Assembly: GCA_947570615.1 (NCBI GenBank)
Contig: CANOVJ010000021.1
Span: 1 to 54,013, forward strand
From: an uncultured Lachnospiraceae bacterium
Lineage (GTDB): Bacteria > Bacillota > Clostridia > Lachnospirales > Lachnospiraceae
Length of the DNA stretch: 54,013 nucleotides
Direction: 5' to 3'
Shown here one piece after another: positions 1 to 54,013 of the stretch (the stretch's first letter is position 1; each line of letters opens with the position of its first letter). Made by a program: the position numbers and the translations under genes. The notes beneath the pieces are model-generated. The model was given only the letters and a program-made list of their open reading frames with translations. It did no database searches and had not been told where the DNA came from.

Positions 1-5
1 CAGAT

Positions 6-28
6 GTCAGAGTTAATTACTCTCTGAC
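6..28. terminator. Hairpin just downstream of the replication-type gene
   Basis: Arms GTCAGAG (6-12) and CTCTGAC (22-28) form a 7-bp stem with a 9-base loop, about 35 bases beyond the stop codon of the DUF6017 gene. There is no clear T-run, so a terminator role is a weak inference. Confidence 0.3.
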
Positions 29-61
29 TACTACACTTTTACGGTACTAAAAAGCGACCAT

Positions 62-922
62 TTACCAGCCGCCATACAGATCGTGATTTACTTGTGAGGT
101 GTAATGATTGCTTATCGTGGTCGGTGCATTGAACAGAACGGTCAGAAGATACTGCTTCATGTTACGAATTTCCGTGGTGTTCTTCTGTAAACAGTCCATG
201 ACAAACTCAATGTGCGAGTTATCCAGCTTCAAGAACCTGGAACGAACGATTTCATGCGGAAAATCGCTTCCTGCAATACGGGTGGTCCTTCGCTTTGCAC
301 AGACCGTTTCCACGATCAGCTCCACAATCTCATCCAAATCCTCCCGATAAGTTTCATACTGCTGACACAGGTATTCATACCCGATATTCTCCTGAATCAA
401 TTCCCGATAACTCTCTATCTCTGTGAGTGACATCGCATCCCTTCCTTTCCGTTCCGGCAGACAATCTGCCGCGCAATCCCGGAAGGGAATGGAATCGGTA
501 CTTGATCCATAAATATTTTGTTTTTGAGTATTTGATTTCTCTATATTTAATTCTGCGGGCTTTTCCGTATCCGGTTTATCCATATCCGGGTTTTCCGTAT
601 CTGGTGAATCCGTATCCGGTTTTCTAAGCTGTGGCTGCTCGTATATGACATACTCTGTATCGCTGATGCGTCCCTGCCGGTCACGCAGCTTGTGCCGCAC
701 AATGTAACCGGCAGCCTCCAATTCCCGCAACGCAGCGCCTATGGCATCCACGCCCTCCTTACAGATCTTTGCAAGACCACGGGTGGTGTAATTCCAGTCC
801 TCCGGCAAAGACAGCATCATGGAAAGCAGTCCCTTGGCTTTTAACGACAGGTTTGCATTTCGTAAATGATGATTGCTCATCACGGTATAATCGCGGGTCC
901 GTTCAATGCGAAAAACGGCCAT
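62..922 (-). CDS. DUF6017-type replication/helix-turn-helix protein of an integrative element
   Basis: 286 residues. Residues 1-97 (starting MAVFRIERTRDY) look like the winged-helix domain found at the N-terminus of plasmid and element replication initiators. Residues 101-122 are a Pro-Asp-rich repeat linker. The C-terminal part from about residue 140 resembles DUF6017. The start is placed at 922 because GGAAGGAG lies 8 bases upstream; the longer frame to 970 has no such site. It is the last gene of the run parA-parB-small gene-this gene, as in many clostridial elements. A role in element replication or copy control is an inference from family and context, not shown by catalytic motifs. Confidence 0.8.
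   Translation of the reverse strand: MAVFRIERTRDYTVMSNHHLRNANLSLKAKGLLSMMLSLPEDWNYTTRGLAKICKEGVDAIGAALRELEAAGYIVRHKLRDRQGRISDTEYVIYEQPQLRKPDTDSPDTENPDMDKPDTEKPAELNIEKSNTQKQNIYGSSTDSIPFRDCAADCLPERKGRDAMSLTEIESYRELIQENIGYEYLCQQYETYREDLDEIVELIVETVCAKRRTTRIAGSDFPHEIVRSRFLKLDNSHIEFVMDCLQKNTTEIRNMKQYLLTVLFNAPTTISNHYTSQVNHDLYGGW
557..622 (-). repeat. Imperfect tandem repeat coding a PDT-rich linker
   Basis: Within the DUF6017 gene, short units coding Pro-Asp-Thr/Met followed by two variable residues repeat four times (PDTDS, PDTEN, PDMDK, PDTEK). The region links the DNA-binding and C-terminal domains and is a likely site of length variation. Confidence 0.7.
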
Positions 923-988
923 CGACCTCACTCCTTCCGAATTTTGGGTACAAAAAAACCGCAATCCCAAATCAAAGAATTGTGGCGT

Positions 989-1279
989 TCAACTTTCTCT
1001 ATATTTTCTTGTGCGTTTCTTTCCCGGCTTAAAGTCGAGGATGTGTCCCTCAACAACACGGGCATACCGCTTGATTTTGATTTTCCGGCGCTGCTGGTCT
1101 TGGAGAGCATTCTGATAGCTGTCCTCTGCAAGAAACAGACGCATTTCATCACCTCTGCTCCCGTAAGCACTACACGGATGGAGAACAACAAACTCAATCA
1201 TCCATCGGGTGCTGTCCTCAAAGCGTTCCACGGCAAGAATGTTATGTCCTTTCAGCTCCCTTGCTGAAATATCCCTCAT
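989..1279 (-). CDS. Small conserved element protein, unknown function
   Basis: 96 residues, rich in Arg and Lys toward the C-terminus (QQRRKIKIKRYAR and a final KPGKKRTRKYRES). An AGGAG ribosome site lies 6 bases before the ATG. It sits 12 bases after parB and before the DUF6017 gene, so it is probably cotranscribed. I recognise no domain. The basic tail could bind nucleic acid, but this is only a guess from composition. Confidence 0.7.
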   Translation of the reverse strand: MRDISARELKGHNILAVERFEDSTRWMIEFVVLHPCSAYGSRGDEMRLFLAEDSYQNALQDQQRRKIKIKRYARVVEGHILDFKPGKKRTRKYRES

Positions 1280-1291
1280 AGGCGGCTCCTT

Positions 1292-2221
1292 TCATCGTTC
1301 CTGGTCTCTCTGACGCTTTTTCTGCCATGCCTCCAGCAGCTTGATGATGGTTTCCTGCATCCGCTGGGGCGTATAGCTTTTAGGAAAATACTTCCGCAAG
1401 GTGTCAGAGGTAAATGTCACTCGGTCCAGATCGCTTTTCTTTTCCTCACCCATGATGACACGCATCATATCGAGGGTCAGATGCCCCTCCTGACTGTATT
1501 TTTTGAGCCGCTGGGCTTGAGAAAGAGAAGGGGTAGCCTGTTCGCTGTCCATCGCGTCCAACAGGTCTACCTGTTCCTCCTTTTTGAGAAAGGACAGCTC
1601 ATAGGTGGGATTTAAGGCAATTTTCTTTTCATCCACCATGTCCAGCAGTTCGGGAATCAGCTCAGTCAAGCGAATAAATCTCTGAACCTGCCTTTGACTC
1701 TCTCCTGCTTGATTTGCAACCAGCTGAATTGATGTCTGCGACTTCTCGCCAACTTGGCGAGAAGTTAAATCTGAGCGTTCTCCCTGATGTTTTATAGCCT
1801 CCAACTTCATTTTATAGGCAAAGGCCCTCTCACTTGGAAGCAGGCTTTCTCGTTGCAGGTTGCTGTCAACCATAATGATCGTGGCGGCATCATCGTCCAA
1901 ATCCCGAACAATGACCGGCATGGTCTCCTTTTCTGCCAACTCACTGGCTCTGTGCCGCCTGTGTCCGGCTACCAGCTCATAACCGCCCTCCGGGTCCGGT
2001 CGAGCAATCGCCGGAACCAGAACGCCATACTGCTTGATACTGTCAGCGGTCTCCATCATGGCTTCGTCATCCTTGACTTTGAATGGGTGGTTCTTAAAGG
2101 GATGCAGTTCAGACAGCGGAATCTCCTGAATCTTTTCCAGCTTTGCATCCTGACGGCCTTCTTCGGTGGAGAACAGATCATCTACCGAGGCCAGCTCTAT
2201 TTTTTTCGCGCTGCTTTTCAA
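1292..2221 (-). CDS. parB: ParB/Spo0J-family partition protein
   Basis: 309 residues. The N-terminal ParB/sulfiredoxin-like domain (about 35-135) has the diagnostic GHRRHRA box (the CTP-binding motif of the family), followed by a helix-turn-helix region around residues 150-185 (ESQRQVQRFIRL) and a C-terminal extension. The initiation codon is TTG at 2221, with GGAGGTG 7 bases upstream inside the end of parA; the genes overlap by 44 bases, which suggests translational coupling. With ParA it should segregate or stabilise the excised circular element. The centromere (parS-like) sites were not identified. Confidence 0.9.
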   Translation of the reverse strand: MKSSAKKIELASVDDLFSTEEGRQDAKLEKIQEIPLSELHPFKNHPFKVKDDEAMMETADSIKQYGVLVPAIARPDPEGGYELVAGHRRHRASELAEKETMPVIVRDLDDDAATIIMVDSNLQRESLLPSERAFAYKMKLEAIKHQGERSDLTSRQVGEKSQTSIQLVANQAGESQRQVQRFIRLTELIPELLDMVDEKKIALNPTYELSFLKKEEQVDLLDAMDSEQATPSLSQAQRLKKYSQEGHLTLDMMRVIMGEEKKSDLDRVTFTSDTLRKYFPKSYTPQRMQETIIKLLEAWQKKRQRDQER

Positions 2222-2999
2222 GTTTCAACACCTCCTTCGTCAGATTTCGATACCCCTCTGCCACTTTGCCGCCAGGGTCATAGGCGAAAATACTTTTTCC
2301 CTCTGCACTGATTTCCTTCGCCCGGACAGAATGGGGGATCTCTGTGCCGAATACTTTGATCTTGCTGCCATAGGTCTCCCGCAGGAGCGCGGAAATCTCT
2401 TTGGCAAAGTTGGTTCGGCTGTCCACCATCGTCAGCAGGATACCGTCAATCTGGAGCTTGGGGTTGATTTGCCTCTTTACCTTGTTTACCGTGGAGAGCA
2501 GCTGTTCCAGCCCTTTAGCGGGCAGATACTCTGCCTGAACGGGAATGATGATCCTATTCGCAGCAGCCAGCGCATTGACTGTGAGCATACCAAGGGAGGG
2601 CTGGCAGTCGATGAGGATATGGGAGTATTGCCCCTTCAGTGTGTCCAGATATTGCCGTAAAACCGTTTCACGGCTCATGGCGTTTACCAGAGAAACCTCC
2701 ATACCGGAAAGCTGAATATCCGCAGGCATCAGGTCAACGCCTTCTACATGATGCAGAATACCTTCTCCGGGGCGTATAGGCTGATCCATCAGAATATTGC
2801 CCATTGCATCCGACAGTGTAAATGGCAGCTTGTCTGGTTGCGGATTTCCCAAGCTGATTGTCAGGCTTCCTTGCGGGTCCCCGTCGATCAGAAGCACTTT
2901 CTTTCCGGCCTGTGCCAGACCTATTCCCAAGTTCGCACAGGTTGTTGTTTTGCCAACGCCGCCTTTCTGGTTGGCGATGGCGATGATTTGTGTGTTCAA
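2178..2999 (-). CDS. parA: ParA-family partition ATPase
   Basis: 273 residues. A deviant Walker A motif KGGVGKTTT (residues 12-20) near the N-terminus, LLIDGDPQGS (Walker A' region) and LIDCQPSLG (Walker B) identify a ParA/MinD-type ATPase. It is first in the par run of the element. The start is TTG at 2999 with a strong GGAGGAGG ribosome site 5-6 bases upstream; no in-frame ATG fits the conserved MNTQIIAIANQKGG start. It would act with the overlapping ParB to partition the excised element. The TTG start, shared with parB, may keep expression low. Confidence 0.92.
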   Translation of the reverse strand: MNTQIIAIANQKGGVGKTTTCANLGIGLAQAGKKVLLIDGDPQGSLTISLGNPQPDKLPFTLSDAMGNILMDQPIRPGEGILHHVEGVDLMPADIQLSGMEVSLVNAMSRETVLRQYLDTLKGQYSHILIDCQPSLGMLTVNALAAANRIIIPVQAEYLPAKGLEQLLSTVNKVKRQINPKLQIDGILLTMVDSRTNFAKEISALLRETYGSKIKVFGTEIPHSVRAKEISAEGKSIFAYDPGGKVAEGYRNLTKEVLKLEKQREKNRAGLGR

Positions 3000-3025
3000 A
3001 TAAACCTCCTCCTTCTACAAAAAAT

Positions 3026-3049
3026 ATCCCTATTCCGAAAAATAGGGAT
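3026..3049. promoter_or_regulatory. Inverted repeat upstream of parA
   Basis: Arms ATCCCTATT (3026-3034) and AATAGGGAT (3041-3049) form a perfect 9-bp inverted repeat between parA and the rlmD terminator. It could be a par autoregulatory operator, a centromere site or a second terminator. No single role can be chosen from sequence. Confidence 0.4.
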
Positions 3050-3050
3050 G

Positions 3051-3087
3051 AAAAAAGCCGCTTACTCAAATAAATGAATAAACGGCT
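3051..3087 (-). terminator. Intrinsic terminator of rlmD
   Basis: On the minus strand a 12-bp stem with two G-T pairs (arms AGCCGTTTATTC and GAGTAAGCGGCT) is followed directly by a run of six T. It lies about 30 bases after the rlmD stop codon, inside the element, so the element supplies both the last codons and the terminator of rlmD. Confidence 0.75.
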
Positions 3088-3118
3088 ATGTAAGAAATAT
3101 TCGATTGTAAGTAAAGTT

Positions 3119-4840
3119 TTATATCACTGCAAAATAACGAAGTGCATCTTTGATTGCTTCTACCTTTTCTGGTGTCGGATGTTTCCTCGGCTGTTTCAAT
3201 TCTTCTACCGCATTAGGAGCATCATACATCGGCAATCCCAAATTTCGCTTTACCTCTGCGATATATGCGGTATGTACCTTGAAGCCGTATTTCGCTTCTA
3301 TGTACTCCTTAATCATTTTGTAGGTCACTTTTTCTTTGGGCTTGTACGCTTCGGCTCTTTTAGCAATACTATCTACCGGAATCTTGCCCTCGCCCTCTCC
3401 AAACTCCACATCAATGTGGATATAACTGTCGGCTTTTTTGTGGGACAAAAGAACTACCGTCTCTGTATGATTTGTAAACGGAAACATATCCACCGCCGCC
3501 GCCCGTTCCATCCGGTATCCCCTGCCGCACAGATACTCCAGATCTCTGGCCAGCGTCTCGGGATTGCAGGACACATATACGATCTTCCCGGGCTTGAGTC
3601 CTGCCAGAGATGCCAGAAACTGTTCGCTTCCTCCCGTCCGGGGCGGATCCATGAAAACCACGTCCACCCGCTCCCCGGTCTGTACGAGCTCCTCCATAAA
3701 CTCTCCCGCGTCCGCCTGATAAAAACGGATATTGGAGACGTGATTTCTTCTGGCGCCGGCCACCGCGTCCTTCACCGCGTCCCGGTTTAATTCCACGCCG
3801 ATACACCTCTGTGCCTTCCTCGCCGCGATCATGCCGATGGTACCTGTTCCGCAGTAGGCGTCCAGCACCGTCTCCTTTCCTGACAGCTGCGCGTACTCCA
3901 GGGCTTTCCCATACAATATCTCCGTCTGCACCGGATTTACCTGATAAAAGGATCCGGGAGAAATCTTGAAAGTCATACCGCAAAGCTCATCCTCAATGTA
4001 CCCCGGGCCGTAGATCACCTGCTCCTTCTCCCCCAGCACCATACTGGTTCTTTTGTCGTTGACATTCACCACGATGGTGGTGATCTGTGGGTGTTCCTTT
4101 CTCAGCGCCTCCACAAAATGATTTTTGGAGGGAAGAATGGGGGAGCGCAGAACCAGCACCACCATGATCTGTCCCGTGTGATATCCCACTCTCACCAGCA
4201 CGTGGCGCAGAAGGCCATAGCCCGTATCCTCGTCATAAACCCTGATCTTAAAGGAGGTGATAAGCTTTTTCACCGTCTGTATGATGGCGGCCGCCTTCCG
4301 ATTCTCCAGAAAGCAGGAATCCGCCGGAACAATCTGGTGGGTCCCCTCCCGGTACACCCCGCAAACGCTCCTGCCCCTTTTGTCCATTCCAAAGGCCGCG
4401 TGTACCTTATGCCGGTAATACCCGGGCTCCTCCATACCGATGATCCCCTCCAGCCTTCCGTAGGGCTTTAACAGCTCCGCAACCTGCTGCTTTTTGAGGG
4501 CGAGCTGTTTGTTATAATCCATATGTAAAAGCTGACAGCCTCCGCATTTCTGGTAGACCGGGCATTTTTCCGTGCCGGAGCGTTTTTTGCCCTGCCCTGC
4601 CTGGCCTGCGGGCTTTTTCCCGGCCGTTCCCGGCCTGGTCGCGCCCGGCCCTGCAGTCCCTAGCCTGCTGCCTTTTCCGGCGCTTTTCACTGAGCGGGGC
4701 CTCTCCTTTAACATAAGGATATCCGGCGGAGTCTGGCATCCGTTGTTATCCCTTCGGGAGCTTCCCGGCTGCCCGCCGGCGCCTCTGCCGCCGTCCCGTT
4801 CGGCTCCCTGCCGCCTCTTCGTCGTTTTTCCTCTCTGCAT
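3119..4840 (-). CDS. rlmD: 23S rRNA (uracil-C5)-methyltransferase RlmD/RumA with element-derived C-terminus
   Basis: 573 residues, longer than the usual 380-460. Cys93, Cys99, Cys102 and Cys176 fit the iron-sulfur cluster of RumA. DAYCGTGTIG is SAM motif I, DPPR is motif IV, and SCNP (about Cys425) holds the catalytic Cys. The TRAM domain common in RlmD is absent. Residues 1-90 are low-complexity and basic; residues 31-45 are the translation of a dispersed 23-base hairpin repeat. Residues 469-573 are a C-terminal domain not part of ordinary RlmD, encoded beyond the inferred element junction. A GGAGG site lies 10 bases before the ATG. The true start could be further in, near the first cysteine. 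Confidence 0.88.
   Translation of the reverse strand: MQRGKTTKRRQGAERDGGRGAGGQPGSSRRDNNGCQTPPDILMLKERPRSVKSAGKGSRLGTAGPGATRPGTAGKKPAGQAGQGKKRSGTEKCPVYQKCGGCQLLHMDYNKQLALKKQQVAELLKPYGRLEGIIGMEEPGYYRHKVHAAFGMDKRGRSVCGVYREGTHQIVPADSCFLENRKAAAIIQTVKKLITSFKIRVYDEDTGYGLLRHVLVRVGYHTGQIMVVLVLRSPILPSKNHFVEALRKEHPQITTIVVNVNDKRTSMVLGEKEQVIYGPGYIEDELCGMTFKISPGSFYQVNPVQTEILYGKALEYAQLSGKETVLDAYCGTGTIGMIAARKAQRCIGVELNRDAVKDAVAGARRNHVSNIRFYQADAGEFMEELVQTGERVDVVFMDPPRTGGSEQFLASLAGLKPGKIVYVSCNPETLARDLEYLCGRGYRMERAAAVDMFPFTNHTETVVLLSHKKADSYIHIDVEFGEGEGKIPVDSIAKRAEAYKPKEKVTYKMIKEYIEAKYGFKVHTAYIAEVKRNLGLPMYDAPNAVEELKQPRKHPTPEKVEAIKDALRYFAVI
3434..3469 (-). other. Inferred attachment-site region of the element in rlmD
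   Basis: These bases code for HTETVVLLSHKK, the conserved last motif of the RumA fold. Immediately after it the protein leaves the family and base composition shifts to AT-rich. Elements that integrate in rumA recombine in this conserved stretch. The exact crossover cannot be set without the other junction or an empty-site relative. Confidence 0.55.
4718..4740 (+). repeat. Dispersed 23-base hairpin repeat, copy inside rlmD
   Basis: The arms GATATC and GGCATC (one mismatch, one G-T pair) and inner GGC/GTC pair around a GGA loop. The copy is preceded by TTAACATAAG and followed by CGTTGTTATC, the family linker. It is transcribed and translated antisense to its listed orientation, giving NNGCQTPPDILML in RlmD. 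Confidence 0.8.
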
Positions 4841-4867
4841 TTTCTCTTTCCCTCCGCCAAAAATACG

Positions 4868-4969
4868 GACAGCACGCTCCGCGAACTAACCCTTATGCCA
4901 AACAACGGACAGCGCGCTTTGCGAGCCATCCTTATGTTGAACAAATGCCGCCTCGCTTTGCCGGCCAAC
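4868..4969 (-). repeat. Array of three 23-base hairpin repeats
   Basis: Minus-orientation copies at 4868-4890, 4908-4930 and 4947-4969 start 40 and 39 bases apart. The first two fold into near-complete stems with loops GGA and AAA; the third is degenerate. The linker reads, on the minus strand, TTGTTCAACATAAG, as in the other arrays. It lies just upstream of the rlmD start. Confidence 0.8.
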
Positions 4970-5113
4970 TCATTGTATCCAACTCCGCCTCGCCTTTCAA
5001 ACCAGCTTACCGCAACAAAACCCCATGCAGACTACATGAGGTTTTTTCTGAACAGATCCCGTAAGAATTTCTCCTTCCGGATCAATCTTCGCTTTTTAAC
5101 GCCCCAAATCCTG

Positions 5114-5133
5114 CCGCCGGATATACCCGGCGG
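5114..5133 (-). terminator. GC-rich hairpin downstream of the 93-residue gene
   Basis: Arms CCGCCGG (5114-5120) and CCGGCGG (5127-5133) form a strong 7-bp stem about 120 bases after the stop codon at 5250. No T-run follows on the minus strand, so termination is only possible. Confidence 0.35.
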
Positions 5134-5249
5134 CGGGAACCTCTTCCTGTGAGAGAACTGTCCTGCAAAAACCGTTCCGACGATCCCTCCCGGCAGGAAA
5201 TATCCGGCAGGAAATCCCGATGGGAAGTTCCTGGTGGGAATTTTCCACT

Positions 5250-5531
5250 TTATCCCGCATCCCGCAGCTTTATATCCTCGAGCCCCTGCGCAAGCTCAGT
5301 GGCCCGCTCCACATCCGCCTCGTTGATCCGCACGGTAAAGACATTTCTTTCCTTCTGATTCTCGCTCCCGAAAAGCCTTGCCAGCCAGGAACGCTCCTGC
5401 CACTCGATAAAATACGATATCCGGTTCTGCAAAAAAAGCTTCTCCAGCTTTTTCTTGCTTTCCTGACTGTACACTCTGCAAAAGGAAACCTCTCTGTTAA
5501 ATGCCTGATCATCAAAAATCACTGACGCCAA
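5250..5531 (-). CDS. Conserved hypothetical protein, 93 residues
   Basis: I do not recognise the family. It is a soluble alpha/beta-looking protein (VIFDDQAFNREVSFCRVYS and RNVFTVRINEADVERATELAQ) with charged helices and no membrane segment. The frame opens with TTG at 5531; the only upstream purine tract is GGGGGAAAA, so the start is uncertain and GTG at 5522 is an alternative. It lies 123 bases downstream of the next minus-strand gene. Confidence 0.6.
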   Translation of the reverse strand: MASVIFDDQAFNREVSFCRVYSQESKKKLEKLFLQNRISYFIEWQERSWLARLFGSENQKERNVFTVRINEADVERATELAQGLEDIKLRDAG

Positions 5532-5654
5532 TTTTCCCCCACACCCTTCCGTACACGATTTTTACGTCATCTGATTTCATTATAATTTGTAAACCGAAAG
5601 ATTTCAACATCAGATTAAAATATTTGCGATGCAGGATCTGCCATGCAATACTTG

Positions 5655-5942
5655 CTATGCCCTCCCGGCCTGCTCCCACTCGGCCCTGTGCTCCTCGTAC
5701 ATGGCGTTGAGGTAATCCGCCGCCTCCCGCACCCCCTGGGCGCTGAGTTCAAACTCGCGCCGCCGCTTCTTTTCCTCCTGCGTGCGGGCATAGCAGTAAG
5801 GCTCCGGCCAGATGATCACCTCCAGCACGGAGCCCTCCTCCTTTTCCTTCTTTTTCAGCATATATCTCATGCCGCCCATACTGCCCGTGTACTCTTCCTT
5901 TTTGATATAATTCAGCACATGGAATTTTTCCGCGTCGATCAT
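5655..5942 (-). CDS. Conserved hypothetical protein at the end of the fab operon
   Basis: 95 residues from ATG at 5942, chosen because GGGAGA lies 5 bases upstream and the ATG overlaps the fabT stop by one base (TGATG), which suggests translational coupling. The 100-residue version starting at 5957 has no ribosome site. The product is charged, with KKKEKEEG and EEKKRRREFELS tracts, and contains VLEVIIWPEPYCYART. No known domain was recognised. Its position makes it the last gene of the fatty-acid operon, but a role in lipid metabolism is only suggested by position. Confidence 0.7.
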   Translation of the reverse strand: MIDAEKFHVLNYIKKEEYTGSMGGMRYMLKKKEKEEGSVLEVIIWPEPYCYARTQEEKKRRREFELSAQGVREAADYLNAMYEEHRAEWEQAGRA

Positions 5943-6394
5943 CACTTCTCCCTGCATGTTTCATGCCCCTGAAAATAATCCACCAGGCTTCCCAGCGACC
6001 GGATCAGGATCCCTGTCTCCTTCTCGTCAAACCCATCCAGCGCAGAACGAACCATCTCCCTGTGAAAATTCTGATGATGGAGAAACGCTCTTTTGCCCTT
6101 ATCGGTGAGGGAAAGCAGCACCAGCCGCTTGTCCTCATCGCTTCTCTCCCGCAGCACATAGTGGTTTCTGGTCAGCCTGTCGATGGCTTTGGTAAGGGTT
6201 CCCACGGTGACGGAAAGCCTTTTGGCCACCGAGGAGCTGGTTTTTGGCTCCTGTATGTCGATGGCCTCGATCACATGCATGTCATTTATGGTGATATCCT
6301 GAAACTCACCGGTGATCAGGGCTTTCTGTTCGATGTTCATGATCTCCTGAAATAATGTAATAAGTAATGTATTTAAAGTCTGATTCAGTTCCAT
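5942..6394 (-). CDS. fabT: MarR-family repressor of fatty-acid synthesis, FabT-like
   Basis: 150 residues. A MarR winged helix covers about residues 35-115, with SSSVAKRLSVTVGTLTKAIDRLTRNHYV as recognition region and RSDEDKRLVLLSLTDKG as the wing. It sits in the fab cluster directly after fabH; in streptococci and related Firmicutes fabT adjoins fabH and represses fab genes with long-chain acyl-ACP as corepressor. Three FabT-type palindromes lie at the operon promoter near 14000. Here the gene is at the distal end of the operon, unlike the usual fabT-first order. Start ATG with GGGAAGGACA upstream. Confidence 0.85.
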   Translation of the reverse strand: MELNQTLNTLLITLFQEIMNIEQKALITGEFQDITINDMHVIEAIDIQEPKTSSSVAKRLSVTVGTLTKAIDRLTRNHYVLRERSDEDKRLVLLSLTDKGKRAFLHHQNFHREMVRSALDGFDEKETGILIRSLGSLVDYFQGHETCREK

Positions 6395-6455
6395 TGTCCT
6401 TCCCTCTTTGGGCCCCGGAAAATTCCTGTCTCCACCACGCCGGGCGGAAAAAGAC

Positions 6456-7418
6456 CTACCAGGTGAGCACCGCCGCTCCCCAGGTGAGCCCGGCCCCGAA
6501 GCCGGCCAGCACGATTTTGTCCCCCCGCGAAAGGCTCCCCTCCCGGTTCACGTGATCAAGCAGGATGGGAACACTCGCTGCTGATATATTACCACATTTC
6601 TGAAGATTTGTCGGGAATTTTTCCATGGGCCGGCCCATTTTTTTTGCCACCGACTCTATAATCCGGATGTTGGCCTGATGGAGCAGGAAATATTTGATCT
6701 CCTCCGCAGGGATCTTCGCCTGCTCCAGAGCCTTTTCTATGGCGCAGGGCACGGTTTTCACCGCAAATTTATAGACTGCCCGGCCGTCCATCCGGGTAAA
6801 ATCCACCGCGGCTTCGTTCTGCGCCAGGGGATTGTTCACCGGCCTGTTATGGCAGGTCAGGGCCATACCGCTTTTTCCGTCGGTCCCCTGCACCAGGCTC
6901 AGAATTCCCTCCTCCTGCCTTCTCACCAGGGCGGCGCCCGCCCCGTCTCCAAAGAGTACGCAGGTTCCCCGGTCCTGCCAGTCCATCAGTCTCGAGAGCG
7001 TCTCCGCCCCGATCACCAGCGCCGTCTCGGCCATCCCGGCTTTCATGTAGGCGTCCGCAATGGCAAGGCCGAACAGAAAGCCCGCGCAGGCCGCGTTGAT
7101 GTCGAAGGCCACCGCATTGTCAGCCCCAAGCCCGCTCTGCACCTGGGCGGCAGTGGAGGGAAAATACATATCCGCAGACACTGTTCCCACGATGATCAGG
7201 TCGATTTCATCCGCATCCGCCCCTGCGTTCTCCAAGGCGTTTTTTCCCGCCCGGACAGCCATGGAGACAGTGGTCTCCTCCACCGCCAGGTGGCGCTGCG
7301 CGATCCCCGTCCTGTCCCTGATCCATTCGTCCGTGGTGTCCACCCACTTTTCGAGCTCCCGGTTGCTGACCGTGTGCTCCGGCAGACAGCTTCCGGTTCC
7401 AATAATTCTTGCCGGCAT
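6456..7418 (-). CDS. fabH: 3-oxoacyl-ACP synthase III (KAS III)
   Basis: 320 residues, the usual FabH length. The enzyme condenses acetyl-CoA (or another short acyl-CoA) with malonyl-ACP to start fatty-acid chains. Catalytic Cys111 lies in NAACAGF, His in LLHQANIRI and Asn in CGNISAASVP. The start is ATG 7418 with AGGAGGAG 4 bases upstream; a longer frame to 7490 reads into accDA and lacks a site. It begins 10 bases after the accDA stop. Whether it prefers acetyl-CoA or branched primers cannot be told from what I can see. Confidence 0.95.
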   Translation of the reverse strand: MPARIIGTGSCLPEHTVSNRELEKWVDTTDEWIRDRTGIAQRHLAVEETTVSMAVRAGKNALENAGADADEIDLIIVGTVSADMYFPSTAAQVQSGLGADNAVAFDINAACAGFLFGLAIADAYMKAGMAETALVIGAETLSRLMDWQDRGTCVLFGDGAGAALVRRQEEGILSLVQGTDGKSGMALTCHNRPVNNPLAQNEAAVDFTRMDGRAVYKFAVKTVPCAIEKALEQAKIPAEEIKYFLLHQANIRIIESVAKKMGRPMEKFPTNLQKCGNISAASVPILLDHVNREGSLSRGDKIVLAGFGAGLTWGAAVLTW

Positions 7419-7428
7419 GATTCTCCTC

Positions 7429-9132
7429 CTAGAATTTCCGAAATCTTTCATATCTGTGGCGGGCAATCTCTTCCCCGTCCATTTTCTCAAACCTTCGCAA
7501 AAACTCCTTCATATTTGCCCGCATAAATCCGGCGATATCCCGCACGGTGGAGCTGTCCGCGCCGCCGTATTCCGGTACGATGGTCTCGATCACCGAAAGG
7601 CTCTTTAAGTCCTGGGCCGTGATTCCCATCACCTGCGCCGCCTCCTGCGCCCTCCTTCCATCCTTCCACAGGATGGAGGCAAAGCCCTCCGGCGAGAGAA
7701 CAGAGTAAGTGGCGTTCTCCAGCATCCACACCCCGTTTCCCAGGGCGAGGGCAAGCGCGCCGCCGCTTCCTCCCTCCCCTGTTATGACAGAAAGAATGGG
7801 CGTGCGGATTGCGGACATTTCAAAGAGGTTGCGGGCGATGGCCTCCCCCTGCCCTCTCTCCTCCGCCTCCATCCCGGGATAGGCCCCGGAGGTGTTTACA
7901 AAGCAGATAATGGGACGATGGAATTTCTCCGCCTGCTTCATCAGGCGAAGGGCCTTCCGGTAGCCCTCCGGGGAGGGCATCCCGTAATTTCTGCTCGCGC
8001 ACTCCTTCCCGTCGTTTCCCTTCTGGACGCCGATCACCGTCACGGGTACTTTCTCCAGCCAGGCGATTCCGCCCACGATGGCCCTGTCGTCCCCGCAGAG
8101 GCGGTCTCCGTAAAACTCCATGAAATCCTGAAAAATCAGGTTAATGTAGGTGAGAGTCGAGGGCCTTTGAAGGCTTCTGGCCTCCTTCACCTTCTCCCAG
8201 GCAGTCCGCTCACCGGCCCTGGCCTGCCTTTCTCTGGAAATCTCCGTGGGGATAAACTCCCCGGACCAGGCGGCCATGGCCTCCCCGTCCAGGGGACGGT
8301 GGGCTCTGAGAATCTGATACAGCGTCCTTTTCAGCTCGTGGCGCTCCACGATCCGGTCCACAAAGCCGTGCTCTGCCTGAAACTCCGCCCGCTGAAAGCC
8401 CTCCGGCAGCTTCTCCCCGATGGTCTGCTCGATCACCCTGGGGCCCGCAAATCCGATCAGCGCTCCGGGCTCCGCCAGGATGATATCTCCCAGCATGGCA
8501 AAGCTGGCCGTGACCCCGCCGGTGGTGGGATCCGTCAGCACCGACACATACAAAAGCCCGGCGTCCGAATGCTTCTTAAGGGCCGCGGAGGTCTTGGCCA
8601 TCTGCATAAGGGAGACGATTCCCTCCTGCATCCTGGCGCCGCCCGAGCAGCAGAACAGAACGACGGGGAGCTTTTCTCTGGTGGCTCTCTCCACAGAGCA
8701 GGCGATCCTCTCTCCCACGGCCTGCCCCATACTTCCCATGAGAAAACGGGAATCGCATATTCCAAGACAGACTCTTTCCCCGTAAATAGCTGCCTCTCCC
8801 ACAGTGACGCCCTCGGTCAGTCCGGTCTTTTCCCTGACATCCTTAAGCTTCTCCTCATATCCCGGAAACAGCAGAGGATTATTCCCCTGCTTCTCCTCAA
8901 ACCAGGGCGTAAAGCTTCCCTTATCGCACACCATGCGGATCCTGTTTTTGGTCCTCACCCGAAAATATGCTCCGCAGGCCGTACAGATATAATTATTCTC
9001 AATGATCTGCGCCCGCTCCAGCTCTCTCTGGCAGGAGGGGCAGACGATGGTCTGCGGCTTTACGGGCGCCTGCGTCTTTTCCTCTCCGCCCTTTATGGGA
9101 TGATACTTCCTGATCCGAAACAATCCTGACAT
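7429..9132 (-). CDS. accDA: Acetyl-CoA carboxylase carboxyltransferase, beta-alpha fusion (AccDA)
   Basis: 567 residues. The N-terminal half is AccD: a four-cysteine zinc ribbon (Cys31, Cys34, Cys50, Cys53) and a carboxyltransferase fold with GGARMQEG and [16 protein letters not shown]. The second half, from about residue 300, is Acc[24 protein letters not shown]-like VQKGNDG and [17 protein letters not shown]. Together they move the carboxyl group from carboxybiotin to acetyl-CoA, giving malonyl-CoA. accA and accD are usually separate genes in Clostridia. accB and accC, usually next to them, are absent from this operon. Start ATG with AAAGGAG 8 bases upstream. Confidence 0.92.
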
Positions 9133-9148
9133 TTTCCCTGCTCCTTTT

Positions 9149-9580
9149 CTACTTCGAAATGGCGAAGGTCAGCTCCGCCTGCACGGCCACCTGGCCGTCC
9201 ACGGTGGCTGTGGCCCTGCCCACGCCGATGCTGCCCTTGCGCTTAATGATCTCCGTCTCCAGCATCAGCACATCCCCGGGGATGACCTTTCTCTTAAACC
9301 GGGCGGAGGAGATGGCGGCGAAATAAGCCGTCTTTCCCCTGTCCTCCTCGGTGCTTAAGATGGCCACCGCCCCTGCCTGGGCCAGCGCCTCCACGATCAG
9401 TACGCCCGGCATCACCGGCTCCGTGGGGAAATGTCCCTGAAAAAAGGGCTCGTTGCAGGAAACACACTTTCTGGCCAGAGCCCTTACCCCCGGCGTGAGC
9501 TCCTCCACCGTATCCAACAGCATAAAGGGATACCTGTGGGGAATGATCTCCATAATTTCTTTCGCTGATAACAATGACAT
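9149..9580 (-). CDS. fabZ: 3-hydroxyacyl-ACP dehydratase FabZ
   Basis: 143 residues. Dehydrates beta-hydroxyacyl-ACP to the trans-2-enoyl form in elongation. It has the HotDog helix sequence with His50 in FFQGHFP and Glu64 in [11 protein letters not shown], the catalytic pair 14 residues apart. The ATG at 9580 is preferred because AAAGGAG lies 8-9 bases upstream; the frame continues to 9616 without a site. It is 51 bases after fabF and 16 before accDA. Confidence 0.95.
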
Positions 9581-9631
9581 ACTTCCTGCTCCTTTCCCTT
9601 CAAACGCCGTCTGCATGCGCAGTCCTGCCGG

Positions 9632-10885
9632 TCACAGGCCGCTGCGTCCCCTGTACTTTCCAATCAGGATGCTGGCGTTGTGTCCCCCAAAGCCCAGGGA
9701 ATTGCTCAGCGCATAGGGAATTTCCTCCTGATACGGCTCCTTACAGTAATCCAGATCCATCTCCCCGTCCGGGGTCTCATACCCCAGGGTTCGATGGATA
9801 AAGCCCCCCTCCATCTGTTTCACACAGGCCACAAGCTCCAGCGCGCCCGCCGCTCCCAGCAGATGCCCTACCATGGATTTGGTGGAGTTGATCCGCAGCC
9901 TATACGCATGATCCCCGAAGGCTTTTTTAATCGCCCTGGTCTCGAAGAGATCGTTGTGATGGGTGCCCGTTCCGTGGGCGTTGATGTAGGTGAGCTCCTG
10001 CGGCGCAACGCCGCCGTCCTTTAGCGCAAGGAGCATGGCGGCCGCCGCCCCCTGGCCGTCCTCCGCCGGGGATGTGATGTGATAAGCGTCGCTGGTACAG
10101 CCGTAGCCCAGCACCTCCCCGTAAATATGCGCGCCTCGTTCCTGCGCATGGCCCAGCTCCTCCAGGATCAGGATTCCCGCTCCCTCACCCATCACAAAGC
10201 CGCTGCGGTTTCTGTCAAAGGGAAGGCTGCATCTGTCAGGGTCATCTACGCCGGAGAGGGCCTTGAGGGCGCAGAACCCTGCGATCCCGAGAGGCGTGAC
10301 TGCGCTCTCCGTTCCCCCCGCCGCCATCACATCCGCCTCCCCGTACTGAATGCTGCGAAAGGCCTCGCCCACACAGTTGGTTCCCGAGGCGCAGGCTGTG
10401 ACTACGTTGATATTTTTACCCTTTAATCCGAACTGGATGGAAATATTTCCCGCCGCCATGTTGGAAATCATCAGCGGCACAAAAAGTGGATTGATCCGGG
10501 AAGGCCCTTTGCTCAAAAGCTTCTCATGCTCCCTTTCCATGGTCTGCAGGCTTCCGATGCCGCATCCCACGGCTACCCCTGCCCGCCAGGGATCCTCCTT
10601 CTCCATATCGATTCCCGCATCCTCCAGGGCCTGCCTGGCGGCGGCCACTGCATACTGCACAAAGGGTTCCATCCGTCTGGCCGCTCTGGCGTCCATGTAC
10701 CGGGTCGGGTCAAAGTCCTTTACCTGCGCCGCCACATGACATTTGTAATCTGTGGCGTCAAACCGGGTGATGGGGCCAAAGCCATGACGGCCCGCCCGCA
10801 GGGATTCAAAGAAATCCGCCGCATTCAGACCGATGGGAGTGATGGCTCCCATTCCCGTTATCACTACTCGTCTGCTCATATTCAT
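9632..10885 (-). CDS. fabF: 3-oxoacyl-ACP synthase II (KAS II)
   Basis: 417 residues, full length. Elongating condensing enzyme using malonyl-ACP. The Cys-His-His triad is visible: Cys165 in VTACASGTNC, His in NAHGTGTHHND and His in STKSMVGHLLGAAG. The C-terminus has NSLGFGGHNAS. An AAGGATGG site precedes the ATG. It lies 42 bases after fabG in the fab operon. Confidence 0.96.
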   Translation of the reverse strand: MNMSRRVVITGMGAITPIGLNAADFFESLRAGRHGFGPITRFDATDYKCHVAAQVKDFDPTRYMDARAARRMEPFVQYAVAAARQALEDAGIDMEKEDPWRAGVAVGCGIGSLQTMEREHEKLLSKGPSRINPLFVPLMISNMAAGNISIQFGLKGKNINVVTACASGTNCVGEAFRSIQYGEADVMAAGGTESAVTPLGIAGFCALKALSGVDDPDRCSLPFDRNRSGFVMGEGAGILILEELGHAQERGAHIYGEVLGYGCTSDAYHITSPAEDGQGAAAAMLLALKDGGVAPQELTYINAHGTGTHHNDLFETRAIKKAFGDHAYRLRINSTKSMVGHLLGAAGALELVACVKQMEGGFIHRTLGYETPDGEMDLDYCKEPYQEEIPYALSNSLGFGGHNASILIGKYRGRSGL

Positions 10886-10927
10886 ACCATCCTTACCTGA
10901 AGTCCTTCTGTTCCAAAGCTCCTGTTC

Positions 10928-11704
10928 TCACGTGCTCATGCCGCCGTCCACGCTGATCACCTGTCCGGTGATATAGGACGCCGCATCCGAGACCAGGAAA
11001 GCCACCGTCTGCGCCACATCCCGGACGCTTCCCGCCCGCTTTAAGAGAATCTGCCGGGTCATGTCCTCCCTCACGGCCTCTGGCAGATGCTCCGTCATCT
11101 CCGTCTCGATCAGGCCCGGGGCCACCGCGTTCACCGTAATGCCCCTGCTGCCCAGCTCCCGGGCGGCGCTTTTGGTCAGTCCGATGATCCCGGCCTTGGA
11201 GGCGCAGTAATTGGCCTGCCCCGGATTTCCCATGATCCCGCTCACCGAGGAGAGATTGACGATCCTGCCTCCCCGCTGCTTTAAAAGCTGGCGGGAGAGA
11301 TGGCGCATGGTGTTAAAGCATCCCTTCAGATTCACCTCCAGCACCCGGTCAAAATCCTCCTCGCTCATCCCTGCCAGAAGGCCGTCCCTGGTGATCCCGG
11401 CGTTGTTCACCAGAACGTCGATATGCTTATGTCTCGCGACGAGATCCTTTATCATCGCCCCGCAGGCGTCGAAGTCCGCCACATTACAGCCGTAAACCTC
11501 TCCCGCGCCCCCGGCGCTCTCGATCATTTTAAGGGTCTCCAGGGCCTTTTCCCCGGAGCCGTTGTAATTGACGATCACAAAGTCGCCCTGCTGCGCCAGG
11601 GCCAAGGCGATGGCTCTGCCGATCCCCCGTCCTGCTCCGGTCACCAGCGCCACGCGCCGGCAGATCTGCTCCTGCTTTTCCCCGCTGCTGTTGATTCTAT
11701 TCAT
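10928..11704 (-). CDS. fabG: 3-oxoacyl-ACP reductase FabG
   Basis: 258 residues, short-chain dehydrogenase fold. Reduces 3-oxoacyl-ACP with NADPH. TGAGRGIG (22-29) is the cofactor loop, NNAG follows, and SSVSG plus YCASK give the Ser-Tyr-Lys centre; the C-terminus ends VISVDGGMST. The ATG at 11704 overlaps the fabD stop by 8 bases and has GGAGGTG about 9 bases upstream inside fabD. A longer frame to 11740 is within fabD and unlikely. Confidence 0.95.
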   Translation of the reverse strand: MNRINSSGEKQEQICRRVALVTGAGRGIGRAIALALAQQGDFVIVNYNGSGEKALETLKMIESAGGAGEVYGCNVADFDACGAMIKDLVARHKHIDVLVNNAGITRDGLLAGMSEEDFDRVLEVNLKGCFNTMRHLSRQLLKQRGGRIVNLSSVSGIMGNPGQANYCASKAGIIGLTKSAARELGSRGITVNAVAPGLIETEMTEHLPEAVREDMTRQILLKRAGSVRDVAQTVAFLVSDAASYITGQVISVDGGMST

Positions 11705-12623
11705 TGGCCAGCACCTCCAGGGTCTTCTCCAGATCCTCATACCGATCGATGTTCAGAACCCGGGCCTGCTTCGAGATCTTTTTCACAAAGCCGCTTAAGG
11801 TTCTCCCGGGACCGATCTCCAGGAAGGTATCCACCCCGTCCCCCAGCATCCGTTCCACCGACTGCTGCCATTTCACGGGGGAGGTAAGCTGTCTTTCCAG
11901 GAGCTCTCTGATCTTCTCCGGGGAGGTGACATAATCCGCCGTCAGATTGGCCACATAGGGAATGGAAAACTCCTTAAGATGCACCCTGTCCAGATCCTTT
12001 CGCAGTCTCTCCCCTGCGGATGTGAGCATCTGGGAATGGAAGGGGCCGCTCACATTAAGGGGGACCACCCGCCTTGCTCCCTTTTCCTTCAGCGTCTCTC
12101 CCGCACGGCTCACAGCGTCCGCCTGACCGGTAATCACAAGCTGGCCGGGGCAGTTATAGTTGGCCACCGTCACAATCCCCTCCGTCCGGCTGCACACCTC
12201 CTCGATCACGCTGTTTTCCAGCCCCAGCACCGCCGCCATGGCGCCGCCCTCCGGCACCGCCTCCTGCATGTAGACGCCCCGCCTTCTGACCACGGCGAAG
12301 GCCTCCTCCATCTCCATGGCCCCGGCGGCTACGATGGCGGCGTATTCTCCAAGGCTTAATCCCGCCGTCACATCCGGCTTAAGGCCTTTCTCCTCCAATA
12401 CCTTTAAGATGGCTGTCTCCACCGTCACCATGGCGATCTGGGTATATTCCGTCACATCCAGCTTTTCATTCTCCTCAAAACAGATGGCCGGAAGGTCAAG
12501 GCCCGTGATCTGCCCGGCCTTGTCAAAGACCTCCCGGGAAACCGCTTCCCTCTCATAAAAATCCTTTCCCATGCCGATGTACTGTGCTCCCTGTCCCGGA
12601 AACACGAACGCTGTTTTTCCCAT
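11697..12623 (-). CDS. fabD: Malonyl-CoA:ACP transacylase
   Basis: 308 residues, usual length. Transfers malonyl from CoA to ACP. FPGQGAQ (9-14) and the nucleophile elbow GLSLGEYAA (Ser90) are clear, with GPFHSQMLTSAGERL holding the catalytic His. An AAAGGAG site precedes the ATG. It lies 73 bases after fabK and overlaps fabG. Confidence 0.96.
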   Translation of the reverse strand: MGKTAFVFPGQGAQYIGMGKDFYEREAVSREVFDKAGQITGLDLPAICFEENEKLDVTEYTQIAMVTVETAILKVLEEKGLKPDVTAGLSLGEYAAIVAAGAMEMEEAFAVVRRRGVYMQEAVPEGGAMAAVLGLENSVIEEVCSRTEGIVTVANYNCPGQLVITGQADAVSRAGETLKEKGARRVVPLNVSGPFHSQMLTSAGERLRKDLDRVHLKEFSIPYVANLTADYVTSPEKIRELLERQLTSPVKWQQSVERMLGDGVDTFLEIGPGRTLSGFVKKISKQARVLNIDRYEDLEKTLEVLANE

Positions 12624-12696
12624 ATTTATTCTGCTCCTTTCAAAGTCCGAAACGCTTCTGGCCGCACCTGAACCGCAGCCAGGAGCCCTGCGGTTT

Positions 12697-13623
12697 TCAG
12701 GTATGCCCGAGCAGCCCTTCGGCCTGCTCCATAATCTCCTCTATCATCTCCCGGCAGGTCTGCTCCCTGCGCACAAGCCCCGCGATCTGGCCGGCCATCA
12801 TGGTTCCCCCGGCCGTGTCCCCTTCGATCACGGCTCTGCGAAGGGATCCCAGAGTGAGGTGCTCAAGCTCCTCCAGCCCCGCTCCTTCCTTCTCCAGCCG
12901 CAGATACTCTCTGGACATCTGGTTGCGGAGCTGGCGGATGGGATGGCCGGTGCTTCTGCCCGTCACCTCAGAGTCGATATCTTTGGCCCTGAGCACCTTT
13001 TCCTTATAGTTCTTATGTACAATGGACTCTGTGGCTACCAGGAACCGGGTTCCCATCTGGACCGCCTCGGCTCCCAGCATAAAGGAGGCTGCCATGCCCC
13101 GTCCGTCCGCGATGCCTCCCGCGGCGATCACGGGGATTTTCACGGCGTCGGCCACCTGGGGGACCAGACACATGGTGGTGGTGGAGCCGATATGACCGCC
13201 GGACTCTGTCCCCTCCGCGATCACCGCGTCCGCACCGCAGCGCTCCATCATCCTTGCCATGGCCACGCTTGCCACCACCGGAATGACCTTAATCCCGGCC
13301 GCCTTAAAGTCCGCCATGAACCTGGCCGGATTGCCCGCGCCGGTGGTCACCACCGGAATCCTTTCCTCCAGCACCACCCCGGCCACCTCCTCGGCGTTGG
13401 GATTCATCAGCATGAGATTGACTCCCAGAGGCTTATCGGTGAGCTCCCTGGCCTTTCGGATCTCGCTTCGGACCACCTCCGGGGGCGCGCTGGCCGCCGC
13501 GATGATGCCCAGGCCTCCCGCCTCCGACACGGCCGCCGCCAGAGAGTGCTCCGCCACCCAGGCCATTCCTCCCTGGAAAATGGGAACCCGGATCCCCAGA
13601 AGCTTCGTTACCCTGGTATTCAT
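12697..13623 (-). CDS. fabK: Enoyl-ACP reductase II (FMN-dependent)
   Basis: 308 residues. Last reduction of each elongation cycle, using FMN and NAD(P)H. The TIM-barrel sequence has PIFQGGMAWVAEHSLA, GGLGIIAAASAP, GTESGGHIGS and IPVIAAGGIADGRG, matching FabK. Nitronate monooxygenases share this fold; position directly after acpP with a 4-base overlap (ATGA) and the absence of another enoyl reductase in the operon favour FabK. The organism would then be expected to resist FabI inhibitors such as triclosan unless a FabI lies elsewhere. Confidence 0.93.
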   Translation of the reverse strand: MNTRVTKLLGIRVPIFQGGMAWVAEHSLAAAVSEAGGLGIIAAASAPPEVVRSEIRKARELTDKPLGVNLMLMNPNAEEVAGVVLEERIPVVTTGAGNPARFMADFKAAGIKVIPVVASVAMARMMERCGADAVIAEGTESGGHIGSTTTMCLVPQVADAVKIPVIAAGGIADGRGMAASFMLGAEAVQMGTRFLVATESIVHKNYKEKVLRAKDIDSEVTGRSTGHPIRQLRNQMSREYLRLEKEGAGLEELEHLTLGSLRRAVIEGDTAGGTMMAGQIAGLVRREQTCREMIEEIMEQAEGLLGHT

Positions 13624-13853
13624 TCTTCCACTCCCTTTTCCTTCAGATAATCCATCACCGCGCCGATGGTGGTAAGCTTCTCCAGATCCTCAGACGGGAT
13701 CTCAACGTCATATTCCTCCTCAAGGGCCATCACCAGCTCGAACAGATCCAGGGAATCCACCTCGAGATCCTTCTCAAAGGAGGTCTGGGCAGTGATCGTC
13801 ACATCCTGCATATTAAGCTGTTCCTTTACGATTTCTGTAATTCTCTCTAACAT
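13620..13853 (-). CDS. acpP: Acyl carrier protein
   Basis: 77 residues, acidic, four-helix ACP. Ser34 in the DSLDLFELVMALEEEY motif carries phosphopantetheine. First gene of the fab operon. The ATG at 13853 has CAGGAGAG upstream; the frame runs on to 13973 through the untranslated leader and that extension is not coding. The 3' end overlaps fabK by 4 bases. Confidence 0.95.
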   Translation of the reverse strand: MLERITEIVKEQLNMQDVTITAQTSFEKDLEVDSLDLFELVMALEEEYDVEIPSEDLEKLTTIGAVMDYLKEKGVEE

Positions 13854-13977
13854 AATCTCTCTCCTGTTTTTTGTGGTTTTGTTCTTTTTCCTTTTTACGC
13901 TCAGACACCGTTCCGGACGCCATCCGGTTTGTGGAATCTGGCCTGTCGGGCCGGACGCCGTTCTGCGCAGCAAATAC

Positions 13978-14022
13978 TTTGACCATCAAATAGTTTGATA
14001 ATCAAGTTATTTGACGGTCAAA
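13978..14022. promoter_or_regulatory. Three FabT-type operators with 16-base spacing
   Basis: Palindromes of the form TTTGA-N3-TCAA occur at 13978-13990 (TTTGACCATCAAA), 13994-14006 (TTTGATAATCAAG) and 14010-14022 (TTTGACGGTCAAA), each 16 bases apart. The central one with its flanks (AGTTTGATAATCAAGTT) is almost identical to the known FabT box. They begin at the -10 element and cover the start of the fab transcript, where a repressor would block initiation. Confidence 0.88.
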
Positions 14023-14050
14023 GTATATATCTGTTAAAAACGTTTGTCAA
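14022..14050 (-). promoter_or_regulatory. Promoter of the fab operon
   Basis: On the minus strand TTGACA (14050-14045), a 17-base spacer and TATACT (14027-14022) make a near-consensus sigma-A promoter. The start would be near 14015, inside the third FabT box, leaving a leader of about 160 bases before acpP. Confidence 0.88.
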
Positions 14051-14058
14051 CCATATTT

Positions 14059-14721
14059 TTAAAAATTTTTCCAGAAAATGTTCTGCGCCGGGTCCCTGAA
14101 GCAGACACAGAGGCTGTAGCCCTCCACATCCTCCGACTCGGCAAACCAGGCGGACGCCTCTTTTGCGGCCCGCCGCGCCACCGACCGCTCCGGCCAGCAG
14201 ATCTCAAAGTCCGCAAGGCCCCCTGAAAGCCCCGCCCCGGTAAGCTTTAAGTAGCTCTCCTTCACGCTCCACATCCGGAAAAACAGCGTCTCCTTCTCCT
14301 GCCCGGAGCACGCATCCAGCATCTGCCGCTCCCCGGGAGTAAAAAAACGCTCCGCAATTTTTTCTTTTCCGCTTATCTTTTTCTGGATATCCACTCCTAC
14401 GGGCCCATCCCCCAGGGCACAGCACACATAATCCCCCGAATGGGACAGATTAAAGAAAACCTCCGGATAATCCCGCAGATACGGTTTCCCCCTCTCCCCG
14501 TACCCCAGGCGAAACGGGGGAGCGCTCCGGCTGGAAAGCCCCAGCTTTTCACACAGGGCATAGTAAAGGATCAGCCCCGCCGCCAGGGAACGGAGCCGGG
14601 CCGTACTGCTTTTCATGGAAAGGAGCCTTACTCTGCGTTCTTCATCGATTTTTTCTATGGGAAGGAAAAAGGTGTCTTCCCCGGAAAAGGGAAACACCTT
14701 TTTGTAGTATACCGTAATCAT
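14059..14721 (-). CDS. Sfp-type 4'-phosphopantetheinyl transferase
   Basis: 220 residues. Transfers phosphopantetheine from CoA to the Ser of carrier proteins. Motifs in order: GERGKPYL, FFNLSHSGDYV, GVDIQKK (metal Asp) and WSVKESYLKLTGAG. The length fits the Sfp/EntD group rather than the 120-residue AcpS. It starts 9 bases after hisS and ends just upstream of the fab promoter, so the neighbouring ACP is a likely substrate. It could instead serve a peptide or polyketide synthase elsewhere; none is in the window. Confidence 0.9.
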   Translation of the reverse strand: MITVYYKKVFPFSGEDTFFLPIEKIDEERRVRLLSMKSSTARLRSLAAGLILYYALCEKLGLSSRSAPPFRLGYGERGKPYLRDYPEVFFNLSHSGDYVCCALGDGPVGVDIQKKISGKEKIAERFFTPGERQMLDACSGQEKETLFFRMWSVKESYLKLTGAGLSGGLADFEICWPERSVARRAAKEASAWFAESEDVEGYSLCVCFRDPAQNIFWKNF

Positions 14722-14730
14722 CCCGCGCCC

Positions 14731-15990
14731 TTACCGGATGGGATCCTTATAGAACTCCTGAATCTGCGCATACCCGTCCCTGGCCAGCTGCTCCTTCTGG
14801 AATTTCTTATTCTTGTTCATCCGAACCACCAGCACCTGCCTGCCTTCCCTGCGAAGCTCCTGGGCTCTGGCAATTACCGTGCGCAGCTCCTGTCCGGAAA
14901 GCCCCTTCTCCAGAAGAAAGGCCGTTTTGTCCGGCTGGCCGGGGGCCTCGAAGCCCCTCTCCATCAGAAGCAGGATGATCCGCTCAAAGCCGATGGAGAA
15001 TCCGCAGGCAGGCACGTCGTTTCCGGTAAATTTCCCCACCATCTTATCGTATCTGCCGCCTCCGCCGCATCTCGCCCCCAGCTCCGGCATGGCCACCTCG
15101 AAGATGGTTCCCGTATAGTAGGACATACCCCGCACCAGGGTGGGGTCGAACACCAGCGTAAAGTCCGGATCCTGGGCGGCCGTAACGCTCTCCATGATCT
15201 CCCGGAGGTTCCTCTCTACATCCTCCTCCAGGAAATCCCCCAGCTCCCGGGTCAGCCAGGAAAAGCCGTCGCTCTGTCCCTTAAGCCCCTTAAAAAGCCC
15301 CAGGTATTTCTCCACGCACTCCTGAGAAAAACCGTTTGCCAGAAGCTCCCGCTCCACGCCCTCCGGCCCGATCTTGTCCATCTTGTCCAGGGTAATAAAA
15401 ACACTGTCGTATTTCTCCTGCTCAAACCCGCTGTAGGCGGCCATGGCCTTTAAAAGACGCCTGTCATTTAACATCACCTGAAAATTCCGAAACCCCAGCC
15501 TGGAAAGGGTTGTGGTGGTGGCCAGGATCAGCTCGATCTCCGCAAGGTTGGAGGGTTCGCCAAAAATATCGATATCGCACTGCATAAACTGACGGTAGCG
15601 TCCCCTCTGGGGCCTGTCCGCCCGCCACACATTCCCGATCTGAAGGGCTTTAAAGGGACTGGGAAGCTCGTTGGAATGGCTGGCGTAAAAACGCACCAGC
15701 GGCACCGTCAGGTCGTAGCGCAGCCCCCCGTCCACCAGGTCTGCTTCCTCCCGGGCCGTCTCCAGGTTCAGCTTCTCCCCTCTTTTTAAAATCTTAAAAA
15801 TCAGCTTTTCATTCTCCCCGCCCTGTTTGTTGGTCAGGTTTTCTATATGCTCCACACAGGGCGTCTCAATGGGCGTAAATCCGAACCCGCCATAGGTTTC
15901 CTTAATCACGCCCGTCACATAATCGCGTATTCTCATCTCTGCGGGAAGGATGTCCTTCATTCCCGTAACCGGTTTCTTAGTCAGCGCCAT
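14731..15990 (-). CDS. hisS: Histidyl-tRNA synthetase
   Basis: 419 residues, full length. Class II core with motif 2 (GRYRQFMQCDIDIFGE), the histidine-binding LVRGMSYYTGTIFEV and GGGGRYDKM motifs, motif 3 (ACGFSIGFERI), and a C-terminal anticodon domain. The ATG has TGGAGCGGAGAG upstream. It leads a short run with the phosphopantetheinyl transferase. No T-box leader was seen in the 196 bases upstream. Confidence 0.96.
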   Translation of the reverse strand: MALTKKPVTGMKDILPAEMRIRDYVTGVIKETYGGFGFTPIETPCVEHIENLTNKQGGENEKLIFKILKRGEKLNLETAREEADLVDGGLRYDLTVPLVRFYASHSNELPSPFKALQIGNVWRADRPQRGRYRQFMQCDIDIFGEPSNLAEIELILATTTTLSRLGFRNFQVMLNDRRLLKAMAAYSGFEQEKYDSVFITLDKMDKIGPEGVERELLANGFSQECVEKYLGLFKGLKGQSDGFSWLTRELGDFLEEDVERNLREIMESVTAAQDPDFTLVFDPTLVRGMSYYTGTIFEVAMPELGARCGGGGRYDKMVGKFTGNDVPACGFSIGFERIILLLMERGFEAPGQPDKTAFLLEKGLSGQELRTVIARAQELRREGRQVLVVRMNKNKKFQKEQLARDGYAQIQEFYKDPIR

Positions 15991-16081
15991 ATTCTCTCCG
16001 CTCCATTTCCTGTTCCTGTTTTTCAGTGATAATCCTTATCAATTCTACACTGTTTTTCCCCGCATTGCAATGCGTTTTTTG

Positions 16082-16110
16082 TTGCGATTCCTTTTTTGAT
16101 ATATTATAAT
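16082..16110 (+). promoter_or_regulatory. Promoter of the DAHP synthase gene
   Basis: TTGCGA (16082-16087), a 17-base spacer and TATAAT (16105-16110). The start would be near 16117, giving a leader of about 70 bases that holds a hairpin. Confidence 0.8.
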
Positions 16111-16130
16111 AGTGGACGCGTGCAGGTCGT

Positions 16131-16147
16131 ATGGAAGGCGCTTCCAT
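16131..16147 (+). promoter_or_regulatory. Leader hairpin before the DAHP synthase gene
   Basis: ATGGAAG (16131-16137), GCG loop, CTTCCAT (16141-16147): a perfect 7-bp stem in the predicted leader, about 40 bases before the start codon. It could be an operator or an RNA structure. No leader peptide with aromatic codons was seen. Confidence 0.4.
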
Positions 16148-16186
16148 TCCTGCCGGATATCAGTTAAAAAGAAAGAAGGGACAGAT

Positions 16187-17215
16187 ATGTCATTTAAGTT
16201 TATTCAGATGCTGCCCACGCCGGATGAGATCAGGAAGCAGTTTCCTGTTCCCGAAAAGCTGGCCAGGCTGAAGGAAGAGAGGGATCAGGAGATACGGGAT
16301 GTGATCACCGGCAAAAGCGACCGTTTTCTGGTGATCATCGGCCCCTGCTCCGCCGACAACGAGGACGCCGTCTGCGACTATGTGTCGCGGCTGGCAAGGC
16401 TGAACGAACAGGTCAGGGACAGGCTGATTCTGATCCCGCGTATTTACACCAACAAGCCCAGGACCACCGGGGAGGGCTATAAGGGAATCGTCCATCAGCC
16501 CGATCCCGGACAGAAGGAGGATTTTCTGGCGGGACTGATCGCCATGCGCAAGATGCATATCCATGCCATAGAAGTGTCGGAGCTGACCGCTGCCGATGAA
16601 ATGCTCTATCCGGATAACTGGGGATACGTGTCGGATATCCTCTCCTACGTGGCCATCGGCGCGCGCTCCGTGGAGGATCAGCAGCACCGGGTGGTGGCCA
16701 GCGGCTTCGACGTCCCCACAGGCATGAAAAATCCCACCAGCGGCAACCTGACGGTGATGCTCAACTCCGTTTATGCCGCCCAGCACGCCCATTCCTTTAT
16801 CTATCGGGGCCAGGAGGTGGAAACCAGCGGGAACAGGCTGGCCCACACGGTGCTGCGGGGAGCCACCAACAAGCATGGCGGGAACCTGCCCAATTATCAC
16901 TATGAGGATCTGAATCTTCTTCTCTCTCTCTACAACGAGCGGGACCTGGTCAACCCGGCCGCCATCATCGACACCAACCACAGTAACTCCGGCAAGCAGT
17001 TTGACCAGCAGATCCGGATTGTAAAGGAAGTGATGCACAGCCGCAGATTAAACGGCGACATCCGCCGTCTGGTAAAAGGCGTCATGATCGAGAGCTACAT
17101 CGAGGAGGGCGCTCAGAAGGTTGGGGGAGGCGTCTACGGCAAATCGATCACAGACCCCTGCCTTGGATGGAAGGATTCAGAGCGCCTGATCCGTGATATC
17201 GCGGAGCTGGAGTAG
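16187..17215 (+). CDS. aroF: 3-deoxy-7-phosphoheptulonate (DAHP) synthase, class I
   Basis: 342 residues. Condenses phosphoenolpyruvate and erythrose 4-phosphate in the first step of the shikimate pathway. It begins MLPTPDEIRKQFPVPEKL after seven residues and has FLVIIGPCSADNEDAV, RIYTNKPRTTGEGYKG, DTNHSNSGKQ and the metal-site C-terminus, all typical of the AroF/G/H type. The ATG at 16187 has GAAGGG upstream; the frame opens at 16112 within the promoter. It stands alone and faces xerD. The feedback amino acid cannot be read from sequence. Confidence 0.94.
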   Translation: MSFKFIQMLPTPDEIRKQFPVPEKLARLKEERDQEIRDVITGKSDRFLVIIGPCSADNEDAVCDYVSRLARLNEQVRDRLILIPRIYTNKPRTTGEGYKGIVHQPDPGQKEDFLAGLIAMRKMHIHAIEVSELTAADEMLYPDNWGYVSDILSYVAIGARSVEDQQHRVVASGFDVPTGMKNPTSGNLTVMLNSVYAAQHAHSFIYRGQEVETSGNRLAHTVLRGATNKHGGNLPNYHYEDLNLLLSLYNERDLVNPAAIIDTNHSNSGKQFDQQIRIVKEVMHSRRLNGDIRRLVKGVMIESYIEEGAQKVGGGVYGKSITDPCLGWKDSERLIRDIAELE

Positions 17216-17239
17216 ATGGGCAAGCCCGGCTCCGTTGTC

Positions 17240-17279
17240 TGACCCAGGGATGGCTGGCGGAGCCTGGCACCCTGGGTCA
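17240..17279. terminator. Bidirectional hairpin between aroF and xerD, built on a repeat unit
   Basis: Arms TGACCCAGGG (17240-17249) and CCCTGGGTCA (17270-17279) pair perfectly between two convergent genes. The loop contains a 23-base family hairpin. It likely ends transcription from both sides, although no long T-run is present. Confidence 0.6.
17249..17271 (+). repeat. Dispersed 23-base hairpin repeat, copy in the aroF-xerD gap
   Basis: Inner stem GGC-GGA-GCC with outer pairs. It is preceded by the 16-base linker CGTTGTCTGACCCAGG (17233-17248) and by what looks like the 3' part of another unit (17216-17232), so this is the remains of a tandem pair. Confidence 0.7.
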
Positions 17280-17282
17280 TAG

Positions 17283-18143
17283 TCAGCGGTCGTTATGTCC
17301 GGCGGCAGCATAGAGCTGTGTCGTCGTCAGATCGGCGTGGCCCAGCAGCTTCTGAACGCGCTTTAGGTCCGCCCCGTTTTCAATCAGACTGGCTGCCAGG
17401 GAGTGCCGGAGGATATTGGGCGTTATGTCCGCCTCAATGCCCGCCCTGAGCGCATAGCGCTTCAAAAGCTTCCAGAAGCCCTGACGGCTCATGGGCGCGC
17501 CGGAGCGGTTGACAAAGAGGGCGTTTTCACGGCCCTGGGCGTCCTGCCCTGTCATGGCTTCCCGGGCTGTCTCCAGATACCGGGCAAGGGCGCTTCCCGC
17601 CCGCTCCCCGAAGGGAACGACTCTCTCTCTGCCCGCGTCCGCGCACACCACATATCCCATTTGCAGGTTAATGTCCTGCACCTTCAGGGAGACCAGCTCC
17701 GTCACCCGGATTCCCGTGGCGCACAGCAGCTCCAGCATGGCCCTGTCCCGGATCTGTCCGGGCGTATCGCCCGCTGGCTGGGCAAGGAGCTTATCGATCT
17801 GGGCGGGCGTGAGAATTTCCGGCAGCTTTCTCTCCACCCTGGGAGCGCGCAGCATCTCCGCCAGCTCCTCCCGGACGATCCCCTCCCGGTAAAGATAACG
17901 GTAAAAAGCCTTCAGCGACGAGATCGCCCTGGAAATCGTGGCGGCCGAGAATTGATTCTTTTCCAGATAGAGTATGTAGGAATTCAGATGGGTGGCGGTA
18001 ATCCTTTTCACCTCCCCGATTCCCTGCTTTTCCAGATAATGATTCAGTCTCATCAGATCTCTGCGGTAGGACTGCGCCGTATTTTCAGAGATTCCTTTCC
18101 GGTTTTGCAGATAAGCTATAAAGGCATTGATTTCTGATTCCAT
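17283..18143 (-). CDS. xerD: Tyrosine recombinase XerD-like
   Basis: 286 residues. The N-terminal SAM-like domain (about 1-85) carries TAQSYRRDLMRL; the catalytic domain has Arg in ATGIRVTEL, His-x-x-Arg region in NILRHSLAASLIENGADL, His in LLGHADLTTTQ and the nucleophile Tyr right after (TTTQLY). It follows spoIIM, the order seen for xerD in many Firmicutes, and so is more likely the chromosome-dimer recombinase than an element integrase. The start is uncertain: ATG 18143 has AGGA upstream, while the frame runs to 18215. Confidence 0.88.
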   Translation of the reverse strand: MESEINAFIAYLQNRKGISENTAQSYRRDLMRLNHYLEKQGIGEVKRITATHLNSYILYLEKNQFSAATISRAISSLKAFYRYLYREGIVREELAEMLRAPRVERKLPEILTPAQIDKLLAQPAGDTPGQIRDRAMLELLCATGIRVTELVSLKVQDINLQMGYVVCADAGRERVVPFGERAGSALARYLETAREAMTGQDAQGRENALFVNRSGAPMSRQGFWKLLKRYALRAGIEADITPNILRHSLAASLIENGADLKRVQKLLGHADLTTTQLYAAAGHNDR

Positions 18144-18215
18144 ATCCGAAGCTGTCCTTTCGTCCCTGTCTGTGCATGTTTTATCCATTATAAACACAGG
18201 ACTGCAAACATGCAA

Positions 18216-18878
18216 TCAGAATATTTTCACCAGATCCGATACCAGCATGGGATTGACATAGCTCTCCAGGATACATCCGATCAGAATCACGATGGCGATC
18301 CACAAAAGAGCGATTCCCTGCCTCAGAAGCCGCTGTCTCCGGCTCCCATACGCTGGCGTCATCCCGCCGTTTCCATACATTCCCCCTCCCATGGAACGGG
18401 CCCTGCCACAGTTCTCAAAGCACCACGCCAGAAGCATCACCTGCGCCGGAATCAGCAGAAGCTGGTGGGGAAAAAGGGTTCCAAGCAAAAGCAGAAGTCC
18501 TTTGATGCCGAAGCGGATAATCGCCGCCGTTATGGTCATTCCCGCCAGCATTCCCTGCCAGAACACCCACACATAGACCGCCGCCAGCCCCAGGGCGGTG
18601 GTTGAGAGAAGAATCAGCGCCGCGCTTTCCCCGACCCTGTGCTTTAACACATACCGCAGAAATCTCCCGCTGTCGATCTCAATATATCTGAGCCGCTCCA
18701 CCGACGCCGGGCTGAAAATCCCATTTTCCGTCAAAAGCAGCTCGTTTCCCATATTCATAAGAAATACGCCCAGAAAAAAGCTCCCCAGGAACAGATAAAA
18801 CCAGATCATATACACATGATTATACCTCTGTGCCCTGCGGCCCCCCTGTCCGGGGATAAACCCGTAATTTCCCGCCAT
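18216..18878 (-). CDS. spoIIM: Stage II sporulation protein M
   Basis: 220 residues, multi-pass membrane protein. SpoIIM acts with SpoIID and SpoIIP in peptidoglycan remodelling during engulfment. Hydrophobic segments include MIWFYLFLGSFFLGVFLMNMG, ALILLSTTALGLAAVYVWVF and the GTLFPHQLLLIPAQVMLL stretch typical of the family. The ATG at 18878 has GGAAAGGGGAGAG upstream; the longer frame to 19181 crosses repeats and a promoter. A sigma-E-like promoter lies about 106 bases upstream. It shows the host sporulates or descends from a sporulator. Confidence 0.9.
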   Translation of the reverse strand: MAGNYGFIPGQGGRRAQRYNHVYMIWFYLFLGSFFLGVFLMNMGNELLLTENGIFSPASVERLRYIEIDSGRFLRYVLKHRVGESAALILLSTTALGLAAVYVWVFWQGMLAGMTITAAIIRFGIKGLLLLLGTLFPHQLLLIPAQVMLLAWCFENCGRARSMGGGMYGNGGMTPAYGSRRQRLLRQGIALLWIAIVILIGCILESYVNPMLVSDLVKIF

Positions 18879-18983
18879 CTCTCTCCCCTTTCCCGTCCAT
18901 GACCTATCCTGCGTCCAGCTCAGCGTGTCCTTTAAAACGCGCCCTCTGTCCGGATATTCGCTCCAAAATCCTTTCTCTGTCCC

Positions 18984-19012
18984 ATTATATGAAAAACAGA
19001 CAGCGCATATGC
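18984..19012 (-). promoter_or_regulatory. Sigma-E-like promoter of spoIIM
   Basis: On the minus strand GCATATG, a 14-base spacer and CATATAAT. This fits the mother-cell sigma-E consensus (-35 KMATATT, -10 CATACAAT) with one mismatch in each box, and spoIIM is a sigma-E gene in Bacillus subtilis. Confidence 0.65.
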
Positions 19013-19038
19013 ACTGCCTGTCTCTGATACAGCAAACG

Positions 19039-19096
19039 CTTCCCCCGCTTTGCAGGGCTGGCTTATTGCTGCAAACGCTCCGCGAAACGTGCTGTC
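19039..19096. repeat. Two opposed 23-base hairpin repeats
   Basis: A minus copy at 19039-19061 (CCC and TGC arms around AAA) and a plus copy at 19074-19096 (CGC-GAA, followed by CGTTGTTTC) lie between spoIIM and the Nudix gene, next to the Nudix stop codon. The second is degenerate. Confidence 0.65.
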
Positions 19097-19104
19097 CGTT
19101 GTTT

Positions 19105-19647
19105 CTACATTTCGCCCCGGTATTTATCCTTGTAGGCCATGATCGCCGCCACGGTCTTTGAGTCCTGTATCTCTCCCGCATAAATCCTTTCTGTCAGCTC
19201 CTGCACCGTGTACGCCTTCACCTGCACATACTCGTCCTCATCCAGATGCTGGCTGCCCGCAGTCAGCCCTCTGGCCAGGTAAATATCTATCTTCTCATTG
19301 CAGAACGCTACTGTGGTGCGGATGGTCAGAAGCAGCTCCACAGAATCCGCCTCATAGCCGGTCTCCTCCTTCAGCTCCCGGATGGCGGCGTCCCTGGTGG
19401 GCTCCTGGGGGGTCAGCAGACCTCCTGCCGGAATTTCCAGCGTGTAACGCTCCAGCGCGTTACGGTACTGGCTGACCATAACCAGCCTTCCCTCGCCGTC
19501 CACCGCAAGCACCGCGGCCGCTCCGTTATGTTTGATAAAATCCCACTTTACCACATTACCGTTGGGTACCCGGATGGTGTCCTGATAGTAATCCAGAATC
19601 GCTCCGTGAGCCACCAGGTCTCTGGACAGTCTCTTAAATTCCTCCAT
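19105..19647 (-). CDS. nudF: ADP-ribose pyrophosphatase (Nudix hydrolase)
   Basis: 180 residues. Cleaves ADP-ribose to AMP and ribose 5-phosphate. The Nudix box is visible (IPAGG, then RDAAIRELKEETGYEAD), preceded by the VSQYRNALERYTLEIPAGG segment common to ADP-ribose pyrophosphatases. The ATG at 19647 has AAGGAGGG upstream. The gene follows the aminotransferase by 43 bases and may be cotranscribed. A degenerate repeat lies in that gap. Confidence 0.88.
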   Translation of the reverse strand: MEEFKRLSRDLVAHGAILDYYQDTIRVPNGNVVKWDFIKHNGAAAVLAVDGEGRLVMVSQYRNALERYTLEIPAGGLLTPQEPTRDAAIRELKEETGYEADSVELLLTIRTTVAFCNEKIDIYLARGLTAGSQHLDEDEYVQVKAYTVQELTERIYAGEIQDSKTVAAIMAYKDKYRGEM

Positions 19648-19665
19648 ACAATCCCTCCTTATAAG

Positions 19666-19688
19666 GTCAGTCTTCGGCGCCTGGCATC
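19666..19688 (+). repeat. Degenerate 23-base hairpin repeat before the Nudix gene
   Basis: The unit keeps the flanks (CTTATAAG before, CGTTATTT after) and the GGCATC end, but the left arm no longer pairs. It lies in the 43-base gap between the aminotransferase and the Nudix gene, close to the Nudix ribosome site. Confidence 0.5.
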
Positions 19689-19690
19689 CG

Positions 19691-20974
19691 TTATTTTTCC
19701 AACAGCTTCTCCACACTGGCAAGCTTAACACACAGCACAAACAGATCCGTGGCCACGGAAAGCTCCTCCTGTGAAGGGAAGGTGGGGGCGATACGGATAT
19801 TGCTGTCTTTTGGATCCGCCTTGTAGGGGTAGGTGGCCCCCGCGCCGGTCATCACCACGCCGGCCTCCTTACACTTGTTTACAATCGCTTTGGCACAACC
19901 CTCCATGGCCTCAAAGGAGATAAAGTATCCGCCTCTGGGCCTGGTCCAGGAGCCGATCTCCAGGCCGCCGAGTTCCTCCTCCAGCACCGACAGAACCGCC
20001 TCGAATTTGGGACGCATGATAGCGGCGTGCTTTTTCATATGCTCCCTCATACCGTCTATGTTTTTAAAATACTTCACATGGCGGAGCTGGTTGAGCTTAT
20101 CAGGCCCGATGGTCTGAATGGTCATAATGCTCTTGATGGAATCCAGGTTCGCCTTAGAGGCCGCAATGGCCGAAATGCCGGAGCCCGGAAAGGTCACCTT
20201 GGAGGTTGAACAGAACTCGTATACCAGATCCTCATTGCCATTCTTTCTGCACTCCTCGAATATTTCCAGCAGCTCATCCCTCTCCTGCTCGTAGAGATCG
20301 TGAACCGCATAGGCATTGTCCCAGAAAATTCTGAAATCCGCCGCAGCGGGACGCAGCGCCGCAAATCTCCTGACCGTCTCGTCAGAATAGGTGTAGCCCT
20401 GGGGATTGGAATACTTCGGCACACACCAGATTCCCTTCACCGCCGGATCCTCATTCACGTATTTTTCAATCAGATCCATATCCGGCCCGCCGGGCGTCAT
20501 GGGAATATTGATCATCTCAATACCAAACTGCTCCGTGATGGAAAAGTGCCTGTCATACCCGGGAACCGGACAGAGAAACTTCACCTTATCCAGCTTACAC
20601 CAGGGAGTGCTGCCGAGCACGCCAAAGAGCATACAGCGTGCAACCGTGTCATACATGATATTGAGGCTGGAATTTCCAAATACAATAATCATATCCTCCG
20701 AAACCCCGATCATATCGGCAACCAGCCTCTTAGCCTCCGGTATCCCGTCGAGCAGACCGTAGTTTCTGCAATCCACTCCTGTCTCCGTCTTTATATTCGT
20801 ACTGGAATTTACGATGTCCAGGAAATCCATCTCCATATTAAGCTGCGATACGGACGCCTTTCCTCTGGACATATCCAGCTTTAATCCCTTTGCCTTCGCT
20901 TTCTCATACTCTCTGTCCAGATCTTCCTTCAGTGCCAGCAGTTCCTTCTCCTCAAGCTCCTTATAAGCTTTCAT
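19691..20974 (-). CDS. Aspartate aminotransferase, AspT/subgroup Ic type
   Basis: 427 residues. A PLP fold-type I aminotransferase. Lys259 in CSTSKVTFPGSGIS is the PLP lysine, with SNPQGYTYS (Asn190), DNAYAVHDLY and RPRGGYFISF (substrate Arg) as further landmarks. Long N-terminal helix and RGKASVSQLNM match the aspartate transaminase group first described in corynebacteria (PF12897) rather than the classical AspC. Substrate is inferred from that family. An AGGAGGG site precedes the ATG. A palindrome upstream suggests regulation. Confidence 0.85.
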   Translation of the reverse strand: MKAYKELEEKELLALKEDLDREYEKAKAKGLKLDMSRGKASVSQLNMEMDFLDIVNSSTNIKTETGVDCRNYGLLDGIPEAKRLVADMIGVSEDMIIVFGNSSLNIMYDTVARCMLFGVLGSTPWCKLDKVKFLCPVPGYDRHFSITEQFGIEMINIPMTPGGPDMDLIEKYVNEDPAVKGIWCVPKYSNPQGYTYSDETVRRFAALRPAAADFRIFWDNAYAVHDLYEQERDELLEIFEECRKNGNEDLVYEFCSTSKVTFPGSGISAIAASKANLDSIKSIMTIQTIGPDKLNQLRHVKYFKNIDGMREHMKKHAAIMRPKFEAVLSVLEEELGGLEIGSWTRPRGGYFISFEAMEGCAKAIVNKCKEAGVVMTGAGATYPYKADPKDSNIRIAPTFPSQEELSVATDLFVLCVKLASVEKLLEK

Positions 20975-21014
20975 AGCACATATCCCTCCTGTGATTCTCT
21001 CCTAAATAGTATGA

Positions 21015-21037
21015 TTGGATAATTGTATACAATCCAA
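21015..21037. promoter_or_regulatory. Palindrome in the aminotransferase promoter region
   Basis: Arms TTGGAT (21015-21020) and ATCCAA (21032-21037) flank a TTGTATACAA core. TTGTATACAA is typical of operators for GntR-family repressors. It lies about 40-63 bases upstream of the start codon, where it would overlap the promoter. No GntR gene is in the window. Confidence 0.5.
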
Positions 21038-21108
21038 CGCCCACACTATTCTACTATAACATTCCCCTCCAAACAAGAACTTTTTTTATTTTTTAAAAAT
21101 TTTTTTAC

Positions 21109-21149
21109 AAAAAAGGAAGTATTGAAAACACTGCATCTTCAATACTTCC
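21109..21149 (-). terminator. Intrinsic terminator of rny
   Basis: On the minus strand GGAAGTATTGAA (21149-21138) pairs perfectly with TTCAATACTTCC (21126-21115) and is followed by TTTTTT. It lies 24 bases after the rny stop codon. Confidence 0.92.
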
Positions 21150-21172
21150 CTCTCATCTGAAATCATACAAAA

Positions 21173-22720
21173 CTATTTTGCATAATCAATTACCCTGGAT
21201 TCTCTGATCACATTCACCTTGATCTGCCCGGGATATTCCAGTTCAGCTTCAATCTGTCTGGAAATATCTCTGGCCAGCAGTACCATGTCTGAATCAGAAA
21301 TCTGTTCCGGAACTACCATTACACGAATCTCTCTACCTGCCTGAATTGCAAAAGATTTATCTACGCCTTTAAAATTGTTTGTGATATCTTCTAACTGTTT
21401 AAGTCTGCTCGTATAAGTCTCAAGGGTTTCCCTTCTTGCCCCCGGTCTGGCGGCGGATATGGTATCGGAAGCCTGTACAATACATGCGATCAGCGTCTGA
21501 GGCTCCACATCCCCGTGGTGGGATTCCACCGCGTTGATAACAGTAGGAGATTCCCTGTACTTCCTGCACAGCTCCACTCCAAGCTGAATATGGGAACCTT
21601 CCATCTCGTGGTCCACAGCCTTGCCTATATCATGCAGAAGGCCTGCTCTCTTGGCCATTCTCACATCGAGCCCGAGCTCGGATGCAAGCAGACCGGAAAG
21701 CTGGGCAACCTCTATGGAATGCTTGAGTGCATTCTGGCCATAGCTGGTTCTGAATTTCATCTTACCAAGCAGTCTCACAAGCTCGGGATGAATCCCGTGA
21801 ACCCCTACCTCAAGGGTAGCCGCCTCGCCCTCCTCCTTGATCATGATATCCACTTCTTTTTGGGCTTTCTCAACCATTTCCTCAATTCTGGCCGGATGGA
21901 TACGTCCGTCCACAATGAGCTTTTCAAGGGCAATCCTTGCCACTTCTCTGCGGATCGGGTCAAAGCCCGACAGTATCACCGCCTCCGGCGTGTCGTCGAT
22001 GATCAGATCGACTCCCGTAAGCGTCTCGAGCGTTCTGATGTTTCTGCCCTCTCTGCCGATGATCCTTCCCTTCATTTCATCGTTGGGAAGCTGTACCACC
22101 GATATGGTGGTCTCAGATACATGGTCGGCCGCACATTTCTGTATCGCCGTAACCACATACTCTCTGGCCTTCTTGTCCGCTTCTTCCCTGGCGCGACTCT
22201 CCATTTCCTTGATCATCACAGCCGTTTCATGCTTTACTTCGTCTTCAACAATTTTCAGTAAATACTCTTTTGCCTGCTCGGAGGTTAAACCTGAGATTCG
22301 TTCCAGTTCCTGTAATCGCTGCTCATTCAGCTTTGAAATTTCGCCCCGCAGCTTGTTGAGTTCATTTTCCTTCGCTGTCAGGCTGGCTTCCTTCTTCTCG
22401 ATCGCCTCTGTCTTTCTGTCGATGTTCTCTTCCTTCTGCTGGATCCTGCGCTCATAGCGCTGTGTCTCGGCACGACGTTCCTTAATCTCTCTGTCCAGCT
22501 CATTCTTGGTACGAATGGACTCTTCCTTGACCTCAAGTAAGGACTCGCGCTTCTTCGTCTCCGCAGTTTTCAGGGCTTCATCGATAATCTCCCGCGCTTT
22601 CTCCTCGGCATTTCCGATCCTGGCCTCCGATACCTTTTTGTGATATGCAGTCGCCACAAACCATGCCGCAGGAACCGCTACGACCAACGTGAGGAAGATC
22701 GCAATCAAAACCTGCACCAT
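21173..22720 (-). CDS. rny: Ribonuclease Y
   Basis: 515 residues. Membrane-anchored endoribonuclease that starts mRNA decay in Firmicutes. Residues 3-25 are the N-terminal membrane segment; residues 30-200 form a long charged coiled coil; the KH domain contains [24 protein letters not shown]; the HD domain has [14 protein letters not shown] and [13 protein letters not shown]. The C-terminus ends with the family motif [19 protein letters not shown]. It follows recX with a 138-base gap that holds a GC hairpin (ACCGGC/GCCGGT). Confidence 0.96.
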
Positions 22721-22858
22721 TTACAGGAGCACCTCCTTATTTAGTTTTCATTGTACTACGATTTATAATAGAATGTATGTAACAACACCGGCAGGGAAAC
22801 GCCGGTCTATTGTATCCGCAACATTCTAAAAGCAATCTACAACAGTTAAATTTTAAAC

Positions 22859-23482
22859 TTAAACAGAGGTATTGTCAAGTAAAAGTACACTTCTAATATT
22901 TTCTGTATCGAACCCCTTACGGTAGAGAAAAGCCATCATTTTCTGCTTTTCTTTGGGTCCGGCCTCGTTTACGGAAAAATTTTTCTTCACAAGCCAGCGC
23001 GAAATCTGTTCCTTTTCCAGCTCTCCGCTCTCCGCCCCCGCCACATTCTCCCAGGCGTTTCTGATAATCTCCTCCGGGACGCCTCTGATCAGCAGGTCGG
23101 CAAAAATCCTTCTCTTACTGCGCCTTTCCATGCCGGACTCGATATAATCCCGGGCATATTTCTCATCGTCCACATAACCAAAGGACGCCACATAGGCAAG
23201 AGCCTCCTGCACGATCGTGTCCGGATAGCCTCCCATCTGCAGCTTATCCTTAAGCTGTGCGACAGTATATGGCCGTTTCGTCAGAAGGTTCATGGCGCGC
23301 AGCTTCGCGCGTCTGGGAAGGAGCTCTTCCATAATATCGCGATATACCTGCGGGTCAATCTCCCTTCCCTGCTCAATACCACAGGTTCTGATCTCGCCGG
23401 CGTACAGAGTAAAGGCGTATTCCTCATCGATATATATTTTCATCCGGGCTCCTGACACTTCTGTGATCTGTGTAACTGTCAT
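22859..23482 (-). CDS. recX: Regulatory protein RecX
   Basis: 207 residues. RecX limits RecA filament growth. Three-helix repeats are visible: RAKLRAMNLLTKRPYTVAQLKDKL, then DDEKYARDYIESGMERRSKRRIFADL, then QISRWLVKKNFS through MAFLYRKGF. It begins 6 bases after recA, so both should share the LexA-controlled promoter. Confidence 0.92.
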   Translation of the reverse strand: MTVTQITEVSGARMKIYIDEEYAFTLYAGEIRTCGIEQGREIDPQVYRDIMEELLPRRAKLRAMNLLTKRPYTVAQLKDKLQMGGYPDTIVQEALAYVASFGYVDDEKYARDYIESGMERRSKRRIFADLLIRGVPEEIIRNAWENVAGAESGELEKEQISRWLVKKNFSVNEAGPKEKQKMMAFLYRKGFDTENIRSVLLLDNTSV

Positions 23483-23488
23483 ATGTAA

Positions 23489-24598
23489 CTATTCCTTTTT
23501 TGCGGATGCGCTTTCCGACTTTCTGGCAGAGGACTCAGACTTCTTCGCGGCGGATGAGGTCTTCTCGCTCTCCTCCCCGCTTTCTTCGTCTGTCTTACCG
23601 GTATTTTGCAGACCGTAGTGTTCCCGCACCTTCCCGGAGATCTCCTCGAAAATTTCCGGGTTATCCCGCAGATACTGCTTCGTATTCTCCCTGCCCTGTC
23701 CGATTTTATTCCCACCGTAGGCATACCAGGCGCCGCTCTTACTCACGATACCGGCTCCGGCCGCGAGGTCCAGCACATCTCCCTCCACGGAGATTCCCTC
23801 CCCGAAGATAATATCAAACTCTGCCTCCTTAAAGGGAGGCGCAATCTTATTCTTGACCACCTTGACCCTGGTCCTGTTGCCGATGGTCTCTCCGCTCTGC
23901 TTGAGCGCTTCAATCCTTCTCACGTCCAGACGCACCGAGGAATAGAATTTGAGAGCGCGTCCTCCCGTGGTGGTCTCAGGATTGCCGAACATAACCCCTA
24001 CCTTCTCGCGGAGCTGGTTGATAAAGATTACGGTACAGTTGGACTTGCTGATAACCGCGGTCAGCTTGCGCAGCGCCTGGGACATCAGCCTGGCCTGCAG
24101 TCCCACATGGGAATCCCCCATGTCTCCGTCGATCTCCGCCCTGGGCACAAGAGCCGCCACCGAGTCCACCACGATGATATCGATGGCTCCCGAACGGACC
24201 ATGGTCTCCGTGATCTCCAGCGCCTGCTCCCCGTTGTCAGGCTGGGAAATATATAAATTATCCACATCCACGCCAATATTCCTGGCGTAGACCGGATCCA
24301 GGGCGTGCTCCGCATCGATGAATCCCGCGATGCCGCCTCTCTTCTGAACCTCCGCGATCATATGCAGGGTAACCGTCGTCTTACCGCTGGACTCCGGACC
24401 GTAGATCTCCACGATCCTTCCCCTGGGAATGCCGCCCAGCCCCAGGGCGATATCAAGGCTTAAGGAGCCTGTGGGGATGGTCTCCACGTTCATATGGGCG
24501 GAATTATCCCCCAGCTTCATCACCGCCCCCTTTCCAAACTGCTTCTCGATCTGACCCAGCGCGGCGTCCAGTGCTTTTAACTTATCATCCTTTTCCAT
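23489..24598 (-). CDS. recA: Recombinase RecA
   Basis: 369 residues. ATP-dependent strand exchange and LexA co-protease. Walker A is GPESSGKTT (67-75); [30 protein letters not shown] and [20 protein letters not shown] are core signatures. The C-terminal 35 residues are a Ser/Lys/Glu-rich tail, longer than the minimal acidic tail. The ATG at 24598 has AAAGGAG upstream; the frame to 24694 crosses the promoter. Two LexA boxes overlap that promoter. Confidence 0.97.
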
Positions 24599-24647
24599 AA
24601 AACAGCTTCTCCTTTTCTCCCATATGCCGCCATGACATATGTGCTGA

Positions 24648-24659
24648 GAACATTTGTTC
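24648..24659. promoter_or_regulatory. LexA (SOS) box 1 of recA
   Basis: GAACATTTGTTC fits the Gram-positive LexA consensus GAAC-N4-GTTC perfectly. It lies just downstream of the -10 element, at the start of the recA transcript. Confidence 0.9.
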
Positions 24660-24665
24660 TTAATA

Positions 24666-24694
24666 ACTATAAAACAAACGTTCGACTTTGTCAA
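24666..24694 (-). promoter_or_regulatory. recA promoter
   Basis: On the minus strand TTGACA (24694-24689), a 17-base spacer and TATAGT (24671-24666). The spacer contains the second LexA box. The start would be near 24659, within box 1. Confidence 0.9.
24672..24683. promoter_or_regulatory. LexA (SOS) box 2 in the recA promoter spacer
   Basis: On the minus strand GAACGTTTGTTT, one mismatch from GAAC-N4-GTTC, fills the spacer between -35 and -10. Two boxes suggest tight or cooperative repression of recA-recX. Confidence 0.75.
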
Positions 24695-24789
24695 CAGATA
24701 TTTTCAATGCTCAAACTCATTATACATTATCAGGTGTCCAATAAAACTCCCTCAAAGGCATCTCTCCCTTCTTTTTGACACAGGCCGCC

Positions 24790-24927
24790 GACAGGGCGCT
24801 CTGCCGGCCATCCGTTGTCACCATAAGCCGGCCCGCGAAGCGTGACGACGTCTGTTTAACATAAGAACGGTTCGCGAATCGCGCTGTCCCTCGCTTCATA
24901 TAAAGACGGTTGGCAAAGCGTGCCGTC
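24790..24927 (+). repeat. Array of four 23-base hairpin repeats
   Basis: Copies at 24790-24812 (degenerate), 24827-24849, 24866-24888 and 24905-24927, the last three exactly 39 bases apart. Linkers such as GTCTGTTTAACATAAG match those of other arrays. The fourth copy pairs GACGG with CCGTC, where copies elsewhere pair GATG with CATC: both sides have changed together. Confidence 0.88.
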
Positions 24928-25009
24928 CGTTGTCTTGCTTTGGATTCAGGGCAGAAAATGCCGGATATGCAAAGCAGAATTCCCGCCGCCTTAAGAGAAA
25001 CGGCAGACA

Positions 25010-25053
25010 ATACAGCAGACATTCCCGGGACTGCCCTCCGGTGTCTGCTGTAT
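25010..25053 (-). terminator. Hairpin downstream of the anchored unknown gene
   Basis: Arms ATACAGCAGAC (25010-25020) and GTCTGCTGTAT (25043-25053) pair over 11 bp with a 22-base loop, 32 bases after the stop codon at 25085. The T-run on the minus strand is short. Confidence 0.6.
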
Positions 25054-25084
25054 TTAATATAACACAATATCATCTCTCCGGCAA

Positions 25085-26080
25085 CTAAAAATGCCGTCTG
25101 TATTTCTCATAATCTCTGTAGGTCACCGTAACCCAGCCGTTCCCGTAGTAATAATTAAAGCCTACCTCCATCCCCAGAGGCGTATAAAAAATAATCAGAC
25201 TTTCATCATCTGTGAGCAGGTCGGTAATCTCCTGGTCTGTAAAATTGTAAAGGTAGGAGACTTCCCCGTTCTGCCGCTCGCTCCGGTTTCTGAAATCCAC
25301 GGAGAAATCATCATCGATATTCAACATCTGCGAATTGGTCAGCGCCATCCCGCTTTCCATATCCATATTGACGGAAACCACATAGCTCTCATAGGGATCG
25401 CCATCCAGGTAGCCGTGCTCCACATAGGCAATGCTGAGAATCTCCTCGTCCATCCAGGTGACATAGCATTCCCCCTCAAAGAAAAAGGAAACGTCCGGCC
25501 CGATCTCCTCCACGAGCGACTCCACATACTCGCTGACTTCATCAAACTCCTTCCGGACAGCCCGGTTGACCCCCTTAAGTCTTTCCGGGTCATCGCCGGA
25601 AACCACGGGATATTTCATACTCAGAAGCACGTTATCGCTTCCGAACATATCGACATACTCCTCAAACTCGACCTGATAGGAAAGGTCATATCTGACTTCA
25701 TTATGAAAATCATAATATTCAGCGCTTTTTCCGTCCCCGGAATCATTCTCCTGGCCGTCATCCCAAAAGAACGAATCGTCATCATCTGACGATCCATCGT
25801 CCGAAGGCCCTTTATCGTCAGACGAGGGTTTCTCTCCGGAAGAATAACCGTCCGGGTCGCCCTCATCCCCGCCTCTCTCAGCGTAGCGGCTGTCATTTTC
25901 CCCGCTCTGTTCTCTGCGTTCGTCGGCACGCGCCTGCATCTCCCGGGCCAGCTTCAGATAGCGTGACCCCATTACGATCTGCGCCAGACTGATATAAAAA
26001 ACTGTCAGAAGAAACATCCCGGCGGCAACGCCGCCGATCACAACTGCCGTTATTTTTCCAGGACTCCACTTTCCCTTCAT
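25085..26080 (-). CDS. Membrane-anchored extracellular protein, DUF3298-like
   Basis: 331 residues. A short cytoplasmic N-terminus is followed by one membrane segment (about 9-36), then a charged, low-complexity Ser/Asp/Gly linker (about 50-105, with DDGSSDDDD) and a C-terminal domain from about 115 to the end. That domain, with LSYQVEFEEYVDMFG, VSMKYP-like LLSMKYPVVSG and TNSQMLNIDDDF, resembles the DUF3298/PdaC-C type, often seen in clostridial cell-surface proteins. ATG 26080 has ACAGGAGTG upstream. The function is unknown; exposure outside the cell is inferred from topology. Confidence 0.65.
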   Translation of the reverse strand: MKGKWSPGKITAVVIGGVAAGMFLLTVFYISLAQIVMGSRYLKLAREMQARADERREQSGENDSRYAERGGDEGDPDGYSSGEKPSSDDKGPSDDGSSDDDDSFFWDDGQENDSGDGKSAEYYDFHNEVRYDLSYQVEFEEYVDMFGSDNVLLSMKYPVVSGDDPERLKGVNRAVRKEFDEVSEYVESLVEEIGPDVSFFFEGECYVTWMDEEILSIAYVEHGYLDGDPYESYVVSVNMDMESGMALTNSQMLNIDDDFSVDFRNRSERQNGEVSYLYNFTDQEITDLLTDDESLIIFYTPLGMEVGFNYYYGNGWVTVTYRDYEKYRRHF

Positions 26081-26196
26081 ACCCACACTCCTGTCTGCCT
26101 CCTGCGGCCCGCCAGACGTCGACATGCTTCGCGGACAATCCGTCTGCGGCCAGACATTCGCCCGCACTCCCCGACGGCTCCCGGCTCAGTCCGATC

Positions 26197-26727
26197 TCAC
26201 GTCTGTGAAAGCTGCTTAAGCAACTGCGAAAGTGCCGCCTCGGTGGTCTGCCTGCGAACCTCCGTCCGGTTTCCCTGAAAAAGATTCCTTGTGACAAAGA
26301 CCTTCCCGTCCACGAAGCACCCGATATACACAAGCCCCACCGGTTTTTCCGAGGTGCCCCCGTCCGGCCCGGCAATCCCGGTCACAGCAACAGATACCTG
26401 CGCGCCCGCCTGCATGGCCGCTCCCCGCGCCATCTGCTCCGCCACCTGGGGACTGACCGCGCCATACGTCTGAAGCGCTTCCGGCGACACCCCCAGGAGC
26501 TTATGCTTGGCGGAATTTGCGTAGGTGACATAGCTCTCCCCAAACACATCCGACACCCCGGCCACATTCACCAGCCGGGAGGCGATCATACCGCCGCTGC
26601 AGGATTCCGCGCAGGTGACATGCCACCCCTTTTCCTTCAGTTTCCGAACAATTCTTTTCTCCGCAGAATCCCCCTCCAGGGGATTTACCTCCGGGGAATT
26701 TCCTTCCGGAGAAGTGTTTTCTCTCAT
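26197..26727 (-). CDS. pncC: CinA C-terminal family nicotinamide-nucleotide amidase
   Basis: 176 residues: an N-terminal acidic stretch of about 24 residues, then the CinA/PncC domain with TCAESCSGGMIASRLV, YVTYANSAKHKLLGV and VAVTGIAGPDGG. The enzyme deamidates NMN to nicotinate mononucleotide in pyridine nucleotide recycling. The N-terminal MoCF/COG1058 domain of full CinA is absent, so this is the stand-alone form. It lies between pgsA and recA, a common location. Confidence 0.88.
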   Translation of the reverse strand: MRENTSPEGNSPEVNPLEGDSAEKRIVRKLKEKGWHVTCAESCSGGMIASRLVNVAGVSDVFGESYVTYANSAKHKLLGVSPEALQTYGAVSPQVAEQMARGAAMQAGAQVSVAVTGIAGPDGGTSEKPVGLVYIGCFVDGKVFVTRNLFQGNRTEVRRQTTEAALSQLLKQLSQT

Positions 26728-26779
26728 CCGCCATCACCCCTTCCACAGCCCGGACGCCGCTGCGCCCTGAGCACGCCCT

Positions 26780-27313
26780 CTATTTCGTCTCCTTCATGAC
26801 ATCCCTGTTTTTCACCAGATAATCCACCAGGGATACCACCGTCAGGATCACCGCAATCCACAGGGTAATCTGCGTCAGAATAAAAAGAGACGGGATATCC
26901 GCGATCATAAGGCATACGGCAACCATCTGAAAGGTAGTCTTAAACTTTCCAAAATAGCTGGCCGCAATCACCACACCATTGTCGGAGGCCACCAGACGAA
27001 AGCCGCTGATAATAAACTCTCTCGCAATGATAACGATCACCATCCAGGAGGGGATTCGATCCAGCTCAATCAGACAGATCAGCGCCGAGCACACCAGCAG
27101 CTTATCCGCCAGCGGATCCATAAATTTCCCGAAATTGGTCACAAGATTATATTTGCGGGCAATTTTTCCGTCCAGAAGATCGGTCAGGCTGGCGACAATG
27201 AAAATTGCCAGCGCGATCCATTTGTCCCACGCCGTCACCGGAACCAGAAGAAACACAATAAAAAAGGGAATCAGGATCACCCTGAACATGGTCAGTTTAT
27301 TTGGTAAATTCAT
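26780..27313 (-). CDS. pgsA: CDP-diacylglycerol-glycerol-3-phosphate 3-phosphatidyltransferase
   Basis: 177 residues, several membrane segments. Makes phosphatidylglycerol phosphate. The CDP-alcohol phosphotransferase signature is complete: DG at DLLDGKIAR, Gly in NFGK and the two Asp of FMDPLADK. It starts NLPNKLTMFRVILIP, typical of PgsA. ATG 27313 has TGGAGG upstream and lies 35 bases after rimO. Confidence 0.94.
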   Translation of the reverse strand: MNLPNKLTMFRVILIPFFIVFLLVPVTAWDKWIALAIFIVASLTDLLDGKIARKYNLVTNFGKFMDPLADKLLVCSALICLIELDRIPSWMVIVIIAREFIISGFRLVASDNGVVIAASYFGKFKTTFQMVAVCLMIADIPSLFILTQITLWIAVILTVVSLVDYLVKNRDVMKETK

Positions 27314-27348
27314 TTCAGTCCTCCATTTTACAGTTCCACATATCTTCT

Positions 27349-28668
27349 TCAAATCTCTCCCAGCAGATCATACTCATTGGATCCGGTGATGAGCGCCTCC
27401 ACAAAATCGCCGCTCATCAGCTCCGTGTCCGCACGGATGAACAGATAACCGTCCACTTCCGGCGCGTCCCGAAAAGTGCGGGCTACATAGACGTCCTCGT
27501 CCGCCACCTTTCCCTCGATCATGGCCTTCATCCTCCGACCCACCATCCTGTGCGCGGTGTCGAAAGCAATCTCCTGCTGAAGCTCCATGATCTCGTCCCG
27601 ACGGCGCTCTTTCTCCTGCTCCGGGATCTGATCCGGCAACTCGGCCGCCGGGGTATCCTCCTCCGCAGAGTAGGCAAAAACACCCAGCCTGTCAAATTCC
27701 ATCTCATCCACAAGGGCAAGCGTCTGCTCATGATCCTCCAGACTCTCCCCCGGGAAACCGGCAATCAGCGTGGTGCGGATACAGATATCCGGAACAGCCT
27801 CCCGCAGCCTTTCGATCATCTCGCGGATCTGGCCGCTGTCGGTTTTCCTGCCCATGCGTCTTAATACTTCGTCGCTTCCGCTCTGAACCGGGATATCCAG
27901 ATAATGGCAGATTTTTTCTTCCTCTCTTATCACCTGAATCAGCTCCTGCGTAATCTCCTCCGGATAACAGTACAGGATACGGATCCAGACAAGGCCTTCG
28001 ATCCTGCACAGCCTGCGAAGAAGCTCGGGGAGAGACTTCCTTCCATATAAATCCACTCCGTAAAGCGTGGTCTCCTGGGCCACCAGGATCAGCTCCCGCA
28101 CCCCCGCCCCGGCCAGCTCTTCGGCCTCCTTAAGCAGCTCCTCCATGGGAACGCTCCGGTATTTTCCCCTTACCTTCGGGATGATGCAGTAGGTGCAGTG
28201 CTTGTCGCACCCTTCCGCGATTTTCAGATAAGAATAATAGCCGCCAGTGGTCATCACCCGCCTGCGGCCCCCCAGAGGAGGCAACTCCAGAGACTCCAGA
28301 TGGTTTTGGGGGCGCCCTCTTAAGATTTCCTCCAGCGTCTGCACGATACATGAGAGGGCCGTCGTTCCGATGAAGGCGTCCACCTCGGGGATCTCCTTCT
28401 GAATTTCATCCTGATAGCGCTGCGCCAGGCATCCGGCTACGATCAGGGCCCGGATCTGCCCGTTTTTTTTCAGCTCCGCCATCTCCAGTATGGTGTTGAT
28501 GCTCTCCTGCTTGGCGTCGCCGATAAAGCAGCAGGTATTGATCACCACCGCCTCGGCCTGGGTCTCGTCGTCCGTGAAGCAGTGCCCCCGCTCGCTGAGC
28601 ATTCCCAGCATCACCTCGGAGTCCACCAGATTTTTATCGCATCCCAGCGAAATAAAGAGTATCTTCAT
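27349..28668 (-). CDS. rimO: Ribosomal protein S12 methylthiotransferase
   Basis: 439 residues. Radical SAM enzyme that methylthiolates the conserved Asp of ribosomal protein S12. Cys10, Cys46 and Cys80 hold the auxiliary cluster; Cys154, Cys158 and Cys161 (CDKHCTYC) hold the SAM cluster; the C-terminal TRAM domain includes DVYVARTFRDAPEVDGY, diagnostic of RimO over MiaB. It sits in the rimO-pgsA-pncC-recA order common in Clostridia. Confidence 0.95.
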   Translation of the reverse strand: MKILFISLGCDKNLVDSEVMLGMLSERGHCFTDDETQAEAVVINTCCFIGDAKQESINTILEMAELKKNGQIRALIVAGCLAQRYQDEIQKEIPEVDAFIGTTALSCIVQTLEEILRGRPQNHLESLELPPLGGRRRVMTTGGYYSYLKIAEGCDKHCTYCIIPKVRGKYRSVPMEELLKEAEELAGAGVRELILVAQETTLYGVDLYGRKSLPELLRRLCRIEGLVWIRILYCYPEEITQELIQVIREEEKICHYLDIPVQSGSDEVLRRMGRKTDSGQIREMIERLREAVPDICIRTTLIAGFPGESLEDHEQTLALVDEMEFDRLGVFAYSAEEDTPAAELPDQIPEQEKERRRDEIMELQQEIAFDTAHRMVGRRMKAMIEGKVADEDVYVARTFRDAPEVDGYLFIRADTELMSGDFVEALITGSNEYDLLGEI

Positions 28669-28698
28669 ATTTTAATATTTCCTCTGTGCTCCCCTGCG

Positions 28699-28731
28699 CA
28701 ATCGGGCAGGGAAGACATCTTCCCCTGCTCG
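28699..28731. repeat. Hairpin of a second repeat type (AATCGGGCAGGG)
   Basis: CAATCGGGCAGGG and CCCTGCTCG arms with an inner GAAGA/TCTTC pair. The same left arm and architecture occur at 37855-37892, 9 kb away, which suggests a second dispersed element. It lies between rimO and rpoZ. Confidence 0.55.
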
Positions 28732-28786
28732 CCGCGCCCCCATGCGCCGCTTTAGCGGCATACTTCCTCTGCATGGGGCTGCGCAT

Positions 28787-28822
28787 AAAAAAGAGGCCGC
28801 AAACGGACTCTCTGAATGCGGC
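28787..28822 (-). terminator. Probable terminator of the yicC-remA-gmk-rpoZ operon
   Basis: On the minus strand GCCGCA pairs with TGCGGC around a 15-base loop, followed by CTC and TTTTTT. It lies about 70 bases after the rpoZ stop. Confidence 0.65.
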
Positions 28823-28847
28823 GTATGCCAGTCTTTATGGATTTCCC

Positions 28848-28868
28848 AGCCCTGTGGCACAGGGCTGT
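28848..28868. repeat. Perfect inverted repeat downstream of rpoZ
   Basis: CAGCCCTGT and ACAGGGCTG (9 bp, loop GGC) lie 22 bases after the rpoZ stop. It may act as a first terminator or protect the mRNA end. With the neighbouring hairpins it makes the rimO-rpoZ gap (28669-28890) unusually structured. Confidence 0.5.
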
Positions 28869-28890
28869 GTATCTGTGATCCGCCTTCTGG

Positions 28891-29121
28891 TCATTCGTCG
28901 GAAAGGATCTTGATCTTTCCCTGGCTTAACTCCTCGACCGCCACGGAAAGAGGCTTGGTATCCTTCTCGGCCACCAGCGGCTCCTCCCCCGCGATAATCT
29001 GTCTGGCCCTTCTGGAGGTGGCCATCACGATGGAGTATCTGCTGTTGACCACGGGAGCCTCCCCGGGCTCAACCTCACTGTTTACGACCTTCATTAAATC
29101 AGAATAAGATGGATGTAACAT
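28891..29121 (-). CDS. rpoZ: RNA polymerase omega subunit
   Basis: 76 residues. Assembly and stability subunit of RNA polymerase. The conserved core is visible as NSRYSIVMATSRRARQI followed by KPLSVAVEELSQGKI. It follows gmk, the usual order. Confidence 0.93.
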   Translation of the reverse strand: MLHPSYSDLMKVVNSEVEPGEAPVVNSRYSIVMATSRRARQIIAGEEPLVAEKDTKPLSVAVEELSQGKIKILSDE

Positions 29122-29161
29122 AACTTCTCCTTTCTATTGCTTATCAGACAACGCCGCTCCC

Positions 29162-29785
29162 TCAGCGAAGTGCCTCCAGCTGTCTTCTCATTTCATCGAT
29201 CAGCTCCGGATTGCGCACCGGCATGCTGTGGGCCGCCTGGACCAGGGCATGCATCCGTGCCGTACACTCTTCCAGATTATCGTTGATGACCAGAAAATCA
29301 TACTTTTCGATTCCCTCCGCCTCCACCGCCGCCCGGCTGATCCGCTCGGCGATCACCGCCTCGCTCTCCGTCCCCCGGCCCTCCAGGCGCTTTTTAAGCT
29401 CCGCAGCGTTGGGGGGCATGACAAACATCAGAAGGGCCGTGGGAAATTTCTCCCTCACCTTCAGGGCGCCCTGGATCTCGATCTCCAGAATCACGTCCTT
29501 TCCCTTCTCGAGCTGCCGCTCCACATACTCTCTGGGCGTGCCGTAGAAATTGCCGCAGTAATTGGCGTATTCCACCAGGCCGTCCTCTCTGACCTTCTTT
29601 ATGAACTCTTCCTCGCTGACAAAAAAGTATTCCTTTCCCTCTTCCTCTCCCGGTCTTGGTTTGCGGGTGGTCATGGACACCGACAGAGCGTAATTGTCAT
29701 AGGTACGCACCAGCTCTTTCATCAGCGTTCCCTTCCCTGTCCCTGAAAAACCCGAAACTACGATCAATATCCCCTTACGCTTCAT
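29162..29785 (-). CDS. gmk: Guanylate kinase
   Basis: 207 residues. Phosphorylates GMP to GDP. P-loop GFSGTGKGT (13-21), the GMP-binding SMTTRKPRPGEEEGKEYFFV and ILEIEIQGALKVREKFP are typical. The start overlaps the remA end by 11 bases. Confidence 0.96.
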   Translation of the reverse strand: MKRKGILIVVSGFSGTGKGTLMKELVRTYDNYALSVSMTTRKPRPGEEEGKEYFFVSEEEFIKKVREDGLVEYANYCGNFYGTPREYVERQLEKGKDVILEIEIQGALKVREKFPTALLMFVMPPNAAELKKRLEGRGTESEAVIAERISRAAVEAEGIEKYDFLVINDNLEECTARMHALVQAAHSMPVRNPELIDEMRRQLEALR

Positions 29786-30035
29786 TTTCCTCTCTGCTTT
29801 CCGCCTGTGCCCTCTGTGCGATGGTCTCCGGAAGAAGCGCCGAGAGCACCAGCTGGCTGTTCTCCATCACAAGCACGGCCTTTGTCTTTCTTCCCTGGGT
29901 GGCATCGATGGCGTTTCCCGATTCCCTGGCCTGCTGCACCAGCCGTCTGACCGGCGCGGACTCAGGGCTCACAATGGCGATGATCTTGCCTGAATTCACA
30001 ATGTTGCCGAACCCGATATGAATCAGCTTATTCAT
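29775..30035 (-). CDS. remA: RemA/DUF370 family DNA-binding regulator
   Basis: 86 residues. In Bacillus subtilis RemA activates biofilm matrix and osmoprotection genes by binding DNA as a ring-shaped oligomer. The conserved core is HIGFGNIVNSGKIIAIVSPESAPVRRLVQQARESGNAIDATQGRKTKAVLV. It lies between yicC and gmk as in Bacillus. Targets in this host are unknown. Confidence 0.92.
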   Translation of the reverse strand: MNKLIHIGFGNIVNSGKIIAIVSPESAPVRRLVQQARESGNAIDATQGRKTKAVLVMENSQLVLSALLPETIAQRAQAESREENEA

Positions 30036-30044
30036 AGTCTTACC

Positions 30045-30923
30045 CTATTCTATATTCTGGATCTGCTCCCTCACCTTCTCGATCTCCGTCTTGAGATCAA
30101 TGGCCCTGTCGGCGATCTCAAGATCGCCGGTCTTGGAAAGAATGGTGTTGGCCTCCCGGTTCATCTCCTGCGCGATGAAATCCAGCTTCCGTCCGATACC
30201 GCCTCCTGAGAGGAGCGTGTGCCTGGTTGTCTCGATATGGCTGCGCAGCCGGACCAGCTCCTCGTCCACACAGACCCGGTCCGCGTAGATGGTCACCTCC
30301 ATCAGGAGCCTGGTCTCATCCACTTTGGCGTCCGCAAGGAGCTCTCTTACCTTCCCCTCCAGCTTCTGTCTGTACTCCGCGATAATCTGCGGGGAGCGTT
30401 GCGTGATAAACTCCACGTTGGCCAGCATCCCGTCCAGCTTTTCCAGAAGATCCCTGCGCAGGTTCTCGCCTTCCTTTATCCGGGTCTCCACAAAGCCCTC
30501 CGCCGCGCCCCGAATCGCCCTCTCAAGAAGGCTCCAGAGCTTCTCCTCATCCAGGCTCTGCTCCTCCATGGTGAGCACCTCCGGACAGCGGCAGAGCGTG
30601 GAGACGCCCACATCGTCCGCGAGAGAAAAGTCCTGCGCCATCTGCTTTAAGTAATCTACGTATTCCGCCGCCAGCTCCTTATTGTATTTCACACAGAGGT
30701 TGGATTCGGTGTAATCCTCATAAGCGATGAAAAGATCCACCTTGCCCCGCTGAATATAATTTTTGAGCTCGTTTCTGATGGCGGTCTCAAAGAAATTCAG
30801 CTTTTTTGGCATTTTAATACTGATATCCAGATACCGGTGGTTGACAGATTTCATTTCTACCGTAATTTTGCGATCGGTTTCCTGTATTTCACATCTGCCG
30901 AACCCCGTCATGCTTTTGATCAT
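30045..30923 (-). CDS. yicC: YicC-family endoribonuclease
   Basis: 292 residues. It starts IKSMTGFGR, continues with VEMKSVNHRYLDISIKMP and ends with the DUF1732 domain (LDFIAQEMNREANTILSK and DLKTEIEKVREQIQNIE). YicC proteins are RNases in Escherichia coli and Bacillus. ATG 30923 has GGGAGG upstream. It is first in the run yicC-remA-gmk-rpoZ, driven by the promoter at 31008-31036; a hairpin repeat lies in the leader. Confidence 0.92.
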   Translation of the reverse strand: MIKSMTGFGRCEIQETDRKITVEMKSVNHRYLDISIKMPKKLNFFETAIRNELKNYIQRGKVDLFIAYEDYTESNLCVKYNKELAAEYVDYLKQMAQDFSLADDVGVSTLCRCPEVLTMEEQSLDEEKLWSLLERAIRGAAEGFVETRIKEGENLRRDLLEKLDGMLANVEFITQRSPQIIAEYRQKLEGKVRELLADAKVDETRLLMEVTIYADRVCVDEELVRLRSHIETTRHTLLSGGGIGRKLDFIAQEMNREANTILSKTGDLEIADRAIDLKTEIEKVREQIQNIE

Positions 30924-30966
30924 GAAAACCTCCCGTCCGCCCCTGCGGGCCTTCAATAAAACAACG

Positions 30967-30989
30967 GATGCCAGGCTCGGCCGGACGTC
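30967..30989 (-). repeat. 23-base hairpin repeat in the yicC leader
   Basis: On the minus strand GACGTC...GGCATC arms with GGC-CGA-GCC inside, followed by CGTTGTTT. It lies between the yicC promoter and its start codon, so it should be transcribed as an RNA hairpin in the leader. Confidence 0.8.
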
Positions 30990-31007
30990 CTTTGTTTATT
31001 TCAGTCT

Positions 31008-31036
31008 ATTATAGGTGAAATGCCGCAGTACGTCAA
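31008..31036 (-). promoter_or_regulatory. Promoter of the yicC-remA-gmk-rpoZ operon
   Basis: On the minus strand TTGACG (31036-31031), 17 bases and TATAAT (31013-31008). Its -35 end is only 8 bases from the -35 of the divergent rqcH promoter. Confidence 0.88.
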
Positions 31037-31044
31037 GAATTTAG

Positions 31045-31073
31045 TTGTGCTCTGTCCGCGCCTGTTATATAAT
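31045..31073 (+). promoter_or_regulatory. Promoter of rqcH
   Basis: TTGTGC (31045-31050), 17 bases and TATAAT (31068-31073), about 31 bases before the start codon. Back-to-back with the yicC promoter. Confidence 0.8.
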
Positions 31074-31104
31074 CAGGAAAGAATGCAGAAAGGATGAAAA
31101 TATC

Positions 31105-32862
31105 ATGGCTTTTGACGGAATTACAGTCGCGGCGCTTGTCAGGGAGCTTCAGGAGACCTTAAAGGGCGGGCGTATCTACAAGATCGCCCAGCCTGAAAAC
31201 GACGAGCTGCTGCTCACCATAAAGACAGACGCAGGCGGCCAGAGACGGCTTCTCATCTCCTCCGGCGCCTCCCTCCCCCTGATGTATCTCACCCAGGGGA
31301 ACAAGCCCGGCCCCATGACCGCGCCGGGCTTTTGTATGCTGCTGCGCAAGCACCTGCAAAACGGCCGGATCGTCGATATCACCCAGCCGGGCCTTGAACG
31401 GATCGTCCAGCTTCACATCGAGCACTTAAACGAGATGGGGGATCTGTGCCGCAAACGGCTGATTGTGGAGCTCATGGGCAAGCACAGCAATATTATCTTC
31501 GTAAACGATCAGGACATGATCATCGACAGCATCAAGCATATCTCCTGCATGGTCAGCTCCGTGCGGGAGGTACTGCCCGGCAGAAGCTATTTCATCCCCA
31601 TGACGCAGGAAAAGAGCGACCCTCTCAGTGTGGATCCTGCCAGCCTGCGTCAGTCCCTCACCGAAAAGAATATGCCCGTTTACAGGGCGCTCTATGGCCT
31701 TTACACCGGTCTTTCCCCGGTGATCGCCCAGGAGATCTGCTTCCGGGCCGGAGTGGACGGGGATCTCTCCACCGCCTTTTTTACCAGGGATCCCGGCGGG
31801 CAGGAGGCTCTTAACCGGCTCTGCGATGCCTTTTTCCATATCATGGAGCAGGTAAAGGCCGGGGATTTTCATCCGGTCATCGTCTACGAGAAGAAAACCC
31901 CCGTGGAATACGCCGCTCTTCCCCTTACCATGTACGGGGAGGCCGACCGGACAGACATCCCCTCCATCAGCCGGCTTTTAGAGCAGTATTACGCGGAAAA
32001 GAGCACGTTCACCCGCATCCGCCAGAAATCCGCGGATCTGCGCAGGATCGTCCAGACGGCCCTGGAGCGGAATGTCAAAAAATACGATCTCCAGCTGCGT
32101 CAGATGAAGGACACCCAGAAAAAGGACAAGTACCGCATCTACGGGGAGCTTCTCAACACCTACGGCTATGAGGCCGCCGCCGGGGACAAATCCCTTAAGG
32201 CTCTCAATTACTACACCGGAGAGATGATCACCATCCCCCTTGACCCGCTCCTGTCCCCCTCGGAGAACGCCAAAAAATATTTCGACCGTTACGGCAAGTT
32301 AAAGCGCACCTTCGAGGCCCTCTCCACCCTCACCGCACAGGTGAAGGAGGAGATCGACCATCTGGAGTCCATCCAGGCCGCCCTGGACATCGCCCTGCGG
32401 GAGGAGGATCTGGTGCAGATCAGGGATGAGCTCGTCGAGAGCGGCTACATCCGGCGCAGGGGCGGCGCGAAAAAGGCCCGCTTTACCAGCAGGCCCTTCC
32501 ATTACTTAAGCAGCGACGGCTTCCATATTTATGTGGGCAAAAATAATTACCAGAACGATGAGCTCACCTTTAAGCTGGCCACCGGCGGCGACTGGTGGTT
32601 CCACACCAAGGGGATCCCCGGCTCCCACGTGGTCGTGAAATCCGAAGGGGCGCAGCTTCCCGACACCGTTTTCGAGGACGCCGCAAGGCTGGCCGCCTAC
32701 TATTCCAAAGCCCGGGGACAGGACAGGGTGGAGATCGACTACACGGAAAAGAAGAATGTGAAAAAGCCAAACGGCAGCAAGCCCGGCTTTGTGGTGTATT
32801 ACACCAACTACTCCATGGTAATCGATTCGGATATCTCCGGGCTTACTCTGCTGGAGGACTGA
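31105..32862 (+). CDS. rqcH: RqcH (NFACT family), ribosome quality control
   Basis: 585 residues. RqcH binds stalled 50S-nascent chain complexes and recruits tRNA-Ala to add alanine tails. The NFACT-N domain starts MAFDGITVAALVRELQ; a helical coiled-coil middle (about 300-430) follows; the NFACT-R domain has DGFHIYVGKNNYQNDEL and DWWFHTKGIPGSHVVV. The older name is fibronectin-binding protein. ATG 31105 has AAAGGATG upstream; the frame begins at 31045 within the promoter. It is divergent from yicC, as yloA and yloC lie close in Bacillus. Confidence 0.93.
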   Translation: MAFDGITVAALVRELQETLKGGRIYKIAQPENDELLLTIKTDAGGQRRLLISSGASLPLMYLTQGNKPGPMTAPGFCMLLRKHLQNGRIVDITQPGLERIVQLHIEHLNEMGDLCRKRLIVELMGKHSNIIFVNDQDMIIDSIKHISCMVSSVREVLPGRSYFIPMTQEKSDPLSVDPASLRQSLTEKNMPVYRALYGLYTGLSPVIAQEICFRAGVDGDLSTAFFTRDPGGQEALNRLCDAFFHIMEQVKAGDFHPVIVYEKKTPVEYAALPLTMYGEADRTDIPSISRLLEQYYAEKSTFTRIRQKSADLRRIVQTALERNVKKYDLQLRQMKDTQKKDKYRIYGELLNTYGYEAAAGDKSLKALNYYTGEMITIPLDPLLSPSENAKKYFDRYGKLKRTFEALSTLTAQVKEEIDHLESIQAALDIALREEDLVQIRDELVESGYIRRRGGAKKARFTSRPFHYLSSDGFHIYVGKNNYQNDELTFKLATGGDWWFHTKGIPGSHVVVKSEGAQLPDTVFEDAARLAAYYSKARGQDRVEIDYTEKKNVKKPNGSKPGFVVYYTNYSMVIDSDISGLTLLED

Positions 32863-32878
32863 AGGGCCCCCGCGGGTT

Positions 32879-35206
32879 CTACAGCTCATTGATGGCGGCG
32901 GTGACCGCCATATCCTGTATCCGTTTTGCGGGGGCATACACTGCCGCCGCACAGGAGACGGCCACCAGAAGCAGTACGAGAACGATGGCGTCCAGGGGGA
33001 TCTGCCATGTCCCGCCAAAATGCGTGATCATCAGCGTCACATAGATCAGACAGTGGAGGGCCAGCCCCAGAACCAGCCCGACAGCCGTGCCGCAGAAAGC
33101 ACAGGTGAGCGCCTCGGCCCCGATCATCCTTCTGACCTGCCGGCTCTCCATCCCCACGGCGCGCATTGCTCCGTACTGCTTTATCCTTGCGGAGACTCCC
33201 ATGGAAATGCTGTTCATGATATTCAGCACCGTGATAAAGGAGATGATGGCCAGAAAGCCGTATACCGCAATCCGCAGTACCCAGTAGGTTCCATGAACCA
33301 GGGTTTTGTCCTCTCTGCGGTCTGTAAATACATGACTGCCTGAGAGTGTGCGGATTTTTTCCACCGTCTGCTCCGGCGCGCCCTTCTCCAGAATCACATT
33401 AATCATCATATACCCCTGCTCTCCCATCAGTCGCTGAAAGGTCTCCTCCGAACAGACCGCCACGGCGCAGCCGCTGACGCTCCCGATCCCCTCGGAGGCG
33501 ACGCAGGCAATCTCGATCAGGTTATCGCCGATTTCTATTTTATCGCCCACCCCCAGCCTGCTGTCCTGACTGAAGATCGCAAGCGCATAATCAGAATCCC
33601 CGTAAATCTCGGAAAGACTCCCCGCTGTCACGGATTTTTCCGTGCTCGCAAACATGAAATCCTCATAGCTCATCAGATCGATCGCCGTCTGCCTGCCGTC
33701 GATGCGCACGGGAAGACGCATGGCATACATGGTACCGAAGGCATTTTTCACCCCCGGGAGAGCGCAGAGCTCACCGGCCAGTCCTTTTTCTATGGAATTG
33801 TCGTTATCCTCGCTTACAATCCCCACATCCGGTGAAAAAGAGGTCTCCGAGGGAATGAGCTTTCGAACGATATCCAGGCAGGCCGAGAAAACCAGAAACA
33901 GGACGATCGTCAGGGCAAAGGATCCCGTCATGAGGAACAGATTTTTCCTGGCGGCCACGGCGTGGTGAACCCCCAGCGCGGTTTCCACCTTAAAAAGCCT
34001 GGTATTGGCCCCGTGGCGGAATGTCTTCAGATTCTGTGCGCCGCCGGACACCGCCGCGATGGGGGAAACCCTGGCCGCCGCTCTGGCCGGGGACTGTGCC
34101 GCCAGGAGCACCGTGATGAGGCCAACGGCGATTCCGCTGAGTATCCCGCTGACGCTCACTGCAAAAAGCGGCATTTCCACAAACTCTCCCCTGACCACAA
34201 AGCGCAGCAGCGCGCACAGGCCCCAGCATACAGCCATGCCCGAAAAGCAGCCTGCCGGAATGGCGCTCTTACACCAGTTCAGCGCCTCCAGCCTTACAAA
34301 GCGCACGATCTGCGCCCTGCTGGCCCCGATACACCTCATCATCCCGAAGAAGCTCGTCCTCTGGGCCACATTGCTGTTCATACAGCCGGAAATCATCAGA
34401 ACCCCTGAAATCAGGATCAGCAGAAAGCACACCAGCGCCAGGGGATACACATTCTTTACGGTCTCATTGCTGCTCGCCCCTGTCAGTCCGAGGACGGCGG
34501 TATTCTCACGGATGCTCCCATCCTCCGACCCGTACCTCTCCCTGATATCGGCAATGCTCCTCTTAACGTCGGCATCTGAGGTAAAACGGACAAAGTATTC
34601 GGACCCGACGTCCTCCCCGTTCAGAGCGCAGATTTCCTCAAAGGCGGTTCTGTTCAGATAGACGCAGCATCCGTCAATCATGTCGTTAAACTCCGCATCA
34701 TCCTCATAAAGGGCGGATACTGTAAAATCCAGCTCTCCTCCCGGCGTATGCAGCACGACCCGATCGCCGGGGCCCACTCCGAGAAGCTCACGGGCATTAC
34801 CGCCAAGCCCGATCTCCCCCTTCCCTGCAGGATAGGAGCCCTCGGAGGGGTAATTCATAATCTCTGTGAGCCAGGTCTGCTCCACGCCGTAGAGAACGGC
34901 ATTTTTGTCATTTATGCGATAATCCTTTTTCACGTCCACGTTCAGCTCTCCGTATTCGGAGAGGACGGCCACATCAGGACGCTTCCTGATCTGATCTGCC
35001 TGGCCGTTTCGCGCCTGCATGATCCTGATATGATAGTTTCCATGCTTTTTGATCAGCTCTGCCTGCTCCGCCCGGATCATCATATCTGTCATGGAAAAGA
35101 TGGAGGTGACAAGAAACACGGCCAGAATAATACAGACCCGCGTCATGCGGCTCTGACGTCTGTGTACCTTCGCCGAGATGGGTACAAGAGAGAGATAGCT
35201 TTTCAT
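32879..35206 (-). CDS. ABC transporter permease with two FtsX-like domains
   Basis: 775 residues. One membrane segment near residues 20-45 is followed by a large extracytoplasmic region, then three or four segments near 265-380, a second segment near 425 with another extracytoplasmic region, and a final membrane block ending CAAAVYAPAKRIQDMAVTAAINEL. FtsX-domain repeats and this layout fit MacB/YknZ-like or antimicrobial-peptide exporters. ATG 35206 overlaps the ATPase gene stop (ATGA) with GGGGAGG upstream. It forms one transcription unit with the ATPase. The substrate is unknown; a two-component system upstream suggests a response to envelope stress or peptides. Confidence 0.88.
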   Translation of the reverse strand: MKSYLSLVPISAKVHRRQSRMTRVCIILAVFLVTSIFSMTDMMIRAEQAELIKKHGNYHIRIMQARNGQADQIRKRPDVAVLSEYGELNVDVKKDYRINDKNAVLYGVEQTWLTEIMNYPSEGSYPAGKGEIGLGGNARELLGVGPGDRVVLHTPGGELDFTVSALYEDDAEFNDMIDGCCVYLNRTAFEEICALNGEDVGSEYFVRFTSDADVKRSIADIRERYGSEDGSIRENTAVLGLTGASSNETVKNVYPLALVCFLLILISGVLMISGCMNSNVAQRTSFFGMMRCIGASRAQIVRFVRLEALNWCKSAIPAGCFSGMAVCWGLCALLRFVVRGEFVEMPLFAVSVSGILSGIAVGLITVLLAAQSPARAAARVSPIAAVSGGAQNLKTFRHGANTRLFKVETALGVHHAVAARKNLFLMTGSFALTIVLFLVFSACLDIVRKLIPSETSFSPDVGIVSEDNDNSIEKGLAGELCALPGVKNAFGTMYAMRLPVRIDGRQTAIDLMSYEDFMFASTEKSVTAGSLSEIYGDSDYALAIFSQDSRLGVGDKIEIGDNLIEIACVASEGIGSVSGCAVAVCSEETFQRLMGEQGYMMINVILEKGAPEQTVEKIRTLSGSHVFTDRREDKTLVHGTYWVLRIAVYGFLAIISFITVLNIMNSISMGVSARIKQYGAMRAVGMESRQVRRMIGAEALTCAFCGTAVGLVLGLALHCLIYVTLMITHFGGTWQIPLDAIVLVLLLVAVSCAAAVYAPAKRIQDMAVTAAINEL

Positions 35207-35886
35207 TCCCGGCACCTCCCCAGATCAGTGAGTACACCGTCCGATACCTGCAGCACTCTGTCCGCCGTCTGCGCAATGCTTCGGTTATGGGTGATCATAA
35301 TGATCGTCTGTTCGTATTTCCGGGACGCTTCCTTAAGCAGGGCGATCACCTCGCTGCTGTTTTGGGTATCCAGATTTCCGGTGGGCTCGTCGGCAAGAAT
35401 CAGCGACGGGCGGGTGATCAGGGCCCGGCCGATGGCTACCCGCTGCTGCTGTCCGCCGGAGAGCTGGCCTGGCAGATGAGTACGCCTCTGCTTCAGATTC
35501 AGCACTGCAAGAAGCTCCTCCAGATATCCTCTGTCGGGCTTCTGGTAATCCAGCAGAACCGGAAAAATAATATTCTGCTCCACGCTCAGCTCCGGGATCA
35601 GATTGAAGGCCTGAAAGATAAAGCCGATATTTCTGCGCCGGAAGATGGTGAGACTGCGATCGTTCATGGAAAACACATCGTTTCCACCGATCCTCACCCG
35701 GCCGGAGGTGGGCGTATCCAGCGCGCCGATCATGTTCAGAAGCGTGCTCTTTCCGGAGCCGGATTCCCCCACAATCGCCACATACTCCCCCCTGGGGACG
35801 CAGAAGCTGACATTTTTCAGAGCCTGCACAGCGTTTTCCCCACTGCCGTAAGTCTTACAGATTTTGTTGACTTCCAGTAAATTCAT
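35203..35886 (-). CDS. ABC transporter ATP-binding protein (MacB/LolD type)
   Basis: 227 residues. Walker A is GESGSGKST (40-48), the signature is LSGGQQQRVAIGRAL and Walker B is LILADEPTGNLDT. The GNLDT form is typical of the LolD/MacB/BceA group that pairs with FtsX permeases. ATG 35886 has AGAGGTG upstream. It overlaps the permease by 4 bases and lies about 100 bases after the sensor kinase. Confidence 0.95.
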   Translation of the reverse strand: MNLLEVNKICKTYGSGENAVQALKNVSFCVPRGEYVAIVGESGSGKSTLLNMIGALDTPTSGRVRIGGNDVFSMNDRSLTIFRRRNIGFIFQAFNLIPELSVEQNIIFPVLLDYQKPDRGYLEELLAVLNLKQRRTHLPGQLSGGQQQRVAIGRALITRPSLILADEPTGNLDTQNSSEVIALLKEASRKYEQTIIMITHNRSIAQTADRVLQVSDGVLTDLGRCRE

Positions 35887-35991
35887 CGTGTAAACACCTC
35901 TTTCTGTTTTGATAAGGCCAATATAGCAGGAAAATCCTACATTCATATTACAGAAAGCCTACAGTTTTGCAGGAAAACTCCGCCGCATCCG

Positions 35992-37062
35992 TCAGAGAGC
36001 CTGCGCACGCTGCGAAACGCCGTCTGAGACAGAGCCCTGTATCAGAAGATTTATCGTGAAAGAGGTTTCGATTCCCGGGACGCTGTCCGCCTCGATGGTT
36101 CCGTTGTGGGCCTCCACTATGGCCCTTGTCAGGGACAGGCCAAGCCCGATCCCCTGGGTATCCCTGGAAAACCGGCTCCGGTAGAACCGTTTGAAAATAT
36201 GGTGCAGATCCTCCGGGCAGATTCCGCTGCCGTTGTCCTTCACGGTAATCTGTACAACGGAGGCGAAGGCCCGCCATTCGATACGGATCACATCCCCTTT
36301 CTGTGTGTGATCCAGGGCATTTTTGACCAGATTGCCCACGGCCTCAATCATCCAGCTCCGGTCGCAGAAAAGCGTGAGCTCCTCACTGCCCGATACGGTG
36401 ATCTCCTTTCCCTCCTGCCCGGCGCGAAAGAGAAAATAATTTCTCACCGTCTGCGCCAGTTCGGACACATTTTCCACAGACTTCTCCAGCACAATGGTTC
36501 CCGCGTCAAAACGGGTTATTTTCAGAAGATTCTGCACCAGCGTCTCCAGCCGGTCAAGCTCCTGCCCGGAAAGGGCGCAGAACCGCCGGACTGTGGGAAT
36601 CGCTCCGGCTTCGTCCTGGATAATGCCGTTGTAGATATTCAGGGCGGCCAGGGGCGTTTTGAGCTGATGAGAAATATCCGATATGGTGTTCTTCAAAAAG
36701 AGCTTCGCGCTTTTTTCATTTTCCGCATGGGCGTTTAAGATGGCGACCAGGGAATTGACCTCGTGAAAGAGCCGGCAGAGCTCTCCCTCATCGTTGCACT
36801 CTATGGTAATGCTGCTGTTGCCGGATATATATTCCCTGATCTGCGCCGCTGCCTGCTCCATGACGATGTGCTGCTGTCTGAAATACCTGAAACACAGACC
36901 CGAAATGGCCACGCTCATACACAGAGAGCCGGCCAGGATCCCGAGTCCGGCGTTCGGAGCGCCCCGCAGCAGAAGCAGCGCTGAAACCGCCGTAAAGAAA
37001 AGCACGCACAGAGCCATGCCGCAGAAAAGCCTTTTAATCTTCCGGTTTACGAATATTTTCAT
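35992..37062 (-). CDS. Sensor histidine kinase
   Basis: 356 residues. Two membrane segments (about 11-32 and 36-60) with only a few residues between them, so there is no external sensing domain. His132 in ISDISHQLKTPLAALN is the phosphorylated residue; NLVKNALDHT (N box), DNGSGICPED (G1) and GIGLGLSLTRAIVEAH (G2) follow. ATG 37062 has GAGGTG upstream and is 8 bases after the regulator gene. The short loop recalls kinases that sense through a partner ABC transporter, and one is encoded next door. Confidence 0.9.
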   Translation of the reverse strand: MKIFVNRKIKRLFCGMALCVLFFTAVSALLLLRGAPNAGLGILAGSLCMSVAISGLCFRYFRQQHIVMEQAAAQIREYISGNSSITIECNDEGELCRLFHEVNSLVAILNAHAENEKSAKLFLKNTISDISHQLKTPLAALNIYNGIIQDEAGAIPTVRRFCALSGQELDRLETLVQNLLKITRFDAGTIVLEKSVENVSELAQTVRNYFLFRAGQEGKEITVSGSEELTLFCDRSWMIEAVGNLVKNALDHTQKGDVIRIEWRAFASVVQITVKDNGSGICPEDLHHIFKRFYRSRFSRDTQGIGLGLSLTRAIVEAHNGTIEADSVPGIETSFTINLLIQGSVSDGVSQRAQAL

Positions 37063-37070
37063 GGCACACC

Positions 37071-37757
37071 TCACTGCGGAGTATTCCATCTGTATCCCAT
37101 GCCGCGCACCGTGACGATATGGTCAGGCTTTCCCGGATCGTCCTCGATTTTGGTACGGAGCCTGCGGATATACACTGTGAGAGAATTGTTTTCTATGTAA
37201 TTTTCATTGCAGTCCCACAGATTTCCCAGGATCTGCTCCGGGGAAAGGATCCGGCCGGCATTTTCCAGAAACAGGCGCAGCAGTCTGTACTCCCCCGCCG
37301 TCAGATCCAGCAGGCGCTCTCCCTTGTACGCCTCCCCATTCAGAAGCCGGATGCAGATATCGCCTGATACCAGCTCTGTGACGGCACTGCCAAAATTTTC
37401 GCTTCTGCGGAGCAGAGCATTGATTCTCGAGAGAAATACGGCCAGCTTGAAGGGCTTCGTCATATAGTCGTCGGCCCCTATGTCCAGTCCCATAATAATA
37501 TCCGTCTCCTCATCCGCCGCCGTCAGAAACATGACGGGGATTTTGGATGAGCGGCGTATCTTCCTGCAGAAATCAAATCCGCAGCCGTCGGGGAGCGATA
37601 CGTCAAGAATCGCCAGATCGTACGCCCCCTTCTCCCACAATGTGTCCGCCTGGGCCGCAGTGCGGGCCAGAGTTACCTCATAGCCCTGCTTTTTCAGGGC
37701 AAAGCACAGTCCCTGCGTCAGACTCAGATCATCCTCCAGTAAAAAAAGCCGTTTCAT
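37071..37757 (-). CDS. OmpR-family response regulator
   Basis: 228 residues. Receiver domain with acidic EDD (8-10), phospho-acceptor Asp52 in LAILDVSLPDG and Lys101 in MTKPFK; winged-helix output domain with LTAGEYRLLRLFLENAGRILSPEQIL and RRLRTKIEDDPGKPDHIVTVRGMGYRW. It is first in the run regulator-kinase-ATPase-permease and probably controls the transporter. Confidence 0.93.
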   Translation of the reverse strand: MKRLFLLEDDLSLTQGLCFALKKQGYEVTLARTAAQADTLWEKGAYDLAILDVSLPDGCGFDFCRKIRRSSKIPVMFLTAADEETDIIMGLDIGADDYMTKPFKLAVFLSRINALLRRSENFGSAVTELVSGDICIRLLNGEAYKGERLLDLTAGEYRLLRLFLENAGRILSPEQILGNLWDCNENYIENNSLTVYIRRLRTKIEDDPGKPDHIVTVRGMGYRWNTPQ

Positions 37758-37854
37758 TTGGTGTCGTTCCTTTCTGTTTACAGTTGCAGCCGGTCTTTAT
37801 CAGAATCATTATACCTGCGGCGTCAGACGATGGCAAGCGGATACGGCCGCAACA

Positions 37855-37892
37855 CAATCGGGCAGGGGAACGTCTTTTCCCCTGCCCGATTT
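37855..37892. terminator. Strong hairpin between the coat genes and the two-component system
   Basis: AATCGGGCAGGGGA and TTCCCCTGCCCGATT pair over about 14 bp. It lies 17 bases after the coat gene stop and most likely terminates it, but lacks a long T-run. The left arm is shared with 28699-28731. Confidence 0.6.
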
Positions 37893-37908
37893 CTGAGCCG
37901 TTCTGTGT

Positions 37909-38169
37909 TTAAAGAGTCTTGCTGGTGAACAGGCTCTTTACATGGTCAACCTCCTCCTGGGTGGCTTTCGCCGCAGGCACATAATAGGATTTCTCCCTGG
38001 CCAGCCTGTAAAGCTCCTCCTGGGACTGTTCGCAGGTGTTACGGAACTGCTTGAGAGTCTGTTTGAGCTCCGGATTCTCAGTCTGCGCGATCATCTCCCC
38101 AAAACGCACCAGCTCGCCGTTGATGCCGGTGAGTGTATCTGCTACCATGGTCTTTTCATTCAGCTGCAT
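37909..38169 (-). CDS. Spore coat protein, CotF-like
   Basis: 86 residues, mainly helical. LNEKTMVADTLTGINGELVRFGEMIAQTENPELKQTLKQFRNTCEQSQEELYRLAREKSYYVPA is typical of the small CotF-domain spore coat proteins of Clostridia. It follows a second, shorter coat gene by 12 bases, forming a sporulation pair. The C-terminal EEVDHVKSLF is conserved in the family as I know it. Expression in late sporulation is expected. Confidence 0.8.
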   Translation of the reverse strand: MQLNEKTMVADTLTGINGELVRFGEMIAQTENPELKQTLKQFRNTCEQSQEELYRLAREKSYYVPAAKATQEEVDHVKSLFTSKTL

Positions 38170-38181
38170 GTCTTTTCCCTC

Positions 38182-38367
38182 CTACTGCAAAAATTTCATC
38201 AGTTCGTTTTTGTTTTCCATAGCCGATTTGGCCCCTTTTTCAAAAAACTGCTTAATCTGCGAATCCGTCGCAGAGGACGCATACTCCTTCATTTTGCAGT
38301 GGGATACGTCATAACCGCCGATCAGGTGGCGCAGGTTCTGTAAATCCAGTTCCGATAAATTAGCCAT
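38182..38367 (-). CDS. Small spore coat-associated protein
   Basis: 61 residues, helical (LSELDLQNLRHLIGGYDVSHCKMKEYASSATDSQIKQFFEKGAKSAMENKNELMKFL). Such short proteins occur directly before CotF-like genes in Lachnospiraceae and resemble the N-terminal part of CotF-type proteins. A strong AGGAGG site precedes the ATG. A possible sporulation promoter lies upstream. Confidence 0.75.
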   Translation of the reverse strand: MANLSELDLQNLRHLIGGYDVSHCKMKEYASSATDSQIKQFFEKGAKSAMENKNELMKFLQ

Positions 38368-38419
38368 AAAAAAATACCTCCTGAAAATATAGTGCTCAGC
38401 ATCTGTTGCCTGACGCTTT

Positions 38420-38448
38420 TATTATTTCCAGAAGGCAGCTTTATATTC
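38420..38448 (-). promoter_or_regulatory. Possible forespore (sigma-G/F-type) promoter of the coat genes
   Basis: On the minus strand GAATA, 17 bases and AATAATA. The sigma-G consensus is GMATR and CATNNTA, so one mismatch in the -10. Coat genes are more often mother-cell controlled, and AT-rich sequence makes chance matches likely. Confidence 0.3.
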
Positions 38449-38500
38449 TGAGATTTGTTTCAAAAACATGACCATTATTTTGAAAACCGCAAAACATCAT

Positions 38501-40414
38501 TTAATCGTCCAGCCAGAAATCATCGTCATCCTCGTCGATCTGGTCCTGATAGAGCCTGCGGGTCTGCATGAGCGGTTCCTGCTCCCTGAGCTTTTTCTCC
38601 CCGGCTGCGGCGCCAGTCTTCCCCGCTTTTCCCTTTGCCGCGGCCTTCTTCTGTCCGGAGGAGGGCTCCTTCCCGCTCTTTTGGGAGGAGGAACTCTTTC
38701 GGGCCTTCGCGCCGTTTTTTCCGGAGCGGGGCTTCTTCCCCGAATTTCCCTTTGAGGCCCCGCCTTTTTCAGCATCCTCCCTGAGAATCCGCAGCCTGCG
38801 GGCCATGGCCAGCAGCATATGCCCTTTTGGCATGCCCTTAAGCTCCTCCTGGGAGAGAGCCCGCCAGCGGATCACCAGAACAAAGTACACCAGCGCTCCC
38901 ACCACGACCGCCGCTCCCAGGGAAAGGATGTTGATTTTGCTCACATAATAAAGCCCCTGATACACGCCCAGGGCCACAACCCCCATAATCAGCGAGGCGG
39001 CTATGGGAAGCAGGAAAGTCCGCAGCATCTCCTGCCGGTAAACCAGATGACGGCGCACGGAAATCTGATTCAGCACGCACAGGATAAAGGCGTAGAGCAC
39101 AGTGGCAAAGACATAGCAGTACAGGCTGTACTTTTCCTCCAGAAGCAGCATCATTGCCACCATCACGCCCCCGTGGAGCACCACCGCCAGGGATGCGTTG
39201 ATGATGGGCGCCTTCATCTGTCCGATGGATTGCAAAATCCCCTGGGTAAGAGTGGAGAGTCCGTAAAATACGATGCTCACCGCCATGCCTGCAAGAAGCA
39301 GAGAGGCGATATCAAGGGAATCCGGCTGAGGGAAGATCACCATCATCACCGGCCTGGCCAGCACGCCGATCCCCACCGCGCAGGGAATGGAAATCAGCAT
39401 GGTAGCCTTCACCGCCCTGGCCACCTTTCCCCGCACATCCTTTAAACGCCCCTTCACAAAGTCGCTGGAAATACCCGGGATCAGCGCCGTGGACATGGCG
39501 GAGGCGAAGGCGATGGGAATATTGGAAATCTTGGTCCCCTTGGACACCACGCTTAAGTCCGCCGCAACCACCGCCTCGTCCAGCTTCCGCACTCCCATCA
39601 TGATCTGCTGGTAGATCCGGTTATCCATGAAATTATTGATATTATAAATGCCGGTACTCAGGATAAAGGGGGTCACCACCATCAGGATCATCTTAAAGAT
39701 GTCCCCGTAGGATTCCTCCTTATGGCCGGTATCCCGTTTCATTCTTCTGCGGATGGTTTTCCCGTTCAGGGCGTAGACGCCGCCCATGAACAGAAGCCCC
39801 GCCAGAACCCCCGCGCCTGTGCCTATGGTGGCCCCTGCCGCTCCCCAGGAGGCGATGACGGTGGGATCCTGCCCCCTGGCCATGTCAACCAGCACCCAGG
39901 CCATACCGATACTGGCCGCGGCGTTCACAAGCTGCTCCACGATCTGGGAGACGGAGGTCTGCACCATGGTTTTGTGGGCCTGGAAATAGCCCCGCAGAAC
40001 CCCCAGTATTCCGCTGAAAAAGATGGTGGGGGCAAGGATCTTAAGGGGAAGAACGGCGCTCTCCATCTTCACCATAAAACCGGCCCCGAAAAACACAAAT
40101 AAGCTGGCAATACCACCGACTACCAGCACATAAATGAAAGCGCAGCAGAAAATTCTGTGCGCATTCCGATATTCTTTTGTCGCAAGCCGCTGTGCAATCA
40201 CCTTGGACACCGCGGAAGGGATACTGTAGGAGGAAATCAGAAGAACAATGCTGTACGCGTAGTAAGCGCTGTTGTAGTATCCGTTCCCCTCGTCCCCGAT
40301 GATGGCCACCAGCGGCGTATTGTACAGCAGCCCGATAATGCGGACGATGATCCCGGCCGACGCCAGGATCCCCGCCTGCATGATAAAGCTGTCTTTCTTT
40401 TTTTTATCCGGCAT
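38501..40414 (-). CDS. SpoVB/MurJ-like polysaccharide flippase with a charged tail
   Basis: 637 residues. Residues 1-530 carry about 14 membrane segments of the MOP superfamily; SFIMQAGILASAGIIVRIIGLLYNTPLVAIIGDEGNGYY and AYSIVLLISSYSIPSAVSKVIAQRLATKEYRNA match SpoVB/YtgP/MurJ-type lipid II flippases. The last 100 residues are unusual: a Lys/Ser/Gly-rich segment (about 547-612) followed by an acidic DDDDFWLDD end. Which flippase role (vegetative or sporulation) cannot be told; it lies next to coat genes and glgA. Confidence 0.85.
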   Translation of the reverse strand: MPDKKKKDSFIMQAGILASAGIIVRIIGLLYNTPLVAIIGDEGNGYYNSAYYAYSIVLLISSYSIPSAVSKVIAQRLATKEYRNAHRIFCCAFIYVLVVGGIASLFVFFGAGFMVKMESAVLPLKILAPTIFFSGILGVLRGYFQAHKTMVQTSVSQIVEQLVNAAASIGMAWVLVDMARGQDPTVIASWGAAGATIGTGAGVLAGLLFMGGVYALNGKTIRRRMKRDTGHKEESYGDIFKMILMVVTPFILSTGIYNINNFMDNRIYQQIMMGVRKLDEAVVAADLSVVSKGTKISNIPIAFASAMSTALIPGISSDFVKGRLKDVRGKVARAVKATMLISIPCAVGIGVLARPVMMVIFPQPDSLDIASLLLAGMAVSIVFYGLSTLTQGILQSIGQMKAPIINASLAVVLHGGVMVAMMLLLEEKYSLYCYVFATVLYAFILCVLNQISVRRHLVYRQEMLRTFLLPIAASLIMGVVALGVYQGLYYVSKINILSLGAAVVVGALVYFVLVIRWRALSQEELKGMPKGHMLLAMARRLRILREDAEKGGASKGNSGKKPRSGKNGAKARKSSSSQKSGKEPSSGQKKAAAKGKAGKTGAAAGEKKLREQEPLMQTRRLYQDQIDEDDDDFWLDD

Positions 40415-40444
40415 TGCTGCTGCGCTCCAAAGAAACAGAAATAT

Positions 40445-41890
40445 TTACCCTATCAGCCAATCGTACATCTCCTGGTATTTCGCCGCCGAAACATTCCATG
40501 AGAAATCGGCCGCCATGGCCCGGTCAACGATCTTGTTCCACTCACGCTTCTTATCGTAATAAATCTGCTCCGCATAACGGATCGTCCCCAGCATCTCATG
40601 GGCATTGTAGTTTGTAAAGGAAAATCCCGTGCCCGTACCCTCATACTCGTTGTAGGGCTCCACCGTATCCTTCAGTCCCCCGGTCTCCCTGACAATGGGA
40701 ACCGTGCCGTAGCGCAGGCTCATGAGCTGGCTTAAGCCGCAGGGCTCAAACAGGGAGGGCATCAGGAACGCGTCGCTGGCCGCGTAGATCTTGTGGGATA
40801 ACGCCTCCGAATAATATATATTCGCGGACACCTTATCATTATACTTCCAGTCAAAATGACGGAACATATTTTCATAGCGCTCCTCGCCGGTGCCCAGCAC
40901 GACGATCTGCACACTGTCCTGACAGAGCTCATCCATCACATAGGCGATCAGGTCAAATCCCTTCTGGTCGGTGAGCCTGGACACGATACCGATCATAAAC
41001 GTCTTATCGTCCTGGGCAAGCCCAAGCTCCGCCTGCAGGGCGCGTTTGTTCTTCACCTTTTCCTTGCGGAAATTCATGGCATTGTAGTGATGCTCAATAT
41101 ACTGGTCCGTCTCCGGGTTGAACTCGTCGTAATCGATCCCGTTTACGATTCCGCGCAGGGAATTGCTCCTGGCCCGCATCAGCCCCTCCAACTGCTCCCC
41201 GTAAAAAGGCATCTTGATCTCCTCGGCGTACGTATCGCTCACCGTGGTGATAGCGTCCGCGTACACCAGTCCGCCCTTTAAGAGGTTGGCGTCCTTGTAG
41301 AGCTCCAACTTGTCCGGGGTAAAGAAATAGCCCGGAAGCCCCGTGATATCCTGTACCTCCTTCACGCTCCATTTGCCCTGGAATTTCAGGTTATGGATGG
41401 TCATAACCGACTTGATTCCCCGGTAGAAATCGCTTCCCTGGAAGCGCTCCTTCAGATACACGGGAACCAGCCCGGTCTGCCAGTCGTGACAGTGGATCAG
41501 ATCCGGCCGGAAGCCGATCACCGGCAGGATGGACAGCGCCGCCTTGGAAAAGAACGCGTATTTTTCGATCTCAAAAAGTGCGTTGTCCCCGTAGGGCTTA
41601 AAACCGCCAAAGAACATCTCATTGTCGATAAAATAATATTTTACCCCGTCCTCCTCCGCATACATGACGCCCACATACTCATTCTTCCAGTGGAAATCCA
41701 TGTAAAAATGTGTGACATAACTCATCCTGTCCTTCATCTGCTGGGACATACAGGTATATTTGGGCAAAATCACCCTCACGTCAAAATACTGCCTGTCAAT
41801 ACATTTCGGGAGAGACCCCACCACATCCGCCAGACCGCCCGTCTTTATGAATGGAACGCCCTCCGACGCCACAAAAAGAATATTTTTCAT
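40445..41890 (-). CDS. glgA: Glycogen synthase
   Basis: 481 residues, GT5 family. Extends alpha-1,4-glucan from ADP-glucose. Lys16 in KTGGLADVVGSLPK binds ADP-glucose, and the C-terminal lobe has MPSLFEPCGLSQLMSLRYGTVPIVRETGGLKDTV. The usual partners glgC, glgD, glgB and glgP are absent from the window. It is 30 bases after the flippase start region on the same strand. Confidence 0.95.
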   Translation of the reverse strand: MKNILFVASEGVPFIKTGGLADVVGSLPKCIDRQYFDVRVILPKYTCMSQQMKDRMSYVTHFYMDFHWKNEYVGVMYAEEDGVKYYFIDNEMFFGGFKPYGDNALFEIEKYAFFSKAALSILPVIGFRPDLIHCHDWQTGLVPVYLKERFQGSDFYRGIKSVMTIHNLKFQGKWSVKEVQDITGLPGYFFTPDKLELYKDANLLKGGLVYADAITTVSDTYAEEIKMPFYGEQLEGLMRARSNSLRGIVNGIDYDEFNPETDQYIEHHYNAMNFRKEKVKNKRALQAELGLAQDDKTFMIGIVSRLTDQKGFDLIAYVMDELCQDSVQIVVLGTGEERYENMFRHFDWKYNDKVSANIYYSEALSHKIYAASDAFLMPSLFEPCGLSQLMSLRYGTVPIVRETGGLKDTVEPYNEYEGTGTGFSFTNYNAHEMLGTIRYAEQIYYDKKREWNKIVDRAMAADFSWNVSAAKYQEMYDWLIG

Positions 41891-41976
41891 TATAAACCCT
41901 CCAACAGTTATTGTTATCAGATATTATACATCATCCCACCTGCCAATAAAAGACAAAAATATAAAATAAACAAAAA

Positions 41977-42684
41977 CTACAGCTCTCTGTTCCACTTACG
42001 ACAGAGCAGGGCTCCCACCGCCAGGGAGGCCATATCCGTAAGGGGCGCAGTGTAAATCACTCCCCTGAGTCCGAAGAACAGGTTCAGCCCAAAAAGCAGG
42101 GGCAGATAAAAAATTCCTTTGTCCAGCAGTGCTGTCAGCGTCGCGTAAGAAGCCTTTCCGGCAGACTGCAAAAAGACAGCGCAGAGCTGATAAATCCCGT
42201 AAAATGGCCCCATGAGCATGGACGCCGTTACCATGCGCTCTCCCAGCGCGATCACTTCGTCGTGCGCAATAAATGCCGAAATCAGAGCATGCCTGCCGAT
42301 CAGACATCCCGCTGTCAGTGCGCTTCCTGTGGCCACCGTCAGGATCCCGAGATTTCTCACGATTCTGCGCATCCTCGCAAGGTTTCCTGCTCCGCAGTTA
42401 TAGGAGAGCGCGGGCTGCATCCCCATGCAGATTCCCATGGCCAGGGAGAGGACAATGCAGCCGCCGCTCCCCGGAAGCGTCCCCAGGCCGGAGAGCATAC
42501 TGAACACCGGAGCGCACAGCGAAACTGCCGCGACTTTGACGGGATCCGCCGTTTTCCCGATAAAGTAGACGTCCGCCATATCATAGATAACCATAATCAG
42601 CATGATCACAATCGCGGGGATGCAGAGATGAACTGCCAGCTCCGGAAAAGAACCCTTTTGTAACATTTCTTCGTTTTTCTTCAT
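41977..42684 (-). pseudogene. MATE efflux transporter with a large internal deletion
   Basis: 235 residues against about 450 for the family. Residues 1-75 match the N-terminus (VIYDMADVYFIGKTADPVKVAAVSLCAPVF, then GTLPGSGG), and from residue 76 on the sequence continues with what is normally the second half (MGMQPALSYNCGAGNLARMRRI). Roughly 200 residues are missing at about 42455, in frame. Start and stop are intact, and ATG 42684 has GGGAGG upstream. With only half the helices it is unlikely to transport by itself. The divergent TetR gene was probably its repressor. Confidence 0.75.
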
Positions 42685-42791
42685 GTCCGCTGCCTCCCTG
42701 CTTTTGATAAATCCATTGTAAAATGCCGCCGCATGGAGTACAATCATCAATATATCACCAACTGTCGAGTTAATGCTTTTTATTACAATAA

Positions 42792-42853
42792 GCCGGCTCG
42801 CGGAGCGTGACAGCGTTTGTTTAATATAAGGATGTCTGGCGAAGCCTGGCATC
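42792..42853 (+). repeat. Two 23-base hairpin repeats in the MATE-TetR gap
   Basis: Copies at 42792-42814 and 42831-42853 start 39 bases apart with the linker GTTTGTTTAATATAAG. The second pairs GATG with CATC and GGC with GCC around GAA, the cleanest copy in the window. It lies within 85 bases of the TetR start. Confidence 0.88.
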
Positions 42854-42937
42854 TGTTGTTTGAAATGGCGCAGGATACGCCTCAGAAATATAAGAATCTG
42901 CACAGGACGCGGCGGTCGAAAAGGAAGGGAGCGCGGC

Positions 42938-43486
42938 ATGAATTCAAAATGTAATCTGCGCTTTCAGCAGACTGAGAATAAAATCAGGGATGTTTTTCTG
43001 GAATTGCTGAAAAAGAAAGAGCTCTCCAAAATCACCGTAAGTGAAATCTGCAGGCTCTCTGAAATCAATCGAACTGCTTTTTATCTGCATCACGAAGATA
43101 TCTTCCACCTGATGCAGGAGATCGAAACCGATATGTATCAATACTTTACCGGGGAGAACTACTCCCTTAAGGAACGTTACCTGCTCCTGTTCAGATTTAT
43201 CCGCGAACGCCAGGATTTTTACAGAGTATTCCTAAGCGGCAGCAATCCGGCACGGCTTTTCAACCATACGTTTTTACAGGATCCCCTGACCGGCATTCCG
43301 GATCTGCTGCAAAGACTGAACCTGGAAACGCCGCTGGAATATGAATATATGCAGACCTTCTTCATCGCCGGACTCACAGCCATGATCCGAAAATGGCTGA
43401 ACGGAAAATGCCGGAAAACGGAGGAGGAACTTCTGTCCCTCCTGAGCCGACAGTTTGAGGCGGGCCGGAATATTGTAGACTTTTAA
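42938..43486 (+). CDS. TetR-family transcriptional regulator
   Basis: 182 residues. The N-terminal helix-turn-helix (about 5-55) reads NKIRDVFLELLKKKELSKITVSEICRLSEINRTAFYLHHEDIFHLM; the C-terminal domain ends with the TetR_C-like FFIAGLTAMIRKWLNGKCRKTEEEL, as in the DhaS/TetR_C_7 type. ATG 42938 has GGAAGGGAG upstream; the frame to 42860 crosses a repeat. It is divergent from the damaged MATE gene. Confidence 0.85.
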   Translation: MNSKCNLRFQQTENKIRDVFLELLKKKELSKITVSEICRLSEINRTAFYLHHEDIFHLMQEIETDMYQYFTGENYSLKERYLLLFRFIRERQDFYRVFLSGSNPARLFNHTFLQDPLTGIPDLLQRLNLETPLEYEYMQTFFIAGLTAMIRKWLNGKCRKTEEELLSLLSRQFEAGRNIVDF

Positions 43487-43503
43487 GCGACAGATCAGGC
43501 TGT

Positions 43504-44019
43504 TTACCGGTACTGCAGCCGGATCTTATCCGCAATCAGGGCTATAAATTCCGAATTGGTCGGTTTTCCCTTTCCCGTATTGATGGTATAGCCGAACATG
43601 GCGTCCAGCGTCTCCATCCGCCCCCTGTTCCACGCCACCTCAATGGCGTGCCTGATGGCCCGCTCCACACGGCTGGCAGTAGTCTGGTTTTTCCTGGCGA
43701 TGGTCGGATAGAGAACCTTGGTAATGGAACCGAGCATCTCCGGATCCTCCACCGACATCATGATCGCCTCCCGGAGATACTGATAGCCCTTGATGTGGGC
43801 GGGTACGCCGATCTCATGGATCATGTCCGTCACATCCCTCTCCAGGTTTACGCCCGCCTTTTCCTCCGGTTTTGCTTTTATCTCCTCCTCCACAGCCTGT
43901 CGTCCCGCGGAGGGCACCGTGATCATGATCTGGAACTCACGGTCCGTATGTATCAGTTCTCCCAGAATCCTGTAAACGCGTTCCGGGTCCTTTACTGTCG
44001 ATAAATTCAGTTGTTCCAT
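43504..44019 (-). CDS. Stand-alone Spo0A-type DNA-binding domain protein
   Basis: 171 residues. Residues 60-171 match the Spo0A effector domain closely: [51 protein letters not shown] and [17 protein letters not shown]. Full Spo0A is about 260-275 residues with a receiver domain; here the first 59 residues ([24 protein letters not shown]...) are unrelated to a receiver and have no phosphorylation Asp pattern. It has its own promoter (44073-44101) and a GGAGGATAC ribosome site. It may compete for or bind 0A boxes without phosphorylation control. It is not a fragment left by a recent frameshift, since no receiver remnant lies upstream. Confidence 0.85.
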
Positions 44020-44072
44020 TCAAGTATCCTCCATTTTTTCAGTCCTGTTCTCACAAATACTGCCATGAATCT

Positions 44073-44101
44073 ATTATAAGGAACATGAAATGCCACTTCA
44101 A
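44073..44101 (-). promoter_or_regulatory. Promoter of the Spo0A-like gene
   Basis: On the minus strand TTGAAG (44101-44096), 17 bases and TATAAT (44078-44073), about 54 bases before the start codon. Confidence 0.75.
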
Positions 44102-44127
44102 CTGTCATTCATCGCGCAGATATCCTC

Positions 44128-45015
44128 TCAGTCATTGGGTCTTTTGTAAAATCTTCCCGTAACCTGTTCTGTTTTCATGATATTCACAAAAGCCATCCCG
44201 TCGATTTCCCGAATCCGCGTGAGCACCCTGTGGATCTCGTCGCTCCCCACCACGGAGTAGAGCATGTTGCACTCCCGCTTCCGGTAACAGCCGATCCCCT
44301 TAAAGAGGGTGGCGTCATGGTTGGTGATATCCCGGATGCCCTCGTAGACCTCCTGAGGCTTTTCGGTGATGATAAACAGCGTCTGCTTCTGGTAGCGCTT
44401 ATAGAGCATGTGAAGCATCTGGGTGGAGGTAAACTGGAAGATGATGGAGTAAAGGGCTTCCCGCCAGCCGAAAAGGTTCCCAGCGATCAGAAGGATGATG
44501 ACGTTTCCGGCGAAAATATATCCAAAGGTATCGACGCCGTACTTTTCCGAAAAAAAGATGGCGATAAAGTCCGTCCCCCCGCTGGTAGAGTCCGCATGCA
44601 GGCAAAGACTGATGGCAAAGGCATGGATAATGCCCCCGAACACGCACACCAGCAGGATATCGTCGGTCACCTGAAAGCCCGGCAGGATATCTGTCAGGAC
44701 ACTGGAGAGCACCAGCATCAGGCAGGAATAGCCCGTAAATTTTTTTCCGATAAACTTAAAGCTGATCGCCACAGGCCCCGCGTTGAGCAGAAGGTTTACC
44801 AGCGTATAGGGAATGTTGATCCCCCAGAATTCATGACCGATCTGCTGCACCAGCAGAGTGATCCCGCTAAAGCCCCCGGGAAGAAGATTCCCCGCATGGA
44901 TAAAGCTGTTGATGTTGATGGCCATAATACAGGCGGACAACACCACCATGGCAAACCGCCGCGCTTCATTGAAGAGCGGATTTTCGGTTACTTTGGATAA
45001 AGATTGGGTTTTCAT
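44128..45015 (-). CDS. YitT-family membrane protein (DUF161/DUF2179)
   Basis: 295 residues. Five or six membrane segments in the first 200 residues (AMVVLSACIMAININSFIHAGNLLPGGFSGITLLVQQIG, SGGTDFIAIFFSEK) followed by a cytoplasmic DUF2179 domain (TLFIITEKPQEVYEGIRDITNHDATLFKGIGCYRKRECNMLYSVV). The family is widespread in Firmicutes and its function is unknown. ATG 45015 is chosen from the conserved start; the ribosome site is weak. Confidence 0.88.
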   Translation of the reverse strand: MKTQSLSKVTENPLFNEARRFAMVVLSACIMAININSFIHAGNLLPGGFSGITLLVQQIGHEFWGINIPYTLVNLLLNAGPVAISFKFIGKKFTGYSCLMLVLSSVLTDILPGFQVTDDILLVCVFGGIIHAFAISLCLHADSTSGGTDFIAIFFSEKYGVDTFGYIFAGNVIILLIAGNLFGWREALYSIIFQFTSTQMLHMLYKRYQKQTLFIITEKPQEVYEGIRDITNHDATLFKGIGCYRKRECNMLYSVVGSDEIHRVLTRIREIDGMAFVNIMKTEQVTGRFYKRPND

Positions 45016-45052
45016 TTCATTTATGCCTTTCCCTGTAAATCTGAGATAACGG

Positions 45053-46177
45053 TTATACATAATCCATTGTAATTCTGAGCCTGTTGTTTTCCATGACGAT
45101 CTCCGCCATGCTCCCGCTCACCAGCGGCATCATGGGCGGCAGATGCCCCAAGTCCGCGTCCATGATCACGGGTACCCCATGCCTTTTCGCCGTCTCCAGC
45201 ACCGCCTGGTACTGGTCAAGCCCCATCATCTCCTGCCCGTGACAGTAAGGCCGCCCGATGAGAAAGCCCTTCACATGCTCGAACCACCCTGCCTGATCCA
45301 TCTGCCACATGGCTCTGCGGATGCCGAACACATTCAGATCGCAGGATTCCAGAAACCAGATAAAGCCGTCCTGACGATACCTCTGTGTGAACGCCCGCAC
45401 CTGATCGAACCTGGTCCCCAGGAGATTCACCAGACAATCCATACACCCGCCAAGAAGCCGCCCCTTCATAACAGCGGCGTCCTTTGGCACATATCCCTCC
45501 CGCTCCTCGCCGCTCTCACCCACACCGGGCAGAAACGCCCGAAGCCTTAACTGCTGCGTACAGAAGTAGGGCAAAAGGGGATGCTCCTCATCCTTATATC
45601 CCTGCCCGTCGCAGAGCGCCCCTGCCGCCTGCGGGTGGGCGCTCTCAAAGGCGCTGCGTTCCTGCTCCCACAGGCCGTAGCTCTCCACCGCGCGCCGCTT
45701 TCCCTCGAGAAGCTCCATGGCGTCCGCAATGGCCGGATGCCATGGCTCCATCCCGAAGGCCGGGGCGCAGGGGCCGTACACGCAGGCCACATCGCACAGG
45801 GTCGTCAGCAGAAAGGTCATGTTGGTATTGTCCGAATAGCCCATAAACCATTTGGGAGCGGCCTTTTTGATGGCCTCAAAATCCACATATTCCAGGATCT
45901 CGCACATCAGCTCCCCGCCGCCGCAGGAGATCAGGCAGTCGTTTTCCTTCCTGAGATAATACTCCGTCAGCTCTGCGCCGCACTTTTCCGGGGTGTTGCT
46001 GATGCCAATCCCCGCCCCCTCACGGCAGTTCGGCCCCAGGTCGCACCGGCAGCCCCTCTCCCGCCACTTTTTAAGGGCGTTTTCAAAGGACGAGCGGTAG
46101 GGTTCGATGTTGCATCCAAAGGACGGCGCCACCAGGCCGATACAGCCGTTTTCTTTCAAAAATTCAGGGTATTTCAT
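45053..46177 (-). CDS. S66-family peptidase (LD-carboxypeptidase/MccF-like)
   Basis: 374 residues. Ser115 in WFMGYSDNTNM is the nucleophile; SCGGGELMCEILEYVDFE precedes it, and the late LGHLPPMMPLVSGSMAEI contains the family His region. S66 enzymes either trim L,D bonds of murein tetrapeptides or, in the MccF subgroup, cleave microcin C-like toxins. There is no signal peptide, so it acts inside the cell. Length and the GYSDNT motif fit both subgroups. It lies 38 bases upstream of the YitT start and 51 bases after the fucosidase. Confidence 0.85.
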   Translation of the reverse strand: MKYPEFLKENGCIGLVAPSFGCNIEPYRSSFENALKKWRERGCRCDLGPNCREGAGIGISNTPEKCGAELTEYYLRKENDCLISCGGGELMCEILEYVDFEAIKKAAPKWFMGYSDNTNMTFLLTTLCDVACVYGPCAPAFGMEPWHPAIADAMELLEGKRRAVESYGLWEQERSAFESAHPQAAGALCDGQGYKDEEHPLLPYFCTQQLRLRAFLPGVGESGEEREGYVPKDAAVMKGRLLGGCMDCLVNLLGTRFDQVRAFTQRYRQDGFIWFLESCDLNVFGIRRAMWQMDQAGWFEHVKGFLIGRPYCHGQEMMGLDQYQAVLETAKRHGVPVIMDADLGHLPPMMPLVSGSMAEIVMENNRLRITMDYV

Positions 46178-46227
46178 CTTTCTGTTCCCACTCCTTGTCT
46201 TACGATCTGCGTTCTGTCTTCCCTCTG

Positions 46228-47601
46228 TCAGTACACCAGGATCTCCTTCATCAGCACCTCGTCCCGGGCCGCGGTGATCTGGACCTTAAGCCTTCTGATC
46301 TCCGGCTGCGAATCGTCCGTCAGGGGATTCTGCCCGGCGAAGGGATCCTGAAGCTGGCAGATTTTTTTGTTGCCGATGCAGGTGCCCTGATAGAGAGGAT
46401 ACTGGTTTCCGCTGTCAAATTCCGCCAGAATGCGGAAGCTCTCCACTCTCTGCCCCCGGGCGATATCCTCCCGCAGCACCACGTAGTTGATATTTTCCCG
46501 GGGCTGATCCAGGGTTATGGTGTAGACCGGCTGAGTCCTTCCATGGCCCTCCTGCTTATGGACAGACGCCGGGATTGCCTCTCCCAGCTCCTGACGGATC
46601 AGTGCCCCAAGCTCCTTAAGCCGCGCCACATCCCGCTCATCGATCAGTCCGTCCCGGTTGGGCGGCAGATTTAAGTTCAGACAGGCGTTGGCTCCCACAC
46701 TGGTCAGATAAGTGTGAAAGAGACGTTTCAGGGAATGGGGCTCCTCCTGCCGGTGCCAGAACCACCCCGGGCGGATGGACATGTCGATCTCGGAAGGGGT
46801 GAACACCAGCCCTCTGGAGTAGAGGATATTGGGCATGGTTCCCAGCTCCTTCTCCGTACTGTAAATCCAGGAAAGGTCTCCCTCCCCGGCCATGGGGCCC
46901 GGCCCGGTCTGGACTGCGGCATAATGGCACAGCTCCGAGGGAACCACCGCCCACTCCGCGTGACGGGCCTGCCCGGCCTCATTGCCGCACCAGCGCACAT
47001 CCGGCCCGAAATCATTGAAGATCACCGCCCGGGGCTGGTACTTATGAATCAGCTCAAAATAGCGGGGAAAGTCGTACTCCTGCTTTTTGCCGTTTTTGCC
47101 CTCCCCGCAGGCATTGTCAAACCACACATAAAAAATATCCCCGTACCCGGTCAGAAGCTCCGTGAGCTGGTTACAGAAATAGTCATTGTATGCATCCGTC
47201 CCGTAATACCTGGAGTTCCGATCCCAAGGGGAGAGATAGACGCCGAATCTGATGCCGCCCCTTTTGCAGGCCTCTGCTGCCTCCTTCACGATATCCCTTT
47301 TGCAGGGGCTGTTCTTCACCGAGTGCTCCGTGTAGGCGGAGGGCCACAGACAAAAGCCGTCGTGATGCTTGGCGGTGAGCACCATCCCTTTCATCCCCGC
47401 CGACTTGATGGCCTCCACCCACTGGTCACAGTCCAGCTTCTGTGGATTAAAAACCGCCTCATCCTCCGTCCCGTCTCCCCACTCTCTGTCCGTGAAGGTG
47501 TTGGGTCCGAAATGGATGAAGGCATAAAATTCCAGCCCGTACCAGTCGAGCTGGTTTTGCGTGGGCTTAACGTGGGCCGCTTCCTTTAAAAAATCAATCA
47601 T
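46228..47601 (-). CDS. GH29 alpha-L-fucosidase
   Basis: 457 residues. Releases alpha-linked L-fucose from glycans. FIHFGPNTFTDREWGDGTED, LTAKHHDGFCLWPS and the nucleophile Asp162 in YVWFDNACGEG are GH29 hallmarks, with SIRPGWFWHRQEE later. The WFDNAxGE form suggests the GH29-B group (alpha-1,3/1,4 links), an inference. No signal peptide is seen, so it would act on imported oligosaccharides. ATG 47601 has AAAGGAG upstream. No fucose catabolic genes are in the window. Confidence 0.9.
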   Translation of the reverse strand: MIDFLKEAAHVKPTQNQLDWYGLEFYAFIHFGPNTFTDREWGDGTEDEAVFNPQKLDCDQWVEAIKSAGMKGMVLTAKHHDGFCLWPSAYTEHSVKNSPCKRDIVKEAAEACKRGGIRFGVYLSPWDRNSRYYGTDAYNDYFCNQLTELLTGYGDIFYVWFDNACGEGKNGKKQEYDFPRYFELIHKYQPRAVIFNDFGPDVRWCGNEAGQARHAEWAVVPSELCHYAAVQTGPGPMAGEGDLSWIYSTEKELGTMPNILYSRGLVFTPSEIDMSIRPGWFWHRQEEPHSLKRLFHTYLTSVGANACLNLNLPPNRDGLIDERDVARLKELGALIRQELGEAIPASVHKQEGHGRTQPVYTITLDQPRENINYVVLREDIARGQRVESFRILAEFDSGNQYPLYQGTCIGNKKICQLQDPFAGQNPLTDDSQPEIRRLKVQITAARDEVLMKEILVY

Positions 47602-47614
47602 ATGTTCCGCTCCT

Positions 47615-48877
47615 TTACTGTGCCTTCTTATTAATATAGTTGGTTTTAAATTTGGAGTACATGATCTTCTGGCTGTGGTAGAGACCAAAATAGCCGGACA
47701 GCATATAGCTGAAGGCCACCGTCAGAAGGAAATAGGGCATCCCCTCATACCCGAACATCTCAAAGCTGATCAGCAGCGAGCTGATTGGGCAGTTGGTGAC
47801 CCCGCAGAACACGGCGGTCATTCCCACAGCGGTGCAGAGGGAAGGGGAAAAGCCTGTCAGGATTCCAAACAGACAGCCAAAGGTTCCCCCGATGCAGAAG
47901 GACGGGACAATCTCTCCCCCCTTAAAGCCCGCTCCCAGGGTAACCGCCGTAAACAGCATTTTCATAAGAAACATCTCCGCGCCCACATTTCCCTCCATAC
48001 AGGGCCCGATCAGGGCGATGCCTGAGCCGTTATAGCGCTGATCCCCCACCAGAAGGGTGAGCAGGATCACGATCCCTCCCCCGGCCAGAATCCGCAGGTA
48101 AGGATTTTTGAAATATTTCTTATAAAGGTACTCGCTTCCATGAAGCAGAATACAGAACAGAATACTCACCAGGGCGCACGCAGCGGCAAGAATCGATATC
48201 CGCACCCCGGAGCCCACCGAAAACCCGGGCAGATCCGAAAGCAGAAAGATCTCCCCCTCCGCGCCGAAATAAGCGGCGATCCCGTGGGCGATCAGGGACG
48301 CAATCACACAGGGCACCAGCGCTGCATAGTACATGATCCCCACGCTCACCACCTCCATGGAAAAGATGGCCGCCGCCATGGGCGTCCCGAACAGCGCGGA
48401 GAAGGCGGCGCTCATGCCGCACATGGTCATGATGTGCTTGTCCTTCTCATCAAATTGAAACAGCTTTCCGATCTCATTTCCAATGCTGCCCCCGAGCTGA
48501 AGGGCCGCCCCCTCCCGTCCGGCCGAGCCTCCGAAAAGGTGGGTGATCAGGGTCGATACAAAGATCAGCGGCGCCATCCGCAGGGGCAGATTGTCCCCGG
48601 AATGAATGGAGGAGATCACCAGGTTGGTTCCGGTATCCTTCTCATCGTGGAGCAGATGATAGGCGCCCACGATGCAGAGCCCTCCCGCCGGCAAAAGCCA
48701 GATCAGCCAGGGATACTCTCCCCGAAGCCGCGTCACCTGCGCCATGCAGAGATAAAAAACGGTTCCCACAGCCCCCACCACGATTCCGGATATCACCGCA
48801 AAGACCACCCACTTTACGGACGTGCGCGCCCGTTTAAGGTTATGTCGGATTTTGTGCCTGATCAGTTCCCGATTCAT
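47615..48877 (-). CDS. ClC-family anion channel/transporter, possibly fluoride-type
   Basis: 420 residues with about ten membrane segments. GGSAGREGAALQLGGSIG contains the gating Glu (Glu122) in GREG, and GFKGGEIVPSFCIGGTFGCLFG is the later pore motif. FKGGE-x-x-P-x-F is closer to the CLC-F fluoride exporters than to the GGIFAP of chloride exchangers; this subgroup call is an inference. ATG 48877 has GTGAGGT upstream. It follows the aldo/keto reductase gene by 8 bases. Confidence 0.85.
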   Translation of the reverse strand: MNRELIRHKIRHNLKRARTSVKWVVFAVISGIVVGAVGTVFYLCMAQVTRLRGEYPWLIWLLPAGGLCIVGAYHLLHDEKDTGTNLVISSIHSGDNLPLRMAPLIFVSTLITHLFGGSAGREGAALQLGGSIGNEIGKLFQFDEKDKHIMTMCGMSAAFSALFGTPMAAAIFSMEVVSVGIMYYAALVPCVIASLIAHGIAAYFGAEGEIFLLSDLPGFSVGSGVRISILAAACALVSILFCILLHGSEYLYKKYFKNPYLRILAGGGIVILLTLLVGDQRYNGSGIALIGPCMEGNVGAEMFLMKMLFTAVTLGAGFKGGEIVPSFCIGGTFGCLFGILTGFSPSLCTAVGMTAVFCGVTNCPISSLLISFEMFGYEGMPYFLLTVAFSYMLSGYFGLYHSQKIMYSKFKTNYINKKAQ

Positions 48878-48885
48878 GACAGACC

Positions 48886-49875
48886 TCACCCCGCGAGCTG
48901 TGTGATCCGCTCCAGCTCCTCCCGGGAAAAGGAGGTATTGGAAAGCGCGCCGATATTGTCCATAATCTGGGCAGGCTTCGACGCCCCGATCAGGACGCTG
49001 GTCAGCGCCTGGTCTTTGAGCACCCAGGCAAGGGCCATCTGTGCGAGACTCTGCCCTCTCTCCCGGGCGATCTCGTTCAGGCTGCGGATCCGGGAAAGCT
49101 TTTCCTGGGTGAGGGAGGATTCCTTAAGGAAGCGTCCGTCGGTTTTTACCCTGCTGTCCTGGGGCACTCCGTTCAGATAACGGTCCGTCAGCATTCCCTG
49201 CTCCAGGGGGCTGAAGGCGATGATCCCCTTTCCCAGTCCGGCCGCCGTCTCCTTAAGGCCGTTCTTCTCGATGGTCCGGTCCAGGATGGAATAGCGGTTC
49301 TGGTTGATGACAAAGGGACAGCGCTTCTCCCGCAAAATGGCCGCCGCCCTTCCCATGGAAGCGCCGTCATAGTTGGAGAGTCCCACATAGAGCGCCTTGC
49401 CGCTGGTCACGGCCTGGGCGAGCGCGCCCATGGTCTCCTCCAGGGGCGTGGCGGGATCCATCCGGTGGTGATAAAAGATGTCCACATATTCAAGGCCCAG
49501 CCGCTTAAGGCTCTGATCCAGGCTGGCCAGGATGTGCTTGCGGCTTCCCCAGTTCCCGTAGGGGCCCTCCCACATCTCATATCCGGCCTTGGTGCTGATC
49601 ACCAGCTCGTCCCGGTAGGGAAAAAGTTCCTCCTTCATGATCCGTCCGAAATTCCGCTCCGCGCTTCCCGGTTCGGGCCCGTAATTGTTGGCCAGGTCAA
49701 AATGGGTGATTCCCTGGTCGAAGGCCGTAAAGCAGAGCTGCTTCATGTTCCCGCAGGCCGCGGTATCCCCGAAATTGTGCCACAGCCCCAGCGAAATGCG
49801 GGGGAGCCTGAGGCCGCTTTCGCCGCAGGATGAATACTCCATGCTCTGGTAACGTGTCTGTGATGCGTTGTACAT
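48886..49875 (-). CDS. Aldo/keto reductase, YghZ-like
   Basis: 329 residues. TIM-barrel oxidoreductase using NADPH. Catalytic residues are in HFDLANNYG (Asp, Tyr), STKAGYEMW (Lys) and DIFYHHRMD (His). NYGPEPGSAERNFGRIM and WEGPYGNWGSRKH match the AKR14 group, which includes YghZ, an L-glyceraldehyde 3-phosphate reductase. The natural substrate here is unknown. ATG with AGGAAGG upstream. Confidence 0.9.
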   Translation of the reverse strand: MYNASQTRYQSMEYSSCGESGLRLPRISLGLWHNFGDTAACGNMKQLCFTAFDQGITHFDLANNYGPEPGSAERNFGRIMKEELFPYRDELVISTKAGYEMWEGPYGNWGSRKHILASLDQSLKRLGLEYVDIFYHHRMDPATPLEETMGALAQAVTSGKALYVGLSNYDGASMGRAAAILREKRCPFVINQNRYSILDRTIEKNGLKETAAGLGKGIIAFSPLEQGMLTDRYLNGVPQDSRVKTDGRFLKESSLTQEKLSRIRSLNEIARERGQSLAQMALAWVLKDQALTSVLIGASKPAQIMDNIGALSNTSFSREELERITQLAG

Positions 49876-49968
49876 TGTGTACCTTCCTCTTTTCTTTTTT
49901 GATGTGGGTATTATAGCATAACTCTGTCCCCTTTTCCATGCGGCTTCAAAAGAAATGCCGGTACTTCC

Positions 49969-50727
49969 TTAAAATTGATATTTCTCTCTCAGCCTTTCCT
50001 CATATCCCGCAAACAGCTCCGCCGCCCTTTCCAGATTTTCGGCGATCTCCTCCAGAGAGGTCACTTTATAAAACCGCTCCAGCTCCCCCGCCGCCTGCGC
50101 CGGCAGATGGCGGGATATATGGCACAGTCCGTAACCGCTGATCTTCGGCGTATAAAAAAGCCTGACCGTCTCCGTGAGAGGCTCCACAACATCCTCCATA
50201 TATTTCATGTAGGCTTCCAGGTAAAGCCCCCGCTTTATATATTTCGTCACCCGGCTCATCTGCCGGAGCCTGTTTCGGTTTTTCTCCAGCAACAGCCTGA
50301 TCTGTTCCGGGTCCGGCTGATAGTCATAAAAGGTAATGATCCCCTTTTTGTCGAACAGGACAAGAGGCTGCTCCGCCGCGTCGCCCCTGGCAAAGCTGGT
50401 GGCGTCCATCCCCCTGATCTCATGGGACTGGACACACAGATCCAGCGTCAGATACTCCGAAGTATTCTCCAGATGGAGGTTGCTCTGGGCGATATCCGTC
50501 CTTATGTGATCCACTCTGGAATCCGTCGGCGAGAGCCTCTCCAGCGCCCGGACGCACGCATACAGGAAGGACTCCTGATGAGACTTTTCCACATCGAACC
50601 AGAAATCGATATCCGAGTATTCGTCCACCATCCCCAGACCGTCCGCGCCCTCCAGCCACATGGCGTTCACATATGGCTTTTCCCGGGCAAATTCCTTTAA
50701 ATAAGCGATAATACTGTTGCGATCCAT
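49969..50727 (-). CDS. Nucleotidyltransferase-like protein
   Basis: 252 residues. The N-terminal LEGADGLGMVDEYSDIDFWFDVEKSH matches the polymerase-beta-type nucleotidyltransferase core (G, then D-x-D as DID), as in streptomycin adenylyltransferase-like proteins. A third acidic residue may be in LTLDLCVQ. The C-terminal half is helical (EAYMKYMEDVVEPLTETVRLFY). Candidate roles are aminoglycoside modification or an antitoxin-type MNT; I cannot choose. No partner HEPN gene is adjacent. Confidence 0.7.
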   Translation of the reverse strand: MDRNSIIAYLKEFAREKPYVNAMWLEGADGLGMVDEYSDIDFWFDVEKSHQESFLYACVRALERLSPTDSRVDHIRTDIAQSNLHLENTSEYLTLDLCVQSHEIRGMDATSFARGDAAEQPLVLFDKKGIITFYDYQPDPEQIRLLLEKNRNRLRQMSRVTKYIKRGLYLEAYMKYMEDVVEPLTETVRLFYTPKISGYGLCHISRHLPAQAAGELERFYKVTSLEEIAENLERAAELFAGYEERLREKYQF

Positions 50728-50837
50728 TTTTCCGGCCTCCCTGTGTCTGTGCGAAATTTCATGGCTTCATCTTTTTGCCGCCGCTCCCGTCAGAACGCGG
50801 GGACTGATCCCCGGCCGGGCGATACGGCATTTCCACA

Positions 50838-50858
50838 GCATATTGTAACACAATATGC
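50838..50858. promoter_or_regulatory. Perfect inverted repeat upstream of the CoA-disulfide reductase gene
   Basis: GCATATTGT (50838-50846) and ACAATATGC (50850-50858) with a 3-base centre. It lies about 28 bases before the CRP-type operator and could be a second regulator site or a terminator without T-run. Confidence 0.4.
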
Positions 50859-50885
50859 GCCCTCTCTGTTAAAATATTTGATTCT

Positions 50886-50929
50886 TTCTGTGACAATATC
50901 ACAGAACCGTCCTGAAAATCTGCTATAAT
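50886..50929 (+). promoter_or_regulatory. CRP-type operator and promoter of the CoA-disulfide reductase gene
   Basis: Arms TTCTGTGA (50886-50893) and TCACAGAA (50899-50906) form a perfect 8-bp palindrome with 5-base centre. TATAAT is at 50924-50929 and there is no good -35. The operator centre (50896) lies about 41 bases before the expected start (about 50937), the class II activation position of CRP/FNR proteins. Confidence 0.85.
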
Positions 50930-51007
50930 AACCGGTAAATCAATGTGTATTCCAAATCGGATTAACATGAACCTGTGCCGCCTTAAGGCGGTCGAAAGGA
51001 GATTTAT

Positions 51008-52699
51008 ATGAAAGTGATCATTGTAGGCGGCGTTGCCGGAGGAGCCAGCGCTGCGGCCCGGATCCGCAGGCTGGATGAGGAGGCGGAAATTCTTGTGTTC
51101 GAGCGCTCGGGCCATGTGTCCTATGCCAACTGCGGCCTTCCCTATTACATCGGCGGCGTCATCCAGGATCCCGGGGAGCTGACCCTGCAGACGCCGGAGA
51201 GCTTCTTTTCCCGGTTCCGGATCGTCATGAAGGTGCATCACGAGGTAACCGCCATTCATCCCGGGAAAAAGACGGTTTCCGTGAAAAATCTGGAAAGTGG
51301 ACAGGAATTTGAGGAGCGCTACGATAAGCTTCTGCTCTCCCCCGGCGCCAGGCCCACACAGCCCAGGCTTCCGGGCTCCGGCATCGATAAGCTCTTCACC
51401 CTGCGCACAGTGGAGGATACGCTGCGCATCAGGGAATACATTGAGAAAAACCATCCCGGATCCGCCGTCCTGGCAGGAGGCGGCTTTATCGGCCTGGAGC
51501 TTGCTGAAAATCTGCGCAGCCTGGGCATGGAGGTCACCATCGTCCAGCGCCCCAGGCAGCTTATGAATCCCTTTGACCCCGATATGGCCTCCTTCCTCCA
51601 CAGCGAGGTTCGCAGGCACGGAGTGAAGCTGGCTCTGGGCCATACGGTGGAGGGCTTCGCGGAAAAGGACGGCGGCGTGGATGTGCTCTTAAAAGACGAA
51701 GCTCCCCTTCACGCCGATCTGGTGATCCTGGCCATCGGCGTCACTCCGGATTCCCATCTGGCGCTTAAGGCCGGACTTGAAACCGGAATCCGGGGCAGTA
51801 TCCTTGTAAATGACCGGATGGAGACCTCCGTGAAGGATATTTACGCGGTGGGGGACGCCGTCCAGGTCAGGCATTATGTCACGGGAGAGGATGCCCTGAT
51901 CTCACTGGCAGGCCCGGCAAACCGTCAGGGGCGGATCGCCGCCGACAACATATGCGGCGGGGACAGCCGTTATCCCGGCTCCCAGGCAAGCTCCGTGATT
52001 AAGGTCTTTTCACTCACCGCCGCGGTCACCGGGATCAACGAGACGACGGCCAGAAAAGCCGGTATCGACGCCGACAGGGTCGTTCTCTCCCCCATGAGCC
52101 ATGCAGGCTATTTCCCCGGCGGCAGGGTCATGACCATGAAGGTGGTATTTGAAAGGAAAACCTTCCGTCTGCTGGGCGCGCAGATCATCGGCTATGAGGG
52201 CGTTGACAAGCGCATCGACGTGCTTGCAACCGCCATCCACGCCCATCTGCCGGCCACAGAGCTGGCAGAGCTGGATCTGGCCTACGCGCCCCCCTATTCC
52301 TCCGCAAAGGATCCGGTGAACATGGCGGGATTCATGATTGAGAATATTTCCAGGGGGATTCTGAAGCAGTTTCATATGGAGGATCTGGCCGGCCCTGTCA
52401 GGGACGGCAGCGTAACTCTGCTTGACGTGCGGACCGCGGAGGAATACGCCGGCGGACATGTGGAGGGCTTTATGAACATTCCCGTGGATGAGCTGCGGGA
52501 GCGGATTTCAGAAATCGCGCCCGGCAAGCCGGTCTATGTGATGTGTCAGAGCGGTCTGCGCAGTTATATCGCCGCCCGGATTCTCGCGGGATACGGATTC
52601 GACTGCCATAACTTCTCCGGCGGCTTCCGGTTTTATGATTCCGTGGTCAACGACCGGCGGATGATCGAGACAGCCTTTGCCTGCGGAATGGACCGGTAG
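51008..52699 (+). CDS. cdr: CoA-disulfide reductase fused to rhodanese
   Basis: 563 residues. Residues 1-450 are a pyridine nucleotide-disulfide oxidoreductase: FAD site VIIVGGVAGGASAAARIRR (3-21), redox-active Cys42 in YANCGLPYY, NAD(P) site AVLAGGGFIGLELAENLRSLG and YAVGDAV. Residues 465-563 are a rhodanese domain with active Cys513 in VMCQSGLRS. CoADR-rhodanese fusions reduce CoA disulfide or CoA persulfide and polysulfide with NAD(P)H. AAAGGAG lies before the ATG. It is convergent with the Crp/Fnr gene that probably regulates it. Confidence 0.93.
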   Translation: MKVIIVGGVAGGASAAARIRRLDEEAEILVFERSGHVSYANCGLPYYIGGVIQDPGELTLQTPESFFSRFRIVMKVHHEVTAIHPGKKTVSVKNLESGQEFEERYDKLLLSPGARPTQPRLPGSGIDKLFTLRTVEDTLRIREYIEKNHPGSAVLAGGGFIGLELAENLRSLGMEVTIVQRPRQLMNPFDPDMASFLHSEVRRHGVKLALGHTVEGFAEKDGGVDVLLKDEAPLHADLVILAIGVTPDSHLALKAGLETGIRGSILVNDRMETSVKDIYAVGDAVQVRHYVTGEDALISLAGPANRQGRIAADNICGGDSRYPGSQASSVIKVFSLTAAVTGINETTARKAGIDADRVVLSPMSHAGYFPGGRVMTMKVVFERKTFRLLGAQIIGYEGVDKRIDVLATAIHAHLPATELAELDLAYAPPYSSAKDPVNMAGFMIENISRGILKQFHMEDLAGPVRDGSVTLLDVRTAEEYAGGHVEGFMNIPVDELRERISEIAPGKPVYVMCQSGLRSYIAARILAGYGFDCHNFSGGFRFYDSVVNDRRMIETAFACGMDR

Positions 52700-52714
52700 G
52701 GGGAATTCCTTCTC

Positions 52715-53374
52715 TCACCCGTCACAGATCCGTCTCAGCCCCGCCTCATCCACAATCTCCACCCGGCCACGGCCGGAGCGCACCAGATTTTCACTCTGGA
52801 AATACTTAAGCATCCTGGTGACCACCTCCCGGGCCGTCCCCAGATGGTTCGCGATGGTCTCGTGGGTGAGGTGCAGGGCTGATTCTCCCTCCAGCGCGGA
52901 CTCCTCCAGAAGGAAGGCGGCCAGCCGCCTGTCAAAGCTTTTCCACATGATCTGCTCCACGAGCCACATCACCTCGGAGAAACGCTCCGCCATCACCTCG
53001 CCGGTGTAGTTGGAAAGAGGCGCGGACTCCTCCATGATCTGTTTATAGACCTGTGCGGGAATCATCCACAGATCCGTGTCCTTTTCCGCCTCCACCGTCA
53101 CTTCGAACTGGATGCTGCGCATGATGCAGGAGGCGGAAAACAGGCACAGATCCCTGTCAAAGAGCCGGTAGATGGTGATCTCCCGCCCCTCCTCAGAGAG
53201 AATATACGCCCGAAGCTGTCCCCTTTTTACCAGAAGAAGACCCGTACAGTCCGGGGACGCACCGTGCAGGAGCGTCCCCTTTTTTACCTGACGGCTGACC
53301 AGACTGGCCAGGATTCTGTTCTGCTGTGCGCTCTCCAGCCTGCCCCATACGGGAAAATATTCTGAAAATTCCAT
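52715..53374 (-). CDS. Crp/Fnr-family transcriptional regulator
   Basis: 219 residues. Cyclic-nucleotide-like sensor domain (about 15-120) and C-terminal helix-turn-helix (about 165-205). The recognition helix has AREVVTRML: Arg182, Glu183 and Arg187 match the CRP pattern RExxxR that reads TGTGA, the half-site found upstream of the neighbouring CoA-disulfide reductase gene. Cys77 and Cys83 in DLCLFSASCIM lie in the sensor domain; the cAMP-binding signature is not clear. ATG 53374 has AGGAGG upstream. A role as a sulfur or redox sensor is an inference. Confidence 0.9.
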   Translation of the reverse strand: MEFSEYFPVWGRLESAQQNRILASLVSRQVKKGTLLHGASPDCTGLLLVKRGQLRAYILSEEGREITIYRLFDRDLCLFSASCIMRSIQFEVTVEAEKDTDLWMIPAQVYKQIMEESAPLSNYTGEVMAERFSEVMWLVEQIMWKSFDRRLAAFLLEESALEGESALHLTHETIANHLGTAREVVTRMLKYFQSENLVRSGRGRVEIVDEAGLRRICDG

Positions 53375-53418
53375 ACAAACCGACCTCCTGCAGCGCCGAT
53401 GCGCCATCTTCTGATACA

Positions 53419-53447
53419 AGTATAACGGCTGCTTCGTATTTTTGCAA
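53419..53447 (-). promoter_or_regulatory. Promoter of the Crp/Fnr regulator gene
   Basis: On the minus strand TTGCAA (53447-53442), 17 bases and TATACT (53424-53419), about 45 bases before the start codon. No TGTGA-type palindrome is seen here, so autoregulation is not evident. Confidence 0.75.
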
Positions 53448-53529
53448 CAAGTCCATACTTCCGCGCTCCCGCAGTCGTGATACAATGGGCAAATCGAAAA
53501 CCATGACGCACTTGCAGTCTCTCAGTTTT

Positions 53530-53838
53530 TCAGCCCTCCTGCCCGTAATACCGGGCCTGGGCCTCCCACAGCTCCCGGTAGAGGCCTTCCTGCTCCCTGA
53601 GCTGCTCATGGCTTCCCCGCTGGACCACCCGGCCCTGGTCGAACACCAGAATATCCTTGCAGAACCGGCAGGAAGCCAGCCTGTGGGAGATGTAAAGGGC
53701 GGTCTTATTACAATAAGCCTCCTCGCGGCGTCTGCTGCCCACCATCTTATCAAAGCCCGCGAACACCTCGCACTCCGCTTTCGGATCCAGGGCCGCCGTG
53801 GGCTCATCAATAAAGTATAGCCCCGCCCCCGCAACTCT
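53530..53838 (-). pseudogene. C-terminal fragment of an ABC exporter ATPase
   Basis: About 102 residues remain: GLYFIDEPTAALDPKAE (Walker B and D-loop), ALYISHRLASCRF (H-loop) and the C-terminus ending RELWEAQARYYGQEG. This is the end of a fused membrane-ATPase (MsbA/LmrA-type) exporter. Upstream, an in-frame TAG at 53841-53839 and unrelated sequence follow, so Walker A, the signature motif and the membrane domain are missing. The gene has been cut by an insertion or rearrangement at about 53832-53841, or the contig is misjoined there. Confidence 0.85.
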
Positions 53839-54013
53839 CTAAAATGGCAGTTTGAACGGTATGTAAAACTGTGTTTTGTGTTCTTTCTTTCAAATTCGCC
53901 ATCGAAAAAAGCATGACCACCGCCATGCCTTTTTTCTTCACAGATATGTCATCTTACCTTCCTGCCTGCAGTCTATCCTCCCAGGCTATGTACCATCTCT
54001 CCCTTCCACCCCC
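53839..54013. other. Unidentified sequence replacing the 5' part of the ABC gene
   Basis: 175 bases with a composition unlike the neighbour: an AT-rich start (AAAATGGCAGTTTGAACGG) and then a pyrimidine-rich end. No gene is seen. It may be the end of an insertion sequence or other repeat that continues beyond the window. Confidence 0.5.
53904..53936 (+). terminator. Terminator-like hairpin near the right end
   Basis: GAAAAAAGCATG (53904-53915) and CATGCCTTTTTTC (53924-53936) pair with one bulge and end in a T-run; the A-run on the other side makes it possibly bidirectional. It may mark the edge of the inserted element. Confidence 0.55.

Follow-up and report, generated by a model that had tools for sequence, protein, structure and literature searches.

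The window analysed here, a stretch of 54,013 nucleotides from the genome of a gut Lachnospiraceae bacterium near Parablautia (4.05 Mb, 94.8% complete), carries a 39-base hairpin that appears to insert right behind gene terminators and behind its own copies. The data are best read as showing a mobile hairpin of single-stranded DNA, REP-like in kind, that follows a new target rule; specifically, the element is probably a non-autonomous mobile DNA of 39 nt, moving as a folded single strand. New here are the head-to-tail arrays in which the units stand, and the fact that array starts often abut, on their 5' side, a terminator-like hairpin and a T tract. In the open-licence literature searched, no recognised description of this 39-nt element was found.

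Architecture of the unit and copies in the window

Each unit is composed of a 4-bp basal helix (variants AACA/TGTT, ACAA/TTGT, TCAA/TTGA and CCAA/TTGG), an internal loop, an upper stem of 10–11 bp with a retained T.T mismatch, and a triloop. Among 204 units, the internal loop is TAA/GT in 171, the pair closing the loop is C-G in 188, the triloop is GNA in 145 and AAA in 39, and the seventh pair is T.T in 152, which bears out the loops (GAA, GGA, AAA) and the seventh-pair mismatch described in an earlier sequence-only reading of this DNA. Units begin with the heads AACATAAG, ACAATAAG or CCAATAAG and end with the tail CGTTGTTT or GTTTGTT, and each consists of a hairpin plus TTGTTT; the basal helix is ACAA/TTGT in the C type and CCAA/TTGG in the family found in a genome of another genus (G064). 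The sequence-only reading had proposed a 23-base hairpin and a conserved 16-base linker. The extent was too short: since the tail CGTTGTTT and the head AACATAAG pair within a unit, the fold extends beyond 23 bases, and the linker is the tail of one unit joined to the head of the next. That reading also lacked the two features most telling of mechanism, namely array starts placed directly behind the T tracts of terminators, and a basal helix, hidden in the linker, that covaries.

Covariation is seen in both helices. Double-change cells numbered 56 versus 29.0 after shuffling and the covariation score was 0.383 versus 0.208, values reached in none of 500 shuffles; two of the five measures, pair count and pair type, were weak, being matched or exceeded in 46 and 60 of 500 shuffles, and so was one measure of a second test (198 of 500). 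At basal pair 2-37, 36 sequences showed AU 15 times, CG 9 times and UA 5 times. The co-changing arms noted earlier are therefore found in the larger set as well, rather than vanishing there, and the covarying stems support selection on the folded form. The folding z-scores of four sequences were -3.9, -3.9, -2.6 and -3.2 as DNA, and -3.6, -4.2, -0.9 and -1.7 as RNA. A GNA loop closed by a C-G pair characterises DNA mini-hairpins of unusual stability (PMC4686876). On the basis of these four sequences and of the loop rule, a folded DNA form suits the unit better than an RNA form.

The copies in the window are given below, with their scores in bits by R1, a covariance model trained on 14 of the 15 listed window copies and 21 others from the same genome, and in some cases by R2.

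4710..4748, + strand: type A unit (R1 45.0 bits; 35 of 39 positions as in the type A consensus), preceded by CTCTCCTTT and overlapping a long ORF read as rlmD (3119-4840, - strand)
4860..4898, - strand: type B-like unit, third in a head-to-tail array of three (R1 31.4 bits)
4900..4938, - strand: unit, second in that array (R1 49.8 bits)
4939..4977, - strand: type C-like unit, first in that array (R1 29.5, R2 34.5 bits)
17241..17279, + strand: doubtful copy between aroF and xerD (R1 28.6 bits)
19031..19069, - strand: degenerate type C-like unit (R1 24.9, R2 22.7 bits)
19066..19104, + strand: degenerate type B-like unit (R1 27.4 bits)
19658..19696, + strand: degenerate type A-like unit (R1 27.1 bits)
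24782..24820, + strand: possible very degenerate unit at the head of the recA-upstream array, by eye only
24819..24857, + strand: type C unit (R1 38.7, R2 48.5 bits)
24858..24896, + strand: type B unit (R1 32.5 bits)
24897..24935, + strand: type B unit, last in the array that separates recA from the next gene (R1 45.3 bits)
30959..30997, - strand: type A unit between yicC-like and rqcH-like genes (R1 44.9 bits)
42784..42822, + strand: type C unit behind GCTTTTTAT (R1 46.0, R2 61.9 bits)
42823..42861, + strand: type A unit following immediately on that type C unit (R1 50.4 bits)

Fourteen of the fifteen copies first proposed score with R1 in the window at E <= 0.0002; this rescoring of training copies is a consistency check only, the independent test being the genome-wide search. 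The copies proposed at 17249, 19039, 19074 and 19666 are scored, yet they are weak or degenerate, and the one at 24790, outside the training set, does not score: its unit (24782..24820) was recovered by neither R1 nor R2 at E <= 1. The outer arms GACCCAGG/CCTGGGTC of the copy at 17241..17279 resemble part of a different hairpin, and in a relative (L130 alignment) its place holds a terminator-like hairpin, as judged by eye. The syntenic recA regions of two relatives, G155 and G162 (L128 and L129), gave no R1 match at E <= 0.1. An extra C-like half at 53705 was rejected, being in a coding frame with a chance-level score (R2 E 0.44).

The claim that all copies but the rlmD one lie between genes was nearly right: the stretch 42784-42861, an example of a recurrent C-A pair, also overlaps a mechanical ORF (41977-42939) near that ORF's 5' end, the start of which is probably over-long. 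Over the larger set, 12 of 204 units lie well inside ORFs of at least 150 aa, versus 3236 of 4080 random positions. Unit orientation tracks gene direction.

Copy number, spread and orthologous sites

Further copies do occur elsewhere in the genome, as the sequence-only reading had expected. With up to two mismatches allowed, the pattern TTGTTTAACATAAGGATG has 32 occurrences in the genome (4.05 Mb), of which 2 lie in the window, and none when read backwards, and R1 gave at least 134 matches at E <= 0.01, with 150 of 1675 candidates scored. In 1.46 Mb of loci, mostly chosen for containing units, we counted 228 distinct units, and none in the reversed sequence of the same loci.

Hairpin matches were present in 20 of the 24 genus genomes searched, and the other 4 had none. 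Copies numbered 113 in G168, 52 in G157 (listed as 100% complete) and 45 in G163; G150 and G155 are high-copy genomes as well. A sister family of hairpins was found in G064. Across the family, with one genome per genus and under strict filters scoring few candidates, R1 found matches in 6 of 150 genomes and R2 in 5 of 250, the own genome included in both. As for carriage by phages, two sequence patterns searched in viral contigs returned 0 and 1 contig.

Between orthologous sites the differences are of whole units, unaccompanied by target duplication. Specifically, the difference between G168:C56:85616 and G157 is 39 nt inside a T7 run; two units make the difference at the recA site and, likewise, between G163 and G153; two units of G163 stand behind a terminator that is bare in G169; and within one array a single unit differs. 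No target duplication was seen at the few sites alignable up to the joint, the compared species being 82–89% identical, so single bases at joints are uncertain. Several other orthologous sites hold degenerate remnants or are unalignable, and such remnants suit old elements as well as fresh ones. From these differences we infer present mobility, and gain over loss as their direction; unequal recombination, without an enzyme, could change the number of units within arrays.

Joints behind terminators and a proposed mechanism

Within arrays, neighbouring units are almost always on the same strand (63 pairs, versus 3 on opposite strands); the two orientations reported earlier hold between sites, but hardly within arrays. 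The 39-base spacing stood, with 63 neighbouring pairs ranging from 36 to 42 and a mode of 39. Their subfamily combinations include C-A 15 times, B-A 7, A-C 6 and A-B 5 times.

A stable hairpin (<= -10 kcal) abuts the 5' side of the array start in 13 of 33 cases in the own genome and 61 of 101 in other genomes, and the 3' side in 2 of 33 and 3 of 101; at least five T in eight positions were found on the 5' side at 25 of 33 and 81 of 101 starts, and on the 3' side at 4 of 33 and 9 of 101. Taken together, 74 of 134 array starts have the 5' hairpin and 106 of 134 the 5' T tract. T-matched random positions had a hairpin in 13 of 321 cases, a control drawn from an earlier joint set in which the own genome was under-represented (its pattern-seeded loci had been left aside, and 4 of its 16 starts had a hairpin). 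Because 20 of 33 own starts and 40 of 101 elsewhere are without a strong abutting hairpin, the actual cue may be the T tract, which the hairpin often accompanies. The motif TTRTT was found at 40 of 76 T-rich A/B starts versus 85 of 377 unoccupied terminators (p 4e-7), and 43 of the 76 end in RTTT or TRTT. In G064, whose family differs in sequence, a hairpin (<= -8) stands at 7 of 15 array starts, the measurement covering the 5' side only, and G274 has one (<= -8) at its single array start. Some units were also observed behind T tracts lacking a hairpin.

These joints bear on the possibility that the units are functional back-up terminators or 3'-end elements under selection, copied by ordinary recombination only, which we regard as very unlikely. 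Their place behind terminators, their terminator-like build (hairpin plus TTGTTT) and their covarying stems agree with it; against it, close species differ in whether an orthologous site holds units, no match was found in four genus members, identical 39-mers occur at different sites (3 among the own-genome loci and 5 among the G168 loci collected), and some T tracts with units are without a hairpin.

In the mobile-hairpin reading that we prefer, an enzyme supplied in trans would recognise, in single-stranded DNA, a hairpin with a T tract behind it (the joint often reading R-T-T(-T)), would cut there, and would join in the excised or copied hairpin strand. The element would mimic a terminator; as each unit ends in its own hairpin plus TTGTTT, every inserted unit would be a new target, which would give 39-base head-to-tail arrays of different subfamilies. 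A single rule, joining behind a hairpin and T tract, would account for the insertion sites as well as for the arrays. Most likely the enzyme is either a Y1-type HUH protein that acted in trans and has since been lost, or a recombinase not recognised as such. We also entertain, with low confidence, that the element represents a new mobile-element class, in which an undescribed enzyme reading only hairpin and T tract would move a terminator mimic in the form of single-stranded DNA and append it behind any such structure; the host's own transcription terminators would then be the landing sites, and each copy the next one.

Spread free of any enzyme, in which stable single-stranded hairpins would prime at T tracts, or be captured there, in the course of replication or repair, and arrays would change by slippage, is given very little weight here. 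The tail TTGTTT is microhomologous to T tracts, unit number does change inside an array and no enzyme was found, but whole-unit differences, the single orientation and neighbours of mixed subfamilies are hard to obtain via slippage.

Candidate enzymes and known systems

A strict REP element, mobilised at present by a resident RAYT/IS200-type Y1 transposase, is unlikely, and as a driver in the own genome it was rejected: Y1_Tnp had no match there (94.8% complete), nor in G157, G168 or G163, in spite of their 52, 113 and 45 copies. Size class, a hairpin with an internal loop, insertion without target duplication, more than 100 copies and mostly intergenic positions all speak for it, as do Y1_Tnp matches in 11 of 24 genus genomes, including the high-copy G150 and G155, and the four unit-less genomes all being without Y1. 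However, copy number does not track Y1 presence over the 24 genomes (Mann-Whitney p 0.35), the Y1 proteins are assorted (about 20–97% identity, some cut short), a clear unit lies near only 1 of 15 Y1 loci (L116), and there is neither a GTAG head, nor more than a handful of inverted pairs, nor a recurrent gene beside the arrays in the loci collected. The RAYT/HUH driver suggested from the sequence alone is accordingly not sustained, while the comparison with REP elements is. Like these, the unit is a covarying imperfect hairpin, high in copy and mostly extragenic.

An IS91-type Y2 transposase, present in 7 of 25 genomes, was rejected as driver with no match in the own genome (G000); G155, G157, G162 and G168 had none either. 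No integron integrase passed the cut-off in 16 genomes (15 of the genus and G064), 15 of which gave weaker matches that we take to be Xer-like. A flanked-gene, REPtron-like driver was likewise rejected: of the 234 neighbouring ORFs, 6 are flanked on either side by units, and none of these recurs. The two largest clusters of neighbouring ORFs comprise 7 each, one being rimO orthologues of a single syntenic region.

Small hairpin repeats are common in bacteria. Integron attC sites form direct-repeat arrays of imperfect hairpins, each having a basal helix and an unpaired spacer, and the units resemble attC or ORF-less cassette arrays in all these respects; unlike attC, they do not keep the AAC/GTT core across subfamilies (ACAA/TTGT in C, CCAA/TTGG in G064), and they occupy scattered sites in genomes without an integron integrase over the cut-off. 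Pneumococcal BOX/RUP and other MITEs are small modular repeats, and 39 nt is small for a MITE; unlike MITEs of DDE transposons, the units show no target duplication at sites aligned to the joint. Transposition of the IS200/IS605 type inserts 3' of a short fixed motif and makes no target duplication; the units show no duplication at the few alignable sites, and RTTT or TRTT ends at part of the T-rich A/B starts. The Y1 HUH enzyme of that type had no match in the own genome (94.8% complete) and is present in 11 of 24 genus genomes.

REP/RAYT systems share with the units the 20–40-nt imperfect hairpin, more than 100 copies and an intergenic location, but here no GTAG (or GTGG) head stands at the hairpin foot, no RAYT is flanked by two inverted units and array starts lie behind terminator T tracts; unlike REPIN/BIME inverted pairs, neighbours are on the same strand (63 versus 3). 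Some enterobacterial REPs carry the letters ATAAG (table of PMC2817692), and PMC2817692 and PMC3733652 contain no mention of Firmicutes. The CGTC REP families are also short palindromes without a dedicated transposase, according to PMC3733652, where they are mainly head-to-head dimers and mostly alpha-proteobacterial; our units have no CGTC tag, their tail being CGTTGTTT or GTTTGTT.

Group IIC introns (PMC4424553) take as targets intrinsic terminators, behind which they insert, and attC hairpins, and the units resemble them in standing behind terminator hairpins (74 of 134 array starts). Copying of the hairpin to places behind terminators by a reverse transcriptase, group IIC-like or other, is nonetheless very unlikely, and was rejected for the own genome: RVT_1 matched in 12 of 16 genus genomes searched, including G168 with its 113 copies, but not in the three of highest copy number (G000, G150 and G155). 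The unit has 39 nt and no ribozyme was found; Rfam 15 gave no match at gathering in the window and three, all below gathering, in four unit loci, and the triloop fits DNA better than RNA.

In the present element, unit ends, folded form, orientation rule and target rule are all readable from the sequence, and, as occupied and empty sites exist between close relatives, a hunt for the enzyme is feasible. Should terminators serve generally as landing pads for folded single-stranded DNA, one kind of target would link REP-like elements with group IIC introns and attC hairpins, and terminators would be places of the genome where insertion harms little.

Fold and covariation of the 39-nt unit

The fifteen 23-nt hairpins listed by the sequence-only reading share one polarity, 5'-AACATAAG-[23-nt hairpin]-CGTTGTTT-3', which degenerate copies fit roughly. 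The recurrent sequence between them, described as a linker, is indeed present; it is not separate, however, but belongs to the fold, as the head of a unit pairs with the tail of that unit. The head/tail pairing is AACA/TGTT in subfamilies A and B, either ACAA/TTGT or TCAA/TTGA in subfamily C, and CCAA/TTGG in a second genus (genome G064). Among 204 units, picked by consensus similarity (a choice that favours conservation), we found the internal loop TAA/GT between basal helix and main stem in 171, a main-stem T.T mismatch in 152 and a loop-closing C-G pair in 188; the triloop is GNA in 145, RRA in 188 and AAA in 39.

The three consensus units carry arms GATG..CATC (A), GACAG/CTGTC (B) and GCTGG/CAGC (C, with head TACAATAAG). 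Extracted loci (1.46 Mb, 178 sequences) hold 228 distinct units at 25 or more matches of 39, and the reversed sequence of the same loci holds none. Unit spacing is 36-42 nt with a mode of 39 (63 neighbouring pairs), and neighbours at most 60 nt apart lie on the same strand in 63 cases and on opposite strands in 3. Adjoining units often belong to unlike subfamilies (A-A 21, C-A 15, B-A 7, A-C 6, A-B 5, B-B 5, C-B 2, B-C 1, C-C 1), which argues against slippage alone as the origin of the arrays. One type B unit, in locus L028 (near 1474), has a stem that runs opposite to its head and tail (GACAGCACGC..TCGAACTGTC), as though the hairpin were flipped in place.

The proposal that the arms covary was borne out on two measures in each of two sets, by shuffling that leaves unit relatedness in place. 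In set A2 (35 units) we counted 56 double-change cells against 29.0 in shuffles, with a score of 0.383 against 0.208; in a C-like set (36 units selected by the TAA loop, not by pairing) the values were 47 against 19.7 and 0.280 against 0.147. None of 500 shuffles was as high in either set. The other two measures were weak in A2: 8 double-change pairs against 6.6 (46/500), and 20 further pair types where shuffles gave 17.7 (60/500). In the C-like set they were 9 against 6.0 (7/500) for pairs and 23 against 22.0 (198/500) for pair types. A count across 178 distinct units gave 41 double changes at basal pair 2 (highest shuffled value 22) and 48 at basal pair 3 (highest 26); basal pair 4 did not covary above shuffles. 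One basal pair is AU in 15, CG in 9 and UA in 5 of 36 sequences, a distribution hard to explain otherwise than by covariation, for example by relatedness.

DNA mini-hairpins are described as unusually stable when they combine a GNA triloop with G-C pairs (PMC4686876; PMC6479982). Four units folded as DNA gave z-scores of -3.9, -3.9, -2.6 and -3.2 (equalled or bettered by 0, 0, 3 and 2 of 200 shuffles), and as RNA -3.6, -4.2, -0.9 and -1.7 (0, 0, 37 and 13 of 200); all four thus fold better than shuffles as DNA and two clearly as RNA. Together with GNA-loop stability, these data are moderate evidence for single-stranded DNA as the folded form.

Distribution within and beyond the genus

A scan of named genomes, from which own-genome records were possibly omitted, returned 52 stretches matching the unit pattern, mainly in Parablautia intestinalis and uncultured Lachnospiraceae. 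A covariance model, R1, was built from 35 units, 14 of them from the window (copy 24790 was excluded). Fourteen of the fifteen hairpins first listed fit this one model, and a window search finds these training copies again. In the window's own genome, G000 (4.05 Mb, 112 contigs with the window as C21, 94.8% complete), R1 gave at least 134 hits among 150 scored of 1675 candidates, in agreement with a dispersed family. Hits occur in 20 of 24 genus genomes, with the highest count, at least 154, in G155; G154, G160, G161 and G164 gave none, nor did 16 genomes from other families of the order.

A second model, R2, built from C-like units, was run over 250 genomes, one per genus, with 26 candidates scored in each. 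It found at least 26 hits in G000, at least 25 in G064 and single hits in three others. The G064 units (GTCCAATAAG...CGTTTGGT) sit behind terminators, with a hairpin of -8 or lower at 7 of 15 array starts (5' side only) and at more by eye, and the lone unit of G274 also has a terminator hairpin in front.

One contig listed as viral (IMGVR_UViG_3300035428_000214, L228) bears a type C-like unit near 213, preceded by a T tract. Exact pattern matches also lie on contigs titled Muribaculum sp. or Gastranaerophilales (L063 and other JAMPGV010 contigs; L099), whose titles or bins are probably wrong. Apart from the units, the window holds the following:
13974-14026, between two ORFs: 26-nt inverted repeat, 1 nt between arms, 88% complementary, no unit
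The flanking ORFs look like those of an acyl carrier protein and a phosphopantetheinyl transferase.

Probable landing sites and differences between relatives

Units avoid coding sequence, with 12 of 204 well inside ORFs of at least 150 aa against 3236 of 4080 random positions. Directly 5' of many array starts (e.g. L006, L024, L065, L084, L096) lies a hairpin followed by a T tract. At loci selected without regard to what lies upstream, 13 of 33 own-genome array starts have an abutting hairpin (-10 kcal or lower) on the 5' side and 2 of 33 on the 3' side; in other genomes the values are 61 and 3 of 101. At least five T in the last eight bases were found at 25/33 own-genome starts (3' side, 4/33) and 81/101 elsewhere (3' side, 9/101). 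Among T-matched random positions, a loose control as they are mostly coding, 13 of 321 had such a hairpin. In addition, TTRTT occurs in the last ten bases before 40 of 76 T-rich A/B starts, against 85 of 377 unoccupied terminators (first ten bases past the stem; p 4e-7), T selection rules differing slightly between the sets; the purine may be either a target requirement or brought by the element. T tracts that lack a strong hairpin likewise serve as landing places, and several such starts appear, by eye, antisense to ribosome-binding sites.

Occupancy of recA-anchored regions varies among species across 20 genus genomes. G168 and G157 (88.5% identity over 14.8 kb) differ by two units at the recA site, the joint being 4 bases in G157 against 2, and by exactly 39 nt within a T7 run at G168:C56:85616, where both flanks align up to the joint. 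G163 differs from G153 by a pair of units lying upstream of one gene, with 2 G153 bases at the joint; it also has two C units behind a terminator whose G169 counterpart is bare. No target duplication was found at the joints compared in these three pairs. At this last terminator G158 has 47 bases opening like a degenerate unit (TAATATAAGG); near G168:C56:79991, two units sit behind a hairpin resembling a terminator, and G157 has a similar hairpin, no unit by eye and 63 unalignable bases. These two empty sites count as qualified, not clean; this leaves the odds of the overall reading unchanged, since the sites that differ by exactly 39 nt or by two units are unaffected, as are the joint statistics. 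In the remaining groups either the flanks do not both align, or both species hold degenerate units or remnants (e.g. rimO/gmk, where G168 has one unit more than G157 within the array, and G163 concatenated position 111176).

Candidate enzymes and comparison with known systems

A TnpA-REP/RAYT-like or HUH gene had been suggested as the mover. G000 gave no match to Y1 (IS200/RAYT-type), Y2 (IS91-type) or RVT_1 (reverse transcriptase), and no integron integrase above cut-off, although at its completeness a missed gene is possible. Matches occur in 11/25 (Y1), 7/25 (Y2) and 12/16 (RVT_1) genomes, and none is associated with copy number, counted as minimum values (p 0.35, 0.77 and 0.11), which speaks against the suggestion. 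G157, listed as 100% complete and with 52 hits, has RVT_1 and neither Y1 nor Y2; G064 (61% complete) has no Y1, Y2 or integrase match. No gene recurs next to arrays in the loci examined.

A TnpB/Cas12f-like protein of 437-473 aa is encoded in G000 (L251:406-1719, C60 about 26431) and G150 (L252:20-1441, C15), with 55% identity and a below-cut-off NF040570 match. A PF07282 search of 16 genomes turned up this type in these two, each of them hairpin-rich, and the extracted loci around it hold no unit. Its catalytic acids look replaced, with GIALG in place of the usual GIDLG, so it resembles nuclease-dead TnpB-derived regulators.

The 3' half of the unit is itself a hairpin followed by TTGTTT, and landing sites are often a hairpin followed by a T tract. 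A single recognition rule could therefore cover landing sites and unit ends alike; it would yield dispersed insertions in one orientation at 39-nt spacing, and arrays of unlike neighbours without target duplication. In their way of working the units would resemble REP/IS200-type single-strand transposition, and they have a target in common with group IIC introns. They nevertheless fail the defining tests of both and, for this reason, we call them REP-like, putatively mobile hairpins of a new variety.
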